A stretch of DNA of 64,000 bases from Streptomyces sp. NRRL F-5122. Lineage in GTDB: Bacteria > Actinomycetota > Actinomycetes > Streptomycetales > Streptomycetaceae. Under the pieces are notes generated by a model. The model made no database searches. It saw only the letters and a program-made list of their open reading frames with translations, and was not told the origin of the DNA. The stretch lies in NCBI RefSeq assembly GCF_001507435.1, contig NZ_LMWH01000037.1:237416-301415 (forward strand), written 5' to 3'. Both the position numbers and the translations under genes were made by a program. This document shows positions 1-64,000 of the stretch, piece after piece; positions within the stretch are counted from its first letter, which is position 1, and every line of letters starts with the position of its first letter.

Positions 1-1110
1 CAGCGGCACGGCGTGGGTCTTGAAGCGGTCGACGCCGAGCGGATCCTCGTCCGTGAGCAGGGGGAGGATGTCCTCCACCCAGCGCCACACGTTCGCCTGC
101 CCCATCCGCACCTGGATCTGCTTGTCGAACATCGTGAGCAGGGGCATGGGGCTCGCGGTCCCCCCGTAGACCCCGGAAACGGACAGTGTGCCGCCTCGCC
201 GCACCAGGTCGATGCCCGAGTGCAGAGCCCCGAGGCGGTCCACTCCGGCGTGTTCCATCAGGGGCTGCGCCACGGCGTCGGGCAGATGGCCGGTGACCCA
301 CTGCGCCGCCTTGGCGAACGGCGCTCCGTGCGACTCCATGCCCACGGCGTCGATCACGGCGTCCGGTCCCCGTCCGTCGGTCAGGTCCCGCACGGCCTCG
401 GTCAGGTCCCTGCCGTGTCGGCGGAGGTCGAAGCAGGTGAAGCCGTTCGCCGCTGCTCGCTCCAGGCGCTCGTCCACCAGATCCACGCCGATGACCAGTC
501 CGGCGCCGCGGTGACGGGCGATACGGGCGGACATGTCGCCGATGGGGCCGAGCCCCAGTACGGCCACGCTCCCGCCCTGCGGAACGGCCGCGTACTCGAC
601 GGCCTGCCATGCGGTGGGCAGCACATCGCTCAGATATACGTAACGGTCGTCCGGTGGGCCCTCGGGCACCTTGATGGGCAGCTTGTTGCCGAACGGGACC
701 CGCAGGAACTCGGCCTGTCCACCCGGCACCTGTCCGTACAGCTTGGTGTAGCCGAAGAGCGCGGCACCGGATCCCCGCTCCTTCACCTGGGTCGTCTCGC
801 ACTGCGAATGCAGGCCCTGGTCGCACATGAAGCAGTCGCAGCAGGAGACGTTGAACGGTATGACCACGCGGTCCCCCGGCGAGAGGGTGTGCACCTGGGG
901 GCCGACCTCCTGCACGATGCCCATCGGCTCATGGCCCAGGATGTCGCCGGGGTCGAGATAGGGGCCGAAGAGTTCGTACAGATGAAGGTCCGAACCACAG
1001 ATCCCGGTGGACGTGATCCGCACGATGATGTCGTCGGGCTTCTCGATCCGGGGGTCGGGGACGGTCTCCACACGGACGTCCCGCCGGCCCTGCCAGGTGA
1101 GTGCTCGCAT
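1..1110 (-). CDS. Zinc-dependent alcohol dehydrogenase, MDR superfamily (partial, 3' end outside window)
   Basis: NAD(P)-dependent medium-chain dehydrogenase of the glutathione-dependent formaldehyde dehydrogenase-like class. The protein opens MRALTWQGRRDVRVE. It carries the catalytic-zinc motif GICGSDLHLYE followed by GHEPMG, the structural-zinc cluster CDCFMCDQGLHSQC, and a Rossmann segment VLGLGPIGDMSARIARHRGAG. The ATG at 1108-1110 is chosen because it gives the canonical family N-terminus. About 370 residues are present and the frame is still open at the window edge, so only the last few residues are missing. The substrate cannot be assigned; this subclass in Streptomyces often handles formaldehyde-type or other small alcohols. 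It is monocistronic as far as visible. Confidence 0.9.
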   Translation of the reverse strand, partial: MRALTWQGRRDVRVETVPDPRIEKPDDIIVRITSTGICGSDLHLYELFGPYLDPGDILGHEPMGIVQEVGPQVHTLSPGDRVVIPFNVSCCDCFMCDQGLHSQCETTQVKERGSGAALFGYTKLYGQVPGGQAEFLRVPFGNKLPIKVPEGPPDDRYVYLSDVLPTAWQAVEYAAVPQGGSVAVLGLGPIGDMSARIARHRGAGLVIGVDLVDERLERAAANGFTCFDLRRHGRDLTEAVRDLTDGRGPDAVIDAVGMESHGAPFAKAAQWVTGHLPDAVAQPLMEHAGVDRLGALHSGIDLVRRGGTLSVSGVYGGTASPMPLLTMFDKQIQVRMGQANVWRWVEDILPLLTDEDPLGVDRFKTHAVPL

Positions 1111-1923
1111 CGTCTCGCTCCTCGGTCTCGCGTGCAGGGATCGGGCCGTTCTTCCGAGTCCCCTGCGGTGCTCGCCTCGACACACCGTTCCCCGGGCGAG
1201 CGGGCGTCCGTCACGGAGCGTGGCGGATCGGTCCCGGCGGCGGTCGCCGCCCGACCGTCGTCCCACGTACCGCCACGGCCGCGGACGCCCAGCCGTGCCG
1301 GGCGGCCCATGGCGGCATCAGCGGCACAAGCGAGTCCGCCGGGCCGCAGCTCACAGCCGCTCGGGGCCCGTCCGCAGTTCGTGCGGTGGCCGCGGCGTTC
1401 TGCCGTCGGCGGCATCGATGTGTCGTGCTCGGGCGGACCGCATGGCCGCGGGGCGCGCCGCGTTGCGACGGGCACGCCGGCCCCCTGGCACACTCTCCCG
1501 ATTCACATCCTGTTCGGCGTTGCCGGCCGGTGGTCTGCGCCGTCGTCAGTCCTCGCCTCTGACGATGTTCGACTCCGGTCCACGGCACGTCCTGGGAACC
1601 GTCCGGTCCTCGACGGCCGGTATGCAGGTACGCAGGGTGTTCTCACGCGGGATCCGGGACTGGTCCCGGCCCGGCTGAGGCGGGCGGACGACGGGTGTCT
1701 CGCTCGGGTGTGCGGTCACAACGCTTCATCTTCCTTCTGCATCCGATGGCGGCGAGGGCTCTCCCCACTCCGGCCGCTCGGCGCCAGTCGGTCGGGTCCC
1801 CAGCGACGGCTGTCCCAAACAACCATCGCGCCGGTCGACGTCGTTCCGTGGCGAACAAGTCACCGTCCGTGCGCGTCGCTCGGACGCCCTCCACCCGGAC
1901 CGGTGAGTGAGGGGAAGCGCTCG
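1111..1923. other. Gene-poor stretch
   Basis: No convincing gene is seen in these roughly 800 bases. Long open frames cross it on both strands, but they are Arg/Pro/Ser-rich, lack ribosome-binding sites and show no recognisable motifs, as expected for antisense frames in high-GC DNA. It probably holds the upstream region of the alcohol dehydrogenase gene. Confidence 0.5.
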
Positions 1924-2229
1924 TCACAGCCACTCGTCGACGGCCGCGACCGGCACGGTCGCCTCCTGGGGGACGGCGGGTTCGTCGTAGCGTGTGGTGA
2001 CTGCGGATTCGTCAGACCCGGCCTCTCGTACGTCGATCACACCGTGCGCGTCGATCCACGGGCGGTCGGGCCGGGTGAGGGTTCCCCCTTTGCAGGCGAA
2101 GAGGGTGTCGCGCGCGGGTGAGGCGATCGACGTGCCGGTGGAGGGGGCGGGTGATGAGGGTGCCGTCTCCCTCGACTCGCCGATGCCGTTGTTCGCGACC
2201 TCACCGTCCGGTCGGCGGCCCGTCGCCAC
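1924..2229 (-). CDS. Possible small hypothetical protein
   Basis: A frame of about 101 codons, from a GTG at 2227-2229 to a TGA at 1924-1926, in which nearly every codon of the C-terminal half ends in G or C and the composition is acidic and balanced (for example DRPWIDAHGVIDV and EAGSDESAVTTRYDE). This is the pattern of a real Streptomyces gene rather than an antisense shadow. The family is not recognised, the N-terminal half is low complexity, and the start is uncertain. It would lie 44 bp downstream of the amidase on the same strand. It could also be the remnant of a longer gene. Confidence 0.3.
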   Translation of the reverse strand: MATGRRPDGEVANNGIGESRETAPSSPAPSTGTSIASPARDTLFACKGGTLTRPDRPWIDAHGVIDVREAGSDESAVTTRYDEPAVPQEATVPVAAVDEWL

Positions 2230-2273
2230 CGTGGACGGCCGACCGGTCAGGCCACCGGCGTCTGAAACACCCT

Positions 2274-3617
2274 TCAGCCCAGGGGCGCCGTACGCCGCCA
2301 GGGCTGCAGCGACTCCAGCCTGCCCGCCACATCCAGCAGTGCCGCCTCCGAGCCGGGCCGTCCGACCAGCTGCACCGCGCACGGCGCGCCGTTGGGGAAC
2401 GTACCGAAGGGGACCGACATCGCGGGCCAGCCCGTAAGGTTCCAGGGCGGCGTCATGGGGGAGTAGTTGGTGTTGACAAGGATGTTGCGCACCCAGCCCC
2501 GCTCGTGCCACGGCTCCGCGGCCGGACTGCGGCGGGCGAGCGCCGGCGTCAGCAGGATGTCGTGCTCGGAGAAGAACGGCTCCAGGATCCGGCGCAACTG
2601 CTCGCGGCGGGAGCCGGAACGTGCGCCATGGACGAAGCGGCGGCCCACCGAAGCGTGCACCCGGGTACGGCGCGCCAGTCGTCCCGTGTCCAGGCCCTCG
2701 GCGTCGACCGCCGTACCGGCCGTCCAGTGCGCAAGGGAGGTGGTGCCCAGCCACCACGGGTAGGGCGGGTCGGCCGGGTGTACGTCATGACCCGCCTCGG
2801 CGAGCAGGGTCGCCGCGGATCGGGCCGCCTCCGCGTACGGACGGCTCACCCGCACGCCGAGCACGGGGCTGCGCAGGGAGAGCGCGATCGTGTGTGCGGC
2901 GGGCTGCTTCGTGCTCGTCTCCCTTCGGCCGGCCAGGACTTGGAACATCAGCCGGGCGTCCTCGACGCTCGTCGCGAGCGGCCCGTTCTCGGACATGCCG
3001 AACCAGTCGCCGTTGCCGATGCCCGCGGGGACCGTGCCGTGTCCCGGCTTGATGGTGACGAGCCCGCAGTTGGCGGCGGGGATGCGCAGTGAGCCCATTC
3101 CGTCGTTGCCGAGCGCGATCGGCACCAGCCCGGCGGCCACCGCCGCCGCACTGCCCCCGGAGGAGCCGCCCGCCGTGCGCGAGGTGTCCCATGGGTTGCG
3201 GGCGGCCCCGAACACCCCCTCGGTGGTGCCGAAGACACACAGCTCGGGCACGTTCGTGAGCCCGACGACGACCGCCCCCGCCGCGCGCAGCCGGGCCACC
3301 GTGACATGGTCGTGGTCGGCAGGCGTGTCCGGTGTCGCGGCCGAGCCGTTTCGGGTGGACTCCCCGCGTACGGCCAGATTGTCCTTGACCGCCACCGGGA
3401 CGCCGGCGAGGGGGAGTTCGGCCAGATCGGTACGGTCCGCGACCTCGTCGGCCTCGGCCGGCGCGGCGTTCGCGCGCACTCGGCGGAAGGCGCCGACTCG
3501 ACCGTCGAGTTGCTCGATACGCGCGAGGTGTTCGGCCACGACCTCGCGCGGGGTGATCCGCTTCTCGCGTACGGCGGCGGCGATCTCTGCGGCGGTACGG
3601 CCGACCCAGCTGGTCAC
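2274..3617 (-). CDS. Amidase signature family protein
   Basis: Serine amidohydrolase cleaving a C-N amide bond. About 447 residues. The family core is visible: the catalytic Lys in VAVKDNLAV, the Gly/Ser-rich signature AGGSSGGSAAAVAAG, and the nucleophile region GNDGMGSLRIPA (a Met replaces the usual Gly), then CGLVTIKP. The C-terminal part ends with NGAPCAVQLVGRPGSE, typical of amidases. The GTG at 3615-3617 is chosen over the upstream ATG at 3768-3770 because it has a good AGGGAG ribosome-binding site 8 bases upstream and starts exactly at the conserved N-terminal helix. No signal peptide, so cytosolic. It is divergent from the fucosidase gene; the shared intergenic region holds a perfect inverted repeat. 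The substrate is unknown. Confidence 0.9.
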   Translation of the reverse strand: MTSWVGRTAAEIAAAVREKRITPREVVAEHLARIEQLDGRVGAFRRVRANAAPAEADEVADRTDLAELPLAGVPVAVKDNLAVRGESTRNGSAATPDTPADHDHVTVARLRAAGAVVVGLTNVPELCVFGTTEGVFGAARNPWDTSRTAGGSSGGSAAAVAAGLVPIALGNDGMGSLRIPAANCGLVTIKPGHGTVPAGIGNGDWFGMSENGPLATSVEDARLMFQVLAGRRETSTKQPAAHTIALSLRSPVLGVRVSRPYAEAARSAATLLAEAGHDVHPADPPYPWWLGTTSLAHWTAGTAVDAEGLDTGRLARRTRVHASVGRRFVHGARSGSRREQLRRILEPFFSEHDILLTPALARRSPAAEPWHERGWVRNILVNTNYSPMTPPWNLTGWPAMSVPFGTFPNGAPCAVQLVGRPGSEAALLDVAGRLESLQPWRRTAPLG

Positions 3618-3653
3618 GGGCGCTCCCTGTCGGTGCTCGGCGCGGTCGAGGCG

Positions 3654-3677
3654 TGCACGTACTGGCGAGTACGTGCA
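3654..3677. promoter_or_regulatory. Perfect 10-bp inverted repeat upstream of the amidase gene
   Basis: Arms TGCACGTACT and AGTACGTGCA are exact reverse complements separated by GGCG, centred about 48 bp upstream of the amidase start. The symmetry and position suggest an operator for a TetR-like dimeric repressor; a transcript hairpin is the alternative. No regulator gene adjoins it. Confidence 0.45.
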
Positions 3678-3829
3678 GAACTGTGCCCTGCCGAGGGCGC
3701 CACGTCGAGGGTCTGGTCGCGCCCTTGCCGCACGCGCTCCCCGGGTCACCGCCGGGATGGCCGTCGCCACTCACCCGGGACGGAAAGGTCATCCGATCAC
3801 TGGCTCAAGTCCTATCGTTACGCGCCCCA

Positions 3830-3859
3830 TTGACAGTCTCCCGGAGACAGCTCAATCAT
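3830..3859 (+). promoter_or_regulatory. Candidate promoter of the fucosidase gene with embedded dyad
   Basis: TTGACA (3830-3835) and AATCAT (3854-3859) are separated by 18 bases, followed about 28 bases later by the fucosidase ATG. The spacer begins with the dyad GTCTC-CCG-GAGAC (3836-3848), positioned where a repressor would block polymerase. The -10 match is only partial. Confidence 0.4.
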
Positions 3860-3886
3860 CAGACCTCCGATGAATTGGAGGTGCTC

Positions 3887-6232
3887 ATGAACGCGTATCC
3901 AAGACGTCAGGTTCTCGGAGCCGCCGCGGTGGTGGCCGCGGGGGCGGCGCTCCCCCTCGCCGTCCCGGCCTCGGCCGGGTCCGCCGGCTCACCCGGCGCG
4001 GACGCCCACTGGGTTCCGGTTCCCGATCCCGTTCCCGTCGCCCTCGACGGCTACTTCGACAACGATGCCATCGACACCGCCTCCGCCCGCGGCGGCAACT
4101 TCGACGGTTCCGGCTACACCTTCCCGGGTGAGGAACTGCCCGCAGGGCGCGTGGTCGTCGACGGCATCCTCTTCGACTTCCCGTCCTCCGCAGCGGGAGC
4201 CGCCAACAACATCGTGGCCCTCGGCCAGCGCGTCGACCTGCCCAAGGGGCGTTACCTCTCGGCCCTGTTCCTCACCTCGGGCAGCTACGGCAACGCCTCC
4301 GGCCAGGCCACCGTGCACTACGCGGACGGCACGACGACGACCGGCGGGCTCGGCGGGTCCGACTGGTACGCGGCGGGCGGTTCGCTGTCGGCCCCGTACC
4401 GCTACGCACCGGACGGCAGCAAGGACGAGCACACCGTCGGCATCGGCACGGCCGAGGTCTGGATCGATCCCGGGCGCGAGGCGGTCGGCCTCACCCTGCC
4501 GACCACCAACCCGGCCGAGGAGGGCAAGGCATCCCTGCACGTCTTCGCGCTCTCCCTGCAACCGGTCGCCGAGGGACGGGCGCTGGCGCTGCGCGACGCG
4601 CACTCCACGTTCTCCCTTCTCGAGGCCGGCGGTGCCCAGAGCGTGGAGGCGACCGTGGTCAACGCGGGCACGGTCGCCGTACTGGCCGCTGACGAGGTGG
4701 CCGTGAGCGTCGACGTCCCGGGTGCCCGTACCGTCGAACCGGGCCGGGTCAGCCGTCTCGACCCCGGCGAACAGGCCCGGGTGCGGATCGGCATCCGCAA
4801 CCGCGGCGGCACGACCCCCGGCACGGTGCGGTCCGGCACGGTCGCCGTCCACAGCGGCCGCCGCCAGGTCGGCGCCCGGACGGCGGACCTCACCCTCGGC
4901 GTGCCCGACTACCGGCCCACCGACGCCTCGCTCGCCGGGCACCAGGCGCCCTACTGGTTCCACCGTGCGAAGTTCGGCATCTTCATCCACTGGGGTGTCT
5001 ACTCCGTGCCCGCCTGGTCACCGGTCGGCCAGCAGTACGCCGAGTGGTACTGGAACAACCTGCAGAGCGCGGACAACGCGGTGTACGCATACCACGCGCA
5101 GACCTACGGCGAGGACTTCGCCTACGACGACTTCATCCCGATGTTCACCGCGGCCAGGTTCGACCCGCGGGCCTGGGTGGAACTGTTCCGGGACGCGGGC
5201 GCCCAGTACCACGTGCTCACCTCCAAGCACCATGAGGGCTTCGCCCTGTGGGACACCAAGCTCTCCGACCGCAACGCGGTGAAGATGGGCCCGAAGCGCG
5301 ATCTGATCCGGGAACTCTTCGACGCCTCGGCGAAGTTCACACCGGAGCTGCACCGGGGCCTCTACTTCTCGATGCCCGAGTGGTTCAACCCCGACAACCC
5401 GTGGATGGGTCACGCGCCGCGCAATCCGTACACCCTGGAGCCGGTCCCGTACACCGGATACACGGCGGGCAAGGACTATGTGAAGGACTACCAGGCCCCC
5501 CAGATGCTGGAGCTGATCCACCGGTACGACCCGGCCGTCCTGTGGTGCGACATCGGCGGTGCCAACGACAGCCTCGACGTCGTCGCCGAGTATTTCAACC
5601 ACGGCAAGAACCGGCCGAAGCCGTACGAGGTGGCCGTCAACGACCGCTCGGGCATCGCCTTCCACGACTTCACGACCCCCGAGTACACGACGTACGACAA
5701 CACCGTCGTCGCCAAGTGGGAGGCGAGCCGGGGTCTCGACCCGTTCAGCTACGGCTACAACCGGGCGACCCCGGACGACCGTTACATGACGACCGAGGAG
5801 GTCGTGCACAGTCTGGTCGACATCGTGTCGAAGAACGGCAACTTCCTCCTGGACATCGGTCCTCGCGCCGACGGCACCATCCCGGAGATCATGCAGACCC
5901 GGCTGCGTGAGACCGGCCACTGGCTGAAGACCAACGGCGAGGCGATCTACGACACGACGTACTGGTCCCGTATGGCGCAACTCGGAGAGGACCTCCGCTT
6001 CACGGTCCGGCAGAACGAGGCGTTCTACATCCACTCGCTGACACAGCCGGGCAGCACCCTGACGGTGGAGGCGCCCGTGCCGATCCGCGGCGGGGACAAG
6101 GTGACGATGCTGGGCCACGACCGGCCACTGAACTGGCGGGTGCGCAACGGCTCGCTGGTGATCGACGTGCCCCAGGCGGCGCGCAGGGCGGGCCGCCACG
6201 TCTGGGTGTTCAAGGTGGAGTGGCACAGCTGA
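3887..6232 (+). CDS. Secreted GH29 alpha-L-fucosidase with N-terminal accessory region
   Basis: Hydrolyses alpha-linked L-fucose from glycans outside the cell. 781 residues. Start ATG 3887 has a GGAGG site. Residues 1-30 form a Tat-type signal (RRQVLG followed by an Ala-rich hydrophobic stretch ending in ASA). Residues about 35-340 form a beta-rich accessory region, including an NPCBM/CARDB-like part with VEATVVNAGTVAV. The GH29 domain starts near residue 355 with WFHRAKFGIFIHWGVYS and continues with VLTSKHHEGFALWDTK; the predicted nucleophile is Asp555 in LWCDIGG. The enzyme is much longer than the roughly 450-residue catalytic domain alone. The gene lies convergent to the LacI repressor and 14 kb from an L-fucose catabolic operon, which fits a role in releasing fucose from glycoproteins. 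Confidence 0.93.
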   Translation: MNAYPRRQVLGAAAVVAAGAALPLAVPASAGSAGSPGADAHWVPVPDPVPVALDGYFDNDAIDTASARGGNFDGSGYTFPGEELPAGRVVVDGILFDFPSSAAGAANNIVALGQRVDLPKGRYLSALFLTSGSYGNASGQATVHYADGTTTTGGLGGSDWYAAGGSLSAPYRYAPDGSKDEHTVGIGTAEVWIDPGREAVGLTLPTTNPAEEGKASLHVFALSLQPVAEGRALALRDAHSTFSLLEAGGAQSVEATVVNAGTVAVLAADEVAVSVDVPGARTVEPGRVSRLDPGEQARVRIGIRNRGGTTPGTVRSGTVAVHSGRRQVGARTADLTLGVPDYRPTDASLAGHQAPYWFHRAKFGIFIHWGVYSVPAWSPVGQQYAEWYWNNLQSADNAVYAYHAQTYGEDFAYDDFIPMFTAARFDPRAWVELFRDAGAQYHVLTSKHHEGFALWDTKLSDRNAVKMGPKRDLIRELFDASAKFTPELHRGLYFSMPEWFNPDNPWMGHAPRNPYTLEPVPYTGYTAGKDYVKDYQAPQMLELIHRYDPAVLWCDIGGANDSLDVVAEYFNHGKNRPKPYEVAVNDRSGIAFHDFTTPEYTTYDNTVVAKWEASRGLDPFSYGYNRATPDDRYMTTEEVVHSLVDIVSKNGNFLLDIGPRADGTIPEIMQTRLRETGHWLKTNGEAIYDTTYWSRMAQLGEDLRFTVRQNEAFYIHSLTQPGSTLTVEAPVPIRGGDKVTMLGHDRPLNWRVRNGSLVIDVPQAARRAGRHVWVFKVEWHS

Positions 6233-6259
6233 GCGAGAAGGGCCGTCGGCGGCGAACCC

Positions 6260-6276
6260 CCGGGCGTCGTGCCCGG
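6260..6276. terminator. Small hairpin between convergent fucosidase and LacI genes
   Basis: CCGGGC-GTCGT-GCCCGG forms a 6-bp GC stem with a 5-base loop, 28 bases after the fucosidase stop. It is plausible as a terminator, but the stem is short and no U tract follows. Confidence 0.35.
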
Positions 6277-6383
6277 AGCGGAGCCGGTTCGTCGACGTTC
6301 GACGGTCCGGGAGGGGGCGGGGGAGTCCGGTCGTCGTCCGGCCGGGGTGATCCCCGCCGCCTCCCGCATGTCCACCGCCGTTC

Positions 6384-7463
6384 TCACCCGGCGGACCCGC
6401 TCCCCCGGGGCCGGGGCTGAGAGTCGAGCGCCGCCCCGGTGCTCTCCCGCTCGATCAGCCGCGGCACGGGTACCTGCACCGTGCGGGCCGGGCCACCGTC
6501 CAGCAGCGCCGTCAGCTCTTCCGCCGCCTTGCGGCCGAACCCCACCGTGTCACGGGAGAGTGCGGACAGCCACGGCTTGACCATGCGGCACAGCGCCGAG
6601 TCCTCCCACGAGATCACCGAGACGTCGGCGGGTACCGCGAAGCCCAGCTCGGCCGCCGCCGTGACGCCGGCGAGCGCCATCACGTCGTTGTCGTAGACCA
6701 GCGCGGTCGGCGGTGCGTCCTCGGCCAGCACGCGGCGGGTGACGGCGGCGCCCTCCGCGTCCGAGTAGTCGGTGGTCACCGACCGCACTTCGCAAAGGCC
6801 CCGCCGTTCGGCCTCCGTGCGCAGCGTACGGATGCGGCGCTCCGTATGCGCGAGGCCCGGAAGTCCCGCGATGTGCACGATCCTGCGGTGGCCCAGCGCA
6901 TACAACTGGCCGACCACCGCCGCCATCGCGCCCGCGTCGTCGGCCCAGACCGTGGACAGCCCGGGATGCCGCGCGTCAGGCACCCCGCCGATCACCACCG
7001 CGGGCAGGCCCAGTTCGTCGAGCAGATCGGGGCGCGGATCGTCCGTACGCGGATCGACCACCATCACGCCGTCCACCCGGTGCTCGGCCCACCAGCGCCG
7101 GTAGACGCCGCACTCCGCGTCCACGTCCTCCACCACCTGGAAGAGCAGGCCCAGGTGACGCTCCGCCAGTACCTCCTGGATGCCGGAGATGAGTTGGAGG
7201 AAGAAGGAGTCCACGCCCAGCGTGTCCGCCGGACGCGCCACGACCAGGCCCACCGTGGCCGCGCCCTCCCCCGAGAGCTGGCGCGCCGCGGTGCTCGGCC
7301 GCCAGCCCAGCTGCTCTGCGACCCGGCGTACCCGGTCGCGGGTGACCTCGGAGACACCCGGCCGCCCGTTGAGCGCGAAGGAGACGGCGCTCTCGGAGAC
7401 CCCGGCGCGCCGGGCGATGTCCTTCATGGTCGGACGGCGTGCGGGGGACCGCTTGGCGGGCAC
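6384..7463 (-). CDS. LacI-family transcriptional repressor of the oligosaccharide operon
   Basis: 359 residues. N-terminal LacI helix-turn-helix at about residues 13-60 (MKDIARRAGVSESAVSFALN, with the hinge sequence AARQLSGEGAATVGLV), followed by a periplasmic-binding-protein-like effector domain (GHRRIVHIAGLPG; ALVYDNDVMALAG; VSVISWEDSALCRMV). It is divergent from the ABC transporter/glycosidase operon; the intergenic region carries two GCGC-centred palindromes of LacI type. It therefore most likely represses that operon and itself until an imported sugar binds. The probable inducer is an N-glycan-derived oligosaccharide or its breakdown product (inference). Its 3' end is convergent with the fucosidase gene. 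Confidence 0.93.
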   Translation of the reverse strand: MPAKRSPARRPTMKDIARRAGVSESAVSFALNGRPGVSEVTRDRVRRVAEQLGWRPSTAARQLSGEGAATVGLVVARPADTLGVDSFFLQLISGIQEVLAERHLGLLFQVVEDVDAECGVYRRWWAEHRVDGVMVVDPRTDDPRPDLLDELGLPAVVIGGVPDARHPGLSTVWADDAGAMAAVVGQLYALGHRRIVHIAGLPGLAHTERRIRTLRTEAERRGLCEVRSVTTDYSDAEGAAVTRRVLAEDAPPTALVYDNDVMALAGVTAAAELGFAVPADVSVISWEDSALCRMVKPWLSALSRDTVGFGRKAAEELTALLDGGPARTVQVPVPRLIERESTGAALDSQPRPRGSGSAG

Positions 7464-7485
7464 GGCGGCCCCTTTCTTTGAGTGG

Positions 7486-7501
7486 ACTAATGCGCTTGAG
7501 T
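7486..7501. promoter_or_regulatory. LacI-type operator O1
   Basis: ACTAATGCGCTTGAGT is a 16-bp imperfect palindrome centred on GCGC, 23 bp from the LacI start codon. Its left part is repeated in inverted orientation in the next site. Confidence 0.65.
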
Positions 7502-7509
7502 ACCTAGAC

Positions 7510-7525
7510 CCTAAAGCGCATTAGT
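7510..7525. promoter_or_regulatory. LacI-type operator O2
   Basis: CCTAAAGCGCATTAGT is a 16-bp near-palindrome centred on GCGC, 24 bp centre-to-centre from O1. Bases 7514-7525 are the exact reverse complement of 7486-7497. The pair lies in the LacI/transporter divergent promoter region. Confidence 0.7.
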
Positions 7526-7566
7526 GGGAGCGTGCAAGTACTCCTTGAGGGGTGCTCTGACCTGGA

Positions 7567-7590
7567 CTAATGAGGTACGTATTTCATTAG
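7567..7590. promoter_or_regulatory. Third dyad in the LacI/ABC-transporter intergenic region
   Basis: CTAATGA and TCATTAG are perfect inverted repeats around a TACGTA centre (7576-7581). It shares the word GGACTAATG with operator O1 (at 7564-7572 and 7484-7492), so it may be an auxiliary site for the same repressor, 90 bp before the binding-protein start. Confidence 0.5.
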
Positions 7591-7679
7591 CTGAGGCGAA
7601 TCCATTGACTTCTCTCGAACGTGCCGTGCATGGTCGCTGGCGACACCAGCCGCCGACGCCGCAAGGGAGCCGTGTCACC

Positions 7680-8975
7680 GTGCCCACTCCATCCCGCAGA
7701 ACATTCGCCGTCGCCGCCCTCGCCGCCCTCGTCCTGCCGCTGAGCGCCTGCGGTTCCTCGGACGACGGCAGTGGATCCACCGACGCGTCCGGCAAGGTCG
7801 AGGGGGACATCACCTTCCAGACCTGGAACCTGCGCGCCAACTTCAAGCCGTACTTCGACGGCCTGATCGCCGACTTCGAGAAGAAGTACCCCGGCACCCA
7901 CGTGAAGTGGATCGACCAGCCCGCCGAGGGCTACGCCGACAAGCTCAGCGCGGACGCGGCGGGCGGGACCCTGCCCGATGTGGTCAACGTCTCGCCCGAC
8001 CTGCTCGCCCCCCTGGTCAAGGCGGGGCTCGCCCTCGACCTCGACAAGGCGGCGGCCAAGTACCGGCCCGAGTACCTCGACGGTGCCTGGACGGGGCAGC
8101 AGATACCGGGCGTAGGCGGTACCTACGCCTTCCCCTGGTACCTGAACACCGGCCCGATGTTCTACAACAAGGGCCTGTTCAAGAAGGCCGGACTCGACCC
8201 GGACTCGCCCCCGAAGACGTACGACGAACTCTTCACCGACGCCCTGCAGATGGCGCAGAAGAGCAACGGCAAGGTCGCCACCCTCGCCAATGTGCCCACC
8301 GTCGAGGACTTCGGTCGCTACGGCGTCGAGCTGATGAACAAGCAGGGCACCGGCTTCGCCTTCAACGACGCGAAGGGTGTCGAGCTCCTCACCAAGTACA
8401 AGGAGCTGTACGACGCCAAGGCGCTCGACCCGCAGGCCCTGACCGCCACGCCCGAGTCCTCCGGGAAGATGTTCCTCACCGAGGCCGTCGCCATGAACCC
8501 GGGCAGCGCGCTGGACCTGGAGAACTTCAAGAAGCAGGCGCCGAACCTGTACAAGAACATCGGGATCACCGACCAGATCACCAGCACCGGTCACGTCAAC
8601 ATGTACGTGATGGGCGTGATGGTCAACTCCCGTACCAAGCACACCCCGGCGGCCGTCGCCTTCGCGCACTACGTGACCGACGCGCAGAACCAGATGTCGT
8701 TCGCGAAGCAGGTGGCCATCTTCCCGAGCACCGCCGGCTCGCTCGACGACCCGTACTTCACCAAGGAGGACGGCACGGACGAGACGCGGGTGCGGATCGC
8801 GGCCGCCAAGTCCCTGAAGAACGCGGTCAACTACACGCCCGTACTCTTCAGCGACCAGATGAAGACAGCACTGCGCAACGAGGTCGCCAAGGCGCTCCAG
8901 GGCAAGGAGAGCCCCAAGGCGGCACTCGACAACGCTGTCAAGGCCTGCGACCAGCTTCTCCAGCAGCAGGGCTGA
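7680..8975 (+). CDS. Extracellular solute-binding lipoprotein, family 1 (oligosaccharide ABC importer)
   Basis: Captures sugar outside the cell for the two permeases that follow. 431 residues. Start GTG 7680 has an AAGGGAG site and is chosen over the upstream frame beginning near 7524, which would run through the operators. Signal peptide VPTPSRRTFA... with lipobox LSAC (lipidated Cys24) and a Gly/Ser linker, then a typical family-1 fold (GDITFQTWNLRANF; DVVNVSPDLLAPLVKAG; WYLNTGPMFYNKGLFKKAGL). The first gene of the LacI-controlled operon. No ATPase gene is present, so a shared MsiK-type ATPase is expected, as known for Streptomyces CUT1 systems. The ligand is inferred from the glycosidases: GlcNAc-terminated oligomannose. 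Confidence 0.93.
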   Translation: MPTPSRRTFAVAALAALVLPLSACGSSDDGSGSTDASGKVEGDITFQTWNLRANFKPYFDGLIADFEKKYPGTHVKWIDQPAEGYADKLSADAAGGTLPDVVNVSPDLLAPLVKAGLALDLDKAAAKYRPEYLDGAWTGQQIPGVGGTYAFPWYLNTGPMFYNKGLFKKAGLDPDSPPKTYDELFTDALQMAQKSNGKVATLANVPTVEDFGRYGVELMNKQGTGFAFNDAKGVELLTKYKELYDAKALDPQALTATPESSGKMFLTEAVAMNPGSALDLENFKKQAPNLYKNIGITDQITSTGHVNMYVMGVMVNSRTKHTPAAVAFAHYVTDAQNQMSFAKQVAIFPSTAGSLDDPYFTKEDGTDETRVRIAAAKSLKNAVNYTPVLFSDQMKTALRNEVAKALQGKESPKAALDNAVKACDQLLQQQG

Positions 8976-8981
8976 ACCATC

Positions 8982-9875
8982 ATGGCCACATCCACCGTGT
9001 CGCGGGTGCGGCGCCAACTCCCCACCAGTCCCTGGCTCTTCGCCGTGCCGGGGCTGGTGGTGACCGGCGTCTTCATCCTCTATCCGTTCGTCTCCACCGT
9101 GGTGAACGCCTTCACCGACCGCCGCACCCTGATCCCGGGCGAATTCGTCGGGCTCGCCAACTTCCGCGAGCTGCTCCATGACGACATGTTCTGGATCGGC
9201 CTGCGCAACAGCGCGCTCTACGTCCTCGGGGTGGTCCCCGCGCTCGTCCTGCTGCCTCTGCTGCTCGCCCTGCTGGTGCAGAAGAACATCCCCGGTATCG
9301 CGTTCTTCCGCTCCGCCTTCTACACCCCGGTGGTCGCCTCCATCGTCGTCGTGGGCCTGATCTGGGTGTGGCTGCTGGACGAGCGCGGTCTGGTGAACTC
9401 GCTGCTGGAGACGATCGGAGTCGGCCGGGTCGGCTTCCTCAGCGACCAGTGGCTGCTCCTGCTGAGCGCCATGGCCGTCACGGTCTGGAAGGGCCTCGGC
9501 TACTACATGATCATCTACTTGGCCGCTCTCGCCCATGTCCCCCGTGAACTGCACGAGGCCGCGGCCGTGGACGGCGCGGGTGCCGTGCGTCGCTTTCTGA
9601 CGGTCACCGTGCCCGCGCTCCGCTCCACCATGGTGCTGGTCGCCGCGCTCTCCTCGGTCGCCGCATTCAAAGTGTTCTCCGAGGTGTACCTGATCGCCGG
9701 TCCCACCGGTGGCCCGGCCGGGGAGGACACGACCCTGGTCATGCTCGTCCAGCGCACCGGCACGGGCCTGACCGGCCGGGTCGGCTACGCCTCGGCGATC
9801 TCGCTCGTCGTGTTCGTCGTCACCGTGGCGCTGATGCTGCTCGTCCTGCGCGCGGACCGGAGGGAGGAGTCATGA
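8982..9875 (+). CDS. ABC transporter permease, MalF type
   Basis: Inner-membrane subunit of the oligosaccharide importer. 297 residues with about six hydrophobic segments (LFAVPGLVVTGVFILYPFV near residue 22) and the EAA loop HEAAAVDGAGAVRRFLTVTVP that docks with the ATPase. Starts 6 bases after the binding-protein stop; its stop overlaps the next start (ATGA). Paired with the following MalG-type subunit. Confidence 0.93.
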   Translation: MATSTVSRVRRQLPTSPWLFAVPGLVVTGVFILYPFVSTVVNAFTDRRTLIPGEFVGLANFRELLHDDMFWIGLRNSALYVLGVVPALVLLPLLLALLVQKNIPGIAFFRSAFYTPVVASIVVVGLIWVWLLDERGLVNSLLETIGVGRVGFLSDQWLLLLSAMAVTVWKGLGYYMIIYLAALAHVPRELHEAAAVDGAGAVRRFLTVTVPALRSTMVLVAALSSVAAFKVFSEVYLIAGPTGGPAGEDTTLVMLVQRTGTGLTGRVGYASAISLVVFVVTVALMLLVLRADRREES

Positions 9876-10777
9876 GTGTCGTGGAGAAGGCACCGCCGGC
9901 TCCCGCGCCCGCCGTCGTGCACCGCGGACCGGTCACCGACGAGCACGGCCGCCGCATCCGGGTGTGGGAACTGGTCCTGAGGTACGTGCTGCTGCTGTTC
10001 GTGCTGGCGCTGACGGTCGGCCCGTTCCTGTGGCAGCTGTCCACCTCGCTCAAGGGCCCGACCGAGGACATCTTCAGCTCCCCGCCCTCCTTCCTGCCCG
10101 CCCACCCGACGCTGCACAACTACGCGCGCGTCTCGGACACCATCCCCGTGTGGGACTACGCCCTCAACTCGCTGAAGGTCGCCACCGCCAACGTGGTGAC
10201 CAACTGCGTCGGCTCGGCCCTCGCGGGCTACGCGCTGGCCCGGCTGCGCTACCGGGGCCGCAGGGTCGCCACCCTCGTCTTCATCCTGGCGATGCTGGTC
10301 CCCGCGGAGAGCATCATCATCGCCCAGTTCACCACCATGCGGGAACTCGGTCTCAACAACTCGCTGGTCGGCGTCGTCCTGCCGGGCAGCGTCGGCGCCA
10401 TGAACGTGCTGCTGATGCGCAACGCCTTCCTCAACCTCCCCTTCGAGATAGAGGAGGCCGCGTTCGTCGACGGCGCCAACGTCTGGCAGCGGTTCGCCAG
10501 GATCGCGCTGCCGTCGGTCAAAGGCACCCTCGCCGTCGTCGCGATCTTCGCGTTCATGTTCTCCTGGGACGACTTCCTGTGGCCGCTGATCGTGCTGAGC
10601 GACCCGTCGAAGTTCACCCTGACCATCGGACTCAACTATCTGCACGGCACCTTCGCCAACGACGAGCGCCTCGTCGCCGCGGGCACCGTCATCGCGGTGG
10701 CGCCCCTCATGGTCCTCTTCGCCTGCCTGCAGCGCTACTTCTTCCGCGGCGTGGGCGAGGGCGCCGTCAAGGGCTGA
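9872..10777 (+). CDS. ABC transporter permease, MalG type
   Basis: Second membrane subunit of the importer. 301 residues: a cytoplasmic N-terminus rich in Pro/Ala, six predicted helices (YVLLLFVLALTVGPFLWQL is the first) and the EAA motif IEEAAFVDGANVWQRFARIAL. Overlaps the MalF-type gene by 4 bases, so translation is coupled. It ends with FFRGVGEGAVKG, the usual CUT1 tail. Confidence 0.93.
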   Translation: MSVVEKAPPAPAPAVVHRGPVTDEHGRRIRVWELVLRYVLLLFVLALTVGPFLWQLSTSLKGPTEDIFSSPPSFLPAHPTLHNYARVSDTIPVWDYALNSLKVATANVVTNCVGSALAGYALARLRYRGRRVATLVFILAMLVPAESIIIAQFTTMRELGLNNSLVGVVLPGSVGAMNVLLMRNAFLNLPFEIEEAAFVDGANVWQRFARIALPSVKGTLAVVAIFAFMFSWDDFLWPLIVLSDPSKFTLTIGLNYLHGTFANDERLVAAGTVIAVAPLMVLFACLQRYFFRGVGEGAVKG

Positions 10778-10813
10778 ACCTCCGTACGTGCACCACTGTC
10801 TGAAGGAATCCGC

Positions 10814-12046
10814 ATGCCGCCTGCCGTGCGCTTCGGCGTCAACTACACCCCGAGCGAGGGGTGGTTCCATCACTGGCTCGACTTCGACCTGGACTCCGTA
10901 CGCGCCGACCTCGACTCGATCGCCGCGCTGGGCCTCGACCACATCCGGGTCTTCGCGCTGTGGCCCTACTTCCAGCCCAACCGCACTCTGATCCGCCCGC
11001 GCGCGGTCGAGCAGCTCCTCTCGCTTGCCGACGCGGCGGCCGAACGCGGACTGGACGTCAATGTGGACGGTCTGCAGGGACATCTGTCGAGCTTCGACTT
11101 CCTCCCCGCCTGGACGCAGACCTGGCACCGGCGCAACATCTTCACCGATCCGGAGGTCGTCGAGGGAGAGGCCGCTTACCTGCGGACGCTCGCCGCAGCC
11201 CTCGCCGACCGGCCGAACTTCATCGGCATGACGATCGGCAACGAGGTCAACCAGTTCGCCGCAGGCCCGCATCCGGACCCGGACCGCATCACCCCGGAGC
11301 AGGCCGGGCGGTGGCTGACCCGGTTGCTCGCCGCGTGCGCCGAGGGCGCCCCCGGCAGACTGCATCTGCACGCCTCGTACGACGCCGCCTGGTACCAGGA
11401 CGACCAGCCCTTCACCCCCGAGCACTCGGCCCGCCTCGGCGATCTCACCGCCGTGCACTCCTGGGTGTTCAACGGCACCGCCCAGCGCCACGGCCGCACC
11501 GGAACCGCCACCGAGCACCACGCGGCCTACCTCGTCGAGCTCTCCAAGGCCTGGGCGGACGACCCGCACCGCCCCGTATGGCTTCAGGAGGTCGGTGCGC
11601 CCGCCCCGCTGATCCCCCCGGAACACGCCGCGGCCTTCACCGAGGCAACCGTCACCAACGCGCTCGACTGCCCGGACCTGTGGGGCGTGACCTGGTGGTG
11701 CTCGCACGACGTCAGCCGTGATCTGGGCGACTTCCCCGAACTCGAATACGGTCTCGGCCTCTTGACCAACGACCGGCGGCCCAAGCCCGCGGCGGCGGCG
11801 CTCGCGCGGATCGCCGGTGCACAGCGGGCGGCCGAGCCGGCTCCCCGCACCACCGCACTGGCCGTCGACACAACGGCCGGCCGCTCCGTCTGCGCTCCCG
11901 GCGGCCCCGTCTTCGAGGCCTTCGCCCGGCTGACCGCCGACGGGGCCCGGCCCACCACAGTTCTCGCGAGCCGCGCCGACGACAAGGAGCACCTCGCGGC
12001 CCGTGGCATCACCGAAGTCGTCACCCCCGATCAGGTCACCGAGTAG
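10814..12046 (+). CDS. Cytoplasmic GH5-like glycoside hydrolase, probable beta-mannosidase acting on the N-glycan core
   Basis: 410 residues without signal peptide, so it acts inside the cell on imported sugar. TIM-barrel hydrolase of clan GH-A: the N-terminus VRFGVNYTPSEGWFHHW, acid/base Glu144 in IGNEVNQF and nucleophile Glu259 in WLQEVGAP are at the expected strand-4 and strand-7 positions. Residues 350-410 are a small C-terminal extension. The organisation resembles the GH5_18 beta-mannosidases that split Man-beta-1,4-GlcNAc in Bifidobacterium N-glycan loci; this subfamily assignment is inferred from context and motifs. Starts 36 bases after the permease with a GAAGGA site, and precedes the ENGase. 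Confidence 0.85.
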   Translation: MPPAVRFGVNYTPSEGWFHHWLDFDLDSVRADLDSIAALGLDHIRVFALWPYFQPNRTLIRPRAVEQLLSLADAAAERGLDVNVDGLQGHLSSFDFLPAWTQTWHRRNIFTDPEVVEGEAAYLRTLAAALADRPNFIGMTIGNEVNQFAAGPHPDPDRITPEQAGRWLTRLLAACAEGAPGRLHLHASYDAAWYQDDQPFTPEHSARLGDLTAVHSWVFNGTAQRHGRTGTATEHHAAYLVELSKAWADDPHRPVWLQEVGAPAPLIPPEHAAAFTEATVTNALDCPDLWGVTWWCSHDVSRDLGDFPELEYGLGLLTNDRRPKPAAAALARIAGAQRAAEPAPRTTALAVDTTAGRSVCAPGGPVFEAFARLTADGARPTTVLASRADDKEHLAARGITEVVTPDQVTE

Positions 12047-12086
12047 CCCGTCCCCACACCGTCCCCACGACGAAACGGAGCACACA

Positions 12087-14105
12087 GTGAACCTCAGCAG
12101 ACGCGCGGTCCTGCTCGCCGGAGCGGCAACCGCGCTCACCCCCGTGCTGCCCACGTCCGGCGCCTCGGCGGCGACCCGCGACCTCCAGCCGTACGCCTCC
12201 TACTGGTACCCCGACTCCCTGCCCTCCGGCACCCCGGGCACCGGCATCACCTGGCGCAGCCTGAAGACCTGGAGTGCCGCCACCGACACGGACCTGGCCT
12301 TCAACACCGCCTCCGTGCCGCTCGCCGCCCGCTTCACCCCCACCCCCGCGAACACCACCGCACGCTCCGGCCAGGCCCGCGTCCAGTCGCTGGTCTCGTT
12401 CGGGCCCACCTCGGCCAACCCCTCCCAGGGCGCGCCCACCGCCGACTACTACGCCCCGACCCACTGGGCGTATGTCGACGAACTGGTCTTCTGGGGCGGT
12501 TCGGCCGGCGAGGGACTGATCCTCGCACCCAACGCCCCGATCGTGGACGCGGCCCACCGGCACGGCGTACCCGTCCTCGGCAACATCTTCCTGCCGCCCG
12601 TGGCCTTCGGCGGACAGCTCCAGTGGACACGTGACCTCGTTCAGAAGGACGCCGCGGGGCGTTTTCCGCTCGCCCGGCAGCTCGTCGCGGTCGCGCAGGC
12701 GTACGGCTTCGACGGCTGGTTCGTCAATGCCGAGACCGGTGGCGGGGACAGCGCGCTCGGCGCCGACATGCTGGGGTTCGTCAAGGAGTTGAAGGCGCTC
12801 AGCGCGGCGAAGGGGCTGCGCGTCACCTGGTACGACGCGATGACCGTGAACGGAACGGTTTCGTGGCAGGGCGCCCTCGACAGCCAGAACCAGGCGTTCT
12901 TCCAGTCGGCGGACACCATGTTCGTCGACTTCAGATGGTCGAAGAGCTCGCTGGCGTCCTCGGGCACGCTGGCCGGGCAGCTCGGGCGCAACCGCTATGA
13001 GCTGTGGGCGGGCGTCGACGTGGAGTCGGGCGGCACCGGCACCTCGGTGAACTGGGACGCGATCGTGCCGGCCACCGCCGCGCACGTGACGTCGATCGGC
13101 TTCTACAGGCCGGAGTGGACCCGTAACCACCTGCCCGCGAACCGCACGCCCGGCGACTTCCATGCCGCCGACGACCTGTTCTGGACCGGTGCGTCGCTCG
13201 ACCCGTCCCGCCCCGACACCACGGCGAGCTGGCGCGCCCCGGCCCTGTCGGTCGCCGACCGGTCCACCGTCGACGCGCTCCCGTTCGCGACCGTCTTCAA
13301 CACCGGGCACGGACTGAAGTGGTACGAGGACGGCGAGGCCACCTCTGCCACCCCCTGGAACCACCTCGGCCTCCAGGACCGGCTGCCGTCCCGCCGGTGG
13401 GTCGTCCGCACCAGCGGCACCCGCCCCTCGGTCGCCTTCGACTTCGCGGACGCCTGGCGCGGCGGCAGCAGCCTGCTGGTCTCCGGGGCCCTCGACGCAC
13501 CGGCCACCCTGGAGCTGTACGCGACCCGGCTGCCGATCGGCCCGAAAACGGTCGTGGAGGTGACCCACCGGGCCGACGCGGGCGACGTCCGCGCGGAGCT
13601 GGCGGTCGCCACCACGGAGCCGGGCGCGGCGGGCCAGGCGCCCTCGTACACCTTCTTCCCGCTGTCGGGCGGCGCCGGCTGGCAGACCACGACCGTGCCG
13701 CTGACGGGCCTGTCCGGCAGGGTGCGCAGGCTGGCCGTGCGACTCACCGGCAGCGGCGGCGAGGTGCGCTGGCGCCTCGGGCGGCTCGCCGTCCGCGACG
13801 CGGTGACCGCTGCGGCCGCCCCGGCCGGGCTGCGCGTCATCGACGCCGAAGGCGGCGATCTGCGGTTCGCCTGGCAGGCGGCCCCCGCCGCCCACAGGGC
13901 CGGGGCCCCCGGGGTACGGCACTACGAGCTGTACCGGATCCTGCCCGACGGGACGCGCCGTTTCCTCGGGGGCACCTGCCAGTCGGCGTACTACGCCGGC
14001 GGGCTCACGGCGGAGCAGGGCGAGAATGCCGCACGGTTCGAACTGCGCGCTGTCGGGGAGCTCTACAACGTCTCGACTCCGGCCACGACGACCCACCGCT
14101 GGTAA
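12087..14105 (+). CDS. Secreted GH85 endo-beta-N-acetylglucosaminidase (ENGase)
   Basis: Cuts the GlcNAc-beta-1,4-GlcNAc core of N-glycans, releasing the oligosaccharide. 672 residues from GTG 12087 (site ACGGAG). Tat signal LSRRAVLLAG ending near ASA. GH85 catalytic region about residues 33-330: YASYWYPDSLPSG, WAYVDELVFWGG, GVPVLGNIFLPP and the catalytic pair Asn214/Glu216 in WFVNAETGG (substrate-assisted mechanism known for the family). The C-terminal half (about 400-672) contains beta-sandwich and FN3-like parts (HYELYRILPDG). Export of this enzyme, next to cytoplasmic exoglycosidases and an importer, indicates outside cleavage followed by uptake. Confidence 0.92.
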   Translation: MNLSRRAVLLAGAATALTPVLPTSGASAATRDLQPYASYWYPDSLPSGTPGTGITWRSLKTWSAATDTDLAFNTASVPLAARFTPTPANTTARSGQARVQSLVSFGPTSANPSQGAPTADYYAPTHWAYVDELVFWGGSAGEGLILAPNAPIVDAAHRHGVPVLGNIFLPPVAFGGQLQWTRDLVQKDAAGRFPLARQLVAVAQAYGFDGWFVNAETGGGDSALGADMLGFVKELKALSAAKGLRVTWYDAMTVNGTVSWQGALDSQNQAFFQSADTMFVDFRWSKSSLASSGTLAGQLGRNRYELWAGVDVESGGTGTSVNWDAIVPATAAHVTSIGFYRPEWTRNHLPANRTPGDFHAADDLFWTGASLDPSRPDTTASWRAPALSVADRSTVDALPFATVFNTGHGLKWYEDGEATSATPWNHLGLQDRLPSRRWVVRTSGTRPSVAFDFADAWRGGSSLLVSGALDAPATLELYATRLPIGPKTVVEVTHRADAGDVRAELAVATTEPGAAGQAPSYTFFPLSGGAGWQTTTVPLTGLSGRVRRLAVRLTGSGGEVRWRLGRLAVRDAVTAAAAPAGLRVIDAEGGDLRFAWQAAPAAHRAGAPGVRHYELYRILPDGTRRFLGGTCQSAYYAGGLTAEQGENAARFELRAVGELYNVSTPATTTHRW

Positions 14106-14135
14106 CACCCGCACCCACACCCCACGGAGCACCCC

Positions 14136-17100
14136 ATGCATGACGACCGCACCCTGGTCGAAGCCCGCCTGCGCCGCGTCCTCGACGAGCGCATCCGCCC
14201 CGCCGTGTACCCCGAGTCCGTGCCGCTCCAGGTCGCCGTGTGGCACGCACCCGGGGAACCGGTACCGGTCGCCGAGGGCCTGGCCGCTCCCGTCGAACCG
14301 ATCGCGGTGGGCGCTCGCTGGGGCGCCCCGTGGGGCACCAGCTGGTTCCGGGTGACCGGGACCGTGCCCGAGGCCTGGGCGGGCAGGACCGTCGAGGCCC
14401 TGCTGGACCTCGGCTTCGACGAGAACATGCCCGGCTTCCAGTGCGAAGGCCTCGTCTACCGGCCCGACGGCACCCCGGTGAAGGGGCTCAACCCGCGCAA
14501 CCAGTGGGTGCGGATCGGGTCCCCGGCCGAGGGCGGCGAGCAGGTCGAGCTGTGCATCGAGGCCGCCTCGAATCCCGTCATCCTGGACTACCACCCCTTC
14601 CGGCCCACGCAGCTCGGCGACAAGGAGACGGCGGGCGCCGAACCGCAGTACCGGCTGGAGCGCATGGATCTCGCGGTGTTCGACGAGTCCGTCTGGCAAC
14701 TGGTCCTCGATCTCGAGGTGCTCGGCGAGCTGATGGCCGAACTGCCGGTGGACTCGGCGCGGCGCTCGGAGATCCTGCGCGCGGTGGACCGAGCGCTGGA
14801 CGCCGTCGACCTCCAGGACGTCAACGGCACGGCGGAACACGCCCGTTCGCAGCTCGCCGAGGTCCTGGCGGCCCCCGCCGCGCCCTCCGCCCACCGCATC
14901 AGTGCCGTCGGGCATGCGCACATCGACTCGGCGTGGCTGTGGCCGCTGCGTGAGACGGTGCGCAAGGTGGCCCGTACGACGTCCAACATGACCGCGCTCA
15001 TCGAGGACGAGCCGGAGTTCGTCTTCGCCATGTCCCAGGCCCAGCAGTGGGCGTGGGTCAAGGAGCACCGGCCCGAGGTGTGGGCGCGGGTGAAGAAGGC
15101 CGTGGCGGAGGGGCGGTTCGTGCCGGCGGGCGGCATGTGGGTGGAGTCGGACACCAACATGCCGGGCTCGGAGGCGATGGCCCGTCAGTTCGTGCACGGC
15201 AAGCGGTTCTTCCTGGACGAGTTCGGCATCGAGAACGACGAGGCGTGGCTGCCCGACACCTTCGGTTTCGCGGCAGGACTTCCGCAGATCATCAAGGCGG
15301 CCGGGTCCAAGTGGCTGCTCACGCAGAAGATCTCGTGGTCGCAGACCAACAAGTTCCCGCACCACACGTTCCTGTGGGAGGGCATCGACGGGACCCGGAT
15401 CTTCACCCACTTCCCGCCCGTCGACACCTACAACTGCTCGATGAAGGGCAGCGAGATCGCCCACGCCGCAAGGAACTTCAAGGACAAGGGGGTCGCCAGG
15501 CACTCGCTGGCGCCGACCGGCTGGGGTGACGGCGGCGGTGGCACGACGCGGGAGATGGTCGCGAAGGCGGCACGTCTGCGGGATCTCGAGGGCTCGGCGA
15601 CGGTGGTGTGGGAAACGCCGGAGAAGTTCTTCGAGAAGGCGGAGCGGGAGTACGCCCATCCGCCCGTCTGGGTGGGCGAGCTGTACCTGGAACTGCACCG
15701 CGCCACGCTGACCAGCCAGGCCAGGACCAAGCAGGGCAACCGGCGCAGCGAACACCTGCTGAGGGAGGCCGAGTTGTGGGCGGCCACGGCGGCCGTGCGG
15801 TCCGGATTCCGCTACCCGGCCGAGGACCTGGACCGCATCTGGAAGACGGTCCTGCTCCACCAGTTCCACGACATCCTGCCCGGCTCCTCGATCGCCTGGG
15901 TGCACCGCGAGGCGCGGGCCACCTACGAGCGGATCGCCGGCGAACTGAACGGGATCATCGAGGCCGCGCAGCGGACGCTGGCCGGTGAGGGGTCGGTGCC
16001 GCTGGTGTTCAACGCGGCCCCGCACTCCCGGGCGGGGGTCCCCGCCGGCGGGGCAGGCGAGCCGGTCGCCGCGGGCGAGGTGTCGCTGACGGCACGCTCC
16101 GACGGCGGCTTCGTCCTGCACAACGGGCTGCTGCGCACGGAGATCGACGCTCGGGGGCTGGTCGTCTCCGTGTACGACCTCCGGGCCGAACGTGAGACCG
16201 TCGCACCCGGATGCGCCGCCAATCTCCTCCAACTCCACCCCGATTTCCCCAACATGTGGGACGCCTGGGACGTGGACGCGTTCTACCGCAACTCGGTCAC
16301 CGATCTGGTCGAGGCCGACGAGGTCGGGCCGGGCGAGGACGGCGTGTCGGTGCGCGTCGTGCGGTCCTTCGGCGACTCACGGGTCACCCAGGTGCTGTCG
16401 CTCGCGCCCGGGGAGCGGCGGCTCGAGATCGACACGGAGGTCGACTGGCACGAGACGGAGAAGTTCCTGAAGCTGGCGTTCCCCCTGGACGTGCATGCCG
16501 AACGGTACGCGTCCGAGACCCAGTTCGGGCACTTCCACCGTCCCACCCACACCAACACCTCCTGGGAGGCGGCCAAGTTCGAGGCCTGCAACCACCGGTT
16601 CGTGCATCTGGAGGAGCCCGGCTGGGGTGTCGCGGTGGTGAACGACTCCACGTACGGCCACGACGTGACCCGCACGGTGCGGGACACCGACTCCGGTACG
16701 ACCACCACCGTCCGGGCCTCCCTGCTGCGGGCCCCGCGCTTCCCCGACCCGGAGACCGACCAGGGTGTCCACCGTTTCCGGCACGCGCTGACGCCGGGAG
16801 CCACGATCGGGGACGCGGTGCGCGAGGGTTGGCGGATCAACCTGCCCGAACGGCGGGTGGACGGTGAGCGCGCGGTTCAGCCGCTGGTGACGGTGGCGCA
16901 GGACGCGGTCGTGGTGACGGCGGTCAAGCTGGCCGACGACGGCAGCGGTGACGTCGTCGTGCGCTTCCACGAGTCCCGCGGCGGTCGCACCGAGGCCACG
17001 CTCACCGCGGGGTTCGAGGTGGCGGCGGTGGTGCCGACGGACCTCTTGGAGCGGCCGCTCGGCGATGCGCCCGCACCGCACCGCGAGGGCGGCCGGATCA

Positions 17101-17153
17101 CGCTGCGGCTGCGTCCGTTCGAGCTGGTGACCCTGCGGTTGAAGCGGGCCTGA
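14136..17153 (+). CDS. Cytoplasmic GH38 alpha-mannosidase
   Basis: Removes alpha-linked mannose from imported oligomannose. 1005 residues, no signal peptide, normal length for class II mannosidases. Zinc ligands His262 and Asp264 in GHAHIDSAWLW; SDTNMPGSEAMARQ; predicted nucleophile Asp374 in WLPDTFGFAAGLPQI; then LLTQKISWSQTNKFPHHTF and the C-terminal beta-sandwich domain with WDAWDVDAFYR. It is the last gene of the LacI-controlled operon; 30 bases separate it from the ENGase and a strong terminator follows. It should act before the GH5-like enzyme, which would take the remaining core beta-mannoside (inference). Confidence 0.94.
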   Translation: MHDDRTLVEARLRRVLDERIRPAVYPESVPLQVAVWHAPGEPVPVAEGLAAPVEPIAVGARWGAPWGTSWFRVTGTVPEAWAGRTVEALLDLGFDENMPGFQCEGLVYRPDGTPVKGLNPRNQWVRIGSPAEGGEQVELCIEAASNPVILDYHPFRPTQLGDKETAGAEPQYRLERMDLAVFDESVWQLVLDLEVLGELMAELPVDSARRSEILRAVDRALDAVDLQDVNGTAEHARSQLAEVLAAPAAPSAHRISAVGHAHIDSAWLWPLRETVRKVARTTSNMTALIEDEPEFVFAMSQAQQWAWVKEHRPEVWARVKKAVAEGRFVPAGGMWVESDTNMPGSEAMARQFVHGKRFFLDEFGIENDEAWLPDTFGFAAGLPQIIKAAGSKWLLTQKISWSQTNKFPHHTFLWEGIDGTRIFTHFPPVDTYNCSMKGSEIAHAARNFKDKGVARHSLAPTGWGDGGGGTTREMVAKAARLRDLEGSATVVWETPEKFFEKAEREYAHPPVWVGELYLELHRATLTSQARTKQGNRRSEHLLREAELWAATAAVRSGFRYPAEDLDRIWKTVLLHQFHDILPGSSIAWVHREARATYERIAGELNGIIEAAQRTLAGEGSVPLVFNAAPHSRAGVPAGGAGEPVAAGEVSLTARSDGGFVLHNGLLRTEIDARGLVVSVYDLRAERETVAPGCAANLLQLHPDFPNMWDAWDVDAFYRNSVTDLVEADEVGPGEDGVSVRVVRSFGDSRVTQVLSLAPGERRLEIDTEVDWHETEKFLKLAFPLDVHAERYASETQFGHFHRPTHTNTSWEAAKFEACNHRFVHLEEPGWGVAVVNDSTYGHDVTRTVRDTDSGTTTTVRASLLRAPRFPDPETDQGVHRFRHALTPGATIGDAVREGWRINLPERRVDGERAVQPLVTVAQDAVVVTAVKLADDGSGDVVVRFHESRGGRTEATLTAGFEVAAVVPTDLLERPLGDAPAPHREGGRITLRLRPFELVTLRLKRA

Positions 17154-17160
17154 GGCGGGC

Positions 17161-17195
17161 GCGGGGCATCGCGCGTTCGGCGCGCGGTGCCCCGC
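17161..17195. terminator. Strong hairpin terminator after the glycosidase operon
   Basis: Arms 17161-17175 and 17181-17195 pair over 15 bp with a single G-U wobble and a 5-base loop (TTCGG). It lies 8 bases after the mannosidase stop, and the convergent GntR gene ends 82 bases further on, so it can serve both directions. Confidence 0.75.
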
Positions 17196-17276
17196 CGGGA
17201 GCCCGCCGGAGGTTGTGCCCCTTCGATCACAGGACGGCGGTGGGCACTCGATGGTGATCGTCCCGGGCAGGGCCGC

Positions 17277-18014
17277 CTAAGGAGTGAGCTGCGCCCGCAG
17301 CCACTGCTCCACCTCGCCCACGTGCGCGGCGGCCGCCGCCCGGGCCGCCTCCGGATCGTGGGCGACCAGGGCCCGGTGGATCGCCGCGTGTTCGCGGCGG
17401 GTGCGGGCGAAGGCGCCCTCCTCCTGGTAGCCGCGCCAGACACGGGCCCGGAAGGTGCGTGAGGACAGGCCCTCCAGTATCGCGGCCATGGTCTCGTTGC
17501 CGGCGGCTGCGGCGATCTCGCGGTGGAAGGCGAGGTCGTGCGCGAGGATCTCCTCCGGGTCCTCCGTCGCGTTCATCGCGGTCAAGTGCTTCTCGACCTC
17601 CACGAGTTGATCGCCCGTGATCCGGGCGGCCGCGAGGGCCGTGGCCGTCGACTCCAGGATGCGCCGGACCTCGAGCAGCTCCACCAGGCGCGGTCCGCGC
17701 GAGAGATCCGCCACCACGCCGAACGTCTCCAGGAGGTCGCCCGCCTCCAGCAGGGTCACATAGATGCCCGAGCCGTGCCGCGCCTCCAGCACGCCGAGGA
17801 CCGTCAGCGCACGGATCGCCTCCCGCATCGAGCTGCGTGAGATGCCCAGCTGGACCGCCAGATCCCGTTCCGTCGGCAGCCGCTGGCCGGGCTCCAGCCG
17901 GCCCTCGGCGATCATCGCCTTGATCTGCTCGATGGCGCGCTGCGTCACCGTCCCCTTCTGCGGAGCGTTCGCAGTCTTCTCCGGCTCCGTCTCCTCGGTC
18001 GGTGTCCCGTCCAC
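17277..18014 (-). CDS. GntR/FadR-type regulator (FCD domain) of the fucose operon
   Basis: 245 residues from GTG 18012-18014, chosen because GGGAGGAA lies 8 bases upstream. Winged helix-turn-helix at about residues 20-90 (LPTERDLAVQLGISRSSMREAIRAL) and an all-alpha FCD ligand domain at about 100-235 (ILAHDLAFHREIAAAAGNE; REHAAIHRALVAHDPEAARAA) with the His/Asp residues that bind metal and small carboxylates in this family. It is divergent from the sugar importer operon; the intergenic region has a FadR-consensus operator. The likely effector is a pathway acid such as L-fuconate or its keto-deoxy product (inference). Confidence 0.92.
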   Translation of the reverse strand: MDGTPTEETEPEKTANAPQKGTVTQRAIEQIKAMIAEGRLEPGQRLPTERDLAVQLGISRSSMREAIRALTVLGVLEARHGSGIYVTLLEAGDLLETFGVVADLSRGPRLVELLEVRRILESTATALAAARITGDQLVEVEKHLTAMNATEDPEEILAHDLAFHREIAAAAGNETMAAILEGLSSRTFRARVWRGYQEEGAFARTRREHAAIHRALVAHDPEAARAAAAAHVGEVEQWLRAQLTP

Positions 18015-18057
18015 GCCACTTCCTCCCGTTGCCGTGCGCGGCAGTCTAATCACTGAT

Positions 18058-18070
18058 GTGGTCCGACCAC
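18058..18070. promoter_or_regulatory. FadR-type GntR operator
   Basis: GTGGTCCGACCAC is a perfect 13-bp palindrome with one central base; the inner TGGTCCGACCA fits the FadR-subfamily consensus TNGTCNGACNA. It lies 44 bp from the regulator start and 108 bp from the binding-protein start. A second, imperfect copy TGGTCTGATAA occurs at 18123-18133. Confidence 0.7.
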
Positions 18071-18122
18071 TACGGTCGGATTACCGGAAATCTTGCCGTC
18101 GAAGGGTGTTGTGCGGGCCGAG

Positions 18123-18133
18123 TGGTCTGATAA
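18123..18133. promoter_or_regulatory. Second, imperfect FadR-type half-site
   Basis: TGGTCTGATAA keeps the left half TGGTC and the GA of the FadR consensus but has a degenerate right half. It is 45 bp upstream of the binding-protein start and could give cooperative control. Confidence 0.4.
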
Positions 18134-18177
18134 GTATGCGGGCAACTGGTCGATCACGCTCGATGAGGAGCCGACAG

Positions 18178-19263
18178 ATGGCCCGCAGGACAGTGCGGTA
18201 CGGACGGCAAGGCAGGCGACTCTCCTCGTGGGCGGTGCGCGCGACGGCCACGGCCGCTTGCGGCACCTTGGCGCTCACGGCATGCGGCAGCACGAAGGAC
18301 GCCGGACCGGCCAGCGCCGGAGGCGACGGCACCGGGAAGGTCGGGGTGATCCTGCCCCTGCTGACCTCGCCGTTCTGGCAGTCCTACAACGACTACGTGC
18401 CCAAGATGGCGAAGTCGGAGGGCGTCGACGCCCTGAAGACGGTCAACTCCAACAGCGACCCGTCCCAGCAGATCACCGACATCAACAACGAGCTCAATCA
18501 GGGCGTGAAGGGGCTGGTGGTCGCCCCGCTGGACAGCGCCGCCATCGAGGCCGGGCTCGACCAGGCCGAACGCAAGGGCGTCCCGGTGGTCGCCGTCGAC
18601 GTCGCGCCCGACAAGGGCAAGGTGGCGATGGTGGTGCGTGCCAACAACGTCGCCTACGGCGAGAAGGCCTGCGACTACCTCGGTCAGCACGTCACCAGCG
18701 GCAAGGTCGTGCAGATCATGGGTGACCTCGCCTCGGTCAACGGCCGGGACCGCTCGGAGGCGTTCCGCGACTGCGTCAAGAAGAAGTACCCCAAGCTGAA
18801 GGTCCTGGAGATCCCCGCCAAGTGGGAATCCGACACCGCGGCCTCCAAGCTCGACACGCTCCTGAACGCCAACCCCGACATCAAGGGCATCTACATGCAG
18901 GCCGGCGGCGTCTACCTCGCGCCCACGCTGCAGACCCTCAAGTCCAAGAACATGCTGAAGACGGCGGGCCAGAAGGGCCACATCGCCATCGTCTCCAACG
19001 ACGGCATCCCGCAGGAGTTCGACGCGATCCGCAAGGGCGAGATCGACGCCACCGTCTCGCAGCCGGCGGACTCCTACGCCAAGTACGGCATGTACTACAT
19101 CAAGGCCGCCATGCAGGGGAAGACGTTCAAGCCCGGCCCCACCGACCACGACTCCGAGATCGTCAAGCTGCCCAGCGGCATCCTGGAGGACCAGCTGCCT
19201 GCCCCGCTGGTCACCAAGGACAACGTCGACGACCCCAAGCTCTGGGGCAACACGGTCAAATGA
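18178..19263 (+). CDS. Sugar-binding lipoprotein, RbsB type (probable L-fucose importer)
   Basis: Type-I periplasmic-binding-fold lipoprotein of 361 residues that delivers a monosaccharide to the following ATPase/permease. Start ATG 18178 with GAGGAG 8 bases upstream; an upstream in-frame extension exists but would cross the operator. Long basic signal peptide with lipobox LTAC (Cys36). Motifs: GVILPLLTSPFWQSYNDY, GLVVAPLDSAAIEAGLDQA, GIYMQAGGVYLAPTLQ. Its stop overlaps the ATPase start (ATGA). L-fucose as ligand is inferred from the downstream enzymes. Confidence 0.9.
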   Translation: MARRTVRYGRQGRRLSSWAVRATATAACGTLALTACGSTKDAGPASAGGDGTGKVGVILPLLTSPFWQSYNDYVPKMAKSEGVDALKTVNSNSDPSQQITDINNELNQGVKGLVVAPLDSAAIEAGLDQAERKGVPVVAVDVAPDKGKVAMVVRANNVAYGEKACDYLGQHVTSGKVVQIMGDLASVNGRDRSEAFRDCVKKKYPKLKVLEIPAKWESDTAASKLDTLLNANPDIKGIYMQAGGVYLAPTLQTLKSKNMLKTAGQKGHIAIVSNDGIPQEFDAIRKGEIDATVSQPADSYAKYGMYYIKAAMQGKTFKPGPTDHDSEIVKLPSGILEDQLPAPLVTKDNVDDPKLWGNTVK

Positions 19264-20768
19264 GCACACCAGTCGTCACCCCCCTGGTGGAGGCGCGGGG
19301 GATCGTCAAGCGGTACGGCCCCACGGTCGCCCTGAGGGAGGGGCAACTCACCGTGCTCCCGGGTGAGTCCCATGCCCTCGTCGGTCGCAACGGCGCCGGC
19401 AAGTCCACCCTCGTCAACGTCCTCACAGGCCTGCAGGCCGCCGACGAGGGCATGATCCGCTTCGACGGCGAGCCGGCGCCCCCGCTCGCCGACCGCGACG
19501 CATGGCGGCGCAAGGTCGCCTGCGTCTACCAGAAGCCCACGGTCGTACCGGAGTTGTCGGTCGCCGAGAACCTCCTGATCAACAGGCAGCCGACCGGTCG
19601 TGGCGGACTCATCAGCTGGCGCAGGCTCAAGGCCGAGGCGGCCGAGGTCCTCGCCACCTGGGACGTGCACGTCGATCCGGACGCCCGCACGGCCGACCTC
19701 AAGGTCGAGGACCGCCAGATGGTGGAGATCGCCCGGGCGCTGAGCTTCGGCGCCCGCTTCATCATCCTCGACGAGCCGACCGCGCAGCTCGACAACCGGG
19801 AGATCGAGCGCCTCTTCACCCGCATGCGGGCGCTGCAGGAATCCGGTGTCACCTTCCTGTTCATCTCGCATCACCTCCAGGAGGTGTACGAGGTCTGCCA
19901 GACCGTCACGGTGCTGCGCGACGCGCGCTGGATCACCACCGCCCCCGTCGCGGATCTCTCCCGGGCGGCCCTGGTGGAGGCGATGGCGGGCGAGATCGTC
20001 GCCGAGCGCGCCGTGTCGGCGCGGGACGCCGTGGCGGACGACGCCCCGGTGGCCCTCGAGGCGCGGGGGCTGACCTCCGAGTCGTACGACGGCATCGACC
20101 TCTCCGTGCGCCACGGAGAGGTCGTGGGACTCGCCGGTTCCAGCGGCAGCGGGAAGATCGAACTCGCGGAGACGTTCGCGGGACTGCGCACCCCGACCGG
20201 CGGCACGGCCCGTCTCGACGGCAGGCCCCTGCCGTTCGGCGATGTGCAGGCCGCGCTCGGGGCGGGCGTCGGCTGCGTGCCCCGGGACCGGCACGAACAG
20301 GGGCTCGTCGCCGGGATGACCGTCGGCGACAACGCCACCATGAGTGTCCTGGGCCGCCTCGGCAGGTACGGGTTCATCGGCACCCGGCGCAAACGCGTCT
20401 TCGCCGCCGATCTGATCCAGCGTCTCGACATCCATGCCGAGGGCCCGGACCAGCCGGTCTCCGACCTGTCCGGCGGCAATGCGCAGAAGGTCGTCATGGC
20501 CCGCGCCCTGGCCTCCGAACCGCGTCTGCTGGTCCTCATCAACCCCACGGCGGGCGTCGATGTGAAGTCCAAGGAGTCGCTGCTGGCCCGGATGGACAGT
20601 GCCCGTGAGGACGGCACCGCCGTGCTCGTCGTCTCCGACGAGCTCGACGACCTGCGGCGCTGCGACCGCGTCCTCGTTCTCTTCCACGGCCGGATCGTCG
20701 CCGAGCACCCGGCGGGCTGGCACGACCACGAGCTGATCGCTTCCATCGAAGGAGTGGACCATGGCTGA
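19260..20768 (+). CDS. Sugar ABC transporter ATPase, RbsA type (two nucleotide-binding domains)
   Basis: 502 residues with tandem ATPase domains. Domain 1: Walker A GRNGAGKST (42-50), Walker B FIILDEPTAQLD, but a degenerate signature LKVEDRQMVEIARAL. Domain 2: Walker A altered (GSSGSGKIEL), signature canonical (LSGGNAQKVVMARAL), and the Walker B/catalytic Glu region is LVLINPTAGVD instead of DEPT. So one composite site (Walker A of domain 1 with signature of domain 2) should be active and the other is non-catalytic, an exaggerated form of the asymmetry known in CUT2 transporters. Overlaps both neighbours by 4 and 8 bases. Confidence 0.92.
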   Translation: MSTPVVTPLVEARGIVKRYGPTVALREGQLTVLPGESHALVGRNGAGKSTLVNVLTGLQAADEGMIRFDGEPAPPLADRDAWRRKVACVYQKPTVVPELSVAENLLINRQPTGRGGLISWRRLKAEAAEVLATWDVHVDPDARTADLKVEDRQMVEIARALSFGARFIILDEPTAQLDNREIERLFTRMRALQESGVTFLFISHHLQEVYEVCQTVTVLRDARWITTAPVADLSRAALVEAMAGEIVAERAVSARDAVADDAPVALEARGLTSESYDGIDLSVRHGEVVGLAGSSGSGKIELAETFAGLRTPTGGTARLDGRPLPFGDVQAALGAGVGCVPRDRHEQGLVAGMTVGDNATMSVLGRLGRYGFIGTRRKRVFAADLIQRLDIHAEGPDQPVSDLSGGNAQKVVMARALASEPRLLVLINPTAGVDVKSKESLLARMDSAREDGTAVLVVSDELDDLRRCDRVLVLFHGRIVAEHPAGWHDHELIASIEGVDHG

Positions 20769-21786
20769 CACCAAGGCCCAGCCGCTCACGCCCGTCCCGG
20801 TCCCCGAGGCGCGTTCGGCCAGGACCGTGCTGCTCCGCCGGGCCCGCGAACTCGCCCTTCTCCCTGCACTGTTGCTGCTCATGGTGCTGGGCGCGTTCGT
20901 GAACGACTCGTTCCTGACCGAGCGGAACATCATCTCGATCCTGGGTGCCTCGGCGGCCCTCGCGATGGTCGTACTGGCCGAGTCGCTCGTGCTGATCACC
21001 GGCAAGTTCGACCTGTCCCTGGAGTCGGTGGTCGGTATCGCCCCGGCGGTGGGCGCGCTGCTCGTCCTGCCCGCCGCCCAGTCCGGCTGGGGCACCGAGT
21101 GGCCCGCCGGACTCGCCCTCGTCGCGATCCTCGTCGTCGGTGCGGCTATTGGCGCCTTCAACGGCATCCTCGTGGTGAAGTTCAAGCTCAACGCGTTCAT
21201 CGTCACCCTCGCCATGCTGATCGTCCTGCGGGGCCTGCTGGTCGGTGCGACCAAGGGCAAGACGCTGTTCGGGATGCCCGACGCGTTCTTCACCCTGGCC
21301 ACCACGACCTTCCTGCGCGTCCCGATGTCCGTGTGGCTGGCCGCCGTCGCCTTCGCGGTCGCCGGTCTCGTCCTGCGCTACCACCGCGTCGGCCGCGCCC
21401 TGTACGCCATCGGCGGCAACGCGGACGCCGCCAGGGCCGCCGGGATCCGGGTGGAGCGGGTGATGCTCGGCGTGTTCGTCGTCGCCGGCTGCCTCGCCTC
21501 GATCGGTGGGATCATGCAGACCGGGTACGTGGGCGCGATCAGCGCCAACCAGGGCAACAACATGATCTTCACGGTGTTCGCGGCGGCGGTCATCGGCGGG
21601 ATCAGCCTCGACGGCGGCAAGGGCACCATGCTCGGCGCGCTGACCGGTGTGCTCCTGCTGGGCGTCGTACAGAACCTGCTGACCCTCGCCCAGGTGCCGT
21701 CGTTCTGGATCCAGGCCATCTACGGCGGAATCATCCTGGTCGCCCTCATGATCGCTCGTGTGACGACGGGCCGTGCCCAGGACTGA
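20761..21786 (+). CDS. Sugar ABC transporter permease, RbsC type
   Basis: 341 residues, about ten hydrophobic segments. Family motifs include GKFDLSLESVVGIAPAVGALL, GAFNGILVVKFKLNAFIVTLAM and GNADAARAAGIRVERV (cytoplasmic loop). Completes the binding protein-ATPase-permease set. Followed by a 75-base gap, then the catabolic genes. Confidence 0.93.
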   Translation: MADTKAQPLTPVPVPEARSARTVLLRRARELALLPALLLLMVLGAFVNDSFLTERNIISILGASAALAMVVLAESLVLITGKFDLSLESVVGIAPAVGALLVLPAAQSGWGTEWPAGLALVAILVVGAAIGAFNGILVVKFKLNAFIVTLAMLIVLRGLLVGATKGKTLFGMPDAFFTLATTTFLRVPMSVWLAAVAFAVAGLVLRYHRVGRALYAIGGNADAARAAGIRVERVMLGVFVVAGCLASIGGIMQTGYVGAISANQGNNMIFTVFAAAVIGGISLDGGKGTMLGALTGVLLLGVVQNLLTLAQVPSFWIQAIYGGIILVALMIARVTTGRAQD

Positions 21787-21861
21787 CCTCCCTCGTTGGC
21801 GTAGATCGCCGTACGACGTACGACCTCGCACGACCTCGTGCCCCGGACCGAAAGGCCTCTC

Positions 21862-23202
21862 GTGTCCCCAACTGCCGCCCGTATCACCGCGGTCGACACC
21901 TTCGACATCCGTTTCCCCACGTCCCGCGAGCTCGACGGCTCCGACGCGATGAATCCGGACCCCGACTACTCGGCCGCCTACCTCGTGCTGCGCACGGACG
22001 CCGCCGACGGCCTCGAGGGGCACGGATTCACGTTCACCATCGGGCGGGGCAACGAGGTACAGGTCGCGGCGATCGAGGCGCTGCGCGGACACGTCGTCGG
22101 AAGGGACGTGGACGAACTGTGCGCGGACCCCGGCTCGCTCTTCCGTGCCCTGATCGCCGACAGCCAACTGCGCTGGCTGGGGCCGGAGAAGGGCGTGATG
22201 CACATGGCGATCGGCGCGGTGGTGAACGCCGTGTGGGACATGGCCGCCACCCGTGCGGGCAAGCCCCTGTGGCGGCTGCTCGCCGAGGCCGAACCGGAGT
22301 GGCTCGTCCGCCAGATCGACTTCCGCTACATCACCGACGCGCTCACCCCCGAGGAGGCCCTGGACCTCCTGCGGCGCGGCAGGCAGGGCACCGAGGAGCG
22401 CACCGCTCGGCTGCTGGCGGAGGGCTACCCGGCCTACACGACCTCCGCGGGGTGGCTCGGCTACAGCGACGAGAAGCTCACCCGGCTGGCCGCGCAGGCG
22501 GTCACCGACGGCTTCCGGCAGATCAAGCTGAAGGTGGGTGCGGACCTCGCCGACGACGTGCGCCGGTGCCGGGTGGCCCGTTCCGTCGTGGGACCGGACG
22601 TCCGCATCGCCATCGACGCCAACCAGCGCTGGAACGTGGACGAGGCGATCACCTGGACCCGGGAGCTCGCCGAGTTCGACCCGTACTGGATCGAGGAGCC
22701 GACGAGTCCGGACGACGTGCTCGGTCACGCCGCGATCCGCAAGGCCGTCACGCCGGTGAAGGTCGCGACCGGCGAACACGTGCAGAACCGTATCGTCTTC
22801 AAGCAGATGCTCCAGGCCGGCGCCATCGACGTCCTCCAGATCGACGCGGCCCGCGTCGCCGGCGTCAACGAGAACCTGGCGATCCTGCTGCTGGCCGCCA
22901 AGTACGGGGTGCCGGTCTGCCCGCACGCGGGCGGGGTCGGGCTGTGCGAACTGGTCCAGCACTTGTCGATGTTCGACCTGGTCGCGCTCTCGGGCACGAC
23001 CGACGACCGGGTCATCGAGTACGTCGACCATCTCCACGAGCACTTCATCGACCCGGTGGTGATCAGGGAAGGCCGCTACTCGGCGCCCACCGCGCCGGGC
23101 TTCTCCGCGGCGATGCGGCCCGAGTCCATCGCTCAGTACACCTTCCCCGGCGGTACCTTCTGGGCCGCCGACCTCGAACAGAAGAAGGGGCACGCGGCAT
23201 GA
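21862..23202 (+). CDS. L-fuconate dehydratase (enolase superfamily)
   Basis: Dehydrates L-fuconate to 2-keto-3-deoxy-L-fuconate. 446 residues from GTG 21862 (site GAAAGG). N-terminal [33 protein letters not shown] opening and [14 protein letters not shown] are characteristic of the FucD/ENOSF1 group. Predicted catalytic and metal residues: Lys222 and Lys224 (KLKV), Asp252 (IAIDANQRW), Glu in [11 protein letters not shown], Glu in VATGEHVQN, and His355 ([11 protein letters not shown]). Next gene overlaps by ATGA. This is the gene that best identifies the operon as L-fucose catabolism. Confidence 0.92.
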
Positions 23203-23954
23203 GCGACTTCGAGGGCCTCAAGGCCCTGGTGACCGGCGGGGCCTCCGGGATCGGCCGGGCCACCGCCGAGCTTCTGGCGGCGCGCGGTGCCGAGGTGGCC
23301 GTACTGGACCTCGACCCCTCGTCGGTGGACAAGCCGCTGCTCGCCCACCGGGCCGATGTGACCGACGATGCGTCCGTCCGCGCGGCCCTGTCCGCCGCGG
23401 TCACCGATCTCGGCGGCCTGGACGTACTGATCAACAACGCGGGTATCGGCGCCCAGGGAACCGTCGAGGACAACGACGACGAGCAGTGGCGGCGGGTGCT
23501 CGACGTCAACGTTCTGGGCATGGTGCGCACGACCCGCGCCGCGCTGCCCCATCTGCGGGAGTCGGCGCACGCGGCGATCGTGAACACATGCTCCATCGCC
23601 GCGACGGCCGGGCTCCCGCAACGGGCCCTGTACAGCGCCAGTAAGGGCGCCGTCCTCTCGCTGACTCTCGCCATGGCCGCCGATCACGTCCGCGAGGGCA
23701 TCCGGGTGAACTGCGTCAACCCCGGCACGGTGGACACCCCTTGGGTCGCCCGCCTCCTCGACGCCGCCCCCGACCCGGCCGCCGAACGCGCCGCGCTCCA
23801 GGCCCGCCAGCCCGCCGGCCGCCTGGTGACGGCAGCCGAGGTGGCCGGTGCCATCGCCTACCTGGCGAGCCCTCTGTCGGGCTCCACCACCGGCACAGCC
23901 CTCGCGGTCGACGGCGGCATGCAGGGCCTCCGGCTGCGGCCGGTGGGCCAGTGA
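23199..23954 (+). CDS. SDR oxidoreductase, probable 2-keto-3-deoxy-L-fuconate (or L-fucose) dehydrogenase
   Basis: 251-residue classical short-chain dehydrogenase. NAD-binding [10 protein letters not shown] near residue 12, Asp at the end of beta-2 (AVLDLD, favouring NAD), NNAGIG, catalytic Ser in NTCSIAAT and YSASK (Tyr/Lys). Located between dehydratase and aldo/keto reductase with 4-base overlaps on both sides. In the non-phosphorylating fucose pathway this position is usually the dehydrogenase acting on the keto-deoxy acid; the exact substrate is inferred. Confidence 0.85.
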
Positions 23955-24937
23955 GCACCCTCGGCGGCAGCGGCGTCGAGGTCGGTCCACTGGCCTTCGG
24001 CGCCGCCGGCATCGGCAACCTCTACACCGAGGTGAGCGAGGAGCGCGCGTACGAGGCGGTCCAGGCCGCCTGGGACAGCGGGATCCGCTACTTCGACACG
24101 GCCCCGCACTACGGACTCGGTCTGTCCGAACGCCGCCTCGGCGCGGCCCTGCGCGAGCACCCCCGCGCCGGGTACACCGTCTCGACCAAGGTCGGCCGTC
24201 TGCTGGAGCCCGCGGGCGCGGGCGGCGACGACCTCGCGAACGGCTTCGCCGTACCGGCCACCCACCGCCGCGTCTGGGACTTCAGCGCGGACGGCGTGCG
24301 GCGCAGCCTGGAGGACAGCCTCGAGCGGCTCGGCCTCGACCGTGTCGACGTGGCGTATCTGCACGACCCGGACGACCATGCCGAACAGGCGCTGCGGGAG
24401 GCCGCTCCGGCGCTGGAGAAACTCCGCTCACAGGGCGTGGTCGGCGCGATCGGCGCCGGCATGAACCAGGCAGGGATGCTGACCCGGTTCGTCCGTGAGA
24501 CGGATGTGGACGTTGTGCTGTGCGCGGGCCGATACACCCTGCTCGACCAGCGGGCACTGGACGAACTGCTCCCGGCGGCCGCCGACCGCGGCGTCTCCGT
24601 GGTCGTCGGCGGCGCGTTCAACTCCGGTCTGCTGGCCGACCCGAGACCCGACGCCACCTACGACTACGCGGCCGCGCCGGCCGAACTGCTGGACCGTGCA
24701 CTGCGGATGAAGGCAATCGCGGAACGGCACGGCACCACGCTGCGCGCCGCGGCGCTGGCGTTCTGCGGCGCCCACCCGGCCGTGGCGAGCGTGCTCGTCG
24801 GCGCGCGCTCGGCGGCCGAGGTCCGCGACTGCGCCGAGCAGTTCGCGGCGACCGTCCCGGCCGCGTTCTGGGAGCAGTTGAAGGATGCGGACCTGCTGCC
24901 GGCCCATGCCCCCGTCCCCGCCGAGGAGCCGTCATGA
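23951..24937 (+). CDS. Aldo/keto reductase, probable L-fucose (D-threo-aldose) dehydrogenase
   Basis: Oxidises L-fucose to its lactone, the first step of the pathway. 328 residues from GTG 23951, overlapping the SDR stop. AKR motifs: LAFGAAGIGNLY, catalytic Asp/Tyr in YFDTAPHYGLGLSE, Lys in STKVGR, His in VAYLHDPDD, and GAGMNQAGM. The sequence pattern is that of the D-threo-aldose 1-dehydrogenase group. A mutarotase and lactonase follow directly, matching substrate presentation and product opening. Confidence 0.88.
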   Translation: MSTLGGSGVEVGPLAFGAAGIGNLYTEVSEERAYEAVQAAWDSGIRYFDTAPHYGLGLSERRLGAALREHPRAGYTVSTKVGRLLEPAGAGGDDLANGFAVPATHRRVWDFSADGVRRSLEDSLERLGLDRVDVAYLHDPDDHAEQALREAAPALEKLRSQGVVGAIGAGMNQAGMLTRFVRETDVDVVLCAGRYTLLDQRALDELLPAAADRGVSVVVGGAFNSGLLADPRPDATYDYAAAPAELLDRALRMKAIAERHGTTLRAAALAFCGAHPAVASVLVGARSAAEVRDCAEQFAATVPAAFWEQLKDADLLPAHAPVPAEEPS

Positions 24938-25248
24938 GAGTCGCCCTGCACACCAGGGTCCGCGCCGATCGCATCGAGGCGTACGAGGCCGCCCACCGGG
25001 ACGTGCCCGAGGAGCTCACCCGGGCGATCAGGGCGGCCGGGGCCACCTCGTGGACCATCTGGCGCAGCGGGACGGACCTCTTCCATCTGCTGGAGTGCGA
25101 GAACTACCCACGGCTGCTGGCCGAGCTGGAGGCTCTCCCGGTCAACGTGGCCTGGCAGGCTCGGATGGCGGAGCTGCTCGACGTCGTGCACGACTACTCG
25201 CGCGAGGGCACGGACGCCGGTCTTCCCGTCGTATGGGAGCTGCCGTGA
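24934..25248 (+). CDS. L-rhamnose/L-fucose mutarotase family protein (DUF718)
   Basis: 104 residues. Interconverts the anomers of a 6-deoxy-L-sugar. Family pattern: RVRADRIEAYEAAHRDVPEE, ATSWTIWRSGTDLFHLLECE and VNVAWQARM. Start and stop overlap the flanking genes by 4 bases. In this operon L-fucose is the obvious substrate. Confidence 0.88.
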   Translation: MRVALHTRVRADRIEAYEAAHRDVPEELTRAIRAAGATSWTIWRSGTDLFHLLECENYPRLLAELEALPVNVAWQARMAELLDVVHDYSREGTDAGLPVVWELP

Positions 25249-26084
25249 CCATCGACGCCCACCACCACGTCTGGGACCTGTCCGTCCGCGACCAGGACTG
25301 GATCACCGGACCCGCGCTTCGGCTCCTGCGGCGGAACTTCACCATGGCGGACCTCGCGCCCGAGGCACGCGCGGCCGGCGTCGACCGGACCGTGCTGGTG
25401 CAGACGGTCACGGTGGCGGAGGAGACCCCGGAGTTCCTGGCGCTGGCGCAGGACGACGACCTCGTCGCCGGGGTCGTCGGCTGGACCGATCTGACCGCAC
25501 CCGATGTCAAGGACACCCTGGACCGGCTGCGCGAACTGCCTGGCGGCCCGTACCTCCGCGGGATCCGGCACCAGGTCCAGGGGGAGCCGGACCCCGAGTG
25601 GCTGCTGCGCCCCGACGTACGTCGGGGTCTGGAGGCGGTCGCGGCGGCGGGCCTGGTGTACGACCTGGTGGTCCTGCCCCACCAGCTCCCGGCGTGCGTC
25701 AGGGTGGCCGCCGATCTTCCCCAGCTCACCTTTGTCCTGGATCACTTGGGCAAGCCACCCATCGCCTCCGGGGAACTCGAACCCTGGGCGTCCCGCGTGC
25801 GGTCGCTCGCCGACCTGCCGAACACGGTGTGCAAGCTGTCGGGGATGGTGACCGAGGCCGACCATCAGGCCTGGAGCCCGGCGGATCTGCGACCGTACGC
25901 CGACACCGTGCTGGACGCCTTCGGCCCCGACCGGCTGATGTTCGGCTCGGACTGGCCGGTGTGCACGCTGGCGGCCACCTATGCCGGGGTGTCGGAGGCT
26001 GCGGGCGTGCTCACTCGAGGTCTCGGGGATCCCGAACGTGCCCAGATCTTCGAGAAGACCGCCGCCCGGGTCTACCGGATCTGA
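25245..26084 (+). CDS. Amidohydrolase, probable L-fucono-1,5-lactonase
   Basis: Opens the lactone formed by the fucose dehydrogenase to L-fuconate. 279 residues, TIM-barrel metal hydrolase of the amidohydrolase-2 family: metal motif IDAHHHVWD at the N-terminus, GIRHQVQGEPD, FVLDHLGKP, VCKLSGMVTEA and the C-terminal metal Asp in LMFGSDWPV. It is the last gene of the operon; it runs 13 bp into the convergent membrane-protein gene. Confidence 0.9.
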   Translation: MTIDAHHHVWDLSVRDQDWITGPALRLLRRNFTMADLAPEARAAGVDRTVLVQTVTVAEETPEFLALAQDDDLVAGVVGWTDLTAPDVKDTLDRLRELPGGPYLRGIRHQVQGEPDPEWLLRPDVRRGLEAVAAAGLVYDLVVLPHQLPACVRVAADLPQLTFVLDHLGKPPIASGELEPWASRVRSLADLPNTVCKLSGMVTEADHQAWSPADLRPYADTVLDAFGPDRLMFGSDWPVCTLAATYAGVSEAAGVLTRGLGDPERAQIFEKTAARVYRI

Positions 26085-27496
26085 GCCGCCTGGGCCGCCA
26101 ACCGTGTGGGCGGCAGGAACTCGCGGACATAGGTGCGTTCCCAGCATGCTCCCGTGCTGCGCAGTTCCTGCCAGGTCGTGTACCGGTAGCGGAAGAGCCG
26201 TGCCCGGACGAAGCGCGGTGGGGCGTCCGGCGGGAACGGGGAGCGGCGCAGGAGCCGCAGTGTGTCGCGGTCGTTCTCCAGCAGGCGTTCGATCAGTCCG
26301 CCGAACCAGGATCCCGCGTAGGCGGGGGAGAGCGCCGCGAACCACATCAGCCAGTCCAGCCGCAGATGGTACGGCGCGAACTGGCGCGGCCAGCGTCGAG
26401 GATCACCCGGTTTGCCCTTGAACTCGTACTCCCGCCAGTCGGAGTCCTCACGCGGCAGTGCCTCCGCCGTGCCCTCGATCACCACCTCGTACCGGATCCG
26501 GCTGACGCTGCCGAACGCCCCGTAGGTGTTGACGAGATGCAGCGGATCGAAGGAGCGGTTCATGACCTGGCCGCGGGAGACCATGTTGCGCACGGGGTGG
26601 TAGCTGAGGACGACCAGGCCCGCCGCGACCGACAGCACCACGATCTCGTACCACAGCGGCGGCGCGGCCACCCCGGGAGCGGCGGCCGGGAACCGGATCG
26701 CCGACAGGGCGAGCACGATGGTGATCCAGTTCAGCCAGGCGAAGTTGCCGGACAGGACCAGCCACAGCTGGGTCACGATCATCAGGGACGCGGCCACCGT
26801 GGCGATCGGCTGCGGGGTGAACAGCAGGACGGGGACGAGCAGCTGGGTGACGTGATTGGCCGCCACCTCGACCCGGTGCAGCGGCCTTGGAAGATGGTGG
26901 AAGAACCAGCTCAGCGGGCCCGGCATCGGCTGCGTCTCGTGGTGGTAGTCGAGGCAGGTCAGCTTCCGCCAGCAGGCGTCCCCGCGGATCTTGATGAGGC
27001 CGGCGCCGAATTCGACCCGGAAGAGGATCCAGCGCAGCAGGAACAGCACGACGACCGGCGGGGCCACCTTGTCGTTGCCCAGGAAAGCGGCCAGGAAGCC
27101 CACCTCGAGGAGCAGTGACTCCCAGCCGAACGAGTACCAGGTCTGACCGACGTTGACGATCGACAGATACATCGCCCACAGGGCCAGCCAGAGCACCATG
27201 CCCGCCCAGAGCGGCAGTTGGGAGTCGAGCCCGGCGACCAGCGCCACCGAGACCGCGCACCCCGCCCATGACCAGGCGGCGAAGAACCGGTCCGAGTAGT
27301 GGAGGTGGAAGACACTCGGGGCGTGCTTGAAGGGCATCCGGGCCAGATGGCGCGGCACGGGCAGTATGCCGCGCTCCCCGATCAGCGCGCGGAACTGAAG
27401 AGCGGCGGAGAGAAAGGCGAAGAGGTACACGACGGCCAGGGCCCGCTGGAACACCAGCCGGCTGAGCCAGTACTCGGGTGCCACGAACCAGTCCAC
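26072..27496 (-). CDS. Lipase-maturation-factor-like membrane protein
   Basis: 474 residues from GTG 27494-27496, which has an AGAGGAG site; the longer frame from 27679 lacks one. About ten hydrophobic segments, starting with ALAVVYLFAFLSAALQF. Conserved LMF1-type features: FGAGLIKIRGDACWRKLTC, LDYHHETQPMPGP, and the soluble C-terminal part with WREYEFKGKPGDP, FAPYHLRLDWLMWFAAL and FRYRYTTWQ. In animals this family helps lipases fold; in bacteria its role is unknown. Convergent, 13-bp overlap with the lactonase. Confidence 0.85.
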   Translation of the reverse strand: MDWFVAPEYWLSRLVFQRALAVVYLFAFLSAALQFRALIGERGILPVPRHLARMPFKHAPSVFHLHYSDRFFAAWSWAGCAVSVALVAGLDSQLPLWAGMVLWLALWAMYLSIVNVGQTWYSFGWESLLLEVGFLAAFLGNDKVAPPVVVLFLLRWILFRVEFGAGLIKIRGDACWRKLTCLDYHHETQPMPGPLSWFFHHLPRPLHRVEVAANHVTQLLVPVLLFTPQPIATVAASLMIVTQLWLVLSGNFAWLNWITIVLALSAIRFPAAAPGVAAPPLWYEIVVLSVAAGLVVLSYHPVRNMVSRGQVMNRSFDPLHLVNTYGAFGSVSRIRYEVVIEGTAEALPREDSDWREYEFKGKPGDPRRWPRQFAPYHLRLDWLMWFAALSPAYAGSWFGGLIERLLENDRDTLRLLRRSPFPPDAPPRFVRARLFRYRYTTWQELRSTGACWERTYVREFLPPTRLAAQAAQIR

Positions 27497-27711
27497 GGTG
27501 ACCGCTCCTCTCCCTCCAGTGTGACCCGGTACCCCGGTCCGGGCCGAGGGCCCCGTGACTCTCCGTGCTGATGCGCTCCGCTTGCGCGACTCGAGCGAGT
27601 GAAGCAGACATGTAGTGACGAATCGTCCTGGACGAAGCGGAGAACGCGGTGAAGACGCCCACCCGGTCGCTGAGGGCACCCCTCAGGACACCCCATCCAG
27701 CCATCACAAGG

Positions 27712-28971
27712 ATGAAGGCGCCCGCCAGGGCACTGGCAGCCGCCTGCTCGCTGTCGGCGGCGACCCTACTGTGCGCCGGATGCGGCGGGAAGGGACTCAT
27801 ACCGGGTCCCCCAGCCGGGGGTGAGGTCTTCCTCCAGTCGGCCGCGGCCCGCGGCCCCGACCCCTTCACCGACTCGACGGTCCGCTCCGGTGCGTCGCCC
27901 ACGTCCGTCACCCGGGCGCCGCAACCGGTGGCGTACAGGACCGGAGGGGCCGCACGGTCCGTTTCCGGCGCCACGCCCGGCCTGTACGCCGGCACCCGCT
28001 CCGTCGGCAGCTGCGACGTGGAACGGCAGATCGCCTATCTGACCGCCGACCCGGTGAAGTCCCGCGCCTTCGCACAGGCCTCCGGCATCCACCAGGTGTC
28101 CGTCCCGGCCTATCTGCGCGGCCTGACATCGGTCGTCCTGCGCGCCGACACACGCGTCACCGACCACGGTTTCCGCGACGGACGCGTCGCCGGCCGCCAG
28201 TCCGTCCTGGAAGCGGGCACATCCGTCCTGGTCGACAACCGCGGCGTGCCCCGGGTGCGCTGCGCCTCCGGCAGCCCGATCGGCGAGCCCACGTCACTGA
28301 GGGGCACCCCGACGGCCCACGGCCGCCCCTGGTCCGCCTACCGGCCCGCCCAGGTCGTCGTCGTCACCCCGGCTCCGCAGATCATCGCCAACATCACGCT
28401 CATCGACATCGACAACACGAACACGTGGATAGTGCGCACGACGGGGGACGACGGGCGCCAGGACATCGACGTCCGGCCGCCCCAGGCCGATGTGCGGCCT
28501 CCGCAGGTCGACGTACGGCCCCCGCGCGCCGACGTACGGCCGCCGAGGTCCGATGGGCAGGGCGCCGCGCCGAGGCAGTTCGGGACCTCCTTGCAGCCCG
28601 CGCCGATCCCGAGCGGCATCCCTCCCCTCGAGAACCCGGACCCGGACAGGAGCGACGCCCCGCACGAGAAGAACCTGACGCTGAGGCGGCCCGGAGGCGA
28701 CTGCGTGCTGCCCAGCGTGACCGTCACCACCGCGCCGTTGACGACGCGCGAGACCCGGGTGCCGGGGGATGTCCCGCCCGGGGACGTCGACTGTCCCACC
28801 GCTTCCATCGCCGCCGCCACCTCTGCGCCGGCCGCGCCCGGGGCGGTCACGCCGTCCGCTCGGCCGTCCGCGCCCAAGCTCGACGCGTCCGACGGCGGCC
28901 GTCCGGTCCCCGGCGACACGAGCACGGAGAGCCCGCTGTTCGACAGCCCGGCCGACGCGGTCGGCCACTGA
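27712..28971 (+). CDS. Secreted lipoprotein with DVRPP repeats (DUF6777-like)
   Basis: 419 residues. Start ATG 27712 (AAGG just upstream) gives a signal peptide MKAPARALAAACSLSAAT with lipobox LCAGC; the earlier GTG 27649 would give an unusually long leader. Residues about 50-250 form a folded domain (SVGSCDVERQIAYLTADP; GIHQVSVPAYLRGLTSVVL; VLVDNRGVPRVRCASG), followed by four tandem DVRPP(Q/R) units and a Pro/Thr/Ala-rich tail. The domain matches a Streptomyces extracellular family remembered as DUF6777. Function unknown; probably cell-wall associated. Confidence 0.75.
   Translation: MKAPARALAAACSLSAATLLCAGCGGKGLIPGPPAGGEVFLQSAAARGPDPFTDSTVRSGASPTSVTRAPQPVAYRTGGAARSVSGATPGLYAGTRSVGSCDVERQIAYLTADPVKSRAFAQASGIHQVSVPAYLRGLTSVVLRADTRVTDHGFRDGRVAGRQSVLEAGTSVLVDNRGVPRVRCASGSPIGEPTSLRGTPTAHGRPWSAYRPAQVVVVTPAPQIIANITLIDIDNTNTWIVRTTGDDGRQDIDVRPPQADVRPPQVDVRPPRADVRPPRSDGQGAAPRQFGTSLQPAPIPSGIPPLENPDPDRSDAPHEKNLTLRRPGGDCVLPSVTVTTAPLTTRETRVPGDVPPGDVDCPTASIAAATSAPAAPGAVTPSARPSAPKLDASDGGRPVPGDTSTESPLFDSPADAVGH
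28468..28550 (+). repeat. Four tandem DVRPP-coding units
   Basis: Short imperfect repeats of 21 bases encode D-V-R-P-P-x-x four times inside the lipoprotein gene. They probably form an extended polyproline-like stalk. Confidence 0.7.
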
Positions 28972-29049
28972 ACCCTCCGGGGCGGCCGCGGTCCCGGGGG
29001 CCACCGGGCAGAAGTCGAAGATTCCGGCAAATCCTGACATCGTGGGCCC

Positions 29050-31122
29050 ATGGCTGATCGGGCAGCGAGCGCCCTGTCACGGCCGCAGGGTCGGCCCGCC
29101 CCACCGGATCCGATCCTGGCGCTCAACCGCATGGGCAGCTTCGACTGGGACCTGGACACCGGGCTGTTCCACATGGACGCCCAGGCCTACGACATCCTCG
29201 ATCTGTGCCCCGACGAATACGACGGCCGCCGCGAGAGCCTCTCGCTGCGCATACCGCCGATCGAGGGCAGCCGCCTCGACGCCGTCGTCGCCCGTTCGAT
29301 CGAGGACGGCAGCGCGAACTACGGAACCTACTTCCGCATCCGCCGCCGGGACGGCACCCTGCGCTGGACGCACAGCCAGGGCTATATCCATCGGGACGAG
29401 ACGGGCAGGGCGCACCGGATCGTCGGCATCCTCCGCGACGCCACCCAGGAGCTGCGGGACGGCCGGACCCGCGGCGAACAGACGCCCCAGGACGAGGCGC
29501 TGCGCCGGCAGACGGACGTCGTCCAGATCACCACCGCGGCCCTGGCCCACGCCCGCACCGTGCAGGACGTCATCGACGTCCTCAAGGACAGCCGGGGCCT
29601 GACCCACCTCGGGGCGATGTCCCTCGTGGTGGGGATGGTGGAGAGCAGTCGCATCAAGATCGTCGCCGAGGGTCCCGATGGCCGCTCCCTCCCCGGAGCC
29701 GGCGTCACGCGCATCGACGAGCCGTATCCGATGAGCGAGGCGATCCGGAGCCTTTCACCGCAGTTCATCGAGTCACCGGAGGAGTTCGCGGAGCGCTACC
29801 CGATCCTGTGGCCGTACCTCAGGCACCTGGGCATCACCTCGGCCGCCTATCTGCCGCTGATCGTGCAAGCGCGCCCCATCGGCGCCGTGGGTCTGCTCTA
29901 CGACGACCGGTACGGATTCACCGCCGAGGACCGCAACGTCCTCGTCGCGCTGGGCAGCAGCATCGCGCAGAGCCTTCAGCGCGCCATGTTCTACGAGCAG
30001 GAGAAGGACCTCGCCCAGAGCCTGCAACAGGCGATGCTGCCGCGTTCCATACCCAGCGTGCCCGGCGCCGACATCGCCGTCCGCTACCGTTCGGCCTCCC
30101 TCGGCCGGGACATCGGCGGCGACTGGTACGACCTGATCCCGCTTCCCGGCGGCCGGGTCGGCGCCGTCATCGGCGACGTACAGGGCCACGACACACACGC
30201 CGCCGCAGTCATGGGCCAGCTGAGGATCGTCCTGCGCGCCTACGCCGCCGAGGGCCACACACCGGCCACCGTGATGGCCCGCGCCTCGGTCTTCCTCAAG
30301 GAGCTCGACACCGAGCGCTTCGCGACCTGTCTGTACGCCGAGGCCGACCTGTCCAGCGGGGTGGTGCAGCTGGTCCGCGCCGGCCATGTCGATCCACTGC
30401 TGCGGACGACGGAGGACTGCTGCCGGCGGCTGTCCGTCGAGGGCGGGCTCCCGCTCGGGCTGTCCGCGGAGTTCGGCCGCCTCGAGTACCCGGTGACCAC
30501 CGCCGAGCTGGACCCCGGCCAGACCCTGCTCCTGTGCACCGACGGACTGATCGAACAGCCCGGCACCGATCTCGACGACGGCATGCGGACTCTGCGGGAC
30601 CTTGTCTGCACCGGCCCGGGCGATGTGAGCGACCTGGCCGACCGGCTCATCGCATCGGCCGAGGAGCGGGGTGGCCACGACGACGTCGCACTGCTGCTCC
30701 TCCGGCGCCGGGGCCTGGCCCAGCGGTCCGGCGGCCGACTCCAGCACCACGTCGGACCCGGTGACCCGCAGGCGCTCGGCGATGCCCGTCGCATGATCCG
30801 CGCCGCCGTCCGCGCCTGGGGCGTGGGGGAGCGCTCCTACGAGATCGAACTGGTCGCCGACGAGCTGATCACCAACGTGCTCCTGCACACCGAGGGATCC
30901 GCGGTCGTCACACTCAGGGTCCTCGCCGGCCACGACCGCAGGCTGCGGGTGGAGGTCGAGGACTCCTCCAGCGCCCTGCCCCGCCGCCGGGAAGCGGGCG
31001 AGTCCGGTGTCTCGGGCCGCGGGCTGCTGCTCGTCGACCGGCTCACGGATGTGTGGGGGGTGGAGGCGCGGGGCGGCGGCAAGGTCGTGTGGTGCGAATT
31101 CATGGTTCCGCGACGCGGGTGA
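29050..31122 (+). CDS. PAS-GAF-PP2C(SpoIIE)-HATPase signalling protein
   Basis: 690 residues, cytosolic. Domains: PAS at about 25-140 (MGSFDWDLDTGLFHMD; FRIRRRDGTLRWTHSQG), GAF at about 160-310, SpoIIE-type serine phosphatase at about 320-550 (AMLPRSIPSVPGADIAVRYR; metal Asp in GGDWYDL and GDVQGHD; LCTDGLIEQPG), and an anti-sigma-type histidine-kinase-like ATPase at 565-690 (LVADELITNVLLHTEG; GRGLLLVDRLTDVWG). Such proteins control anti-anti-sigma phosphorylation in Streptomyces. The combination of phosphatase and kinase domain allows opposing activities in one polypeptide. No sigma factor of that class adjoins it. The start is uncertain because no strong ribosome-binding site is visible. Confidence 0.9.
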   Translation: MADRAASALSRPQGRPAPPDPILALNRMGSFDWDLDTGLFHMDAQAYDILDLCPDEYDGRRESLSLRIPPIEGSRLDAVVARSIEDGSANYGTYFRIRRRDGTLRWTHSQGYIHRDETGRAHRIVGILRDATQELRDGRTRGEQTPQDEALRRQTDVVQITTAALAHARTVQDVIDVLKDSRGLTHLGAMSLVVGMVESSRIKIVAEGPDGRSLPGAGVTRIDEPYPMSEAIRSLSPQFIESPEEFAERYPILWPYLRHLGITSAAYLPLIVQARPIGAVGLLYDDRYGFTAEDRNVLVALGSSIAQSLQRAMFYEQEKDLAQSLQQAMLPRSIPSVPGADIAVRYRSASLGRDIGGDWYDLIPLPGGRVGAVIGDVQGHDTHAAAVMGQLRIVLRAYAAEGHTPATVMARASVFLKELDTERFATCLYAEADLSSGVVQLVRAGHVDPLLRTTEDCCRRLSVEGGLPLGLSAEFGRLEYPVTTAELDPGQTLLLCTDGLIEQPGTDLDDGMRTLRDLVCTGPGDVSDLADRLIASAEERGGHDDVALLLLRRRGLAQRSGGRLQHHVGPGDPQALGDARRMIRAAVRAWGVGERSYEIELVADELITNVLLHTEGSAVVTLRVLAGHDRRLRVEVEDSSSALPRRREAGESGVSGRGLLLVDRLTDVWGVEARGGGKVVWCEFMVPRRG

Positions 31123-31170
31123 GACGCCTGGCCGGTCGTGAAGCCGGGCAGGGGTGGCACTCTGGTACAC

Positions 31171-32031
31171 ATGCCGGAACTGCCCGAGGTCGAAGCGCTC
31201 AAGGATTTCCTGTCCGAGCATCTCGTCGGCCACGAGATGGTACGCGTGCTGCCCGTCGCGATCAGCGTCCTGAAGACGTACGATCCGCCGGTCACCGCCT
31301 TCGAGGGCCGCGGGGTCACAGCGGTGCACCGGTACGGCAAGTTCCTCGACGTGGAGGCCGGCGGACTGCACTTCGTCACCCATCTGGCCCGAGCGGGCTG
31401 GCTCCAGTGGAAGGACCGCCTCCCCGACGGCGTGCCGCGGCCCGGCAAGGGGCCGCTCGCCCTGCGGGTCGCGCTGGAGACGGGCGAGGGCTTCGACCTG
31501 ACGGAGGCGGGCACCCAGAAGCGGCTCTCCGTCTACGTCGTCCACGATCCGCAGGACGTGCCCGGCGTCGCCCGGCTGGGCCCCGATCCACTGGCCGCCG
31601 ACTTCGACGAGCAGCGCCTCGCGAAGCTCCTCGAGGGGGAGCGCCGTCAGATCAAGGGCGCACTGCGCGACCAGACCCTGATCGCCGGTGTCGGCAACGC
31701 TTACAGCGACGAGATCCTGCACGCCGCGAAGATGTCCCCGTTCAAACTGGCCGCGTCGCTCTCCCCGGCGGAGACGGGACGTCTGTACGAGGCTCTGCGC
31801 AGCACGCTCACGGAGGCGGTCGAGCGCTCCCGGGGTCTGGCGGCCGGCCGCCTGAAGTCTGAGAAGAAGAGCGGCCTGAGGGTCCACGGCCGGACCGGCG
31901 AGCCCTGCCCGGTGTGCGGCGACACGATCCGCGAGGTGTCCTTCAGCGACTCCTCGCTGCAGTACTGCCCGACCTGCCAGACGGGCGGCAAACCGCTGGC
32001 GGACCGCAGGTTGTCACGGTTGCTCAAGTAG
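31171..32031 (+). CDS. Formamidopyrimidine-DNA glycosylase / endonuclease VIII family protein
   Basis: Excises oxidised bases from DNA. 286 residues from ATG 31171, giving the N-terminus MPELPEVEALK, in which Pro2 is the nucleophile and Glu3 the acid. Further motifs: VHRYGKFLDVEAGGLHFVTHL, LIAGVGNAYSDEILHAA (helix-two-turn-helix) and a C-terminal zinc finger CPVCG...CPTCQTGG. Lys near residue 54 (HRYGKF) corresponds to the conserved catalytic Lys. Alone on its strand, 48 bases after the phosphatase gene. Confidence 0.92.
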   Translation: MPELPEVEALKDFLSEHLVGHEMVRVLPVAISVLKTYDPPVTAFEGRGVTAVHRYGKFLDVEAGGLHFVTHLARAGWLQWKDRLPDGVPRPGKGPLALRVALETGEGFDLTEAGTQKRLSVYVVHDPQDVPGVARLGPDPLAADFDEQRLAKLLEGERRQIKGALRDQTLIAGVGNAYSDEILHAAKMSPFKLAASLSPAETGRLYEALRSTLTEAVERSRGLAAGRLKSEKKSGLRVHGRTGEPCPVCGDTIREVSFSDSSLQYCPTCQTGGKPLADRRLSRLLK

Positions 32032-32212
32032 GCCCTGCGCCCGGCGCGGACGAACGACCGGAACCGTTCCCCCGGCCTGTCGACTGCTGTCCGGCGGACA
32101 CATGCGGGAGATCCGGACGTCTCACGACGCCGACCGGAAGCGGTGCCCGTCCTTCCGACCCGGCCGAGTGTCAACGGGCGTCGCCGCTGGTGTCGTCGGT
32201 GCGGAGAAGGCG

Positions 32213-32869
32213 TCAGTGGGACTTCAGCGTGACCAGGTGCTGCCCGTCCCTGGTACGCACCTCGAAGTGGTCGATCTGCCGGGACTGGAGCGCGGCGCCT
32301 CCGTGCACGGTGGTCGCATCTCCGTCCTCCGCGGGCACCATCCAGCTCGTCACCGTCTGCTCCGAGCCGTCCTTGCCCACCGCGACGAGCCGGCAGGGGT
32401 GCGGCCCGGACCCGTCCTTGACCGTCACATCCACCTGGCTGCCCCAGACCCGGTCCTGCGTGCTGATCTCCGCCCAGACGCCGGTGTCCGGGTCGGTCGC
32501 GCTCATGGCGGTCGTGTCCGAGGACCCGCCGTGTCCGGAGACGAGCGCCAGCGACGGGCCGCCGACCGCGAACAACACGGCGGCCGCGACCGCGTAGCGC
32601 AGGCGCTGTCGCCCGCTGCGCCGTTTGGCCGTCACCTCGTCGAGCACCCGCTCCAGCAGGCGGGGCCCAGGGGCCGCGAAGGGACTCACCGACCGCGGGG
32701 TCGCGTTGCGGTACAGCATCAGCTGTCGTGCGGCGGGACGGAACTCGCTCACATGCGCCTTACAACTGGCGCATTCCATGAGGTGGTCCTCGAAGCGAAA
32801 GGCTTCCGTCTCATCCAGAACGCCGAGCGCGTAGGCGCCGACGTCGCGATGGCGTTCCAGGGACCTCAT
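32213..32869 (-). CDS. Anti-sigma factor with zinc-finger (zf-HC2) domain
   Basis: 218 residues. N-terminal cytoplasmic zinc anti-sigma domain with HLMECASCKAH (HxxxCxxC), a single membrane helix at about residues 90-110 (AVAAAVLFAVGGPSLALV) and an extracytoplasmic domain of about 100 residues (VDVTVKDGSGPHPCRLVAVGKDG). Expected to sequester the ECF sigma factor encoded 0.8 kb upstream on the same strand and to respond to a wall or envelope signal. Confidence 0.9.
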   Translation of the reverse strand: MRSLERHRDVGAYALGVLDETEAFRFEDHLMECASCKAHVSEFRPAARQLMLYRNATPRSVSPFAAPGPRLLERVLDEVTAKRRSGRQRLRYAVAAAVLFAVGGPSLALVSGHGGSSDTTAMSATDPDTGVWAEISTQDRVWGSQVDVTVKDGSGPHPCRLVAVGKDGSEQTVTSWMVPAEDGDATTVHGGAALQSRQIDHFEVRTRDGQHLVTLKSH

Positions 32870-33013
32870 ACCAAATCCTCATGACCGGTGAGCGGGGTGG
32901 GGGTGGTGCTGCTGTTGCCCACCGGTACGGACCAGACTGCCGAATCACTCAAGGCCGTTACCGAATCGCGGCCAATACATTCGGAGCCGTCGGTCCGGCG
33001 GATTGGTCCCGGT

Positions 33014-33526
33014 TCAAAAGAGATGGATGGCGAGGTGTCCGAGGGGGAGTCCCAGCTGCCAGGCCGCAGTCCAGACCTTGGGGCCGTCCTCCTCGCCCAC
33101 GGCGACCCCGCCGGGCACCGCGTCCAGATCGGGGGCGAGCAGCTCGGTCTCCTCCAGCCAGCGCCAGGCCGCCGACGCGAGCTCCAGGTCCGGGGCGGGC
33201 CCGCCGCACTCGATCGCCTCGGCGGCCAGTTGGGCCATGCGCCGGCGCACCCAGTCCTGCCAGGGCTGGTCGTATGCCGTCAGCGAGAGCCAGGTCTCCA
33301 GCTGTGAGACCACACGGATGCCGGACAGCTCGCCGCCGGTGTCGGACAGGAAGATGGTCAGTGCCAGGGCGTCGCGCCCGGCACGGAACTCGAAGGACGT
33401 CGGCGGCATGAGGTCGCCCGTGCGGAGCAGTTCGTCCGCGATGTACTCGGCATACAGCCACGCCATGGGGACGGCCAGTTCACCGCCGCCGGTGCCGTCC
33501 GTGCTCTCTTGGCCTCTGTGCAGCAT
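33014..33526 (-). CDS. Conserved hypothetical protein between sigma and anti-sigma genes
   Basis: 170 residues from ATG 33524-33526 (AGGAAGGG site); a longer frame from 33598 lacks support. Acidic, Trp/Leu-rich, no signal or membrane helix: PMAWLYAEYIADELLRTGDL, LSLTAYDQPWQDWVRRRMA, ASAAWRWLEETELLAPDLD. Family not recognised. Its placement between an ECF sigma gene and its anti-sigma suggests it belongs to the same regulon. Confidence 0.75.
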   Translation of the reverse strand: MLHRGQESTDGTGGGELAVPMAWLYAEYIADELLRTGDLMPPTSFEFRAGRDALALTIFLSDTGGELSGIRVVSQLETWLSLTAYDQPWQDWVRRRMAQLAAEAIECGGPAPDLELASAAWRWLEETELLAPDLDAVPGGVAVGEEDGPKVWTAAWQLGLPLGHLAIHLF

Positions 33527-33661
33527 CCCTTCCTGCCTTCCTCCGGTACGTGCGCGTCGCCCGAACCCGGGCCCCAGTGCGGAACACGGATGAAGCAAGC
33601 TGATTGCTCAACCATGGTCGGCAGCAAGGCGCTTTACGGAGGCTTGACCCGACCTACGGTT

Positions 33662-34207
33662 TCACCGCAGGTCGGCCGCGTATCCCGGTAAAACTCGGCG
33701 CAGGGCGCGCAATGCGTAGTACGCGCGAGACTTCACCGTACCGGGCGGAATTCCCAGAGCCTCGGCGGCCTCCGCCACACTGGCCCCTCGGAAATACACC
33801 TGCACCAGTACATCCCGGTGCTCGGGAGTGAGTGTCTTCACAGCCTCGCGTACATCGAGCATCGCGGCGGATCGTTCCGCATGGTCGGCGATCACCCTCG
33901 CGTTCTCCAGTACGGCGTCCCCGACCTCGGCAGGTCTCGCCTGGCGGGCCCGCCGCGCGTCGATCGCGAGCCGCCGGCCGACGGTCAGCAACCAGGGGCG
34001 CACGGAGTCGAAATCATGCGCGCGAAGCGCTTCGGGGTGTTGCCAGGCGCGTACGAACGTCTCCTGCAACAGATCCTCGGCGCGTTGCCGGTCGCCGTCC
34101 GAGAGCCTGAGCAGCAGGGCGAAGAGGGGGCGGCCGTGCTCGCGCTGCAGCTCGGCCAGCTCGTGCTCGGCGGTCGTCCCGGTCGGGGTGGTGGTTACGG
34201 CCGTCAT
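33662..34207 (-). CDS. ECF RNA polymerase sigma factor
   Basis: 181 residues from ATG 34205-34207. Region 2 (FALLLRLSDGDRQRAEDLLQETFVRAW) and region 4 (LTPEHRDVLVQVYFRGASVAEAAEALGIPPGTVKSRAYYAL) are both complete; nothing lies between or after beyond the normal linker. No good Shine-Dalgarno precedes this ATG, so it may be leaderless or start further upstream (frame open to 34321). Paired with the zf-HC2 anti-sigma factor downstream. Confidence 0.92.
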   Translation of the reverse strand: MTAVTTTPTGTTAEHELAELQREHGRPLFALLLRLSDGDRQRAEDLLQETFVRAWQHPEALRAHDFDSVRPWLLTVGRRLAIDARRARQARPAEVGDAVLENARVIADHAERSAAMLDVREAVKTLTPEHRDVLVQVYFRGASVAEAAEALGIPPGTVKSRAYYALRALRRVLPGYAADLR

Positions 34208-34375
34208 GGGCGTATGGCAACGCGGGCCACGCCGCCCGCACAGGTCCGGGACCGGGCCGTGCGGTGGGCGGTCGCTGTTCGTCGGTGAACGGTTCGGCGA
34301 GCGGTCGACCGCCCTGCGCACGGGCGTGGCGCCGCTCTCCCCGGACTGCGGGAGGGCGGCGGGGCCCGGGCGACG

Positions 34376-35800
34376 TCAGGAGGTTCCGACGGTCCTGGCC
34401 AGCTTGGAGCGCTTGTACGAGTAGCCGAAGTAGACGACCTGGCCGATCGCGAACCACACCGCGAACCGCACCCACGTCTGCCACTGGAGAAACGTGATCA
34501 GCCAGATCGAGAAGACCACGCCGAGTGCGGGTACGAACGGCATCCACGGCGTGCGGAAGGAGCGCGGCAGATCCGGTTGCCGGTGGCGCAGGACGATCAC
34601 CGCGGCGCACACCAGCACGAACGCCAACAGGATGCCGATATTGGTCAGTTCGGCCGCCTCGCCGATGGGCAGGAACCCGGCGATGGCGGCGGAGGCGATT
34701 CCGACGATCCAGGTGACGCGGGTGGGGACGTGACGCGTGGGATGCGTCTTCGCGAACCATCCGGGCAGCAGTCCGTCCCGGGACATCGAGAACCACACCC
34801 GGGTGACGCCCAGCATGAAGGCGAACATCACCGTGAGGATGCCGATGATGGCCCCGACCGCGATCACGTCCGCCAGCCCGCTGAGCCCCACGGCCTTGAA
34901 CGCGCTCGAGAACCCGCTCTCCTTGTCGATGTCCTTGTAGTCCTGCATGCCCGTCAGCACCAGGCAGGCCGCCACGTACAGGACCATGGAGATCCCCAGC
35001 GAGTACAGGATCGCCTTCGGCATGTGCCGCTGCGCGTCCCTGGACTCCTCGGCCGCGGTCGACATGGCGTCGTACCCGAAGACGGCGAAGAAGACCGTCG
35101 CGGCCCCGGTGAACGCTCCGCCGACGCCGTAGGGGAAGAAGGGGTGGTAGTGACCGGTGTCGATGTGGAAGACGCCGACTCCGATCACGAGCAGAACCAC
35201 AAGGATCTTGAGGGCCACCACCGTCGTCTCGAACCGGGCCGCGTTGCGGATGCCGAGGTTGAGCAGCCATGCGATCAGCAGGCACAGGACGACCGCGAAC
35301 AGATCGACCCGGTGGCCCGTACCCGTGCCCGGCGCGCCCAGCATCCAGGCCGGCAGATGCGCGCCCGTCTCGCCGACGAGGAAACCGAAGTAGCCCGAGA
35401 TGCCGATCGCGACCACGGCCACGATCGCCGTGTACTCCAGCAGCAGATCCCAGCCGATGAACCAGCCCGCGTACTCGCCGAGCACCGCGTACCCGTAGGT
35501 GTACGCCGAACCGGCCTTCGGGATGAGTCCCGCGAACTCCGCGTAGGACAGTGCCGCGCATGCGCTCGCCACCCCCGCGACGAGGAACGATACAAGGACC
35601 GCGGGTCCCGCCGTGCCGTTGGCGACGGTGCCGGCCAGGGTGAAGATGCCCGCGCCGATGATCCCGCCCACACCGATCGCGGTGAGCTGCCACAGTCCGA
35701 GCGATCGGTCGAGCCTCGTGCCGTCGTGGACTTCCGTCTCTTCGATGCGTTCGATGGGTTTGCGGCGGAGAATCCCCTCACCCATCCTGAGCCCGGCCAT
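34376..35800 (-). CDS. Amino acid permease, APC superfamily (cationic amino acid transporter type)
   Basis: 474 residues from ATG 35798-35800 (site GGGGTGAAG). About twelve membrane helices. Conserved first helix TAIGVGGIIGAGIFTLAGTVA, then SYAEFAGLIPKAGSAYTYGYAVLGEYAGWFIGWD-type segments, FFAVFGYDAMSTAAEESRDAQRHMPKAI (helix 6 with the substrate region) and VTRVWFSMSRDGLLPG. Typical of the YfnA/CAT group importing amino acids by proton exchange. Substrate not determined. Confidence 0.92.
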   Translation of the reverse strand: MAGLRMGEGILRRKPIERIEETEVHDGTRLDRSLGLWQLTAIGVGGIIGAGIFTLAGTVANGTAGPAVLVSFLVAGVASACAALSYAEFAGLIPKAGSAYTYGYAVLGEYAGWFIGWDLLLEYTAIVAVVAIGISGYFGFLVGETGAHLPAWMLGAPGTGTGHRVDLFAVVLCLLIAWLLNLGIRNAARFETTVVALKILVVLLVIGVGVFHIDTGHYHPFFPYGVGGAFTGAATVFFAVFGYDAMSTAAEESRDAQRHMPKAILYSLGISMVLYVAACLVLTGMQDYKDIDKESGFSSAFKAVGLSGLADVIAVGAIIGILTVMFAFMLGVTRVWFSMSRDGLLPGWFAKTHPTRHVPTRVTWIVGIASAAIAGFLPIGEAAELTNIGILLAFVLVCAAVIVLRHRQPDLPRSFRTPWMPFVPALGVVFSIWLITFLQWQTWVRFAVWFAIGQVVYFGYSYKRSKLARTVGTS

Positions 35801-35950
35801 GAGCTTCACCCCTTCGCATACGGCAATGGGCTGACGGCGGATCATGATGGCGCAGGGGACGGCAGGGGCGGAAGACCGCATGCGTGCCCGGCCGGGACGA
35901 GCGCCCGCCGAGCGCGGTCGGGTCCGGCACCGCGGGCGCCGGCGGCGCAG

Positions 35951-36412
35951 CTACGGAACGACCGTGACCGGCCAGCGCCCCGCCTTGACCAGCCGGATCG
36001 CCACCGAACCGATGATGCGGTGGCCGGCCTGCTCGGAGGCGCCCACCACCACCGCGTCCGCCTTCAGCTCGTCGGCCGCCTTGACCAGCCCGTTGTAGGG
36101 GTCGCCGCGGAAGGTGTGGAACTCCCAGCGCACCTCGAATATCCCTCTGACGCGCTCGGTGGCCTCGCGGATGTACTTGACCAGGTCCTCCGCGATCGCG
36201 TCGGTGGTGTCGGCCACCGGGACCCCGAGCGCCGCCCCCGCCGCCATCACAGGCTGCACGTAGACGACGGCCAGCAGTGCACGCTGCCGACGGGCGAGAC
36301 CGCCGGCGTAGGCGGCCGCCCGGAGCGAGGAATCGGAGCCGTCGACGCCGACGACGATGACTTTGGGCCCATCCGTTCCTCGCTCGAACTGATGCGAGTG
36401 CTGTTCCGTCAC
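35951..36412 (-). CDS. Universal stress protein
   Basis: 153 residues from GTG 36410-36412; an open frame continues upstream to 36541 without support. Rossmann-like UspA domain: VIVVGVDGSDSSLRAAAYAG at the N-terminus, GDPYNGLVKAADELKADAVVVGAS, and the ATP-loop like region GSVAIRLVKAGRWPVTVVP, where the usual G-2x-G-9x-G pattern is incomplete. A large loop lies between strands 2 and 4. Likely a stress-related regulator; partner unknown. Confidence 0.85.
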   Translation of the reverse strand: MTEQHSHQFERGTDGPKVIVVGVDGSDSSLRAAAYAGGLARRQRALLAVVYVQPVMAAGAALGVPVADTTDAIAEDLVKYIREATERVRGIFEVRWEFHTFRGDPYNGLVKAADELKADAVVVGASEQAGHRIIGSVAIRLVKAGRWPVTVVP

Positions 36413-36541
36413 GGCGGTGAGGCTATCGGAAACCGCAGGTCCGGGGCCCGTTCGGGCGCCGGGGAATTCCACGCGGGTCGGCGGGACACGGTGGCTTGCG
36501 CCGATCCGTCCCGGGCTGTCCGCCGTCCGCTCCGATCGCAC

Positions 36542-37201
36542 TCACCGCACTTCGACCATGCGGGCGAACACCACCACGTTCCCCGCGTAACCGTGCTCCT
36601 CGGAAAAACCTCCTCCGCAGGTGATGACGCGCAGTTCCGGGGCGCCCTTGTTCCCGTAGACGCGGCTGCCGGGGAAGTTCTTCTTGTCGAAGACCTCGTT
36701 GCCATAGACCTCGAACACGGCCGTCTTGCCGTCCAGGCGCCGTACCTCGACGCGGTCGCGCTGCTTCAGGGCGCCCAGTCCGTAGAACACCGCCGGGCCC
36801 ACGTCGTTGTCGACGTGGCCCACGATCACCGCCGTGCCCTTCTCACCGGGAGAGACCCCGCCGGTGAACCAGCCCGCGAGGTTCGTGTCCTCGGGCGGTG
36901 GCGCGCTCACCCAGCCGGAGGCGTCGAGGCCGACCGGTACGACGGGCGCGTCGACCTGGATCGCCGGGATACGGACACGGCTGACCACGGAGTACTGCAG
37001 CGCGGCGGGTGTACCGGCGTGGCTCAGGGCGCCGGTGGTGCCCGCGGCCGCCGCCGAGGCCGGCTGCGGCGGGCCCACGTCGACGTGACCGGAACCATTG
37101 CGGACGAGGGCGAGGCCCGTCAGCAGGGCCATCGCCATCATGCCCCACGGGGCCCGTTTCTTCTGCCGGTCCTCCGTCCCGGTCGACCCGGACGCAGACA
37201 T
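36542..37201 (-). CDS. Sortase (class E/F type)
   Basis: Membrane transpeptidase that anchors surface proteins or builds linkages at the wall. 219 residues from ATG 37199-37201 (AGAGGGGA site). N-terminal signal-anchor (APWGMMAMALLTGLALV), then the sortase barrel: IPAIQVDAPVVPVGLD, catalytic His in TAVIVGHVDN, catalytic Cys in LRVITCGGGF and a C-terminal VVVFARM with no further tail. The class is assigned from the short, single-domain architecture in an actinomycete. A Gly-rich surface protein with a C-terminal membrane helix is encoded just upstream, a probable partner. Confidence 0.88.
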   Translation of the reverse strand: MSASGSTGTEDRQKKRAPWGMMAMALLTGLALVRNGSGHVDVGPPQPASAAAAGTTGALSHAGTPAALQYSVVSRVRIPAIQVDAPVVPVGLDASGWVSAPPPEDTNLAGWFTGGVSPGEKGTAVIVGHVDNDVGPAVFYGLGALKQRDRVEVRRLDGKTAVFEVYGNEVFDKKNFPGSRVYGNKGAPELRVITCGGGFSEEHGYAGNVVVFARMVEVR

Positions 37202-37380
37202 TCGCCAATCCCCTCTCGACGCGGCCGTCACCACGTCGGTCACGATCAACAGCACGCCAAGCGCGCAGGAATGAGTGAGCGACGGGGAGGCGGCGAACGG
37301 GTGTCGGCCGTCGGGGGTGCGACGGCCGGGATCCTTCTGACGGATCGTGACCTGTGGTGTGTCTCCCGGGCGGGAACACC

Positions 37381-37413
37381 CTCGCCCCGGATCCGTTCGG
37401 GACCCGGGGCGAG
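37381..37413. terminator. Hairpin terminator after the Gly-rich gene
   Basis: CTCGCCCCGG (37381-37390) pairs perfectly with CCGGGGCGAG (37404-37413). It lies 13 bases beyond the stop of the Gly-rich surface protein and 180 bases before the sortase start, so the two genes probably have separate promoters. Confidence 0.65.
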
Positions 37414-37425
37414 GAGATCCGGCTT

Positions 37426-38217
37426 TCAGTCCCGGGGAGGGGTGCGCCGGCGTGCCATGTGCCAGGCCGTGCCGACCGTACCGATGATCAGGGCGGCGCC
37501 GAGGCCGACCTCCTTGAGATGGAACCCGCGGACGCTGCCGCCGACACCGGCCTGTACGCCGTGCTGCTCGTACCCGCCTCCGCCTTCACCCTTTCCATAA
37601 CCTCCGCCGCCGCCTCCACCGTTTCCATAACCTCCGCCGCCTCCACCGTTTCCATAACCTCCGCCGCCGATGCCTCCGCCGTATCCTCCGCCGCCGATGC
37701 CTCCGCCGTATCCTCCGCCGCCGATGCCTCCGCCGTACCCTCCGCCGCCGATGCCTCCGCCGCCGATGCCTCCGCCGTACCCTCCGCCGCCGATGCCTCC
37801 GCCCCCGTAGCCGCCTCCGCTGTCGGGCGCACCCCCGCTGCCGCTCTGCTTGGATCCCGCGGTCTCGCTGTGAGCGGCACCGATGGTGAGCTTGCGGTGG
37901 CCGTATTCATGACCGCACCGGAAGGCCACGTCGTAGGAGGTACCGGGGCGTGCGTTCCGGTCGATCACCGCCGTGGCCGAGGTCCCGCCCTTGGGGACGG
38001 TGACCGTCTGGAACACGCCGGAGGTGACCGTGGCCTCCTCCTTGCAGCCCTGTACGGGCAGCGAGAGCCGGCCGCCGGGAGCGACCGTCTCCGGCTGGAG
38101 GTTGTAGCCGAAGCCCGGGTTGCCGACGTCGTCGCCGGCGGCGGCCGAGGTGCATGCGGTGAGGGCGAGGGCGCCAAGGCCCAGCATTGCGGCCGAGAGT
38201 GCGCGTATCGCGGGCAT
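37426..38217 (-). CDS. Gly/Tyr-rich surface lipoprotein with C-terminal membrane helix
   Basis: 263 residues from ATG 38215-38217 with GGAGG upstream. Signal peptide with lipobox LTAC (about residue 22), a compact domain (NPGFGYNLQPETVAPGGRLS; VDRNARPGTSYDVAFRCGHE-like, with two Cys), then about 80 residues of GGGGYGGGI repeats and finally a hydrophobic helix (VGLGAALIIGTVGTAWHMA) with an Arg-rich tail RRRTPPRD. A hydrophobic helix plus positive tail resembles sortase substrates, but no LPXTG or LAXTG motif is visible. Neighbouring sortase gene on the same strand. Confidence 0.8.
   Translation of the reverse strand: MPAIRALSAAMLGLGALALTACTSAAAGDDVGNPGFGYNLQPETVAPGGRLSLPVQGCKEEATVTSGVFQTVTVPKGGTSATAVIDRNARPGTSYDVAFRCGHEYGHRKLTIGAAHSETAGSKQSGSGGAPDSGGGYGGGGIGGGGYGGGIGGGGIGGGGYGGGIGGGGYGGGIGGGGYGGGIGGGGYGNGGGGGGYGNGGGGGGGYGKGEGGGGYEQHGVQAGVGGSVRGFHLKEVGLGAALIIGTVGTAWHMARRRTPPRD
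37590..37830. repeat. 27-bp tandem repeats encoding GGGGYGGGI units
   Basis: Within the Gly-rich gene, 27-base units beginning ATGCCTCCGCCG occur at 37670, 37697, 37724 and 37766, with one 15-base short unit at 37751; related units with TTTCCATAACC lie to the left. The array is likely variable in length between strains by slippage. Confidence 0.85.
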
Positions 38218-38420
38218 GGAAGCCTCCAGGTCCCCGAGGAGCCTTGCTGCGGACGGATTCCGCTTGCGCCTGAAATGCACCTCGATGATCGAAACAGTAG
38301 GAAGGCCGCTTCGGGGGCGCGATCTCAGTCGTGCGAATGGGGCAAGTGCATGGGCCGCCCAGGGGACCCCGGCCGTGAAAGGGGGCGGGCCGGTGCGGCG
38401 GGAGGGAGCGCACGGGAGGT

Positions 38421-38457
38421 GGCAGGGGCGGGAGTCCTGTGACGGACCGCCCCTGCC
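38421..38457. terminator. Hairpin terminator downstream of the DUF4239 gene
   Basis: GGCAGGGGCGG and CCGCCCCTGCC form a perfect 11-bp stem with a 15-base loop, 27 bases past the stop of the DUF4239 gene (minus strand). The remaining 200 bases up to the Gly-rich gene probably hold that gene's promoter. Confidence 0.65.
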
Positions 38458-38483
38458 GCCGGTGCGCGGCGGCGCCGGTGCCG

Positions 38484-39248
38484 TCACCCGTGCGCGTGCG
38501 GGAACAGCGTCAGGAAGGGCTCCGCGGACGCCGCGATGCCCCGGCTGTAGGGCGTGTCGAAGTCCCAGATCAGGAAGAGGAGGAAGGCGATGAGTGCGGA
38601 GAACAGCCCGGCGAGGACCAACTCGCGTGGCGTACGCTGGATCTGGAGTGCGAACACCATGCCGATGGTGATCACCGCACCGCCGATCAGCCCGAACCAG
38701 ACCACCGTCGGCATGGTCGCACCCGTGGAGTCGGCCCGGGCAGCCCGTGCCGTGTCGGCCGCGGCCACCTGATCGAGGAGCGGCTGGTAGGACTGGGCCT
38801 GGAAGTCCGTCTTCGGCTGATAGTCGGTGACGTCCTGACGGATCCGCTGGAGCAGTTGGGCACCACGAGGGGTCACCTTGCCGTGATCCGTCATGGCCTT
38901 CCACTCGGCGGTCACGACATGGCCGACGTACGCGTCGATGTCGTCGCGGACGCGGTCGCGGACGTCGGGCGGATAGACCCGGACGCGCTCCGAGATCTCG
39001 TGCAGCGCCTGAGCCTCGGCCTGCACATGGTCCTGGGCGGCGCTGCGGGCCTCCCAGACACCGGCGATGGCGAGTCCCAGCACGATGGCGTACACCACGC
39101 CGATCCACATCGTCATGTACTCGATCACATCCGGTGTCTCGGACGGATCGTCGTCCTCGGCGGCGGTGCGATGCCGAAGCAGGGTCACCGCGACCACGAC
39201 GGCACAGGCGGCCGCCATCGCGAGGGCGAGAACAAGCCATTCCGACAA
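38484..39248 (-). CDS. DUF4239 family membrane protein
   Basis: 254 residues. Four membrane segments in a 2+2 arrangement: SEWLVLALAMAAACAVVVAV, TMWIGVVYAIVLGLAIAGV, then a charged alpha-helical middle part (HEISERVRVYPPDVRDRVRD), then VVWFGLIGGAVITIGMVFAL and LVLAGLFSALIAFLLFLIW. This pattern matches DUF4239 proteins, whose function is unknown although resemblance to bestrophin-type channels has been suggested. It is followed on the same strand by no obvious partner. Confidence 0.85.
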   Translation of the reverse strand: MSEWLVLALAMAAACAVVVAVTLLRHRTAAEDDDPSETPDVIEYMTMWIGVVYAIVLGLAIAGVWEARSAAQDHVQAEAQALHEISERVRVYPPDVRDRVRDDIDAYVGHVVTAEWKAMTDHGKVTPRGAQLLQRIRQDVTDYQPKTDFQAQSYQPLLDQVAAADTARAARADSTGATMPTVVWFGLIGGAVITIGMVFALQIQRTPRELVLAGLFSALIAFLLFLIWDFDTPYSRGIAASAEPFLTLFPHAHG

Positions 39249-39264
39249 GAAGTGCCTCCAGGGG

Positions 39265-39831
39265 TCAGCGCGGACGCAGCGCGGCCACGGCGAATACCGC
39301 GGGCGCGGCGATCAGCAGGGTGAACATCAGCGGTGAGGGAGCGTCGTGCGGAGGGCGCGGCCGGGACACCGAGTGGTACCGGGGGTAGTGCACGGGAGTC
39401 GCCGACGGGCGTGGGCTCGGCCGGTGCGAGGGGGGCGGGGCCACCGGTGGGGGGGGCGGCGGGGGCACCCGGACCGGTACCGGTCGTGGTGGCGGGGCCA
39501 CAGGGGGCGGTGGCGGAGGGGGCGATACGGGTCTCGGTGTCGGCCGTGGTTCGGGTGGCGGTGTGGGGGTCGGGGTCGCCGTCGGTGTGGGGCTCGGCGT
39601 CGGGGTCGGTGTCGGGGTCGGGGTGAAACACGGGGAAAGGGGCCAGTGGTCGCCGCCCGCGACCGCCACCGCGTCCGTGCCACCGGGGCCCGTCGAGGCG
39701 TAGGCGCACGCGTCGGCCGACGCCGCTCCGGCAGGGGCGCCCACAAGGATCCAGACCATCGCCACCAGGGCCAACGCCCGTGGAACGAAGGTGGATCGGG
39801 GCCGTTCGGGTCGATGCACGACCGAGATCAT
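39265..39831 (-). CDS. Secreted Pro-rich protein with C-terminal membrane anchor
   Basis: 188 residues. Signal peptide (RALALVAMVWILVGAPAGA), a short Cys-containing stretch (DACAYASTGPGG...LSPCF), then a TP-repeat and poly-Pro region of about 80 residues, and a C-terminal hydrophobic helix (LMFTLLIAAPAVFAVAAL) ending RPR. This is the design of a wall-spanning stalk. Lies 16 bases upstream of the DUF4239 gene, probably co-transcribed. No enzymatic domain. Confidence 0.65.
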   Translation of the reverse strand: MISVVHRPERPRSTFVPRALALVAMVWILVGAPAGAASADACAYASTGPGGTDAVAVAGGDHWPLSPCFTPTPTPTPTPSPTPTATPTPTPPPEPRPTPRPVSPPPPPPPVAPPPRPVPVRVPPPPPPPVAPPPSHRPSPRPSATPVHYPRYHSVSRPRPPHDAPSPLMFTLLIAAPAVFAVAALRPR

Positions 39832-40118
39832 CGGCGCGCGCGGGCCCCTCTACGCGCAGGCACCGACGAATTGCCCTGAAGGGGGGAGATCCACCATCCA
39901 GTGGTTTCGTCAACCATGTCCGTCGTGACCACGGTTGTGTACATGTGCGCGAGGGGGTCCGGGTGTGTCCGGGGCGGGTGACGGACGACGGGTCACAGGT
40001 TCCGGAAAGAAATCTGTGGACCGATTGAACACATCAGGCGGTCCCGTCCGTACCTAGGGCCAGACGCGGCGAGGAGCAGAGGAAGCCGCAACACCCAAGC
40101 GGATAGCGGGAGTTGAGA

Positions 40119-41054
40119 ATGAAGACATCCTGGCGGAGCGCCTCCCTCGTGGCGACAGCTGCGGCCGTGCTGGCGCTCACGACGGCGTGCGGTCAGGAGA
40201 ACGGCACCCAGTCGACGGGGAGCCAGAACGTGGGCGCGACCACGGCCGCAGGCGGCTACACGGACCCCGGAAACGGCTACGGTGCCGACTCCACCACGGC
40301 GCCGAGCGCCGCGGCCGCCGCGGGGCAGTCCGCGGGCCAACTGGCCGTCGCCGAGGACGCGAAGCTCGGCAAGATCGTCACGGACAGCGCCGGATTCACC
40401 CTTTACCGCTTCGACCAGGACACGGCCTCACCGCCGAAGTCCTCCTGTGACGGGGACTGCGCGACGACGTGGCCGCCGGTGCCCGCCGACGGCGCGTCGG
40501 TCGCTTCCGGCATCGACCGGTCCCTGCTCGGCGAGGTCACCCGTTCGGACGGCACCAAGCAGCTGACCGTCGCCGGTTGGCCGATGTACCGCTACGTCAA
40601 GGACACCAAGGCCGGTGACACCAACGGCCAGGGAGTGAAGGGCACCTGGTTCGCGACCGCGCCCACCGGCAAGAAGGCCGGCGCGGCACTGCCCGGCCTG
40701 TCCGTCCGCAACGACCCCAAGCTGGGCCAGATCGTCGTGGACAAGAACGGCATGACGGTCTACCGCTTCATGAAGGACAAGGCGTGGCCCAAGTCCGTGT
40801 CCAACTGCACGGGCGCCTGCATCGAGAAGTGGCCGGCCGTCGCGCCGGTCGCGGCCAACGACACCAAGGGCGTGCAGAAGAAGGGCCTGATGGGCTTCAC
40901 CCGCCCCGACGGCACCAAGCAGATGACCGTCAACTGCTGGCCGATCTACACCTTCTCCGGTGACACGGCACCCGGTGACACCAACGGCCAGGGCGTGGGC
41001 GGCACGTGGTACGCCGTCGCGCCCGACGGAAAGCCGGTCGGCGCGCCGAAGTAG
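40119..41054 (+). CDS. Lipoprotein with two secreted-repeat domains (COG4315)
   Basis: 311 residues from ATG 40119 (GGGAG upstream). Signal peptide with lipobox TTAC. After a Gly/Ser/Thr-rich linker come two copies of the same module at about 85-185 and 200-305: each has LGKIVTDSAGFTLYRFDQD / LGQIVVDKNGMTVYRFMKD, a CDGDCATTWPPV / CTGACIEKWPAV pair of Cys, DGTKQLTV.. GWPMYRY / DGTKQMTV.. CWPIYTF and GDTNGQGV..GTWF. Such modules are widespread in Streptomyces as extracellular lipoproteins of unknown function; redox or metal roles have been suggested. Followed by a strong terminator. Confidence 0.88.
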   Translation: MKTSWRSASLVATAAAVLALTTACGQENGTQSTGSQNVGATTAAGGYTDPGNGYGADSTTAPSAAAAAGQSAGQLAVAEDAKLGKIVTDSAGFTLYRFDQDTASPPKSSCDGDCATTWPPVPADGASVASGIDRSLLGEVTRSDGTKQLTVAGWPMYRYVKDTKAGDTNGQGVKGTWFATAPTGKKAGAALPGLSVRNDPKLGQIVVDKNGMTVYRFMKDKAWPKSVSNCTGACIEKWPAVAPVAANDTKGVQKKGLMGFTRPDGTKQMTVNCWPIYTFSGDTAPGDTNGQGVGGTWYAVAPDGKPVGAPK

Positions 41055-41171
41055 GGATCACCCCTCCCCAGGTTCGATCCATCACCCCGCCCGGTCGGTC
41101 GCACGACGCCGAAGGGAGTGGACACCCGGAGCGACAGAGTCGGCCGAACGGGACACCGGCGCGCAGGACCA

Positions 41172-41208
41172 GGCCCGCCCCCTCTCCACCGCACGGAGGG
41201 GGCGGGCC
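41172..41208. terminator. Strong hairpin terminator
   Basis: GGCCCGCCCCCTC and GAGGGGGCGGGCC form a perfect 13-bp stem with an 11-base loop about 120 bases downstream of the lipoprotein stop. The rest of the 362-base gap to the methyltransferase gene shows no gene. Confidence 0.7.
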
Positions 41209-41416
41209 GCTTCGGCATGTGCGGGGAAGGCCCGCGCCGGTGCGCGTGAGGGCTCGACGAGCGACCCCGTCCCACTGCGGCGGAGCACCGGAAACGGCGC
41301 GCTGACCGGGAACGGATGGTCAATTTCCGTTTTTACTCGCTCCGTTGGCGGACGATCAGTAGCCTCTGCTCGAACACCGGATCGGCGACACTGTCGTCTA
41401 CGCCTTGGAGAGCTGC

Positions 41417-42229
41417 ATGGAGCGTCCCGCCTGGGCCCCGCGGAGCATCGACATCTCCGTGCCGAGCGTGTCCCGCATGTACGACTTCTACCTGGGCGGC
41501 TCGCACAACTTCGAGGTCGACCGGGTGGCGGCGCGCAGGGCGATGGAGTTCATGCCGGGCCTCCCCAAGATCATGCAGGCGAACCGGGCGTTCATGCGCC
41601 GGGCGGTCCGCTACGCCGTCGAGGAGGGCATCACCCAGTTCCTCGACATCGGCTCGGGCATCCCGACCTTCGGCAACGTCCACGAAGTGGCGCAGCAGGC
41701 GCACCCCGGCGCCCGTGTCGTGTACGTCGACCACGACCCGGTGGCCGTCGCCCACAGCCAAGCCGTTCTCGAGGGGAACGACGACGCGGACGTCGTCGCG
41801 GCCGATCTCCGCAAGCCCGAAGGAATCCTGTCGAGCCCTCAAGTGGAGCGCCTGATCGACCGGAACCGGCCGGTCGCGCTCCTTCTGGTTGCCATACTGC
41901 ACTTCGTGGAGGACACGGACGACCCGTACAGTGCGGTGGCCGAACTGCGTGACGCGCTCGCGCCGGGCAGCCTGCTCGTCGTCACACACGCGTCGTACGA
42001 CGGGATCCCGTTGCCGCAGGAGCGGGCCGAGGGCACGGTCGACGTGTACAGGAACATCCGCAATCCGCTGATCATGCGCTCGCGCGACGAGATCGCGCGG
42101 TTCTTCGAGGGGTACGACATGGTGGAACCCGGGCTGGTGCCGATGCCGAAGTGGCGGCCCGACACGGCATCCGAGGACGAGGATCCGTATTCCTTCGCGG
42201 GGTTCGCCGGCGTGGGGCGCTCGGCGTGA
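41417..42229 (+). CDS. SAM-dependent methyltransferase (DUF574/Methyltransf_19 family)
   Basis: 270 residues from ATG 41417 with GGAGAG upstream. Actinobacterial family with N-terminal motif SVSRMYDFYLGGSHNFEVDR, SAM-binding motif I FLDIGSGIPTFGNVHEVAQ, motif II VVYVDHDPVAVAHSQ and ADLRKPEGIL. Substrate unknown; these genes are numerous in Streptomyces. Its stop overlaps the start of the c-di-GMP enzyme (GTGA), so the two are translationally coupled. Confidence 0.88.
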   Translation: MERPAWAPRSIDISVPSVSRMYDFYLGGSHNFEVDRVAARRAMEFMPGLPKIMQANRAFMRRAVRYAVEEGITQFLDIGSGIPTFGNVHEVAQQAHPGARVVYVDHDPVAVAHSQAVLEGNDDADVVAADLRKPEGILSSPQVERLIDRNRPVALLLVAILHFVEDTDDPYSAVAELRDALAPGSLLVVTHASYDGIPLPQERAEGTVDVYRNIRNPLIMRSRDEIARFFEGYDMVEPGLVPMPKWRPDTASEDEDPYSFAGFAGVGRSA

Positions 42230-44373
42230 CCGCCGAGCCGGGGGGACCGGAGGACAGACTGCGCAGGTTCGCGACGATCTGGAGCCGGGCGGTCTTCCCG
42301 GTCACCTCCACGTCGCTGACCCGACCCGATTTCGAGGAACTGCTGCTGCCGCTGGCCCACCGGCTGCGCGATGCGCTGCGGGCAAGGGCCTTCGACGCCG
42401 CCGCGGCCAAGGGGATCGGCGCCGCGCTGATCGAGGCGCACTGCACCGACCCGGAAGCGCTCAGCCGCACGCTGGACTGCGTCGACGCGTACCTGGTGCT
42501 CTACTGCGGTGATCCGGACGCCCCCGCCGAGGCGCAGGAGGCGCTGCGCACCCGGTGCTCGCGGTTGCAGCACGCGATGGCCGCCGGGTTCGCCGAGGCC
42601 CTGAGGGAACGGACGCTGGCCGAGCAGGAGACCATCTCGCAGGCCGCCCTCACCGCCCAGGGCGCCGTCGCGCACGCGCTGCACACCAGCGAGGCACGCT
42701 TCCGCGCGGTGTTCGAGGGCGCGGCGATAGGTATCTGTATCTCCGACCTCGACGGCAACGTCCTTCAGGTCAACGGCGCGTTGCTCCGTATGTTCGGCGG
42801 GTCCGAGAACCTGGTGCGCGGGCGCAACGTCGTGGAGTGGACCCACCCCGACGACGCCCCGCAGGTCTGGCGGCTGTACGACGAACTCGTCCGCGGCCAG
42901 CGGGAGCACTACCACGTCGAGAAGGCCTTCTATCGGCCCGACGGAACGGTGCTGTGGACCAATCTGACGGTCTCCCTGCTGCGGGACGCGGACGGGCGCC
43001 CGCAGTACCAGCTCGCGCTCATGGAGGACACCACCGAGCGGCGCCTGCTGAATCTGCGGCTGCGCTACGAGGCCACGCACGACGCCCTCACCGGACTGCC
43101 GAACCGCACCCTGTTCTTCGAGCGTCTGGAGAAGGCGCTCGCGGCGGGCGAGGGGCAGCGGTTCGGCCTGTGCTACCTGGACCTCGACGGCTTCAAGACC
43201 ATCAACGACAGCCTCGGGCATGCGGCGGGCGACCGGCTGCTGGTCGAGGTGGCCGACCGTCTGCAGTCCTGCGCCACCGCGCCCGGTGAGATGGTCGCCC
43301 GTCTGGGCGGCGACGAGTTCGTGGCGCTGACCACCGGGCCCGACACCGAGCGCAAGGTCGACGAGCTCGCGGGGCGGATCATGAACGCGCTGGTCACCCC
43401 GATCAGCGTCGACGGCCGGGAACTGACCGTGCGCGGCAGCATCGGCATCGTCGAGGGACCGGTGGGCGAGCGCGGTCCGGCGGAGGTGCTGCGCAGCGCC
43501 GACATCACCATGTACCGGGCCAAGTCCGCGGGCGGCAACCGCTTCGAGCTGGCAGACCCCGAGGCCGACGCCCGGGCCATCACCCGGCACGGGCTGACCA
43601 CCGCGCTGCCGACGGCTCTGGACCGCGGTGAGTTCTTCATCGAGTACCAGCCGTTGGTCCACCTCGGCGACGGCACCGTGCACGGTGCCGAGGCGCTGGT
43701 GCGCTGGCTGCATCCGCAGCACGGTGTGCTCGGCCCCGACCGGTTCATCCCGCTCGCCGAGCGCACCGGGCTGATCGTGCCGCTGGGGCGCTGGGTCCTC
43801 GAAGAGGCGGTGCGGCAGGCCCGTTCCTGGCAGGAGAGACACGACCGCTCGGGTCCGCTGCGCATCAACGTCAACCTGTCCCCGTGCCAGCTCACCCACC
43901 CCGGTCTTGTGGCCGACACCGTGGCCATCCTGGAGCAGGCGGGACTCGAACCGGACGCGCTCTGCCTGGAGGTGACGGAGTCGGCGCTCATCGGCGCGGA
44001 CGACAGCCTCCTCAAGCCGCTGCGGCGCCTGGCCGAGATGGGGGTGGACATCGCACTCGACGACTTCGGCACGGGCTACTCCAACCTCGCCAACCTGCGG
44101 CGGCTGCCGGTGCGGGTCCTGAAGCTCGACCGCTCCTTCACCCAGAGCATGCAGCAGTACCCGGCGGATCCCGTCGACCTCAAGATCGTCGAAGGGATCG
44201 TCTCCCTCGCGCACAGCCTTGACCTCGCGGTCACGGTCGAGGGCGTGGAGACCGGCGCCCAGGCCGAACAACTGCGCATCCTGGGCTGCGACACGGCGCA
44301 GGGGTGGTACTACGCCCGCCCCGGCCCACCGGAGCGCCTGCACGAACTGTCGCTGCTGGACGCGACGGGCTGA
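42226..44373 (+). CDS. PAS-GGDEF-EAL cyclic di-GMP turnover protein (RmdA-like)
   Basis: 715 residues, cytosolic. N-terminal helical region (1-150, FEELLLPLAHRLRDAL), PAS/PAC at about 155-275 (FRAVFEGAAIGICISDLDGNVLQVN), GGDEF at about 285-450 with an intact active site RLGGDEFV and the second-site region LDLDGFKTINDSLGH, then EAL at about 460-710 with AEALVRW, DDFGTGYSNLANLRRLPV and VEGVETGAQ. All key residues for both synthesis and hydrolysis look present. The architecture is that of S. coelicolor/S. venezuelae RmdA, a phosphodiesterase affecting development; assignment from memory. Confidence 0.9.
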   Translation: MTAEPGGPEDRLRRFATIWSRAVFPVTSTSLTRPDFEELLLPLAHRLRDALRARAFDAAAAKGIGAALIEAHCTDPEALSRTLDCVDAYLVLYCGDPDAPAEAQEALRTRCSRLQHAMAAGFAEALRERTLAEQETISQAALTAQGAVAHALHTSEARFRAVFEGAAIGICISDLDGNVLQVNGALLRMFGGSENLVRGRNVVEWTHPDDAPQVWRLYDELVRGQREHYHVEKAFYRPDGTVLWTNLTVSLLRDADGRPQYQLALMEDTTERRLLNLRLRYEATHDALTGLPNRTLFFERLEKALAAGEGQRFGLCYLDLDGFKTINDSLGHAAGDRLLVEVADRLQSCATAPGEMVARLGGDEFVALTTGPDTERKVDELAGRIMNALVTPISVDGRELTVRGSIGIVEGPVGERGPAEVLRSADITMYRAKSAGGNRFELADPEADARAITRHGLTTALPTALDRGEFFIEYQPLVHLGDGTVHGAEALVRWLHPQHGVLGPDRFIPLAERTGLIVPLGRWVLEEAVRQARSWQERHDRSGPLRINVNLSPCQLTHPGLVADTVAILEQAGLEPDALCLEVTESALIGADDSLLKPLRRLAEMGVDIALDDFGTGYSNLANLRRLPVRVLKLDRSFTQSMQQYPADPVDLKIVEGIVSLAHSLDLAVTVEGVETGAQAEQLRILGCDTAQGWYYARPGPPERLHELSLLDATG

Positions 44374-44440
44374 TCCCGGGTCGCCCGGAGACCCGCGGAA
44401 CGCCCCGACGGGCACGTTCGGGAAGCGCTCGTGCGCCCGC

Positions 44441-44959
44441 TCAATCGGCGGGCGCCGGAGCCTGCGCCCGGGTCGCGTAGCGGCTGCGCATGACGGGGCT
44501 TGCCGCGGGGCCCGCGGCGAAGACATAGGCGTCGCTGTCGTCCAGCCGACGACCCGTCCTGGCGTCCACGACCACGGGTTCGACCTCCTCGCCGCTGTTC
44601 GCGTCGACGAGGATCATGCTGCGCTGCTCGGGAGCGAGGCGGGCGTTGCCCCACGCGGCCAGCGCGACGATCACCGGGCGCAGCGAGCGGCCCAGTTCGG
44701 TGAGCACGTATTCGTATCGGACGGGATGGCTCTGGTACGGCCGCCGCTCCAGCAGTCCGTCCGCCACGAGCGTCTTCAGACGCGTGGTGAGCATGCTGGA
44801 GGAGATGCCCAGGTTCTCCTCGAACTGGTCGAAGCGGGTGTAGCCGTCGAAGGCGTCGTGGAGGATCAGCAGCGTCCACCACTCGCCGACGTGCTCCACC
44901 GTCGTGGACAGCGGGCACTCCCTGTCCTCCAGCCTGATGCGACTTGCCAAGGTGGCCAT
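44441..44959 (-). CDS. HxlR-family transcriptional regulator
   Basis: 172 residues. Winged-helix HxlR domain: CPLSTTVEHVGEWWTLLILHDAFDGYTRFDQFEENLGISSSML-type core (Cys near residue 15), LKTLVADGLLERRPYQSHPVRYEYVLTELGRSL, then a C-terminal extension of about 60 residues (MILVDANSGEEVEPVVVDARTG). Divergent from the SDR gene across a clear operator; likely represses it. The start codon lies 10 bp from the operator arm, which also implies autoregulation. Confidence 0.92.
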   Translation of the reverse strand: MATLASRIRLEDRECPLSTTVEHVGEWWTLLILHDAFDGYTRFDQFEENLGISSSMLTTRLKTLVADGLLERRPYQSHPVRYEYVLTELGRSLRPVIVALAAWGNARLAPEQRSMILVDANSGEEVEPVVVDARTGRRLDDSDAYVFAAGPAASPVMRSRYATRAQAPAPAD

Positions 44960-44969
44960 CTCCCCAGTT

Positions 44970-45008
44970 ACTGCTAAAGTCGAAGTTACTTGGTGCTATT
45001 TTAGCAGT
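44970..45008. promoter_or_regulatory. HxlR operator: inverted repeat
   Basis: ACTGCTAAA (44970-44978) and TTTAGCAGT (45000-45008) are perfect inverted repeats 21 bases apart; AGTTACT is also directly repeated (44967 and 44985 region). The segment is strikingly AT-rich against its surroundings and fills the short HxlR/SDR divergent promoter region. Confidence 0.7.
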
Positions 45009-45064
45009 CAGTCGGCGGCGGTGGCCTCCCGCCGTCGGATCTCCCTACGGAAGGCTTGTTTGCC

Positions 45065-45844
45065 ATGCCCATCAGCGACTCCCTCGACGGCAGGCGCGCG
45101 CTGGTCACCGGCGGTACCAGGGGCACCGGTGCCGCCGTTGCCGAACGCCTCCGGCAGGCCGGGGCCACCGTGCTCGTCACCGCCCGGACCCCCACCGAGG
45201 ACGTCGAGGAGAAGACGTTCATCGCCGCCGACCTCTCGACCCCCGAGGGTGTCGCGCAGGTCGTCGCGGAGGTGAACGCCCGCCTGGACGGAGTGGACAT
45301 CCTCGTCCACAACCTCGGCGGATCGCAGGCTCCGGCGGGAGGCTTCGCGGCGCTCGGCGAGGACGACTGGGTGCGGGAGCTGAACACCAACCTGCTGGCC
45401 GCCGTCCGCCTCGACCGCGCTCTGCTCCCCGGCATGATCCGGGCCCGCTCGGGCGCGATCGTGCACGTCACCTCGATCCAGCGGCGCATGCCGCTGTGGA
45501 ACGGCACGCTCGCCTACGCGGCCGCAAAGGCCGCGCTGAGCACCTACAGCAAGGGCCTGGCCAACGAGGTCGCGCCGCACGGGGTGCGCGTCAACGCGGT
45601 CTCGCCCGGCTTCATCCTGACCGGCGCCGCGGACGACCTGGTCGGGCGCATCGCGAAGGAGGCGGACATCACCCAGGAGGCCGCGCTGGAGCGGCTCATG
45701 GACTCCTTGGGCGGCATCCCCCTCGGCCGCCCCAACCGGCCGGAGGAGGTCGCCGAACTCATCGCCTTCCTGGCCTGCGACCGCGCCTCGTCCATCGTCG
45801 GTGCCGAGTACGTCATCGACGGCGGCACCACCCCCACCGTCTGA
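45065..45844 (+). CDS. SDR family oxidoreductase
   Basis: 259 residues from ATG 45065. NAD(P)-binding [15 protein letters not shown], Arg at the end of beta-2 (VTARTP, favouring NADP), NLGGSQ, catalytic Ser in [18 protein letters not shown] and the C-terminal [11 protein letters not shown]. Likely acts on a small carbonyl or xenobiotic; substrate unknown. Controlled by the divergent HxlR regulator and followed 24 bases later by a SnoaL-like gene. Confidence 0.9.
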
Positions 45845-45868
45845 CCACCCCTTTTTGAGAGGACCCCC

Positions 45869-46228
45869 ATGCCCGACGACCAGCTCCGTGCCATCGCCCC
45901 CGACTCGCTGCCCGCGGTGGTCCTGCGCTACCTCGAGGCCCACCGCGTACGCGACACCGCCACCGCGATCGCCGCGTTCACCGACGACGCCACCGTGATC
46001 GACGACGGCGCCACCCACCGGGGGCACGCCGCCGTGGAGCAGTGGCTCGACCGGGCCGCCTCCGAGTTCACCTACACCACCGAACTCGTCGGGGCCCAGC
46101 AGGCGGGCGACGCGCACTATGTCGCGACACAGCATCTCGAGGGCGACTTCCCCGGCGGCACCGTCGACCTGCACTACCGCTTCACCCTCGGCTCCGGTCT
46201 GATCGAGCGGCTCGTCATCGAGCCCTGA
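45869..46228 (+). CDS. SnoaL-like / NTF2-fold small protein
   Basis: 119 residues, ATG after GAGAGGA. NTF2-like alpha+beta barrel: VVLRYLEAHRVRDTATAIAAFTDDATVIDDG, GHAAVEQWLDRAA, YVATQHLEGDFPGGTVDLHYRF. Usually an enzyme or ligand-binding subunit; here co-transcribed with the SDR. No catalytic residue can be assigned with confidence. Confidence 0.85.
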   Translation: MPDDQLRAIAPDSLPAVVLRYLEAHRVRDTATAIAAFTDDATVIDDGATHRGHAAVEQWLDRAASEFTYTTELVGAQQAGDAHYVATQHLEGDFPGGTVDLHYRFTLGSGLIERLVIEP

Positions 46229-46250
46229 GGCCGGACGCGGCCCGCCCGGC

Positions 46251-47135
46251 TCACCGCTCCAGCAGCATCCGCTGCAGCTCCCGCGCCGCCCGCGGTGGCG
46301 CCACGTCGCTGCGGTGGGCCAGGGCGATCGTCCGGTACAGGCCGGGGCGGGCCAGCGGGGTCACCCGCAGGCCGCGTCCGCTACGGGTGGCGATCATGCG
46401 CGGGACGACGGCGACGCCCAGTCCCGCCCGGACGAAGCCGAGTACCGCGTCCATCTCGCCCCCCTCCACCGCGAAATCCGGCTCGAACCCCTCGGCGCGG
46501 CATGCGGCCACCGTCAGCTCCCGCAGGTCGTAGCCGTGCCGGAACATCACCAGGCGCTCGCTCTCCAGATCGGCGATGCGGACCGTGCGCCGGCCGCCCC
46601 CCGGTCGCGGGGCGTCCGGGGAGGACACCACCACCAGGTCCTCGCGCAACAGCTCCACCGTGGTCAGCGCGGGGGAGGGGGTGGGCAGGGGCAGCACCAC
46701 GAGGGCGAGGTCGAGGGCGCCGCGCGCCAGCTCCCGGACCAGGTCGTGGGAGCCGCCCTCCTCGATGAGGAGCTGAATGCCGGGATAGCGGTCGTGGAAG
46801 GCGCGCAGCACGTCCGGCAGCAGGCCGGTGCACACACTCGGTGTCGCGCCGAGGCGGACCCGGCCCCGGCGCAGCTGTGCCAGCTCCTGCACCTCGTGCC
46901 GGGCCGTGTCCGCGTCGGCGAGGATGCGGCGGGCCAGCGGCAGCAGCGACTCGCCCGCGTCCGTGAGGGTGATGTTGCCGCGGGCCCGCAGGAACAGGTC
47001 GGCGCCCAGCTCCCGCTCCAGTGCCTTGATCTGCTGCGACAGCGACGGTTGTGCCACATGGACGAGGTCGGCGGCCCGGGTGAAGTGCCGGGTCTCGGCG
47101 ACCGCCACGAAGTACTGGAGCTGCTGGAACTGCAT
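46251..47135 (-). CDS. LysR-family transcriptional regulator
   Basis: 294 residues from ATG 47133-47135. N-terminal winged HTH (LQYFVAVAETRHFTRAADLVHVAQPSLSQQIKALE-type, residues 4-60), then a substrate-binding domain (VRLGATPSVCTGLLPDVL; LIEEGGSHDLVRELARGALDLALV; GGEMDAVLGFVRAGLGVAVVPR). Divergent from sdhC across 84 bases, so it may control the succinate dehydrogenase operon, itself or both. Confidence 0.92.
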   Translation of the reverse strand: MQFQQLQYFVAVAETRHFTRAADLVHVAQPSLSQQIKALERELGADLFLRARGNITLTDAGESLLPLARRILADADTARHEVQELAQLRRGRVRLGATPSVCTGLLPDVLRAFHDRYPGIQLLIEEGGSHDLVRELARGALDLALVVLPLPTPSPALTTVELLREDLVVVSSPDAPRPGGGRRTVRIADLESERLVMFRHGYDLRELTVAACRAEGFEPDFAVEGGEMDAVLGFVRAGLGVAVVPRMIATRSGRGLRVTPLARPGLYRTIALAHRSDVAPPRAARELQRMLLER

Positions 47136-47144
47136 GATGCAAGC

Positions 47145-47159
47145 ATAGGGCTTGGCTAT
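47145..47159. promoter_or_regulatory. LysR-type T-N11-A box
   Basis: ATAG-N7-CTAT lies 10 bases upstream of the LysR start and 61 bases before sdhC. The dyad fits a LysR recognition box, supporting autoregulation and shared control. Confidence 0.45.
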
Positions 47160-47219
47160 CGAAACGAGCCGGACCATGTCTTGGACCGATAAGGACCTTC
47201 GGCTCTAGCGTTCCTGAAC

Positions 47220-47927
47220 ATGGCTCTGGCAACGCGGACGGACCGACGGACGTCCATGGCGCGCACCGTGTGGGACTCGACCGTCGGCAAGAAGACAGTG
47301 ATGGCGATCAGCGGCCTGATCATGCTGCTGTACCTGGTCGCCCACATGATCGGCAATCTGAAGATCTACTTCGGGGCGGGGGAGTTCAACCACTACGCCC
47401 ACTGGCTGCGCACCGTCGGCGAGCCCTTCATGCACTACGGGTGGACGCTGTGGCTGATCCGCGTGGTGCTGGTGGTCGCCGTCGTTGCCCACATCGTCTC
47501 CGCGTACCAGCTCAGCCGCCGCGACATCAAGGCACGGCCGAACAAGTACGTGCACAAGAAGCCGCAGGCCAGCTACGCCACGCGCACGATGCGCTGGGGC
47601 GGGATCATCCTCGCCCTGTTCGTCGTCTGGCACCTCCTGGACCTGACGACCGGCACCGTGCACTCCGGCGGCTTCCAGGAGGGCCACCCGTACCAGAACG
47701 TCGTGGACACCTTCTCCACCTGGTACGGCAACGTCATCTACATCGTCGCGATGCTCGCCCTCGGCCTGCACATCCGGCACGGCTTCTGGAGCGCGGCGCA
47801 GACCCTCGGCGTCGGCAGCCGTACCCGCGACCGCGCCCTGAAGACCACCGCCAATGCCCTAGCGCTGCTGCTCACGGCCGGATTCATCGCCGTTCCCGTG
47901 GGCGTCATGACCGGAGTGGTGAGCTGA
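47220..47927 (+). CDS. sdhC: Succinate dehydrogenase cytochrome b subunit (b558 family)
   Basis: 235-residue membrane anchor of complex II. Five membrane segments: [79 protein letters not shown] and [19 protein letters not shown], with His residues suitable for heme (HMIGN, HIVS, WHLLD, LHIRHG). This five-helix, single-anchor type matches Bacillus-like, menaquinone-linked enzymes. First gene of sdhCAB; the next ATG follows after 1 base. Confidence 0.92.
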
Positions 47928-47928
47928 C

Positions 47929-49883
<1,955 letters not shown>

Positions 49884-49887
<4 letters not shown>

Positions 49888-50633
49888 AGCTCACCCTGCG
49901 CGTCTGGCGGCAGCAGAACGCCGACGCCGAAGGCGCCATGTCCACATACGAGGTGGACAAGATCTCGGCCGACATGTCCTTCCTGGAGATGCTCGACACC
50001 CTCAACGAGGAGCTCATCCTCAAGGGCGAGGAGCCCGTGGCGTTCGACCACGACTGCCGTGAGGGCATCTGCGGCGCCTGCTCGCTCGTGATCAACGGCG
50101 ACGCGCACGGCCCCGAGCGCACCACCACCTGCCAGTTGCACATGCGGTCCTTCAAGGACGGCGACACGATCGACATCGAGCCCTGGCGGGCCTCGGCCTT
50201 CCCGGTGATCAAGGACCTGGTCGTGGACCGTTCGGCCTTCGACCGGATCATCCAGGCAGGCGGCTACATCTCGGCCCCGACCGGCTCGGCACCCGAGGCC
50301 CACGCAACGCCGGTGCCGAAGGCGGACGCCGACTTCGCCTTCGAGCACGCCGAGTGCATCGGCTGCGGCGCCTGCGTCGCCGCCTGCCCGAACGGCGCGG
50401 CGATGCTGTTCACCTCGGCGAAGATCAACCACCTGAACGTGCTGCCGCAGGGCGCACCCGAACGCGAGACCCGGGTGCTGGACATGGTGGCGCAGATGGA
50501 CGCGGAGGGCTTCGGCGGCTGCACGCTCACCGGCGAGTGCGCCACGGCCTGCCCGAAGGGCATCCCGCTCGTGTCCATCACCAGCATGAACAAGGAGTGG
50601 CTGCGCGCGAGCCGCAAGGCGGGTCGCCGTTAG
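49884..50633 (+). CDS. sdhB: Succinate dehydrogenase iron-sulfur subunit
   Basis: 249 residues. [2Fe-2S] ligands [15 protein letters not shown] plus TTCQ; [4Fe-4S] ligands [14 protein letters not shown]; [3Fe-4S]-type ligands [14 protein letters not shown]. All cysteine clusters are intact. Transfers electrons from the flavoprotein to the quinone site in SdhC. Terminator hairpin follows. Confidence 0.95.
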
Positions 50634-50707
50634 CACACAAGCAGGTCGGCGCTGCTCGGGACGGGGCGGCGCCGACCGTCGACGTTCGCCGTCGGAGTGC
50701 GGACGGG

Positions 50708-50738
50708 CGGGACCGGGGGTGGTGCTCCCCCGGTCCCG
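50708..50738. terminator. Terminator of the sdhCAB operon
   Basis: CGGGACCGGGGG and CCCCCGGTCCCG form a perfect 12-bp stem with a 7-base loop, 75 bases beyond sdhB. Confidence 0.75.
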
Positions 50739-50769
50739 TCAGGCATCCCCGCGTCGATAGGCTGCGCGC

Positions 50770-51795
50770 ATGATCTTCGGACGTCGTGGCAAGGACCGGC
50801 TGCTCGAGGCCGTCGCCGGGTTCGAGGCCGCCGTACGCGACCGGGACGGCGCTCGGTCGGAGCGCGGCATACGGGAGATGCACCGGCACTTCGCCGATGC
50901 GGCGGACCACGAGGCGGCCCAGGCCGGACCGCGGCTGTCCGCCCTGCTGCCGCAGGTGCCCGCGGAGCCCCGCGGCCTGATCGCCGTGATCGTCGGTGCC
51001 TGTGTCGAGCGTGGAGCGCAGGCGCGGCAGTGTGCCCCGGACGTCTTCGACGGACTCGCCGAGGCGCTCGCGGGCGCGGGCGAGTTCTGCGCCCGCTGGG
51101 AGACGACCGGGGGCGGGGACCTCCCTGAGCCGCGACCCGGCGATCCCGATCCGGCGGTTGCCGAGCGGGTCGGACGGGAGGCGGCCGCCGGCTGGTGGAC
51201 GCTGCCCCAGTGGGAGATGGCGTCCGTTGCGATGCTGAACGACCCGTCGGTGCGCACCGGCCTGGAGGACGGCCGCCGCACGGAGCTGCTTGCGGCCGTG
51301 CGGTCGGTGCGGGACGCCTCCGGGCACGACTTCAAGTGCCTGGAGTACGCGCTGCTGGTGCTGGACGACGAGCCGATCGTGGTGCTGCACCGCCCGAGCG
51401 GCACCGGCTACGCGCTGCGGATGAGCGGCATCGGAGACAACTTCCAGTTGCACACCCTGCTCGCCGACGTCCTGGTCGGCGGCGGTCACGTGCCCGGGCG
51501 CGCTCCGTCCGCGCGGGAGGCCGCGGTGTGCCGGGATGCACCGGGCCAGGTGCCGACGACCGGTGCCTTCAACCTGGTGACACCCGGTGGTCAGTGGGTG
51601 TGGAACGAGGGGACACCCACCGACATCCCCGTCGTCGAGGGCTCCCGGCTGCTGGTCCTCGACCCGCCACCGTACGAGCGGGGCTGGCCGGCCGGGCGGT
51701 TCTTCCCCCGCATGTCGGCGGACGTGGTCCTGGAGCGTGTGATGGACGAGGACGAGGCCCGGGGATGGTTCGCGCACTGCGTGGACGCGAGATGA
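50770..51795 (+). CDS. Conserved hypothetical protein
   Basis: 341 residues, no signal or membrane helix. N-terminal half is helical and acidic with charged repeats (RRGKDRLLEAVAGFEAAVRDRDGAR); C-terminal half is mixed (DFKCLEYALLVLDDEPIVVLHRPSGTGYALRMSGIGDNFQLHTLLAD) with Trp/Pro-rich end (WNEGTPTDIPVVEGSRLLVLDPPPYERGW). Family not recognised. Codon use is normal for the genome, so it is a resident gene. Confidence 0.75.
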   Translation: MIFGRRGKDRLLEAVAGFEAAVRDRDGARSERGIREMHRHFADAADHEAAQAGPRLSALLPQVPAEPRGLIAVIVGACVERGAQARQCAPDVFDGLAEALAGAGEFCARWETTGGGDLPEPRPGDPDPAVAERVGREAAAGWWTLPQWEMASVAMLNDPSVRTGLEDGRRTELLAAVRSVRDASGHDFKCLEYALLVLDDEPIVVLHRPSGTGYALRMSGIGDNFQLHTLLADVLVGGGHVPGRAPSAREAAVCRDAPGQVPTTGAFNLVTPGGQWVWNEGTPTDIPVVEGSRLLVLDPPPYERGWPAGRFFPRMSADVVLERVMDEDEARGWFAHCVDAR

Positions 51796-51975
51796 ACAGT
51801 AGGTCCGGACCCGGCTGCCGCCGGCGGCTGAGCGAGCCGTTCAACTAGCCCACACCCGCTCTCCCTGCTCCGGTTACGCGTAGGTCAGCCGGCATCGGAA
51901 GAACAGGGGCGGCAGATCGCATCCCCACGGTCTGCTAGCCGCTTCGCCGAACCGGCCCGTGACCAGGAGAGAGCC

Positions 51976-52746
51976 ATGACCGGCGTTTCCACCCTCGCCA
52001 GCCCCCCACAGCCCGTGGCACCGACGCGCTACACCGTCACCCTCGCTCGTGACGAGGCGGACGTGCAGGCTGCCCAGCGGCTGCGCCACGACGTCTTCGC
52101 CGGGGAGATGGGTGCCCTCCTGTCCTCCCCGCAGCCGGGTCTCGACGTCGACCCCTTCGACGCGTACTGCGACCACCTGCTGGTCCGTGACACGGTGACC
52201 GACGAGGTCGTGGGCACCTACCGCCTGCTGCCCCCGGACCGGGCCGCGGTCGCGGGGCGCCTGTACTCGGAGGGCGAGTTCGACCTCGACCCCCTGGCCG
52301 GCATCCGCTCCGGGCTCGTCGAGGTCGGACGCTCCTGCGTTCACCCGGACCACCGCGACGGCGCGGTCATCGGCCTGATCTGGGCCGGGATAGCGCGCTA
52401 CATGGTCGACGGCGGGCACGAGTGGCTGGCGGGCTGCTGCTCCCTGCCGCTCGCGGACGGCGGCAAGCTCGCCGCCGGCACCTGGGAGCGGGTGCGCACC
52501 AAGTACATGGCGCCCGAGGAGTACCGCGTACGGCCGCTGCTGCCCTGGCGGCCCGAGGTGGAGGCTCCGGCCGGGCACACCGAGCTGCCCCCGCTGCTGC
52601 GCGGCTACCTCCGCCTGGGCGCCTGGGTCTGCGGCGAGCCCGCTCACGACCCGGAGTTCGGCGTCGCCGACCTGTACGTCCTGCTGTCGATGCGCCGGGT
52701 CAACCCGCGCTACCTGCGGCACTTCCTCTCGCTCGTCCCGGCGTGA
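51976..52746 (+). CDS. olsB: GNAT-type N-acyltransferase, probable ornithine-lipid synthase subunit OlsB
   Basis: Forms lyso-ornithine lipid by acylating L-ornithine with 3-hydroxy-fatty acyl-ACP. 256 residues: RYTVTLARDEADVQAAQRLRHDVFAGEMG, DVDPFDAYCDHLLV, VVGTYRLLPPDRAA, VEVGRSCVHPDHRDGAVIGLIWAGIARYM and LRRVNPRYLRHFL-type end. This is the hemolysin-like acyltransferase pattern of OlsB. Followed immediately by an olsA-like gene with overlapping stop and start. Confidence 0.88.
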   Translation: MTGVSTLASPPQPVAPTRYTVTLARDEADVQAAQRLRHDVFAGEMGALLSSPQPGLDVDPFDAYCDHLLVRDTVTDEVVGTYRLLPPDRAAVAGRLYSEGEFDLDPLAGIRSGLVEVGRSCVHPDHRDGAVIGLIWAGIARYMVDGGHEWLAGCCSLPLADGGKLAAGTWERVRTKYMAPEEYRVRPLLPWRPEVEAPAGHTELPPLLRGYLRLGAWVCGEPAHDPEFGVADLYVLLSMRRVNPRYLRHFLSLVPA

Positions 52747-53846
52747 TGAACACGACCCGGACCCGTGTGACGAACGTGTCCCGTACCGTCGTGACCTGGC
52801 GGCCGCGCCGCGCCGCGGTGCTCGCGGGCCCGGGTGCGGCCGCGCTCCAGGCCACCGCCACGGTCACCGAGCCTCGGCGCGAGAGCACGGCGCCCGAGGC
52901 GACCGTACCGACGAGCGCCTGGCTGCCGAGCGCACCCTGCACCCCGCGCTCGTGCGTGGACGCGACCGCATCGGCGGCGTCCACACCGCGCGCCGTTCTT
53001 CGGCTGGCGGCCGTGCTGGGCGTACTGATCCCGGGGATCCTCGTGTTCCCGCTGGTCCGCCGTCTGCCCGTCGCATCCAGGGGGCGGATCGTCAGGGCCT
53101 GGTGCCGGACCCTCGTGCAGGCGGCGGGCGTCCGGGTGCGGCTCTCCGGGGCCGCCCCGCAGCAAGGCGGTCTGCTGATGGTCGCCAACCACATCTCGTG
53201 GCTCGACATCCCGCTCCTCGCGGCCGTCCGCCCCGGCCGGATGCTCGCGAAGACCGAGATCCGGCAGTGGCCGGTGGCGGGTGCCCTCACCGCGACCAGC
53301 GGTGCGCTCTTCATCGACCGTGACCGGCTGCGGGCCCTGCCCGAGACGGTGGCCCGGATCGCGGGCGCGATGCGCGCCGGGTCCGCGGTCGTGGTCTTCC
53401 CCGAGGGGAGCACCTGGTGCGGCCGGGCACAGGGGCGCTTTCGCCGGGCGGCGTTCCAGGCGGCACTGGACGCGGGTGTCCCCGTCCAGCCGGTGCGACT
53501 GCTCTACCGGTTCGACGAGGGCACGGCCAGCACGGCGCCCGCGTTCGTGGGGAGCGACTCCCTGCTGACGTCGGTGTGGCGGGGGGACCGACCGGCGTGC
53601 CATGGCCGCCGCCGCCCAGCTGGCCCTCGGGCTGCCGACGGCCGAGCACCCGCATCCGGCGGTGCGCTCCTGACACACCACCACCGGGCCGGGGCGGACC
53701 GCCCCGGCCCGGTGACCCGGGCTCTGCCCCGGAACGGCAACCCCCTTGTCCGTGCGCCGTTTTGCGCATTGCTACGGTGCACCGGTGTCCGAATCTTCAC
53801 GCGATACCGCCGAGGGTGCCGGCTGGGGCGACGCACAGCCCGGTGA
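52746..53846 (+). CDS. olsA: 1-acyl-sn-glycerol-3-phosphate-type acyltransferase, OlsA-like, with frameshifted 3' end
   Basis: O-acylates lyso-ornithine lipid. Catalytic motifs are intact: NHISWLD (HX4D) and FPEGST, with membrane segment VLRLAAVLGVLIPGILVF near residue 90. After SVWR (about 53570) the reading becomes Arg/Pro/His-rich and runs on to 53846, 62 bases into the next gene. Another frame restores a sensible end from 53587 (TDRRAMAAAAQLALGLPTAEHPH and a stop at about 53670) if one G is lost from the run of six at 53581-53586. In addition the segment normally linking VWR to the last helix is missing. So there is an internal deletion and/or homopolymer indel. The N-terminal extension before residue 80 is also low complexity. 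Confidence 0.75.
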   Translation: MNTTRTRVTNVSRTVVTWRPRRAAVLAGPGAAALQATATVTEPRRESTAPEATVPTSAWLPSAPCTPRSCVDATASAASTPRAVLRLAAVLGVLIPGILVFPLVRRLPVASRGRIVRAWCRTLVQAAGVRVRLSGAAPQQGGLLMVANHISWLDIPLLAAVRPGRMLAKTEIRQWPVAGALTATSGALFIDRDRLRALPETVARIAGAMRAGSAVVVFPEGSTWCGRAQGRFRRAAFQAALDAGVPVQPVRLLYRFDEGTASTAPAFVGSDSLLTSVWRGDRPACHGRRRPAGPRAADGRAPASGGALLTHHHRAGADRPGPVTRALPRNGNPLVRAPFCALLRCTGVRIFTRYRRGCRLGRRTAR

Positions 53847-55284
53847 GTACCGCGCACTGATGCCGTCCCAGGTCGAGAAGCTCTCCTGGCTCAACCCGAA
53901 GACCCTCTGGGCGGCGCGCAACGGCGTGCTGGCCTCGTGGTTCGGAGATCCCACGGGACAGACCCGGAGCCGTTGGGCCCAGCAGCAGCAGTCGGCGGGC
54001 GCTCCCGCCGACAGGGTGATCAGGCACGACGGCCCGGACCGCTTCTCCTTCATGGTCATCGGAGACACGGGTGAGGGGGACGACCCTCAATACGCCGTAA
54101 TTCCAGGCTTTCTGAAGGCCGGTCAGGACACCGACTTCGCCGTGCTGGCCAGCGACGTCATATACCCGGTGGGAGCCACCGCCGACTACGGGACGAAGTT
54201 CTTCCGTCCCTACCGCGACTACCGGGCCCCGATCTACGCGATACCCGGCAACCATGACTGGTACGAGGACCTTCAGGGCTTCATGAAGGTCTTCTGCGAT
54301 GCCGCACCTCTCGCCCCGGCCCCGGCTCCGCGCCCACTGACGGGCGCCTGGCTGCGCTCGCTGCTGTGGCACAGGCCGGGCAAGCTGGACGAACAACGCC
54401 TCAGCGCGGCACGGAAGTTGCGCTCCGCCCCTGCTCAGCAGGCGGTGCAGCCGGGCCCGTACTGGGCGATCGACGCCGGGCCCCTACGCATCATCGGCAT
54501 CGACACGGGTCTGCTCGGCACCATCGACGCCGAACAGGGCCGCTGGCTGCGTGAGGTCTCGCAAGGGCCCCGGCCCAAGATCCTCGTGACCGGTTCGCCG
54601 TTGTACGTGGACGGCGAACACCACCCCTGCCCCATCGAGGGCGGAGGCACGGTCGACGACATCGTCCGCGACCCCGGCCACCACTACGTCGCGGCGATAG
54701 GCGGCGACATCCACAACTACCAGCGCTATCCGGTGGACGTGGACGGCCGCACCATCCAGTACGTGGTCTCCGGCGGTGGCGGCGCCTTCATGCACGCCAC
54801 CCACACCATTCCGCGCGTGTCCGTCGCGAACGTCGGCGAGCAGGACTTCCGCTGCTATCCGCTGCGGGGCGACTCCCTGGCCTTCTACAGCAGGCTCTAC
54901 GGGCGCCGACTGCGACTGCGGCGCTTCTTCACCCTCACCGAGGCGGAGGCGACCGCCGTCGTCGCCGAGCGCCTCGGCATTCCCGTGACACGCGCGCAGG
55001 GCACACCGGCGCGGGTCACCCGGCGCATCCGGCTCGTCGCCCGTCTGCTGGGCGCCGGTGGTCGCCCGGACCGGACGGCGCGTTTCCGTCTGCCCGTACG
55101 CAAGCTCTACACCCGGCTCTTCTCGCCGGGTTCGGCCACCTACAGCGCGCCCTTCTTCAAGAGCTTCCTGCGTCTGGACGTCACCGAGGAGGCGGTACGG
55201 CTGCGCTGTTTCGCGGCGACGGGCAACCTGCGCCAGGAACTCGACCCGCCCGTCGAGGACGAGGTGACCATCCCGCTGGTGTGA
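53785..55284 (+). CDS. Metallophosphoesterase family protein
   Basis: 499 residues from GTG 53785. Calcineurin-like phosphoesterase motifs: SFMVIGDTGEGDDPQ, VLASDVIYPVG (in place of the usual GDxxY), IYAIPGNHDWYEDLQ, RIIGIDTGLLG, KILVTGSPLYVDGEHH and GGDIHNYQRYPV. The metal ligands D, N, H, H are present. The C-terminal 130 residues form an accessory beta-rich part. Substrate unknown; likely a phosphoester or nucleotide. Overlaps the frameshifted end of olsA by 62 bp. Confidence 0.85.
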   Translation: MSESSRDTAEGAGWGDAQPGEYRALMPSQVEKLSWLNPKTLWAARNGVLASWFGDPTGQTRSRWAQQQQSAGAPADRVIRHDGPDRFSFMVIGDTGEGDDPQYAVIPGFLKAGQDTDFAVLASDVIYPVGATADYGTKFFRPYRDYRAPIYAIPGNHDWYEDLQGFMKVFCDAAPLAPAPAPRPLTGAWLRSLLWHRPGKLDEQRLSAARKLRSAPAQQAVQPGPYWAIDAGPLRIIGIDTGLLGTIDAEQGRWLREVSQGPRPKILVTGSPLYVDGEHHPCPIEGGGTVDDIVRDPGHHYVAAIGGDIHNYQRYPVDVDGRTIQYVVSGGGGAFMHATHTIPRVSVANVGEQDFRCYPLRGDSLAFYSRLYGRRLRLRRFFTLTEAEATAVVAERLGIPVTRAQGTPARVTRRIRLVARLLGAGGRPDRTARFRLPVRKLYTRLFSPGSATYSAPFFKSFLRLDVTEEAVRLRCFAATGNLRQELDPPVEDEVTIPLV

Positions 55285-55318
55285 CGCGTCGACAAGAACG
55301 TCTCTCGGAACCTTCGGG

Positions 55319-55537
55319 TCAGGAATCGATCTCCCAGTGGAGGACGCCGGCCCGGGCAAGGGGTTCGAATGCCTCGATGAAGGGGGTCTCATCCGCGCCG
55401 GGCGGGAGGTCGACGGCAAGGTAGGTGCCCTGAAGCCACTCATGCGACAGGCCGGTGTGGACAGCCTTGCCGTGCGCGACTGCCGGCTGTCCCGCACATG
55501 ATCCATGCCGCTCAGGCTTCGGTGCCTGCGGACGTCA
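55319..55537 (-). pseudogene. Remnant of a gene (C-terminal ~70 codons, no start)
   Basis: Reading from about 55537 down to a TGA at 55319-55321 gives a protein-like C-terminus (HGKAVHTGLSHEWLQGTYL, AVDLPPGADETPFIEAFEPL, ending VLHWEIDS) with normal codon use. There is no start codon in frame before the upstream TGA. The end pattern, with LPPGAD and a Trp-containing tail, is a little like DUF4265 proteins, but that is tentative. It is a truncated gene at the left border of a degraded patch. Confidence 0.55.
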
Positions 55538-55673
55538 GGTCAGTCGCGTGCGCAGCCGAGACGGACCGGCGGTTCTCCCGCCGCTCCTGTCGGGTGACCA
55601 TCAGGATCCAGCCGGCGGCCATCAGGGTGCCTGCTGTGCCTGCCACCACGATCAGGCCTTCGGCAGGAATCAT
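55512..55673 (-). CDS. Possible small membrane protein
   Basis: 53 codons from ATG 55671-55673: one hydrophobic helix (GLIVVAGTAGTLMAAGWILMV) followed by a charged tail RQERRENRRSVS. An alternative start at 55737-55739 extends it to 75. Codon use is mixed and ribosome-binding is weak, so it may not be expressed. Confidence 0.35.
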   Translation of the reverse strand: MIPAEGLIVVAGTAGTLMAAGWILMVTRQERRENRRSVSAAHATDLTSAGTEA

Positions 55674-55946
55674 GTCGTCGCCGCTCGGATACCTCTGACC
55701 GCACAGCCGTACCGTCTCCGGGTGCTCGGCCGAGAACACCGCATGCCGACAGTGTCACACGTGTACCCCGCCCTGATTCCCGGACATCCCTTTAGAGCTG
55801 TCCCGTGAATGAACTCCCGCCCGGCGATCACTTATGGGACGGAGAGGCCGCTCCGATCGGACGCTCCTGCCGCACGGCGGAGCGGTGCGGCAGGAGGCCC
55901 GGACCCGGCGGAATGCCGAGCGATTCGCCTGCGTCGGAGAGGTCGT

Positions 55947-56288
55947 TCAGCCGGAGCCGCCGCCGAAGCTGATCTCGTTGCCGTCCGTGTCTCGGCAGCT
56001 CACCTTGGTCACACCACCTTCGTATGTCTCACGCTTCGTGGGCTCGATGCTCCGCCGAGCGATCTCGGCGACTCGAGTGCCGAGATCGTCGACGAACAAC
56101 AGCACCAGGGCGTTCCCCGCCCGTTCCGGGTCCTCCACGATGTAGACGTAGCGATGCTCGGCGACCTCCCACACCGCTTCGATGGAGTTCGGCAGAAACG
56201 AGGGCTGCCTGCCGAAGAACTGCTCGTACCAGGGCAGCGCCGCGTCGTAGTCGGTGACGGGGATGCCTGCGAAGAGGTCCAGAGCCAT
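55947..56288 (-). CDS. Glyoxalase/bleomycin-resistance fold (VOC) protein
   Basis: 113 residues from ATG 56286-56288 with GGAGGA upstream. VOC fold: LFAGIPVTDYDAALPWYEQFFG, EAVWEVAEHRYVYIVEDPERAG, KRETYEGGVTKVSCRDTDGNEISFGG. Metal residues are partly replaced, so the activity (dioxygenase, lyase or drug binding) is open. Lies alone in the accessory patch. Confidence 0.85.
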   Translation of the reverse strand: MALDLFAGIPVTDYDAALPWYEQFFGRQPSFLPNSIEAVWEVAEHRYVYIVEDPERAGNALVLLFVDDLGTRVAEIARRSIEPTKRETYEGGVTKVSCRDTDGNEISFGGGSG

Positions 56289-56642
56289 GCCGTCCTCCGT
56301 GCGGAGTCGATGTGGCGTCCGTACTGACTTCGGCAGCGTCGAAAGGTCATCGTTGTCCGCCTCGCCATGACGACAGGGTCCTACTGACGCAAGGTGACCG
56401 ACCAGCGAACCAGGCAGTCCACCTCGATCAGCCCGGAGCCCGGCAGTTCGACGGTGCCGCGGGAGGGGCCGTGGCACCGGTGCGGTTCCTTTTCTTCCAC
56501 AGTGGGGCAGACGGGCACCGGAGCGTCACCTAGATCATCACCCTTGCGGCTACGACGCGTTGTAACATCACGCACCGCAAGGATTCAGCGGCCGATGGTC
56601 GACCGCCCCTACGGCGCACCGCTTCCTGCGGAAGGGCACTGT

Positions 56643-57047
56643 GTGGAGACCACGAAGCGGCGCTCCCCGGTGGGAAAGAAGGCCGAGTACAGCGCGGCCG
56701 CCTGGGTGATTGGGTGGGTGGTATTCCTTGGCTCCGGGTATGTGGCCTCGTTGGTGTTGATCAGTACCTGGGCGAATTGCGACATCGGCACCGACGGCTC
56801 CTATCAGATCGTTGCATGGGTGGTCGCGTCGACCGGCGCGGCGACGGTGTCTACCGTGCTCTGGGCTGTGATGCGCATGGTGACCGGCCGTCGACGCATC
56901 CTGCTGCCGCTGGTGTTGACGATTCTTGCCACTGCGATGTCGCTCTGGTCGGAGTTGGCAGTGTGGTACGTGTCGCCCGGCCACCCGGACAGCATGTGCG
57001 AACCGGGCGGCAAGCCCGTGGGGTGGCCCAATTGGCTGCCTTTGTGA
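56643..57047 (+). CDS. Small multi-span membrane protein of unknown function
   Basis: 134 residues from GTG 56643 with GGAAGG upstream. Three hydrophobic segments: AAAWVIGWVVFLGSGYVASLVLI, IVAWVVASTGAATVSTVLWAVM and ILLPLVLTILATAMSLWSELAV; the last is followed by a Pro/Cys-rich end HPDSMCEPGG. No family recognised. GC is below that of flanking genes, consistent with acquisition. Confidence 0.6.
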   Translation: METTKRRSPVGKKAEYSAAAWVIGWVVFLGSGYVASLVLISTWANCDIGTDGSYQIVAWVVASTGAATVSTVLWAVMRMVTGRRRILLPLVLTILATAMSLWSELAVWYVSPGHPDSMCEPGGKPVGWPNWLPL

Positions 57048-57114
57048 GGCGGCCGGCCGGCAGTGCGGACTGAAGTCGACTAATGGGGCTGAACGGGACT
57101 TCCCAATGCTGATG

Positions 57115-58305
57115 TCAAGCTGCGACTGTGACGGGGAGTGAAACTTGGTAGCACTCTCTGTCACGGATCATTGCCCACAGGACGTTGACGCGTCGGCGGG
57201 CGAGGGCTAGGAGGGCCTGCTTGTGCCCCTTCCCCTCGCTCCGCTTTCGCTGGTAGTCCGCCTTGGAGGCGGGGCAGCACTTGAGGCTTGCCGGGGCAGA
57301 CAAGTACATGGCCCGCAGCAGCCCGCGGTGGTAGCGGCGGGGTCTGTGCAGATTGCCACTGACGCGGCCGGAGTCGCGGGGCTGCGGGGCCAGGCCGGCG
57401 AAGCCGGCCAAGCGGTCCGCACTGCCGAAGGCATCCATGTCCCCGCCTGTGGCGGCGATGAACTCGGCGCCAAGCCTGGCGCCCATGCCGGGAAGGCTGC
57501 GTATCGCCTCGGCGTGCGGATGCTCGCGAAACCGGGCCTCGATGAGAGCGTCGAGTTCCGCGATCTCCTCGTCGAGGGCCATCACCCCCTTCGCAAGGCG
57601 GACCACCATGGCGGCGGCCAGCCTCTCGCCGGGCAGCGCAGTGTGCTGGGCCTGGGCGGCGTCCACGGCAGTGCGGGCGAGTGCGGCAGCGCCTTTCACC
57701 TTGCGGTTCCTCAGCCAGGTCTCAATCCGTTTCGCACCTGTACGGCGGATCGCTGCCGGAGTCTGGTAGCCGGTCAGAAGCATGACCGGACCCTTGTTGG
57801 TCAAGTCCAGTGCCCGCTCCAAGGCGGGAAAAATCTCCAGCAGTTGAGCCCTGAGACGGTTGATCTGCCGGGTGCGATCGAAGACGAGGTCCAGGCGCCG
57901 GGTGGTCAGGGTGCGCAAGGCGACGGCGATCTCGTCCCCGGGCCTGAGCAGCCCCAGGTCCCGGCGGATACGAGCCTGGTCGGCGATGACGAAGGCGTCC
58001 TTCGCGTCGGTCTTTGCCTCACCCCGGTAGGTGGCCGAGGCCCGGTGCACTGCCAGGCCGGTGAGGTAGGCGACAGACTGATCGTGGGCGGTGAGCAGAC
58101 CGATCAGCAGGGCGGCCCCACCATGGTTGAGGTCGACGGCCCACAGCACGTCGTCGGATATCGCCAGCACATCGCCGAGCAGTGCGAGCAACTCGGTCTC
58201 GTCGTTCTGGATCCGGCGCGACAGCAGCCGCTCGCCCTCCGCGTTGATCACCACGGCGTGGTGATGCGTCTTGCCGATGTCCACCCCGGCCCAGATCTCG
58301 GGCAC
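57115..58305 (-). CDS. IS110-family transposase (bridge-RNA-guided recombinase)
   Basis: 396 residues, full length for the family. N-terminal RuvC-like DEDD domain: IWAGVDIGKTHHHAVVIN (first Asp), WAVDLNHGG (Glu/Asp region), AKTDAKDAFVIADQAR (DxxD). C-terminal IS116/IS110/IS902 serine domain: IRSLPGMGARLGAEFIAATGG, LAGFAGLAPQPRDSGRVSG, and LLRAMYLSAPASL with the conserved Ser region. No frameshift seen, so it may be active. Confidence 0.93.
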   Translation of the reverse strand: MPEIWAGVDIGKTHHHAVVINAEGERLLSRRIQNDETELLALLGDVLAISDDVLWAVDLNHGGAALLIGLLTAHDQSVAYLTGLAVHRASATYRGEAKTDAKDAFVIADQARIRRDLGLLRPGDEIAVALRTLTTRRLDLVFDRTRQINRLRAQLLEIFPALERALDLTNKGPVMLLTGYQTPAAIRRTGAKRIETWLRNRKVKGAAALARTAVDAAQAQHTALPGERLAAAMVVRLAKGVMALDEEIAELDALIEARFREHPHAEAIRSLPGMGARLGAEFIAATGGDMDAFGSADRLAGFAGLAPQPRDSGRVSGNLHRPRRYHRGLLRAMYLSAPASLKCCPASKADYQRKRSEGKGHKQALLALARRRVNVLWAMIRDRECYQVSLPVTVAA

Positions 58306-58399
58306 ATTCCCCTCCGCCAGCTCGTCGTACTTCGCTCCCGCAGACGACCTCGCCGACGTTGTCCTACAGCAGCGATCGAGTCGCGTCTCCCAATCAGCG

Positions 58400-58500
58400 G
58401 TCGAGTCGTCACGGGGCTCCGGGCGGCCAAGTCCCGTAAGCCATCCAGCGGCTCAGCCTTTACAGCCATACCCGGAGCCCCCGGGTCCACCGACCTTACG
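58400..58500 (-). ncRNA. Candidate IS110 bridge RNA region
   Basis: Upstream of the transposase, GGGGCTCCGGG (58413-58423) and CCCGGAGCCCC (58471-58481) form a perfect 11-bp stem that encloses 47 bases; smaller stems exist inside (AGCC...GGCT). A long stem with a large internal loop in the left non-coding end is what IS110 bridge RNAs look like (target- and donor-binding loops). Exact RNA ends and loop pairings are not determined. Confidence 0.5.
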
Positions 58501-58637
58501 AATGACCAGATCAGACCCACGTCTTCAAGGTAGGACAGCCTTTGGTCCGCATGAGTCAACTCTCACTCCTCGTTGCCTCGTGCGGAACTACACCCGCAAC
58601 CTTGACTTGTCAGGTTGCCCCCGAGCGATCATGCTCC

Positions 58638-59222
58638 ATGACTCGCGCATTATCGACGCCGCCGGTGGTCTCTTCGGAGGTGATCTCCGGCTCTCAGCAG
58701 CCCGTGCTGTCCGCTGCCCGGGACCTGGAGTTGCGGCCTTGGGCAGCGGCTGACGCTCCCGTATTCCTGGGGGCTTACCAGGACGAACAGATCCGCCGCT
58801 GGCATACGCGTCGGCCCCAGTCAGAGGCCCAGGTTCGACAATGGTTCGACGACTACCGCCAGGACTGGCAAAGCGCTACGGGCGCCCATTGGGCTATCGC
58901 CCGTAGCGACGGCGAAGTGCTCGGCAGAATTTCCACACGTAGCTGGAACTTCGACGACGGCATCGCCGGCGTCGGCTACTGGGTGCTCCCAGCGGCCCGC
59001 GATGCCGGTGTCGCGACCTGCGCGGTCATGGCCCTCTCAGCCTGGGCTTTGGATGAGATCGGCTTCTATCGCCTGTATTTGGACCACTCGACCCGCAACC
59101 ATGCCTCCTGTCGGGTTGCTACGAAGTCCGGCTACCTACTCGAAGGAACTATGCGCAGTGCCGCAGTGCATGACGACGGTCGACACGACATGCACCTGCA
59201 CGCTCGCATCCGGGATGCCTGA
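58638..59222 (+). CDS. GNAT acetyltransferase
   Basis: 194 residues from ATG 58638. RimJ/RimL-like: LELRPWAAADAPVFLGAYQDEQIRRW, HWAIARSDGEVLGRIS, GVGYWVLPAARDAGVATCAVMALSAWALDEIGF (acetyl-CoA loop region with RDAGVA, a weak R-x-x-G-x-A/G) and HNHASCRVATKSGY-type (NHASCRVATKSGYLLEG). May acetylate a protein N-terminus or a small molecule. Follows the IS element directly; its true start could lie further upstream. Confidence 0.85.
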   Translation: MTRALSTPPVVSSEVISGSQQPVLSAARDLELRPWAAADAPVFLGAYQDEQIRRWHTRRPQSEAQVRQWFDDYRQDWQSATGAHWAIARSDGEVLGRISTRSWNFDDGIAGVGYWVLPAARDAGVATCAVMALSAWALDEIGFYRLYLDHSTRNHASCRVATKSGYLLEGTMRSAAVHDDGRHDMHLHARIRDA

Positions 59223-59302
59223 ACCGGATTTTCACGAGGCCAGTGCATCGGACCGTCTCACGCCCGCAGGTGCGGGACGGCGAGGACGGTGGTGCCGACT
59301 GG

Positions 59303-59755
59303 TCAGTTCCCTTGCAGGATGGGCAGTCCGGCCGGCTTTCGCCCCTGGAGGTCTTCGTGGGCTCGACGCGCTTCCTCGAAGGCGTAGCGGGAGATCTCCA
59401 GGTCGTTGCACAGTCTGCCGCGGATCGCCGTGAACAGCTCCGAGACAGCCTTGTTGTCTGTGGGGTCCACGTACTGAGGCGTGCTGTCGCCGACTATGCG
59501 GATTCCGCGCGTGCCCCGCAGTGATGCGTAGTGCTGCGGTGGGCCTGAGGCGGCACCGATAGTAACGATCTTCCCGCCGTCACGAACTGCCTGTGCGGAC
59601 AACTTGGCTGTTGCTTGGCCCACGAGGTCGAACACGACGTCCACGCCGTCGGCCGCCACCTCGTGCACCGCTTCGAGGAAGTCAGGGGCAGTGTCATGCA
59701 GCGCGTAGTCGGTGCCGGCCTGTACCTGGGGCGGCTTTGCTCGTGTGCCGGCCAC
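59303..59755 (-). pseudogene. Truncated zinc/quinone oxidoreductase (MDR), C-terminal half only
   Basis: 150 codons with a clear MDR C-terminal part: GTDYALHDTAPDFLEAVHE, VDVVFDLVGQATAKLSAQAV, GGKIVTIGAASGPPQHY, ELFTAIRGRLCNDLEISRYAFEEARRAHEDLQGRKPAGLPIL. The N-terminal GroES-like substrate domain and the nucleotide-binding glycine motif are missing, so it is about half of the usual 320 residues and should not be a functional enzyme. Confidence 0.7.
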
Positions 59756-59892
59756 TCCGATAGCGCCGAAGAACGCGGGTGCCCACTCGCCGACGAAAAA
59801 TGGTGCAGCGGGCGGAGGGCGAACGGGCCCCGGCAGCGCTCAGCCGTCACGTCCCGGGCTGGTTGTCGTACCTGCGTTCTAGAGTCCTGCAC

Positions 59893-60780
59893 ATGTCCCG
59901 TCACACACCCAGCCGTCCGGTCGACGTGGAAAGCCTCTTCCCTGAGCTGCTGCCCTTCCGTCGTGAGTCCGTCCGCCTGCACCCGCGTCCTGGTTCTCCG
60001 ACCCACGAGCACAGCTCCGTAGGAGGTCCCTTGCTCTGGCCTGCCACGGAGCCCTGGCCGGTTTGCAGGGAGGAGCACTACGACCCGGACGGCACGAATC
60101 GGCCCGCCTCCTCGGTACCCATGGTTCCCATCGTGCAGGTTCGTCGTGTCGACGCGCCATCCGTACCCTTCCCCGAGGGCACAGACCTGTTGCAGGTCCT
60201 GTGGTGCCCCTATGAGCACGGCGAGTTCTGCTACCCCCTGCCCCAGGTCCACTGGAGGGACTCAGGTGCCGTCGGCGACGTGCTGACCCCTCCGGCGCCG
60301 GCCGCTGAACTTCCTGAGGACTGGTACCCGGCTCGCTGTGTCGTGCACCCCGAGCAGGTGACCGAGTACCCGAGCCGGGACCTTCCCGACGAGGTTCACG
60401 ACGCCCTCAAGGGCCGCTTCGACGAACTGCTCGCCGAAACCGGCCTGTTGTACTCGTACCACCTGGCGGAGGCCCCGGGAATCAAGCTCGGCGGCTACCC
60501 GGGCTGGACGCAGGAACCGGTATGGCCCGACTGCGAAGGGTGTGGCAACCGGATGGAACACCTCCTGACCGTGTCCAGCTGGGAATTCGACGGTGAGTCC
60601 TGGCGCACGTGGCTTCCCGAGGAGGACCGAGCCGACAAGAACGAATCGGGTGGTCGGCGATGGAAGGACGAAGCTCACAACCCCGCCGGGCTGTGCCTCG
60701 GCGACGCCGGAGGCGTCTATGTCTTCGAATGCCGTACCTGCCCCGATCGCCCCATCGGGCACTGGTTCGACTGCTCGTGA
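59893..60780 (+). CDS. DUF1963 (YwqG-like) family protein
   Basis: 295 residues from ATG 59893. Conserved DUF1963 pattern: SSVGGPLLWPATEPWPVC, PMVPIVQVRRVDAP, FCYPLPQVHW, EAPGIKLGGYPGWTQEP, CEGCGNRMEHLLTVSSWEF and AGGVYVFECRTCPDRPIGHWFDCS with CxxC metal-like pairs. Function unknown; such genes are often stand-alone and sometimes near toxin immunity loci. No signal peptide. Confidence 0.75.
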   Translation: MSRHTPSRPVDVESLFPELLPFRRESVRLHPRPGSPTHEHSSVGGPLLWPATEPWPVCREEHYDPDGTNRPASSVPMVPIVQVRRVDAPSVPFPEGTDLLQVLWCPYEHGEFCYPLPQVHWRDSGAVGDVLTPPAPAAELPEDWYPARCVVHPEQVTEYPSRDLPDEVHDALKGRFDELLAETGLLYSYHLAEAPGIKLGGYPGWTQEPVWPDCEGCGNRMEHLLTVSSWEFDGESWRTWLPEEDRADKNESGGRRWKDEAHNPAGLCLGDAGGVYVFECRTCPDRPIGHWFDCS

Positions 60781-61401
60781 CCACGGGGCGCCGTCACCTG
60801 CCCGCTGCGCAAGCAGAAGCACACCACGAAGCGAAGTGAAAAGGGCACAGGACGCGGCCCGCGGTACGCCGGATGCTGTTGGGATGTTTGAGGGCATGAC
60901 GTTGGACTGGTCCCGTCCGGAGCACGCTTACGGATCCGCATCCGACCTACCGCGGCTCTTCGACGAAATCGGTGATCCCGAGCTGGCGTCCGAGGCGTGG
61001 GAGGAGCTGTGGGCCTCTCTCTGCCATCAGGGGTCGGTGTACACGGCCGGCTTTGCCGCCCTGCCCGTTCTGACAGAGATCGCCACTGGTCGTATGCCGG
61101 GCGGTCGTTGGCAGGCCCTTGGGCCGGTCGGCCGCATCGTCGTCGAGGAACAGCAGCTTCACGAGCCCGGTTACGTGCAGGCCCGCTACCCGGATGCGAT
61201 CAACGAGCTGCGTCAGCTGACGCAGAACGTCGTGAGGGCAAGGCCGGGGCGGCGCGGACGGCCGGGCTTGTCGGCCAGGGGTGAGACGCCGTCGACCGGC
61301 GTTGGCTCGGCTCCTCTCCCTCGTGTGCGCTGCTGGTTTCGGTCGACCTGGGACCACTGCGCGGGGGCTTCCGTAAATCGTCCGGCACCCCCCGCCTTGC
61401 G

Positions 61402-61419
61402 CGAGAATCACCGTTCTCG
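61402..61419. promoter_or_regulatory. Operator O1 inside the DUF1348 gene promoter
   Basis: CGAGAA-N6-TTCTCG is a perfect dyad placed exactly between the -35 element TTGCGC (61397-61402) and the -10 element TACTGT (61420-61425), which are 17 bases apart. Confidence 0.65.
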
Positions 61420-61437
61420 TACTGTGGTCACCAAGGG

Positions 61438-61453
61438 GAGAACGAGCGTTCTC
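61438..61453. promoter_or_regulatory. Operator O2 of the DUF1348 gene
   Basis: GAGAACG-AG-CGTTCTC is a perfect 7-bp dyad 35 bp centre-to-centre downstream of O1, sharing GAGAA and CGTTCTC with it, and lying between the promoter and the start codon. Pattern typical for a TetR-family repressor. Confidence 0.7.
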
Positions 61454-61467
61454 TGGACGGAGATGAC

Positions 61468-61941
61468 ATGACGACCGATGCACGCCCCCCGTTCCCGCCC
61501 TTCACCCGGGAGACGGCCGCGCAGAAGGTGCGCCAGGCCGAGGACGGGTGGAACTCCCGTGACCCGGAGAAGGTCGCCCTCGCCTACTCGGTCGACTCCC
61601 GCTGGCGCAACCGTGCGGAATTCATCGACGGGCGGGAGGAGATCGTCGCCTTCCTGACCCGCAAGTGGCGGCGTGAGCTGGAGTACCGCCTCATCAAGGA
61701 GCTGTGGGCCTTCGACGGCAACCGCATCGCCGTGCGCTTCGCCTACGAGTCCCACGACGACTCGGGCAACTGGTTCCGTTCCTACGGCAACGAGAACTGG
61801 GAGTTCGACGACAACGGCCTGATGCGCAAGCGGTACGCGTGCATCAACGACCTTCCCATCAAGGAGTCGGAGCGCCTGTACCACTGGCCGCTCGGACGCC
61901 GGCCCGACGACCACCCGAGTCTGAGCGACCTCGGCCTCTGA
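61468..61941 (+). CDS. NTF2-like DUF1348 family protein
   Basis: 157 residues. Almost the entire length matches the family: [95 protein letters not shown] and [13 protein letters not shown]. Often controlled by TetR regulators in actinomycetes and plants alike; biochemical role unknown. Its promoter has two matching operators but no regulator gene adjoins it. Convergent with the flavin oxidoreductase gene. Confidence 0.9.
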
Positions 61942-61992
61942 CCACCCGGCGAGAACACGAGGGCGGGGACTCGCAGAGGGAAACCGTCCTCC

Positions 61993-63000
61993 CTACGCCG
62001 GTGCCTGCGCGGCGATCCGCGCGAGTCGGCGATAGGAGTCCACCAGCGCCGCACGGTCGTACGTACTGGTCGTGACGAGCACCTCCTGTGCCCCGGTCTC
62101 CTTGAGCAGTCCATCCAGCTGGTGTGCCACCTGGTCCTCGGTGCCCGCGATGTGGCCGACGAGCCCCGCCTCGTAGAAGGCGCGCTCCTTGTCCGTCATC
62201 GGCAGGGACTCCACGCGCTCGGCCGACGGCAGCGGCGGGAAGGTGCCGCGGGTCCGCGCGTGCGCCATCGACCACGCCTCGGACAGCAGGATGCGGCGGG
62301 CGTCCTGCGGCGTCCGCGCCACCGCGATCGTGCCGGAGACGACGACATACGGCTCGCTCGCCCACACGGAGGGCCGGAAGATCTCCCGGTAGAGCTCGAT
62401 ACCGCGCAGCATCCTCTCCCGGTTCCTCAGGTCCCCGATGACCATGGGCAGCCCGGCGCGGGCGGCGATCGCGGCGCCCTCGCCCATGGCCAGTACGAAG
62501 GGCGGCACGGTCAGGCCCTCCGTGGGCCGTGCATGGACCCCGGTGGCGGACGTGCCGCGGAACCATCCCAGCAGCTCGTCGAGTTGGCCGGCGAAATCGT
62601 CGGCGTCGTCCTTGTCCCGGCCGAGCGCCTTGCGTACCCCGTCGGTGAAGCCGACGGAGCGGCCGAGACCCATGTCGATCCGACCGGGGAAGAGGGCCTC
62701 CAACACGCCGAACTGCTCCGCCACGACGAGCGGCCGGTGGTTGGGCAGCATCACGCCGCCGGTCCCGACCCGGATGGTCCGGGTGGCGGCCGCGACGGCA
62801 GAGGCCAGCACCGTGGGTGCTGAGCCGGCGACACCGGGCACTCCGTGGTGCTCGGAGACCCAGAACCTGTGATAGCCGAGCCGCTCCATCTCCTGTGCCA
62901 GCCCCACGGTCTCCCGCAGGGCCTCGGTACCGTCGTGCCCCTCGCGCGTGCGCGAGCGGTCGAGCACGGAGAAGCGGGTTTCTGCGATCGCTGAACTCAC
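61993..63000 (-). CDS. Luciferase-like flavin-dependent monooxygenase (LLM class)
   Basis: 335 residues from GTG 62998-63000; the longer frame to 63708 is an antisense artefact. TIM barrel binding reduced FMN/F420-type cofactor: RFWVSEHHGVPGVAGSAPTVL, VGTGGVMLPNHRPLVVAEQFGVLEALFPGRIDMGLGR-type region, FPPLPSAERVESLPMTDKE and GLVGHIAGTEDQVAHQLDGL. Substrate unknown. Confidence 0.9.
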   Translation of the reverse strand: MSSAIAETRFSVLDRSRTREGHDGTEALRETVGLAQEMERLGYHRFWVSEHHGVPGVAGSAPTVLASAVAAATRTIRVGTGGVMLPNHRPLVVAEQFGVLEALFPGRIDMGLGRSVGFTDGVRKALGRDKDDADDFAGQLDELLGWFRGTSATGVHARPTEGLTVPPFVLAMGEGAAIAARAGLPMVIGDLRNRERMLRGIELYREIFRPSVWASEPYVVVSGTIAVARTPQDARRILLSEAWSMAHARTRGTFPPLPSAERVESLPMTDKERAFYEAGLVGHIAGTEDQVAHQLDGLLKETGAQEVLVTTSTYDRAALVDSYRRLARIAAQAPA

Positions 63001-63085
63001 GGAAGGTTCAACGTCCTGGGCGATGTGGGATTCCCGGGCGGCGTGGTGGCCGCTCGGCGCGGGGTGCGGGCTTGGCGCCGAGGTA

Positions 63086-63103
63086 TGACGCGATATAGCG
63101 TTA
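63086..63103. promoter_or_regulatory. Weak dyad in the divergent LLM/DUF1707 region
   Basis: ACGC-GATATA-GCGT is an AT-centred near-palindrome 40 bases before the DUF1707 start; it overlaps a possible -10 (TATAGC). Candidate operator only. Confidence 0.3.
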
Positions 63104-63142
63104 GTGCGGGGGAGAGGTGCCCGTCCGGATCGAGGTGAAGGT

Positions 63143-63799
63143 ATGTCAGGAGAGCGCTCGCACACCGAGGAGTCCGCGGGCTCGGGTGCGCCGAGCCGGC
63201 TGCGGGCCTCGCACGCGGACCGCGACCGGGTCGTCGACGTGCTGCGGATCGCGGCGGGAGACGGACGGCTGACCTCGGACGAACTGGACGATCGCCTGGA
63301 GGCGGCCCTCACCGCGCGCACGATGGGGGAGTTGGCCGTCCTCACGGCCGATCTGCCTGCCGTGGCCCGGACGGTGGGCGGGACACCGGCCGAGGTCAAG
63401 GACGTCATCCGGATCGAGCAGCAGGGCAGTTCGGCCAGACGCGACGGCCGCTGGGTGGTACCGCGGCAGATGGAGATCTGCTCGTCCTGGGGCGAGGTGA
63501 CGCTCGACTTCAGCCAGGCGGTGATCACCCGGAACACCCTGCGCATCGACCTCGACTTGCGCGGCAGCGCCCTGAACCTGCTGACCCGCCCGGGAATCGT
63601 GGTGGACACCGACGCTCTGGCCACGGGATACGCCAAGATCAAGACGCAGGGGATCACCGACGCCGGTGCGCCGGAGACCTTGCGCATCGAGCTGGTCGGC
63701 CAGGTCAACTACGGCCGGGTGCTGGTCCGCCCCCAGCGGCGCAGCTTCCGGCAGTGGCTGCTTCGTGAGCCGGCAGCCCACCCGTCGCGGACCGGCTGA
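63143..63799 (+). CDS. DUF1707 domain protein
   Basis: 218 residues from ATG 63143 with GAGGTGAAGG upstream. The N-terminal DUF1707 module (SRLRASHADRDRVVDVLRIAAGDGRLTSDELDDRLEAALTARTMGEL) is followed by a beta-rich domain (MEICSSWGEVTLDFSQAVITRNTLRIDLDLRGSALNLLTRPG) like the LiaF-type C-terminal fold. No membrane helix. Family may act in envelope stress regulation. Confidence 0.88.
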   Translation: MSGERSHTEESAGSGAPSRLRASHADRDRVVDVLRIAAGDGRLTSDELDDRLEAALTARTMGELAVLTADLPAVARTVGGTPAEVKDVIRIEQQGSSARRDGRWVVPRQMEICSSWGEVTLDFSQAVITRNTLRIDLDLRGSALNLLTRPGIVVDTDALATGYAKIKTQGITDAGAPETLRIELVGQVNYGRVLVRPQRRSFRQWLLREPAAHPSRTG

Positions 63800-63864
63800 T
63801 CGGTCCTCCCGGGAGTTCGGTCCGCGAGCTGCACGCCTCCAGCAAACCGACCCGCCGTCACGGC

Positions 63865-64000
63865 TCAGCCGACGTGGACGCGAGGCCGGCGCTTGCGGTC
63901 CGGTTCGGCCTCGCGCAGTACCTCGCGGGTCACCGGTGCCACCTCGCCCTGGCCGAAGAGGAAGAAGCGGAGGAAGTTGCGGAAGGGATCGCCCTCGGTC
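63865..64000 (-). CDS. C-terminal fragment of an unidentified gene (continues beyond window)
   Basis: 44 codons to a TGA at 63865-63867, ending [20 protein letters not shown] and [15 protein letters not shown]. Codon use is typical. The family is not recognised from this tail; a cytoplasmic C-terminus of a membrane transporter is possible. Confidence 0.7.

Follow-up and report, generated by a model that had tools for sequence, protein, structure and literature searches.

Do the Streptomyces genes for N-glycan and L-fucose use found at positions 3887-26084 of this DNA form one island under one programme, or more than one system? The preliminary description of the locus had placed there all the activities needed to use fucosylated or oligomannose N-glycans, with complete oxidation of L-fucose, and had paired the secreted fucosidase with the GH85 enzyme beside it. 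We examined the window, meaning the whole stretch of 64,000 nucleotides, together with the corresponding loci of relatives, and put at roughly 70% the probability that the locus comprises two separately regulated sugar-foraging systems, one nested in the other. The N-glycan regulon seems to be flanked on both sides by the two parts of a fucose regulon, since LacI operators are confined to the importer operon, the promoter of the GH29 gene resembles the GntR-type sites of the fucose operon, and the operator of the secreted exo-glycosidase (exo) operon co-occurs with the GntR gene.

The N-glycan core operon

The inner system consists of the following features.

6384..7463, - strand, LacI-family regulator of the N-glycan operon (PF00356, PF13377)
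7487..7500, no strand, LacI operator 1, CTAATGCGCTTGAG (motif search)
7511..7524, no strand, LacI operator 2, CTAAAGCGCATTAG (motif search; 1-3 such sites in 79/79 LacI/SBP intergenic regions)
7680..8975, + strand, CUT1 importer substrate-binding lipoprotein (PF01547, 1.4e-42; start GTG 7680 by sequence reading)
8982..9875, + strand, CUT1 permease 1 (PF00528)
9872..10777, + strand, CUT1 permease 2 (PF00528)
10814..12046, + strand, GH5_18 beta-mannosidase, predicted for Man-beta-1,4-GlcNAc, cytoplasmic (PDB 7lr7, ScGH5_18, 2.2e-212; E144, E259)
12087..14105, + strand, GH85 endo-beta-N-acetylglucosaminidase, Tat-like N-terminus (PF03644, 3.7e-82; PDB 2vtf, 4e-101; N214/E216)
14136..17153, + strand, GH38 alpha-mannosidase, cytoplasmic (PF01074, 3e-94; PDB 7ufs, 9.4e-256)

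The protein formerly called GH5-like has no Pfam or NCBIfam match in profile searches. By alignment it is a clear relative of the GH5_18 Man-beta-1,4-GlcNAc hydrolases, with residues 5-408 of 410 aligning with solved GH5_18 enzymes (7lr7, as listed; BlGH5_18 7lqx, 5.6e-121; 6gvb, 8.1e-111). Its E144 is aligned to the Glu replaced by Ala in 7lr8, the catalytic Glu thus being present, and E259, in LQEVGAP, is presumably the second catalytic Glu. Residues 11-1004 of GH38 match 7ufs, its nearest solved relatives being the 7ufr-7ufu alpha-mannosidases, which we take to be Bifidobacterium longum enzymes. In the GH85 domain the Asn/Glu pair is in place. Catalytic residues of GH85, GH5_18 and GH29 were equated by alignment to solved structures and assigned the roles usual for these families. 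Membership of GH5 and GH38 in clades acting on unrelated substrates would have spoken against the preliminary description; the PDB search returned ScGH5_18/BlGH5_18 and the 7ufr-7ufu enzymes instead, an outcome in favour of that description.

Intergenic gaps from the binding-protein gene to GH38 are at most 40 bases and LacI operators lie upstream of the first gene only, sequence evidence that GH5_18, GH38 and the importer probably form one transcription unit with one regulator. No ATPase gene lies beside the CUT1 importer genes. Twin-arginine N-termini were read by eye on GH29 (YPRRQVLGA), GH85 (LSRRAVLLA) and the importer binding protein, which also has a lipobox, and a reading of GH38 and GH5_18 by the same means gave no signal-type N-terminus, in agreement with the proposed split between outside and inside enzymes.

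The operator (CTAAWGCGCWTTAG) precedes the importer operon in 79/79 regions, with two sites in 73. Elsewhere in the loci of 80 relatives (the best 80 of 490) there are two weaker matches, and as an exact pattern the operator occurs in its own genome solely at 7487-7524. A motif scan gave no LacI operators at GH29 or the fucose genes; GH29 was ruled out as a LacI target, no operator of at least 8 bits being present elsewhere in the window.

The expected synteny in other Streptomyces was also found, for the N-glycan half: LacI, CUT1 importer, GH5_18, GH85 and GH38 are a conserved Streptomyces operon of a kind already published. Work by Higgins et al. in 2021 (ACS Chem Biol 16:701) is said to be the precedent for an actinobacterial, including Streptomyces, N-glycan core locus with GH5_18. 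Such loci share with ours the GH38-GH5_18 pair without signal peptides, the importer genes and a regulator, and ScGH5_18 is the nearest solved enzyme to this GH5_18; here, fucose-related genes bracket the operon and a LacI operator is defined. The high-mannose N-glycan system of Bifidobacterium longum, in another genus, likewise combines an outside endo-enzyme, uptake, and GH38 with GH5_18 inside. The GH38/GH5_18 locus of C. acnes contains GH20 and GH18 (PMC6160142), whereas here GH85 is inside the operon.

The fucose uptake and oxidation operon

Downstream lies a second set of genes with its own regulator.

17277..18053, - strand, GntR-family regulator of the fucose operon (LldR/GlcC/NanR-like; PdhR nearest solved)
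18058..18071, no strand, GntR-type site GTGGTCCGACCACT (motif search, PWM)
18122..18135, no strand, GntR-type site GTGGTCTGATAAGT (motif search, PWM)
18178..19263, + strand, fucose transporter binding protein, ribose-type (PF13407, 7.1e-53)
19260..20768, + strand, fucose transporter ATPase (PF00005, 3.5e-49)
20761..21786, + strand, fucose transporter permease (PF02653, 4.8e-35)
21838..23202, + strand, L-fuconate dehydratase (PDB 1yey L-fuconate dehydratase, 4e-207)
23199..23954, + strand, SDR, probable 2-keto-3-deoxy-L-fuconate dehydrogenase (PF13561, 1.2e-57; start ATG 23199 by sequence reading)
23951..24937, + strand, aldo-keto reductase (AKR), probable L-fucose dehydrogenase (nearest solved L-galactose dehydrogenases, 1.7e-36)
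24934..25245, + strand, rhaM-type mutarotase (PF05336, 3.2e-19)
25233..26084, + strand, L-fuconolactonase, start 25233 or 25245 (NF052480, 7.9e-70, under the curated cut-off)

The presence and order of the activities across 3887-26084 stand as first described, as do the import and oxidation genes of a separate, adjoining fucose operon. Completeness does not: profile searches gave no FAH-family hydrolase, for the terminal step, among the scanned genes of 17277-32031, and this is a fucose operon without its terminal hydrolase. There are eight FAH-family matches elsewhere in the genome.

The regulator resembles FadR/FCD-type GntR repressors (PdhR, LldR, NanR) in its HTH and effector domain and in palindromic TGGTCnGACCA-like sites. 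It differs from them in lying at fucose uptake and oxidation genes and in its possible action on a secreted fucosidase/hexosaminidase operon. The DasR site, TGGTCTAGACCA, has a two-base spacer; with a one-base spacer here, DasR-type control of the fucose operon was rejected. A non-phosphorylating L-fucose pathway is described for Xanthomonas campestris and Burkholderia multivorans (PMC13406643). Compared with that pathway, L-fuconate dehydratase, lactonase and dehydrogenases are alike, whereas the AKR-type first dehydrogenase, rhaM-type mutarotase, ribose-type ABC importer and lack of an FAH-family hydrolase in the operon distinguish the present locus.

The secreted exo-glycosidase operon and its operator

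On the left of the N-glycan operon the following features are found.

3787..3801, no strand, GntR-type site GGTCATCCGATCACT, upstream of the GH29 promoter's -35 element (PWM rank 3 of 63,986 window positions)
3854..3874, + strand, exo-operon operator AATCATCAGACCTCCGATGAA, overlapping the GH29 -10 region (conserved in 31/199 congeneric genomes)
3887..6232, + strand, GH29 alpha-L-fucosidase, Tat-like N-terminus (PF01120, 1.7e-101; PDB 1hl8, 1.3e-82; D555/E599)

The GH29 protein has its domain, the Asp nucleophile D555 and the Glu acid/base E599; it may act on N-glycans, their core alpha-1,6-fucose being one candidate linkage. Standing alone here, the GH29 gene represents a reduced version of the secreted operon GH29-GH20-GH29B. 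The 21-base exo operator has a single match in its own genome at up to three mismatches and is found in 31 of 199 genomes of the genus, against none for a reversed-pattern control. It precedes GH29 (14) or GH20 (16) in all 30 fetched loci, and one of these two genes in 34/34 places read, out of 35 (the 30 loci and four read later, G227:C24, G239:C1:3535468, G233:C378 and G158; G051:C453 was left out). Outside this set of 35, L146 has a two-mismatch copy before GH29B.

A PWM trained on the GntR-type sites of the fucose operon alone was scanned over the window. The GH29 promoter, at 14.8 bits, ranked third behind the fucose sites themselves (21.2 and 19.1), the next score being 11.7. In exo loci of about 3 kb, which are related to one another, the best match fell inside the promoter in 30/30; column-permuted controls averaged 5.2 and reached 30 in 1/200. 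The short fucose pattern has five matches genome-wide, two of them at this locus, and its reversed control also has five, making the pattern alone unspecific. The consensus TNRTCNGAYNA has exactly three matches in the window and was built after both site sets had been seen; the weight rests on the fucose-only PWM. Related GntR-type sites thus stand before both parts of the putative regulon, and the GH29 promoter appears to resemble the fucose sites closely enough that we infer GntR binding there.

The exo operon could instead answer to a third regulator of its own, at a site merely resembling that of GntR. We regard this as unlikely. Several observations speak for it: the exo operator differs in sequence from the fucose sites, and since the outer bases also differ (ATCnGAT in exo sites, GTCnGAC in fucose sites) a different protein could bind. 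Genes resembling AraC- or GlxA-type regulators were recognised by eye near solo GH29 genes in L137 (9037-9822) and L139 (6687-7775); these are of different kinds and none was recognised in L140, so solo GH29 has no common regulator neighbour. Across 199 congeneric genomes, a GntR ortholog (E<=1e-95) is present in 30/31 with the exo operator and 29/168 others, the exception, G158, again favouring a third regulator. The tie holds with GH5_18 (24/24 with the exo operator, 15/73 without) and in its absence (6/7 and 14/95). Fisher values over these genomes count related genomes and are not readable as probabilities. A third regulator would leave both the 30/31 co-occurrence and the PWM rank to chance.

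Arrangement in relatives

A slightly poorer prospect, and in our view improbable, is a single N-glycan island in which GH29 removes core fucose for GH85 and the fucose operon uses it, with one substrate and linked control. The genes are often close: GntR and GH5_18 occur together in 39 of the 199 genomes, less than 30 kb apart in 31 of these, and 28 of 50 genomes examined have a same-strand FucL gene 10-21 kb downstream. These 50 were selected from the 80 relatives for long flanks, and of 32 'near' cases L022, L038, L056 and L060 were discarded for inconsistent strand. Exo presence is also mildly associated with GH5_18 (24/31 exo-operator genomes, 73/168 others), a weaker tie than that with GntR; within GntR-positive genomes it gives p 0.03, a value that counts related genomes and is not readable as a probability, and it is compatible with some shared use.

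Control and distribution argue against the single island. LacI operators are absent at GH29 and the fucose operon, and the exo operator, which tracks GntR far more than GH5_18, occurs without GH5_18 in 7/31 genomes, once next to N-glycan operon remnants, and without GntR in one. GntR is found without GH5_18 in 20 genomes and GH5_18 without GntR, at the same cut-off, in 58 of its 97; where both are present, they are on separate contigs or more than 30 kb apart in 8/39. In L148-L151 the exo and fucose operons are separated by 0.1-2.7 kb; no N-glycan gene is recognisable in that interval in L149-L151, and in L148 it holds LacI and GH38 remnants. The clade that includes L008, L010 and L011 has its N-glycan operon elsewhere, with a distance of about 4-6 kb between the exo genes and the fucose GntR (L154; L145 with L084; L146 with L092). 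Neither a joint programme of fucosidase and GH85 nor a single island is thus supported in the form first put forward.

Among 65 loci with flanks of at least 9 kb on both sides, 25 have exo and fucose genes, one exo only, 13 fucose only and 26 neither, the 13 counting against a shared GntR regulon. The exo-only locus, L061, has FucL 20 kb away and was scored fucose-positive on a tree of 66 of 67 loci (L068, which has no GH38, was omitted). On that tree the exo/fucose association was not significant (10 independent pairs, about three the same way, none opposite, median p 0.25). A FucL match, present in 43 of the 50 genomes examined, was rejected as a sign of the fucose operon: among 13 regions around matches away from the N-glycan operon, three (L084, L091, L092) have GntR, transporter and all enzymes, L093 is cut by its contig, L090 has the enzymes with a different transporter, and eight (L085-L089, L094-L096) hold AKR, rhaM and lactonase only. 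Because distant regions are often partial, the 43 are not 43 genomes with a fucose operon. Genes in relatives' loci were labelled by BLAST or by eye, the gene caller often mis-stranding GC-rich genes.

Use of plant or fungal mannan oligosaccharides by GH5_18 and GH38 is very improbable: a table in PMC11475409 places GH5_18 under mannan, but this GH5_18 matches enzymes described as cleaving Man-GlcNAc (PMC12691653), and it shares its operon and LacI operators with GH85, a family whose characterised members act exclusively on N-glycans according to a review (PMC10154615).

A proposed pair of nested regulons

Two nested, separately regulated systems would work as follows. The inner one (7487-17153) would be the version that Streptomyces has of the N-glycan core operon known from actinobacteria: exported GH85 would cleave the chitobiose core, the LacI-controlled CUT1 importer, with an ATPase supplied in trans, would take up Man(n)GlcNAc, and cytoplasmic GH38 would strip alpha-mannose before GH5_18 splits Man-beta-1,4-GlcNAc. 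The outer one would be a GntR regulon whose left part is the exported exo-glycosidase operon (GH29 alone here, up to GH29-GH20-GH29B in relatives) and whose right part (18058-26084) serves L-fucose uptake and non-phosphorylating oxidation, the last cleavage to pyruvate and lactate presumably falling to an enzyme encoded elsewhere. Both parts are probably kept repressed by GntR as long as neither fucose nor an acid derived from it is present; derepression would then co-produce secreted cap-removing enzymes and the means of fucose use, independently of the LacI system.

Somewhat short of even odds, and so tentatively, we propose a two-input device whose two systems would meet on the same glycans. 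Fucose, via GntR, would call up secreted GH29/GH20/GH29B with fucose uptake and oxidation, and exposed core glycan, via LacI, the ENGase, importer and trimming enzymes; the LacI regulon, nested in the GntR regulon, could be lost separately and leave the latter intact. An open-access literature search, mostly at listing level, returned no Streptomyces GntR fucose regulon and no reach of one to secreted fucosidases.

Overall, the guess from adjacency that neighbouring genes serve one substrate is replaced by a regulatory map that is open to test. Candidate operators are supplied for two Streptomyces sugar regulators, with the prediction that secreted fucosidase and hexosaminidase would be under fucose control, and Tat-type GH29, GH20 and GH85 enzymes are on offer for glycoprotein trimming. 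The locus also serves as a warning that CAZyme gene clusters may be nested regulons.

The N-glycan operon and its operators

Family searches and sequence reading placed the genes named in the preliminary description where it had put them, in the order claimed, with the following starts and limits.

Regulators and enzymes of the window
3887..6232, + strand: GH29 fucosidase, start 3887
6384..7463, - strand: LacI regulator
7680, probable GTG start: importer binding protein (SBP)
12087, GTG start: GH85
17277..18053, - strand: fucose GntR regulator

The genes for the SBP, permeases, GH5_18, GH85 and GH38 are consecutive, with intergenic gaps of at most 40 bases. The "GH5-like" protein (410 aa) had no match in Pfam or NCBIfam and scored 709 bits against ScGH5_18, whose PDB entries presumably belong to the Higgins 2021 study, and 408 bits against BlGH5_18. 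GH38 matched the alpha-mannosidase entry 7ufs (855 bits), which we take to be that of Bifidobacterium longum, GH85 matched solved endo-beta-N-acetylglucosaminidases including Endo-D, and the best solved match of GH29 was the 1hl8 fucosidase, presumably from Thermotoga. Catalytic residues were all found in position in GH5_18, GH85 and GH29, and the motifs searched for in GH38 were present. No ATPase gene lies beside the CUT1 importer and two MalK-type ATPases are encoded elsewhere in this 10.16 Mb genome (311 contigs), in keeping with the MsiK ATPase that Streptomyces importers share.

GH5_18 (E<=1e-150) was found in 97 of 199 congeneric genomes. The best 80 of 490 GH5_18 relatives, 79 from Streptomyces and one from Actinacidiphila, supplied the loci compared here. 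LacI and SBP both adjoin GH5_18 in 78 of them, the exceptions being a locus cut by a contig end (L025) and one lacking both genes (L068). GH85 is absent from 12 of the 65 loci with full flanks; the N-glycan operons of L008, L010, L011, L050, L052, L070, L079 and L080 are without it.

With the window added, footprinting of 79 LacI/SBP intergenic regions yielded the palindrome CTAAWGCGCWTTAG as the putative LacI operator, present in two copies in 73 regions, three in five and one in a single region. Within the window, the motif reaches 8 bits or more only at its two operators (never in three shuffles). The relatives' 80 loci contain two further places scoring at least 13 bits (13.3 and 17.0, compared with a fifth percentile of 20.8 bits among the training sites). 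The exact pattern occurs in the window's own genome only at this LacI/SBP region, and the reversed pattern is absent. This confinement suggests, on sequence grounds, that neither GH29 nor the fucose operon belongs to the LacI regulon.

The fucose operon

Products of the fucose operon
Transporter: ribose-type ABC importer
L-fuconate dehydratase: PDB 1yey, 4e-207
SDR
AKR: nearest solved structures are L-galactose dehydrogenases
rhaM-type mutarotase
Lactonase: NF052480, 7.9e-70, under its cut-off

The pathway of L-fucose oxidation had been described as complete, which is overstated because the window's fucose operon contains no FAH-family hydrolase; eight FAH matches lie elsewhere in the genome. 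The right flank (26072-32031) carries LMF1, DUF6777, SpoIIE/PAS/GAF and Fpg genes. Whole fucose operons that are separate from the N-glycan one (L084, L091, L092) adjoin LMF1, DUF6777, SpoIIE and Fpg genes, as does L093 as far as its contig extends. AKR, rhaM and lactonase stand alone between SpoIIE and Fpg in L085-L087 and L094-L096. Remnants adjoin GH38 in L081 (AKR) and L031 (a fuconate dehydratase fragment, SDR and AKR), in genomes with no FucL match at E<=1e-60.

The exo operon and its candidate regulator

In relatives, GH20 and a second GH29 (GH29B, with an F5/8C domain) follow GH29 or replace it, and several of the exo glycosidases inspected have Tat-like N-termini, read by eye. Among the 80 loci, the GH29B cluster (C0) occurs in 20 and the GH20 cluster (C1) in 18. 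The order is GH29-GH20-GH29B in L019, L023 and L026, with the GH20 start overlapping the GH29 end. In loci lacking GH29, the same promoter and operator precede GH20, and in L114 the GH29 end persists between promoter and GH20. At L023:2914-4458 and L022:2214-4064 we noted a GH29 of this second type (F5/8C domain) and a GH20 carrying a ricin lectin, both with Tat-like N-termini and in one operon with a window-type GH29, which is probably a more complete version of the exo operon. Directly behind GH29-GH20-GH29B in L138 (16010-17041) is a formylglycine-generating-enzyme-like protein (by eye), hinting at a sulfatase link.

The exo operator, AATSATCASMCNTCCGATSAA (3854..3874 in the window), was found with at most one mismatch in 31 of the 199 genomes (reversed pattern, 0), and precedes GH29 (14) or GH20 (16) in all 30 fetched loci. 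It also stands at solo copies of GH29 (L137, L139, L140; no neighbouring amidase found), which indicates that the site belongs to the glycosidase gene and that something presumably acts on it in trans. L146 has a copy with two mismatches directly 5' of GH29B, its sole exo gene found.

The fucose GntR is the candidate for this role. A PWM trained on fucose-operon sites only (33 TGGTCnGACC[AG] and 37 TGGTCTGATAA sites from 37 regions, the window included) scored 21.2 and 19.1 bits at the window's fucose-operon sites, 14.8 at the GH29 promoter and at most 11.7 elsewhere. Its best match fell within the promoter in 30 of 30 exo loci of about 3 kb, which are related rather than independent; column-permuted matrices (n=200) averaged 5.2 loci, one of the 200 reaching 30. 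GntR (E<=1e-95) was present in 30/31 exo-operator genomes vs 29/168 others, both with GH5_18 (24/24 vs 15/73) and without it (6/7 vs 14/95), whereas GH5_18 itself was tied more weakly to the operator (24/31 vs 73/168). Against this stands G158, which has the operator and no GntR at that threshold. On the locus tree the coupling was one-directional and not significant (10 independent pairs, about three in the expected direction and none against it; median p, 0.25). Outer bases differ between exo-type and fucose-type sites, and the short fucose pattern matched five times genome-wide, as did its reversed control. AraC/GlxA-like genes lie near two solo GH29 copies (by eye).

Proposed nesting of the two regulons

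The separation of amidase, GH20 and GH29B from the GntR/fucose operon is 2.6 kb (L149), 1.7 kb (L150) and 0.1 kb (L151), with no N-glycan gene recognised between exo genes and GntR in these three loci. In the L008/L010/L011 clade, counted as one event, the N-glycan operon lies elsewhere and some 4-6 kb separate the exo genes from the fucose GntR (L154; L145 with L084; L146 with L092, GH29B being the one exo gene found there). In L148, pieces of LacI (residues 293-347) and GH38 (900-1005) between GH20 and GntR look like a deletion scar, the N-glycan operon having apparently been lost in place. Partial operons also occur: L152 has GH5_18 and GH38, with LacI, importer and GH85 not found, and L141 keeps GH38 alone. 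LMF1 follows GH38 with no fucose operon in L028, L042, L058, L060, L078 and L081 (AKR kept in the last), and exo genes were not found within 10 kb in these six. Our reading is that the fucose regulon may be resident, with the N-glycan operon placed between its two parts by insertion or by rearrangement of the fucose regulon.

N-glycan loci of this kind have reportedly been described in gut and soil actinobacteria by Higgins in 2021. A C. acnes locus is of the same kind as the N-glycan part (PMC6160142). The open-access literature searched listed nothing on fucose regulons under GntR control in Streptomyces, nor on LacI operators of the N-glycan operon. The preliminary description of a single foraging island was half right: its N-glycan operon stands and is already of a published kind, and its single programme is not supported, the fucosidase probably sitting on the fucose side. 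What is new would be regulatory and positional, namely two nested regulons with the fucosidase in that of fucose, a finding that is moderately interesting and easily tested.
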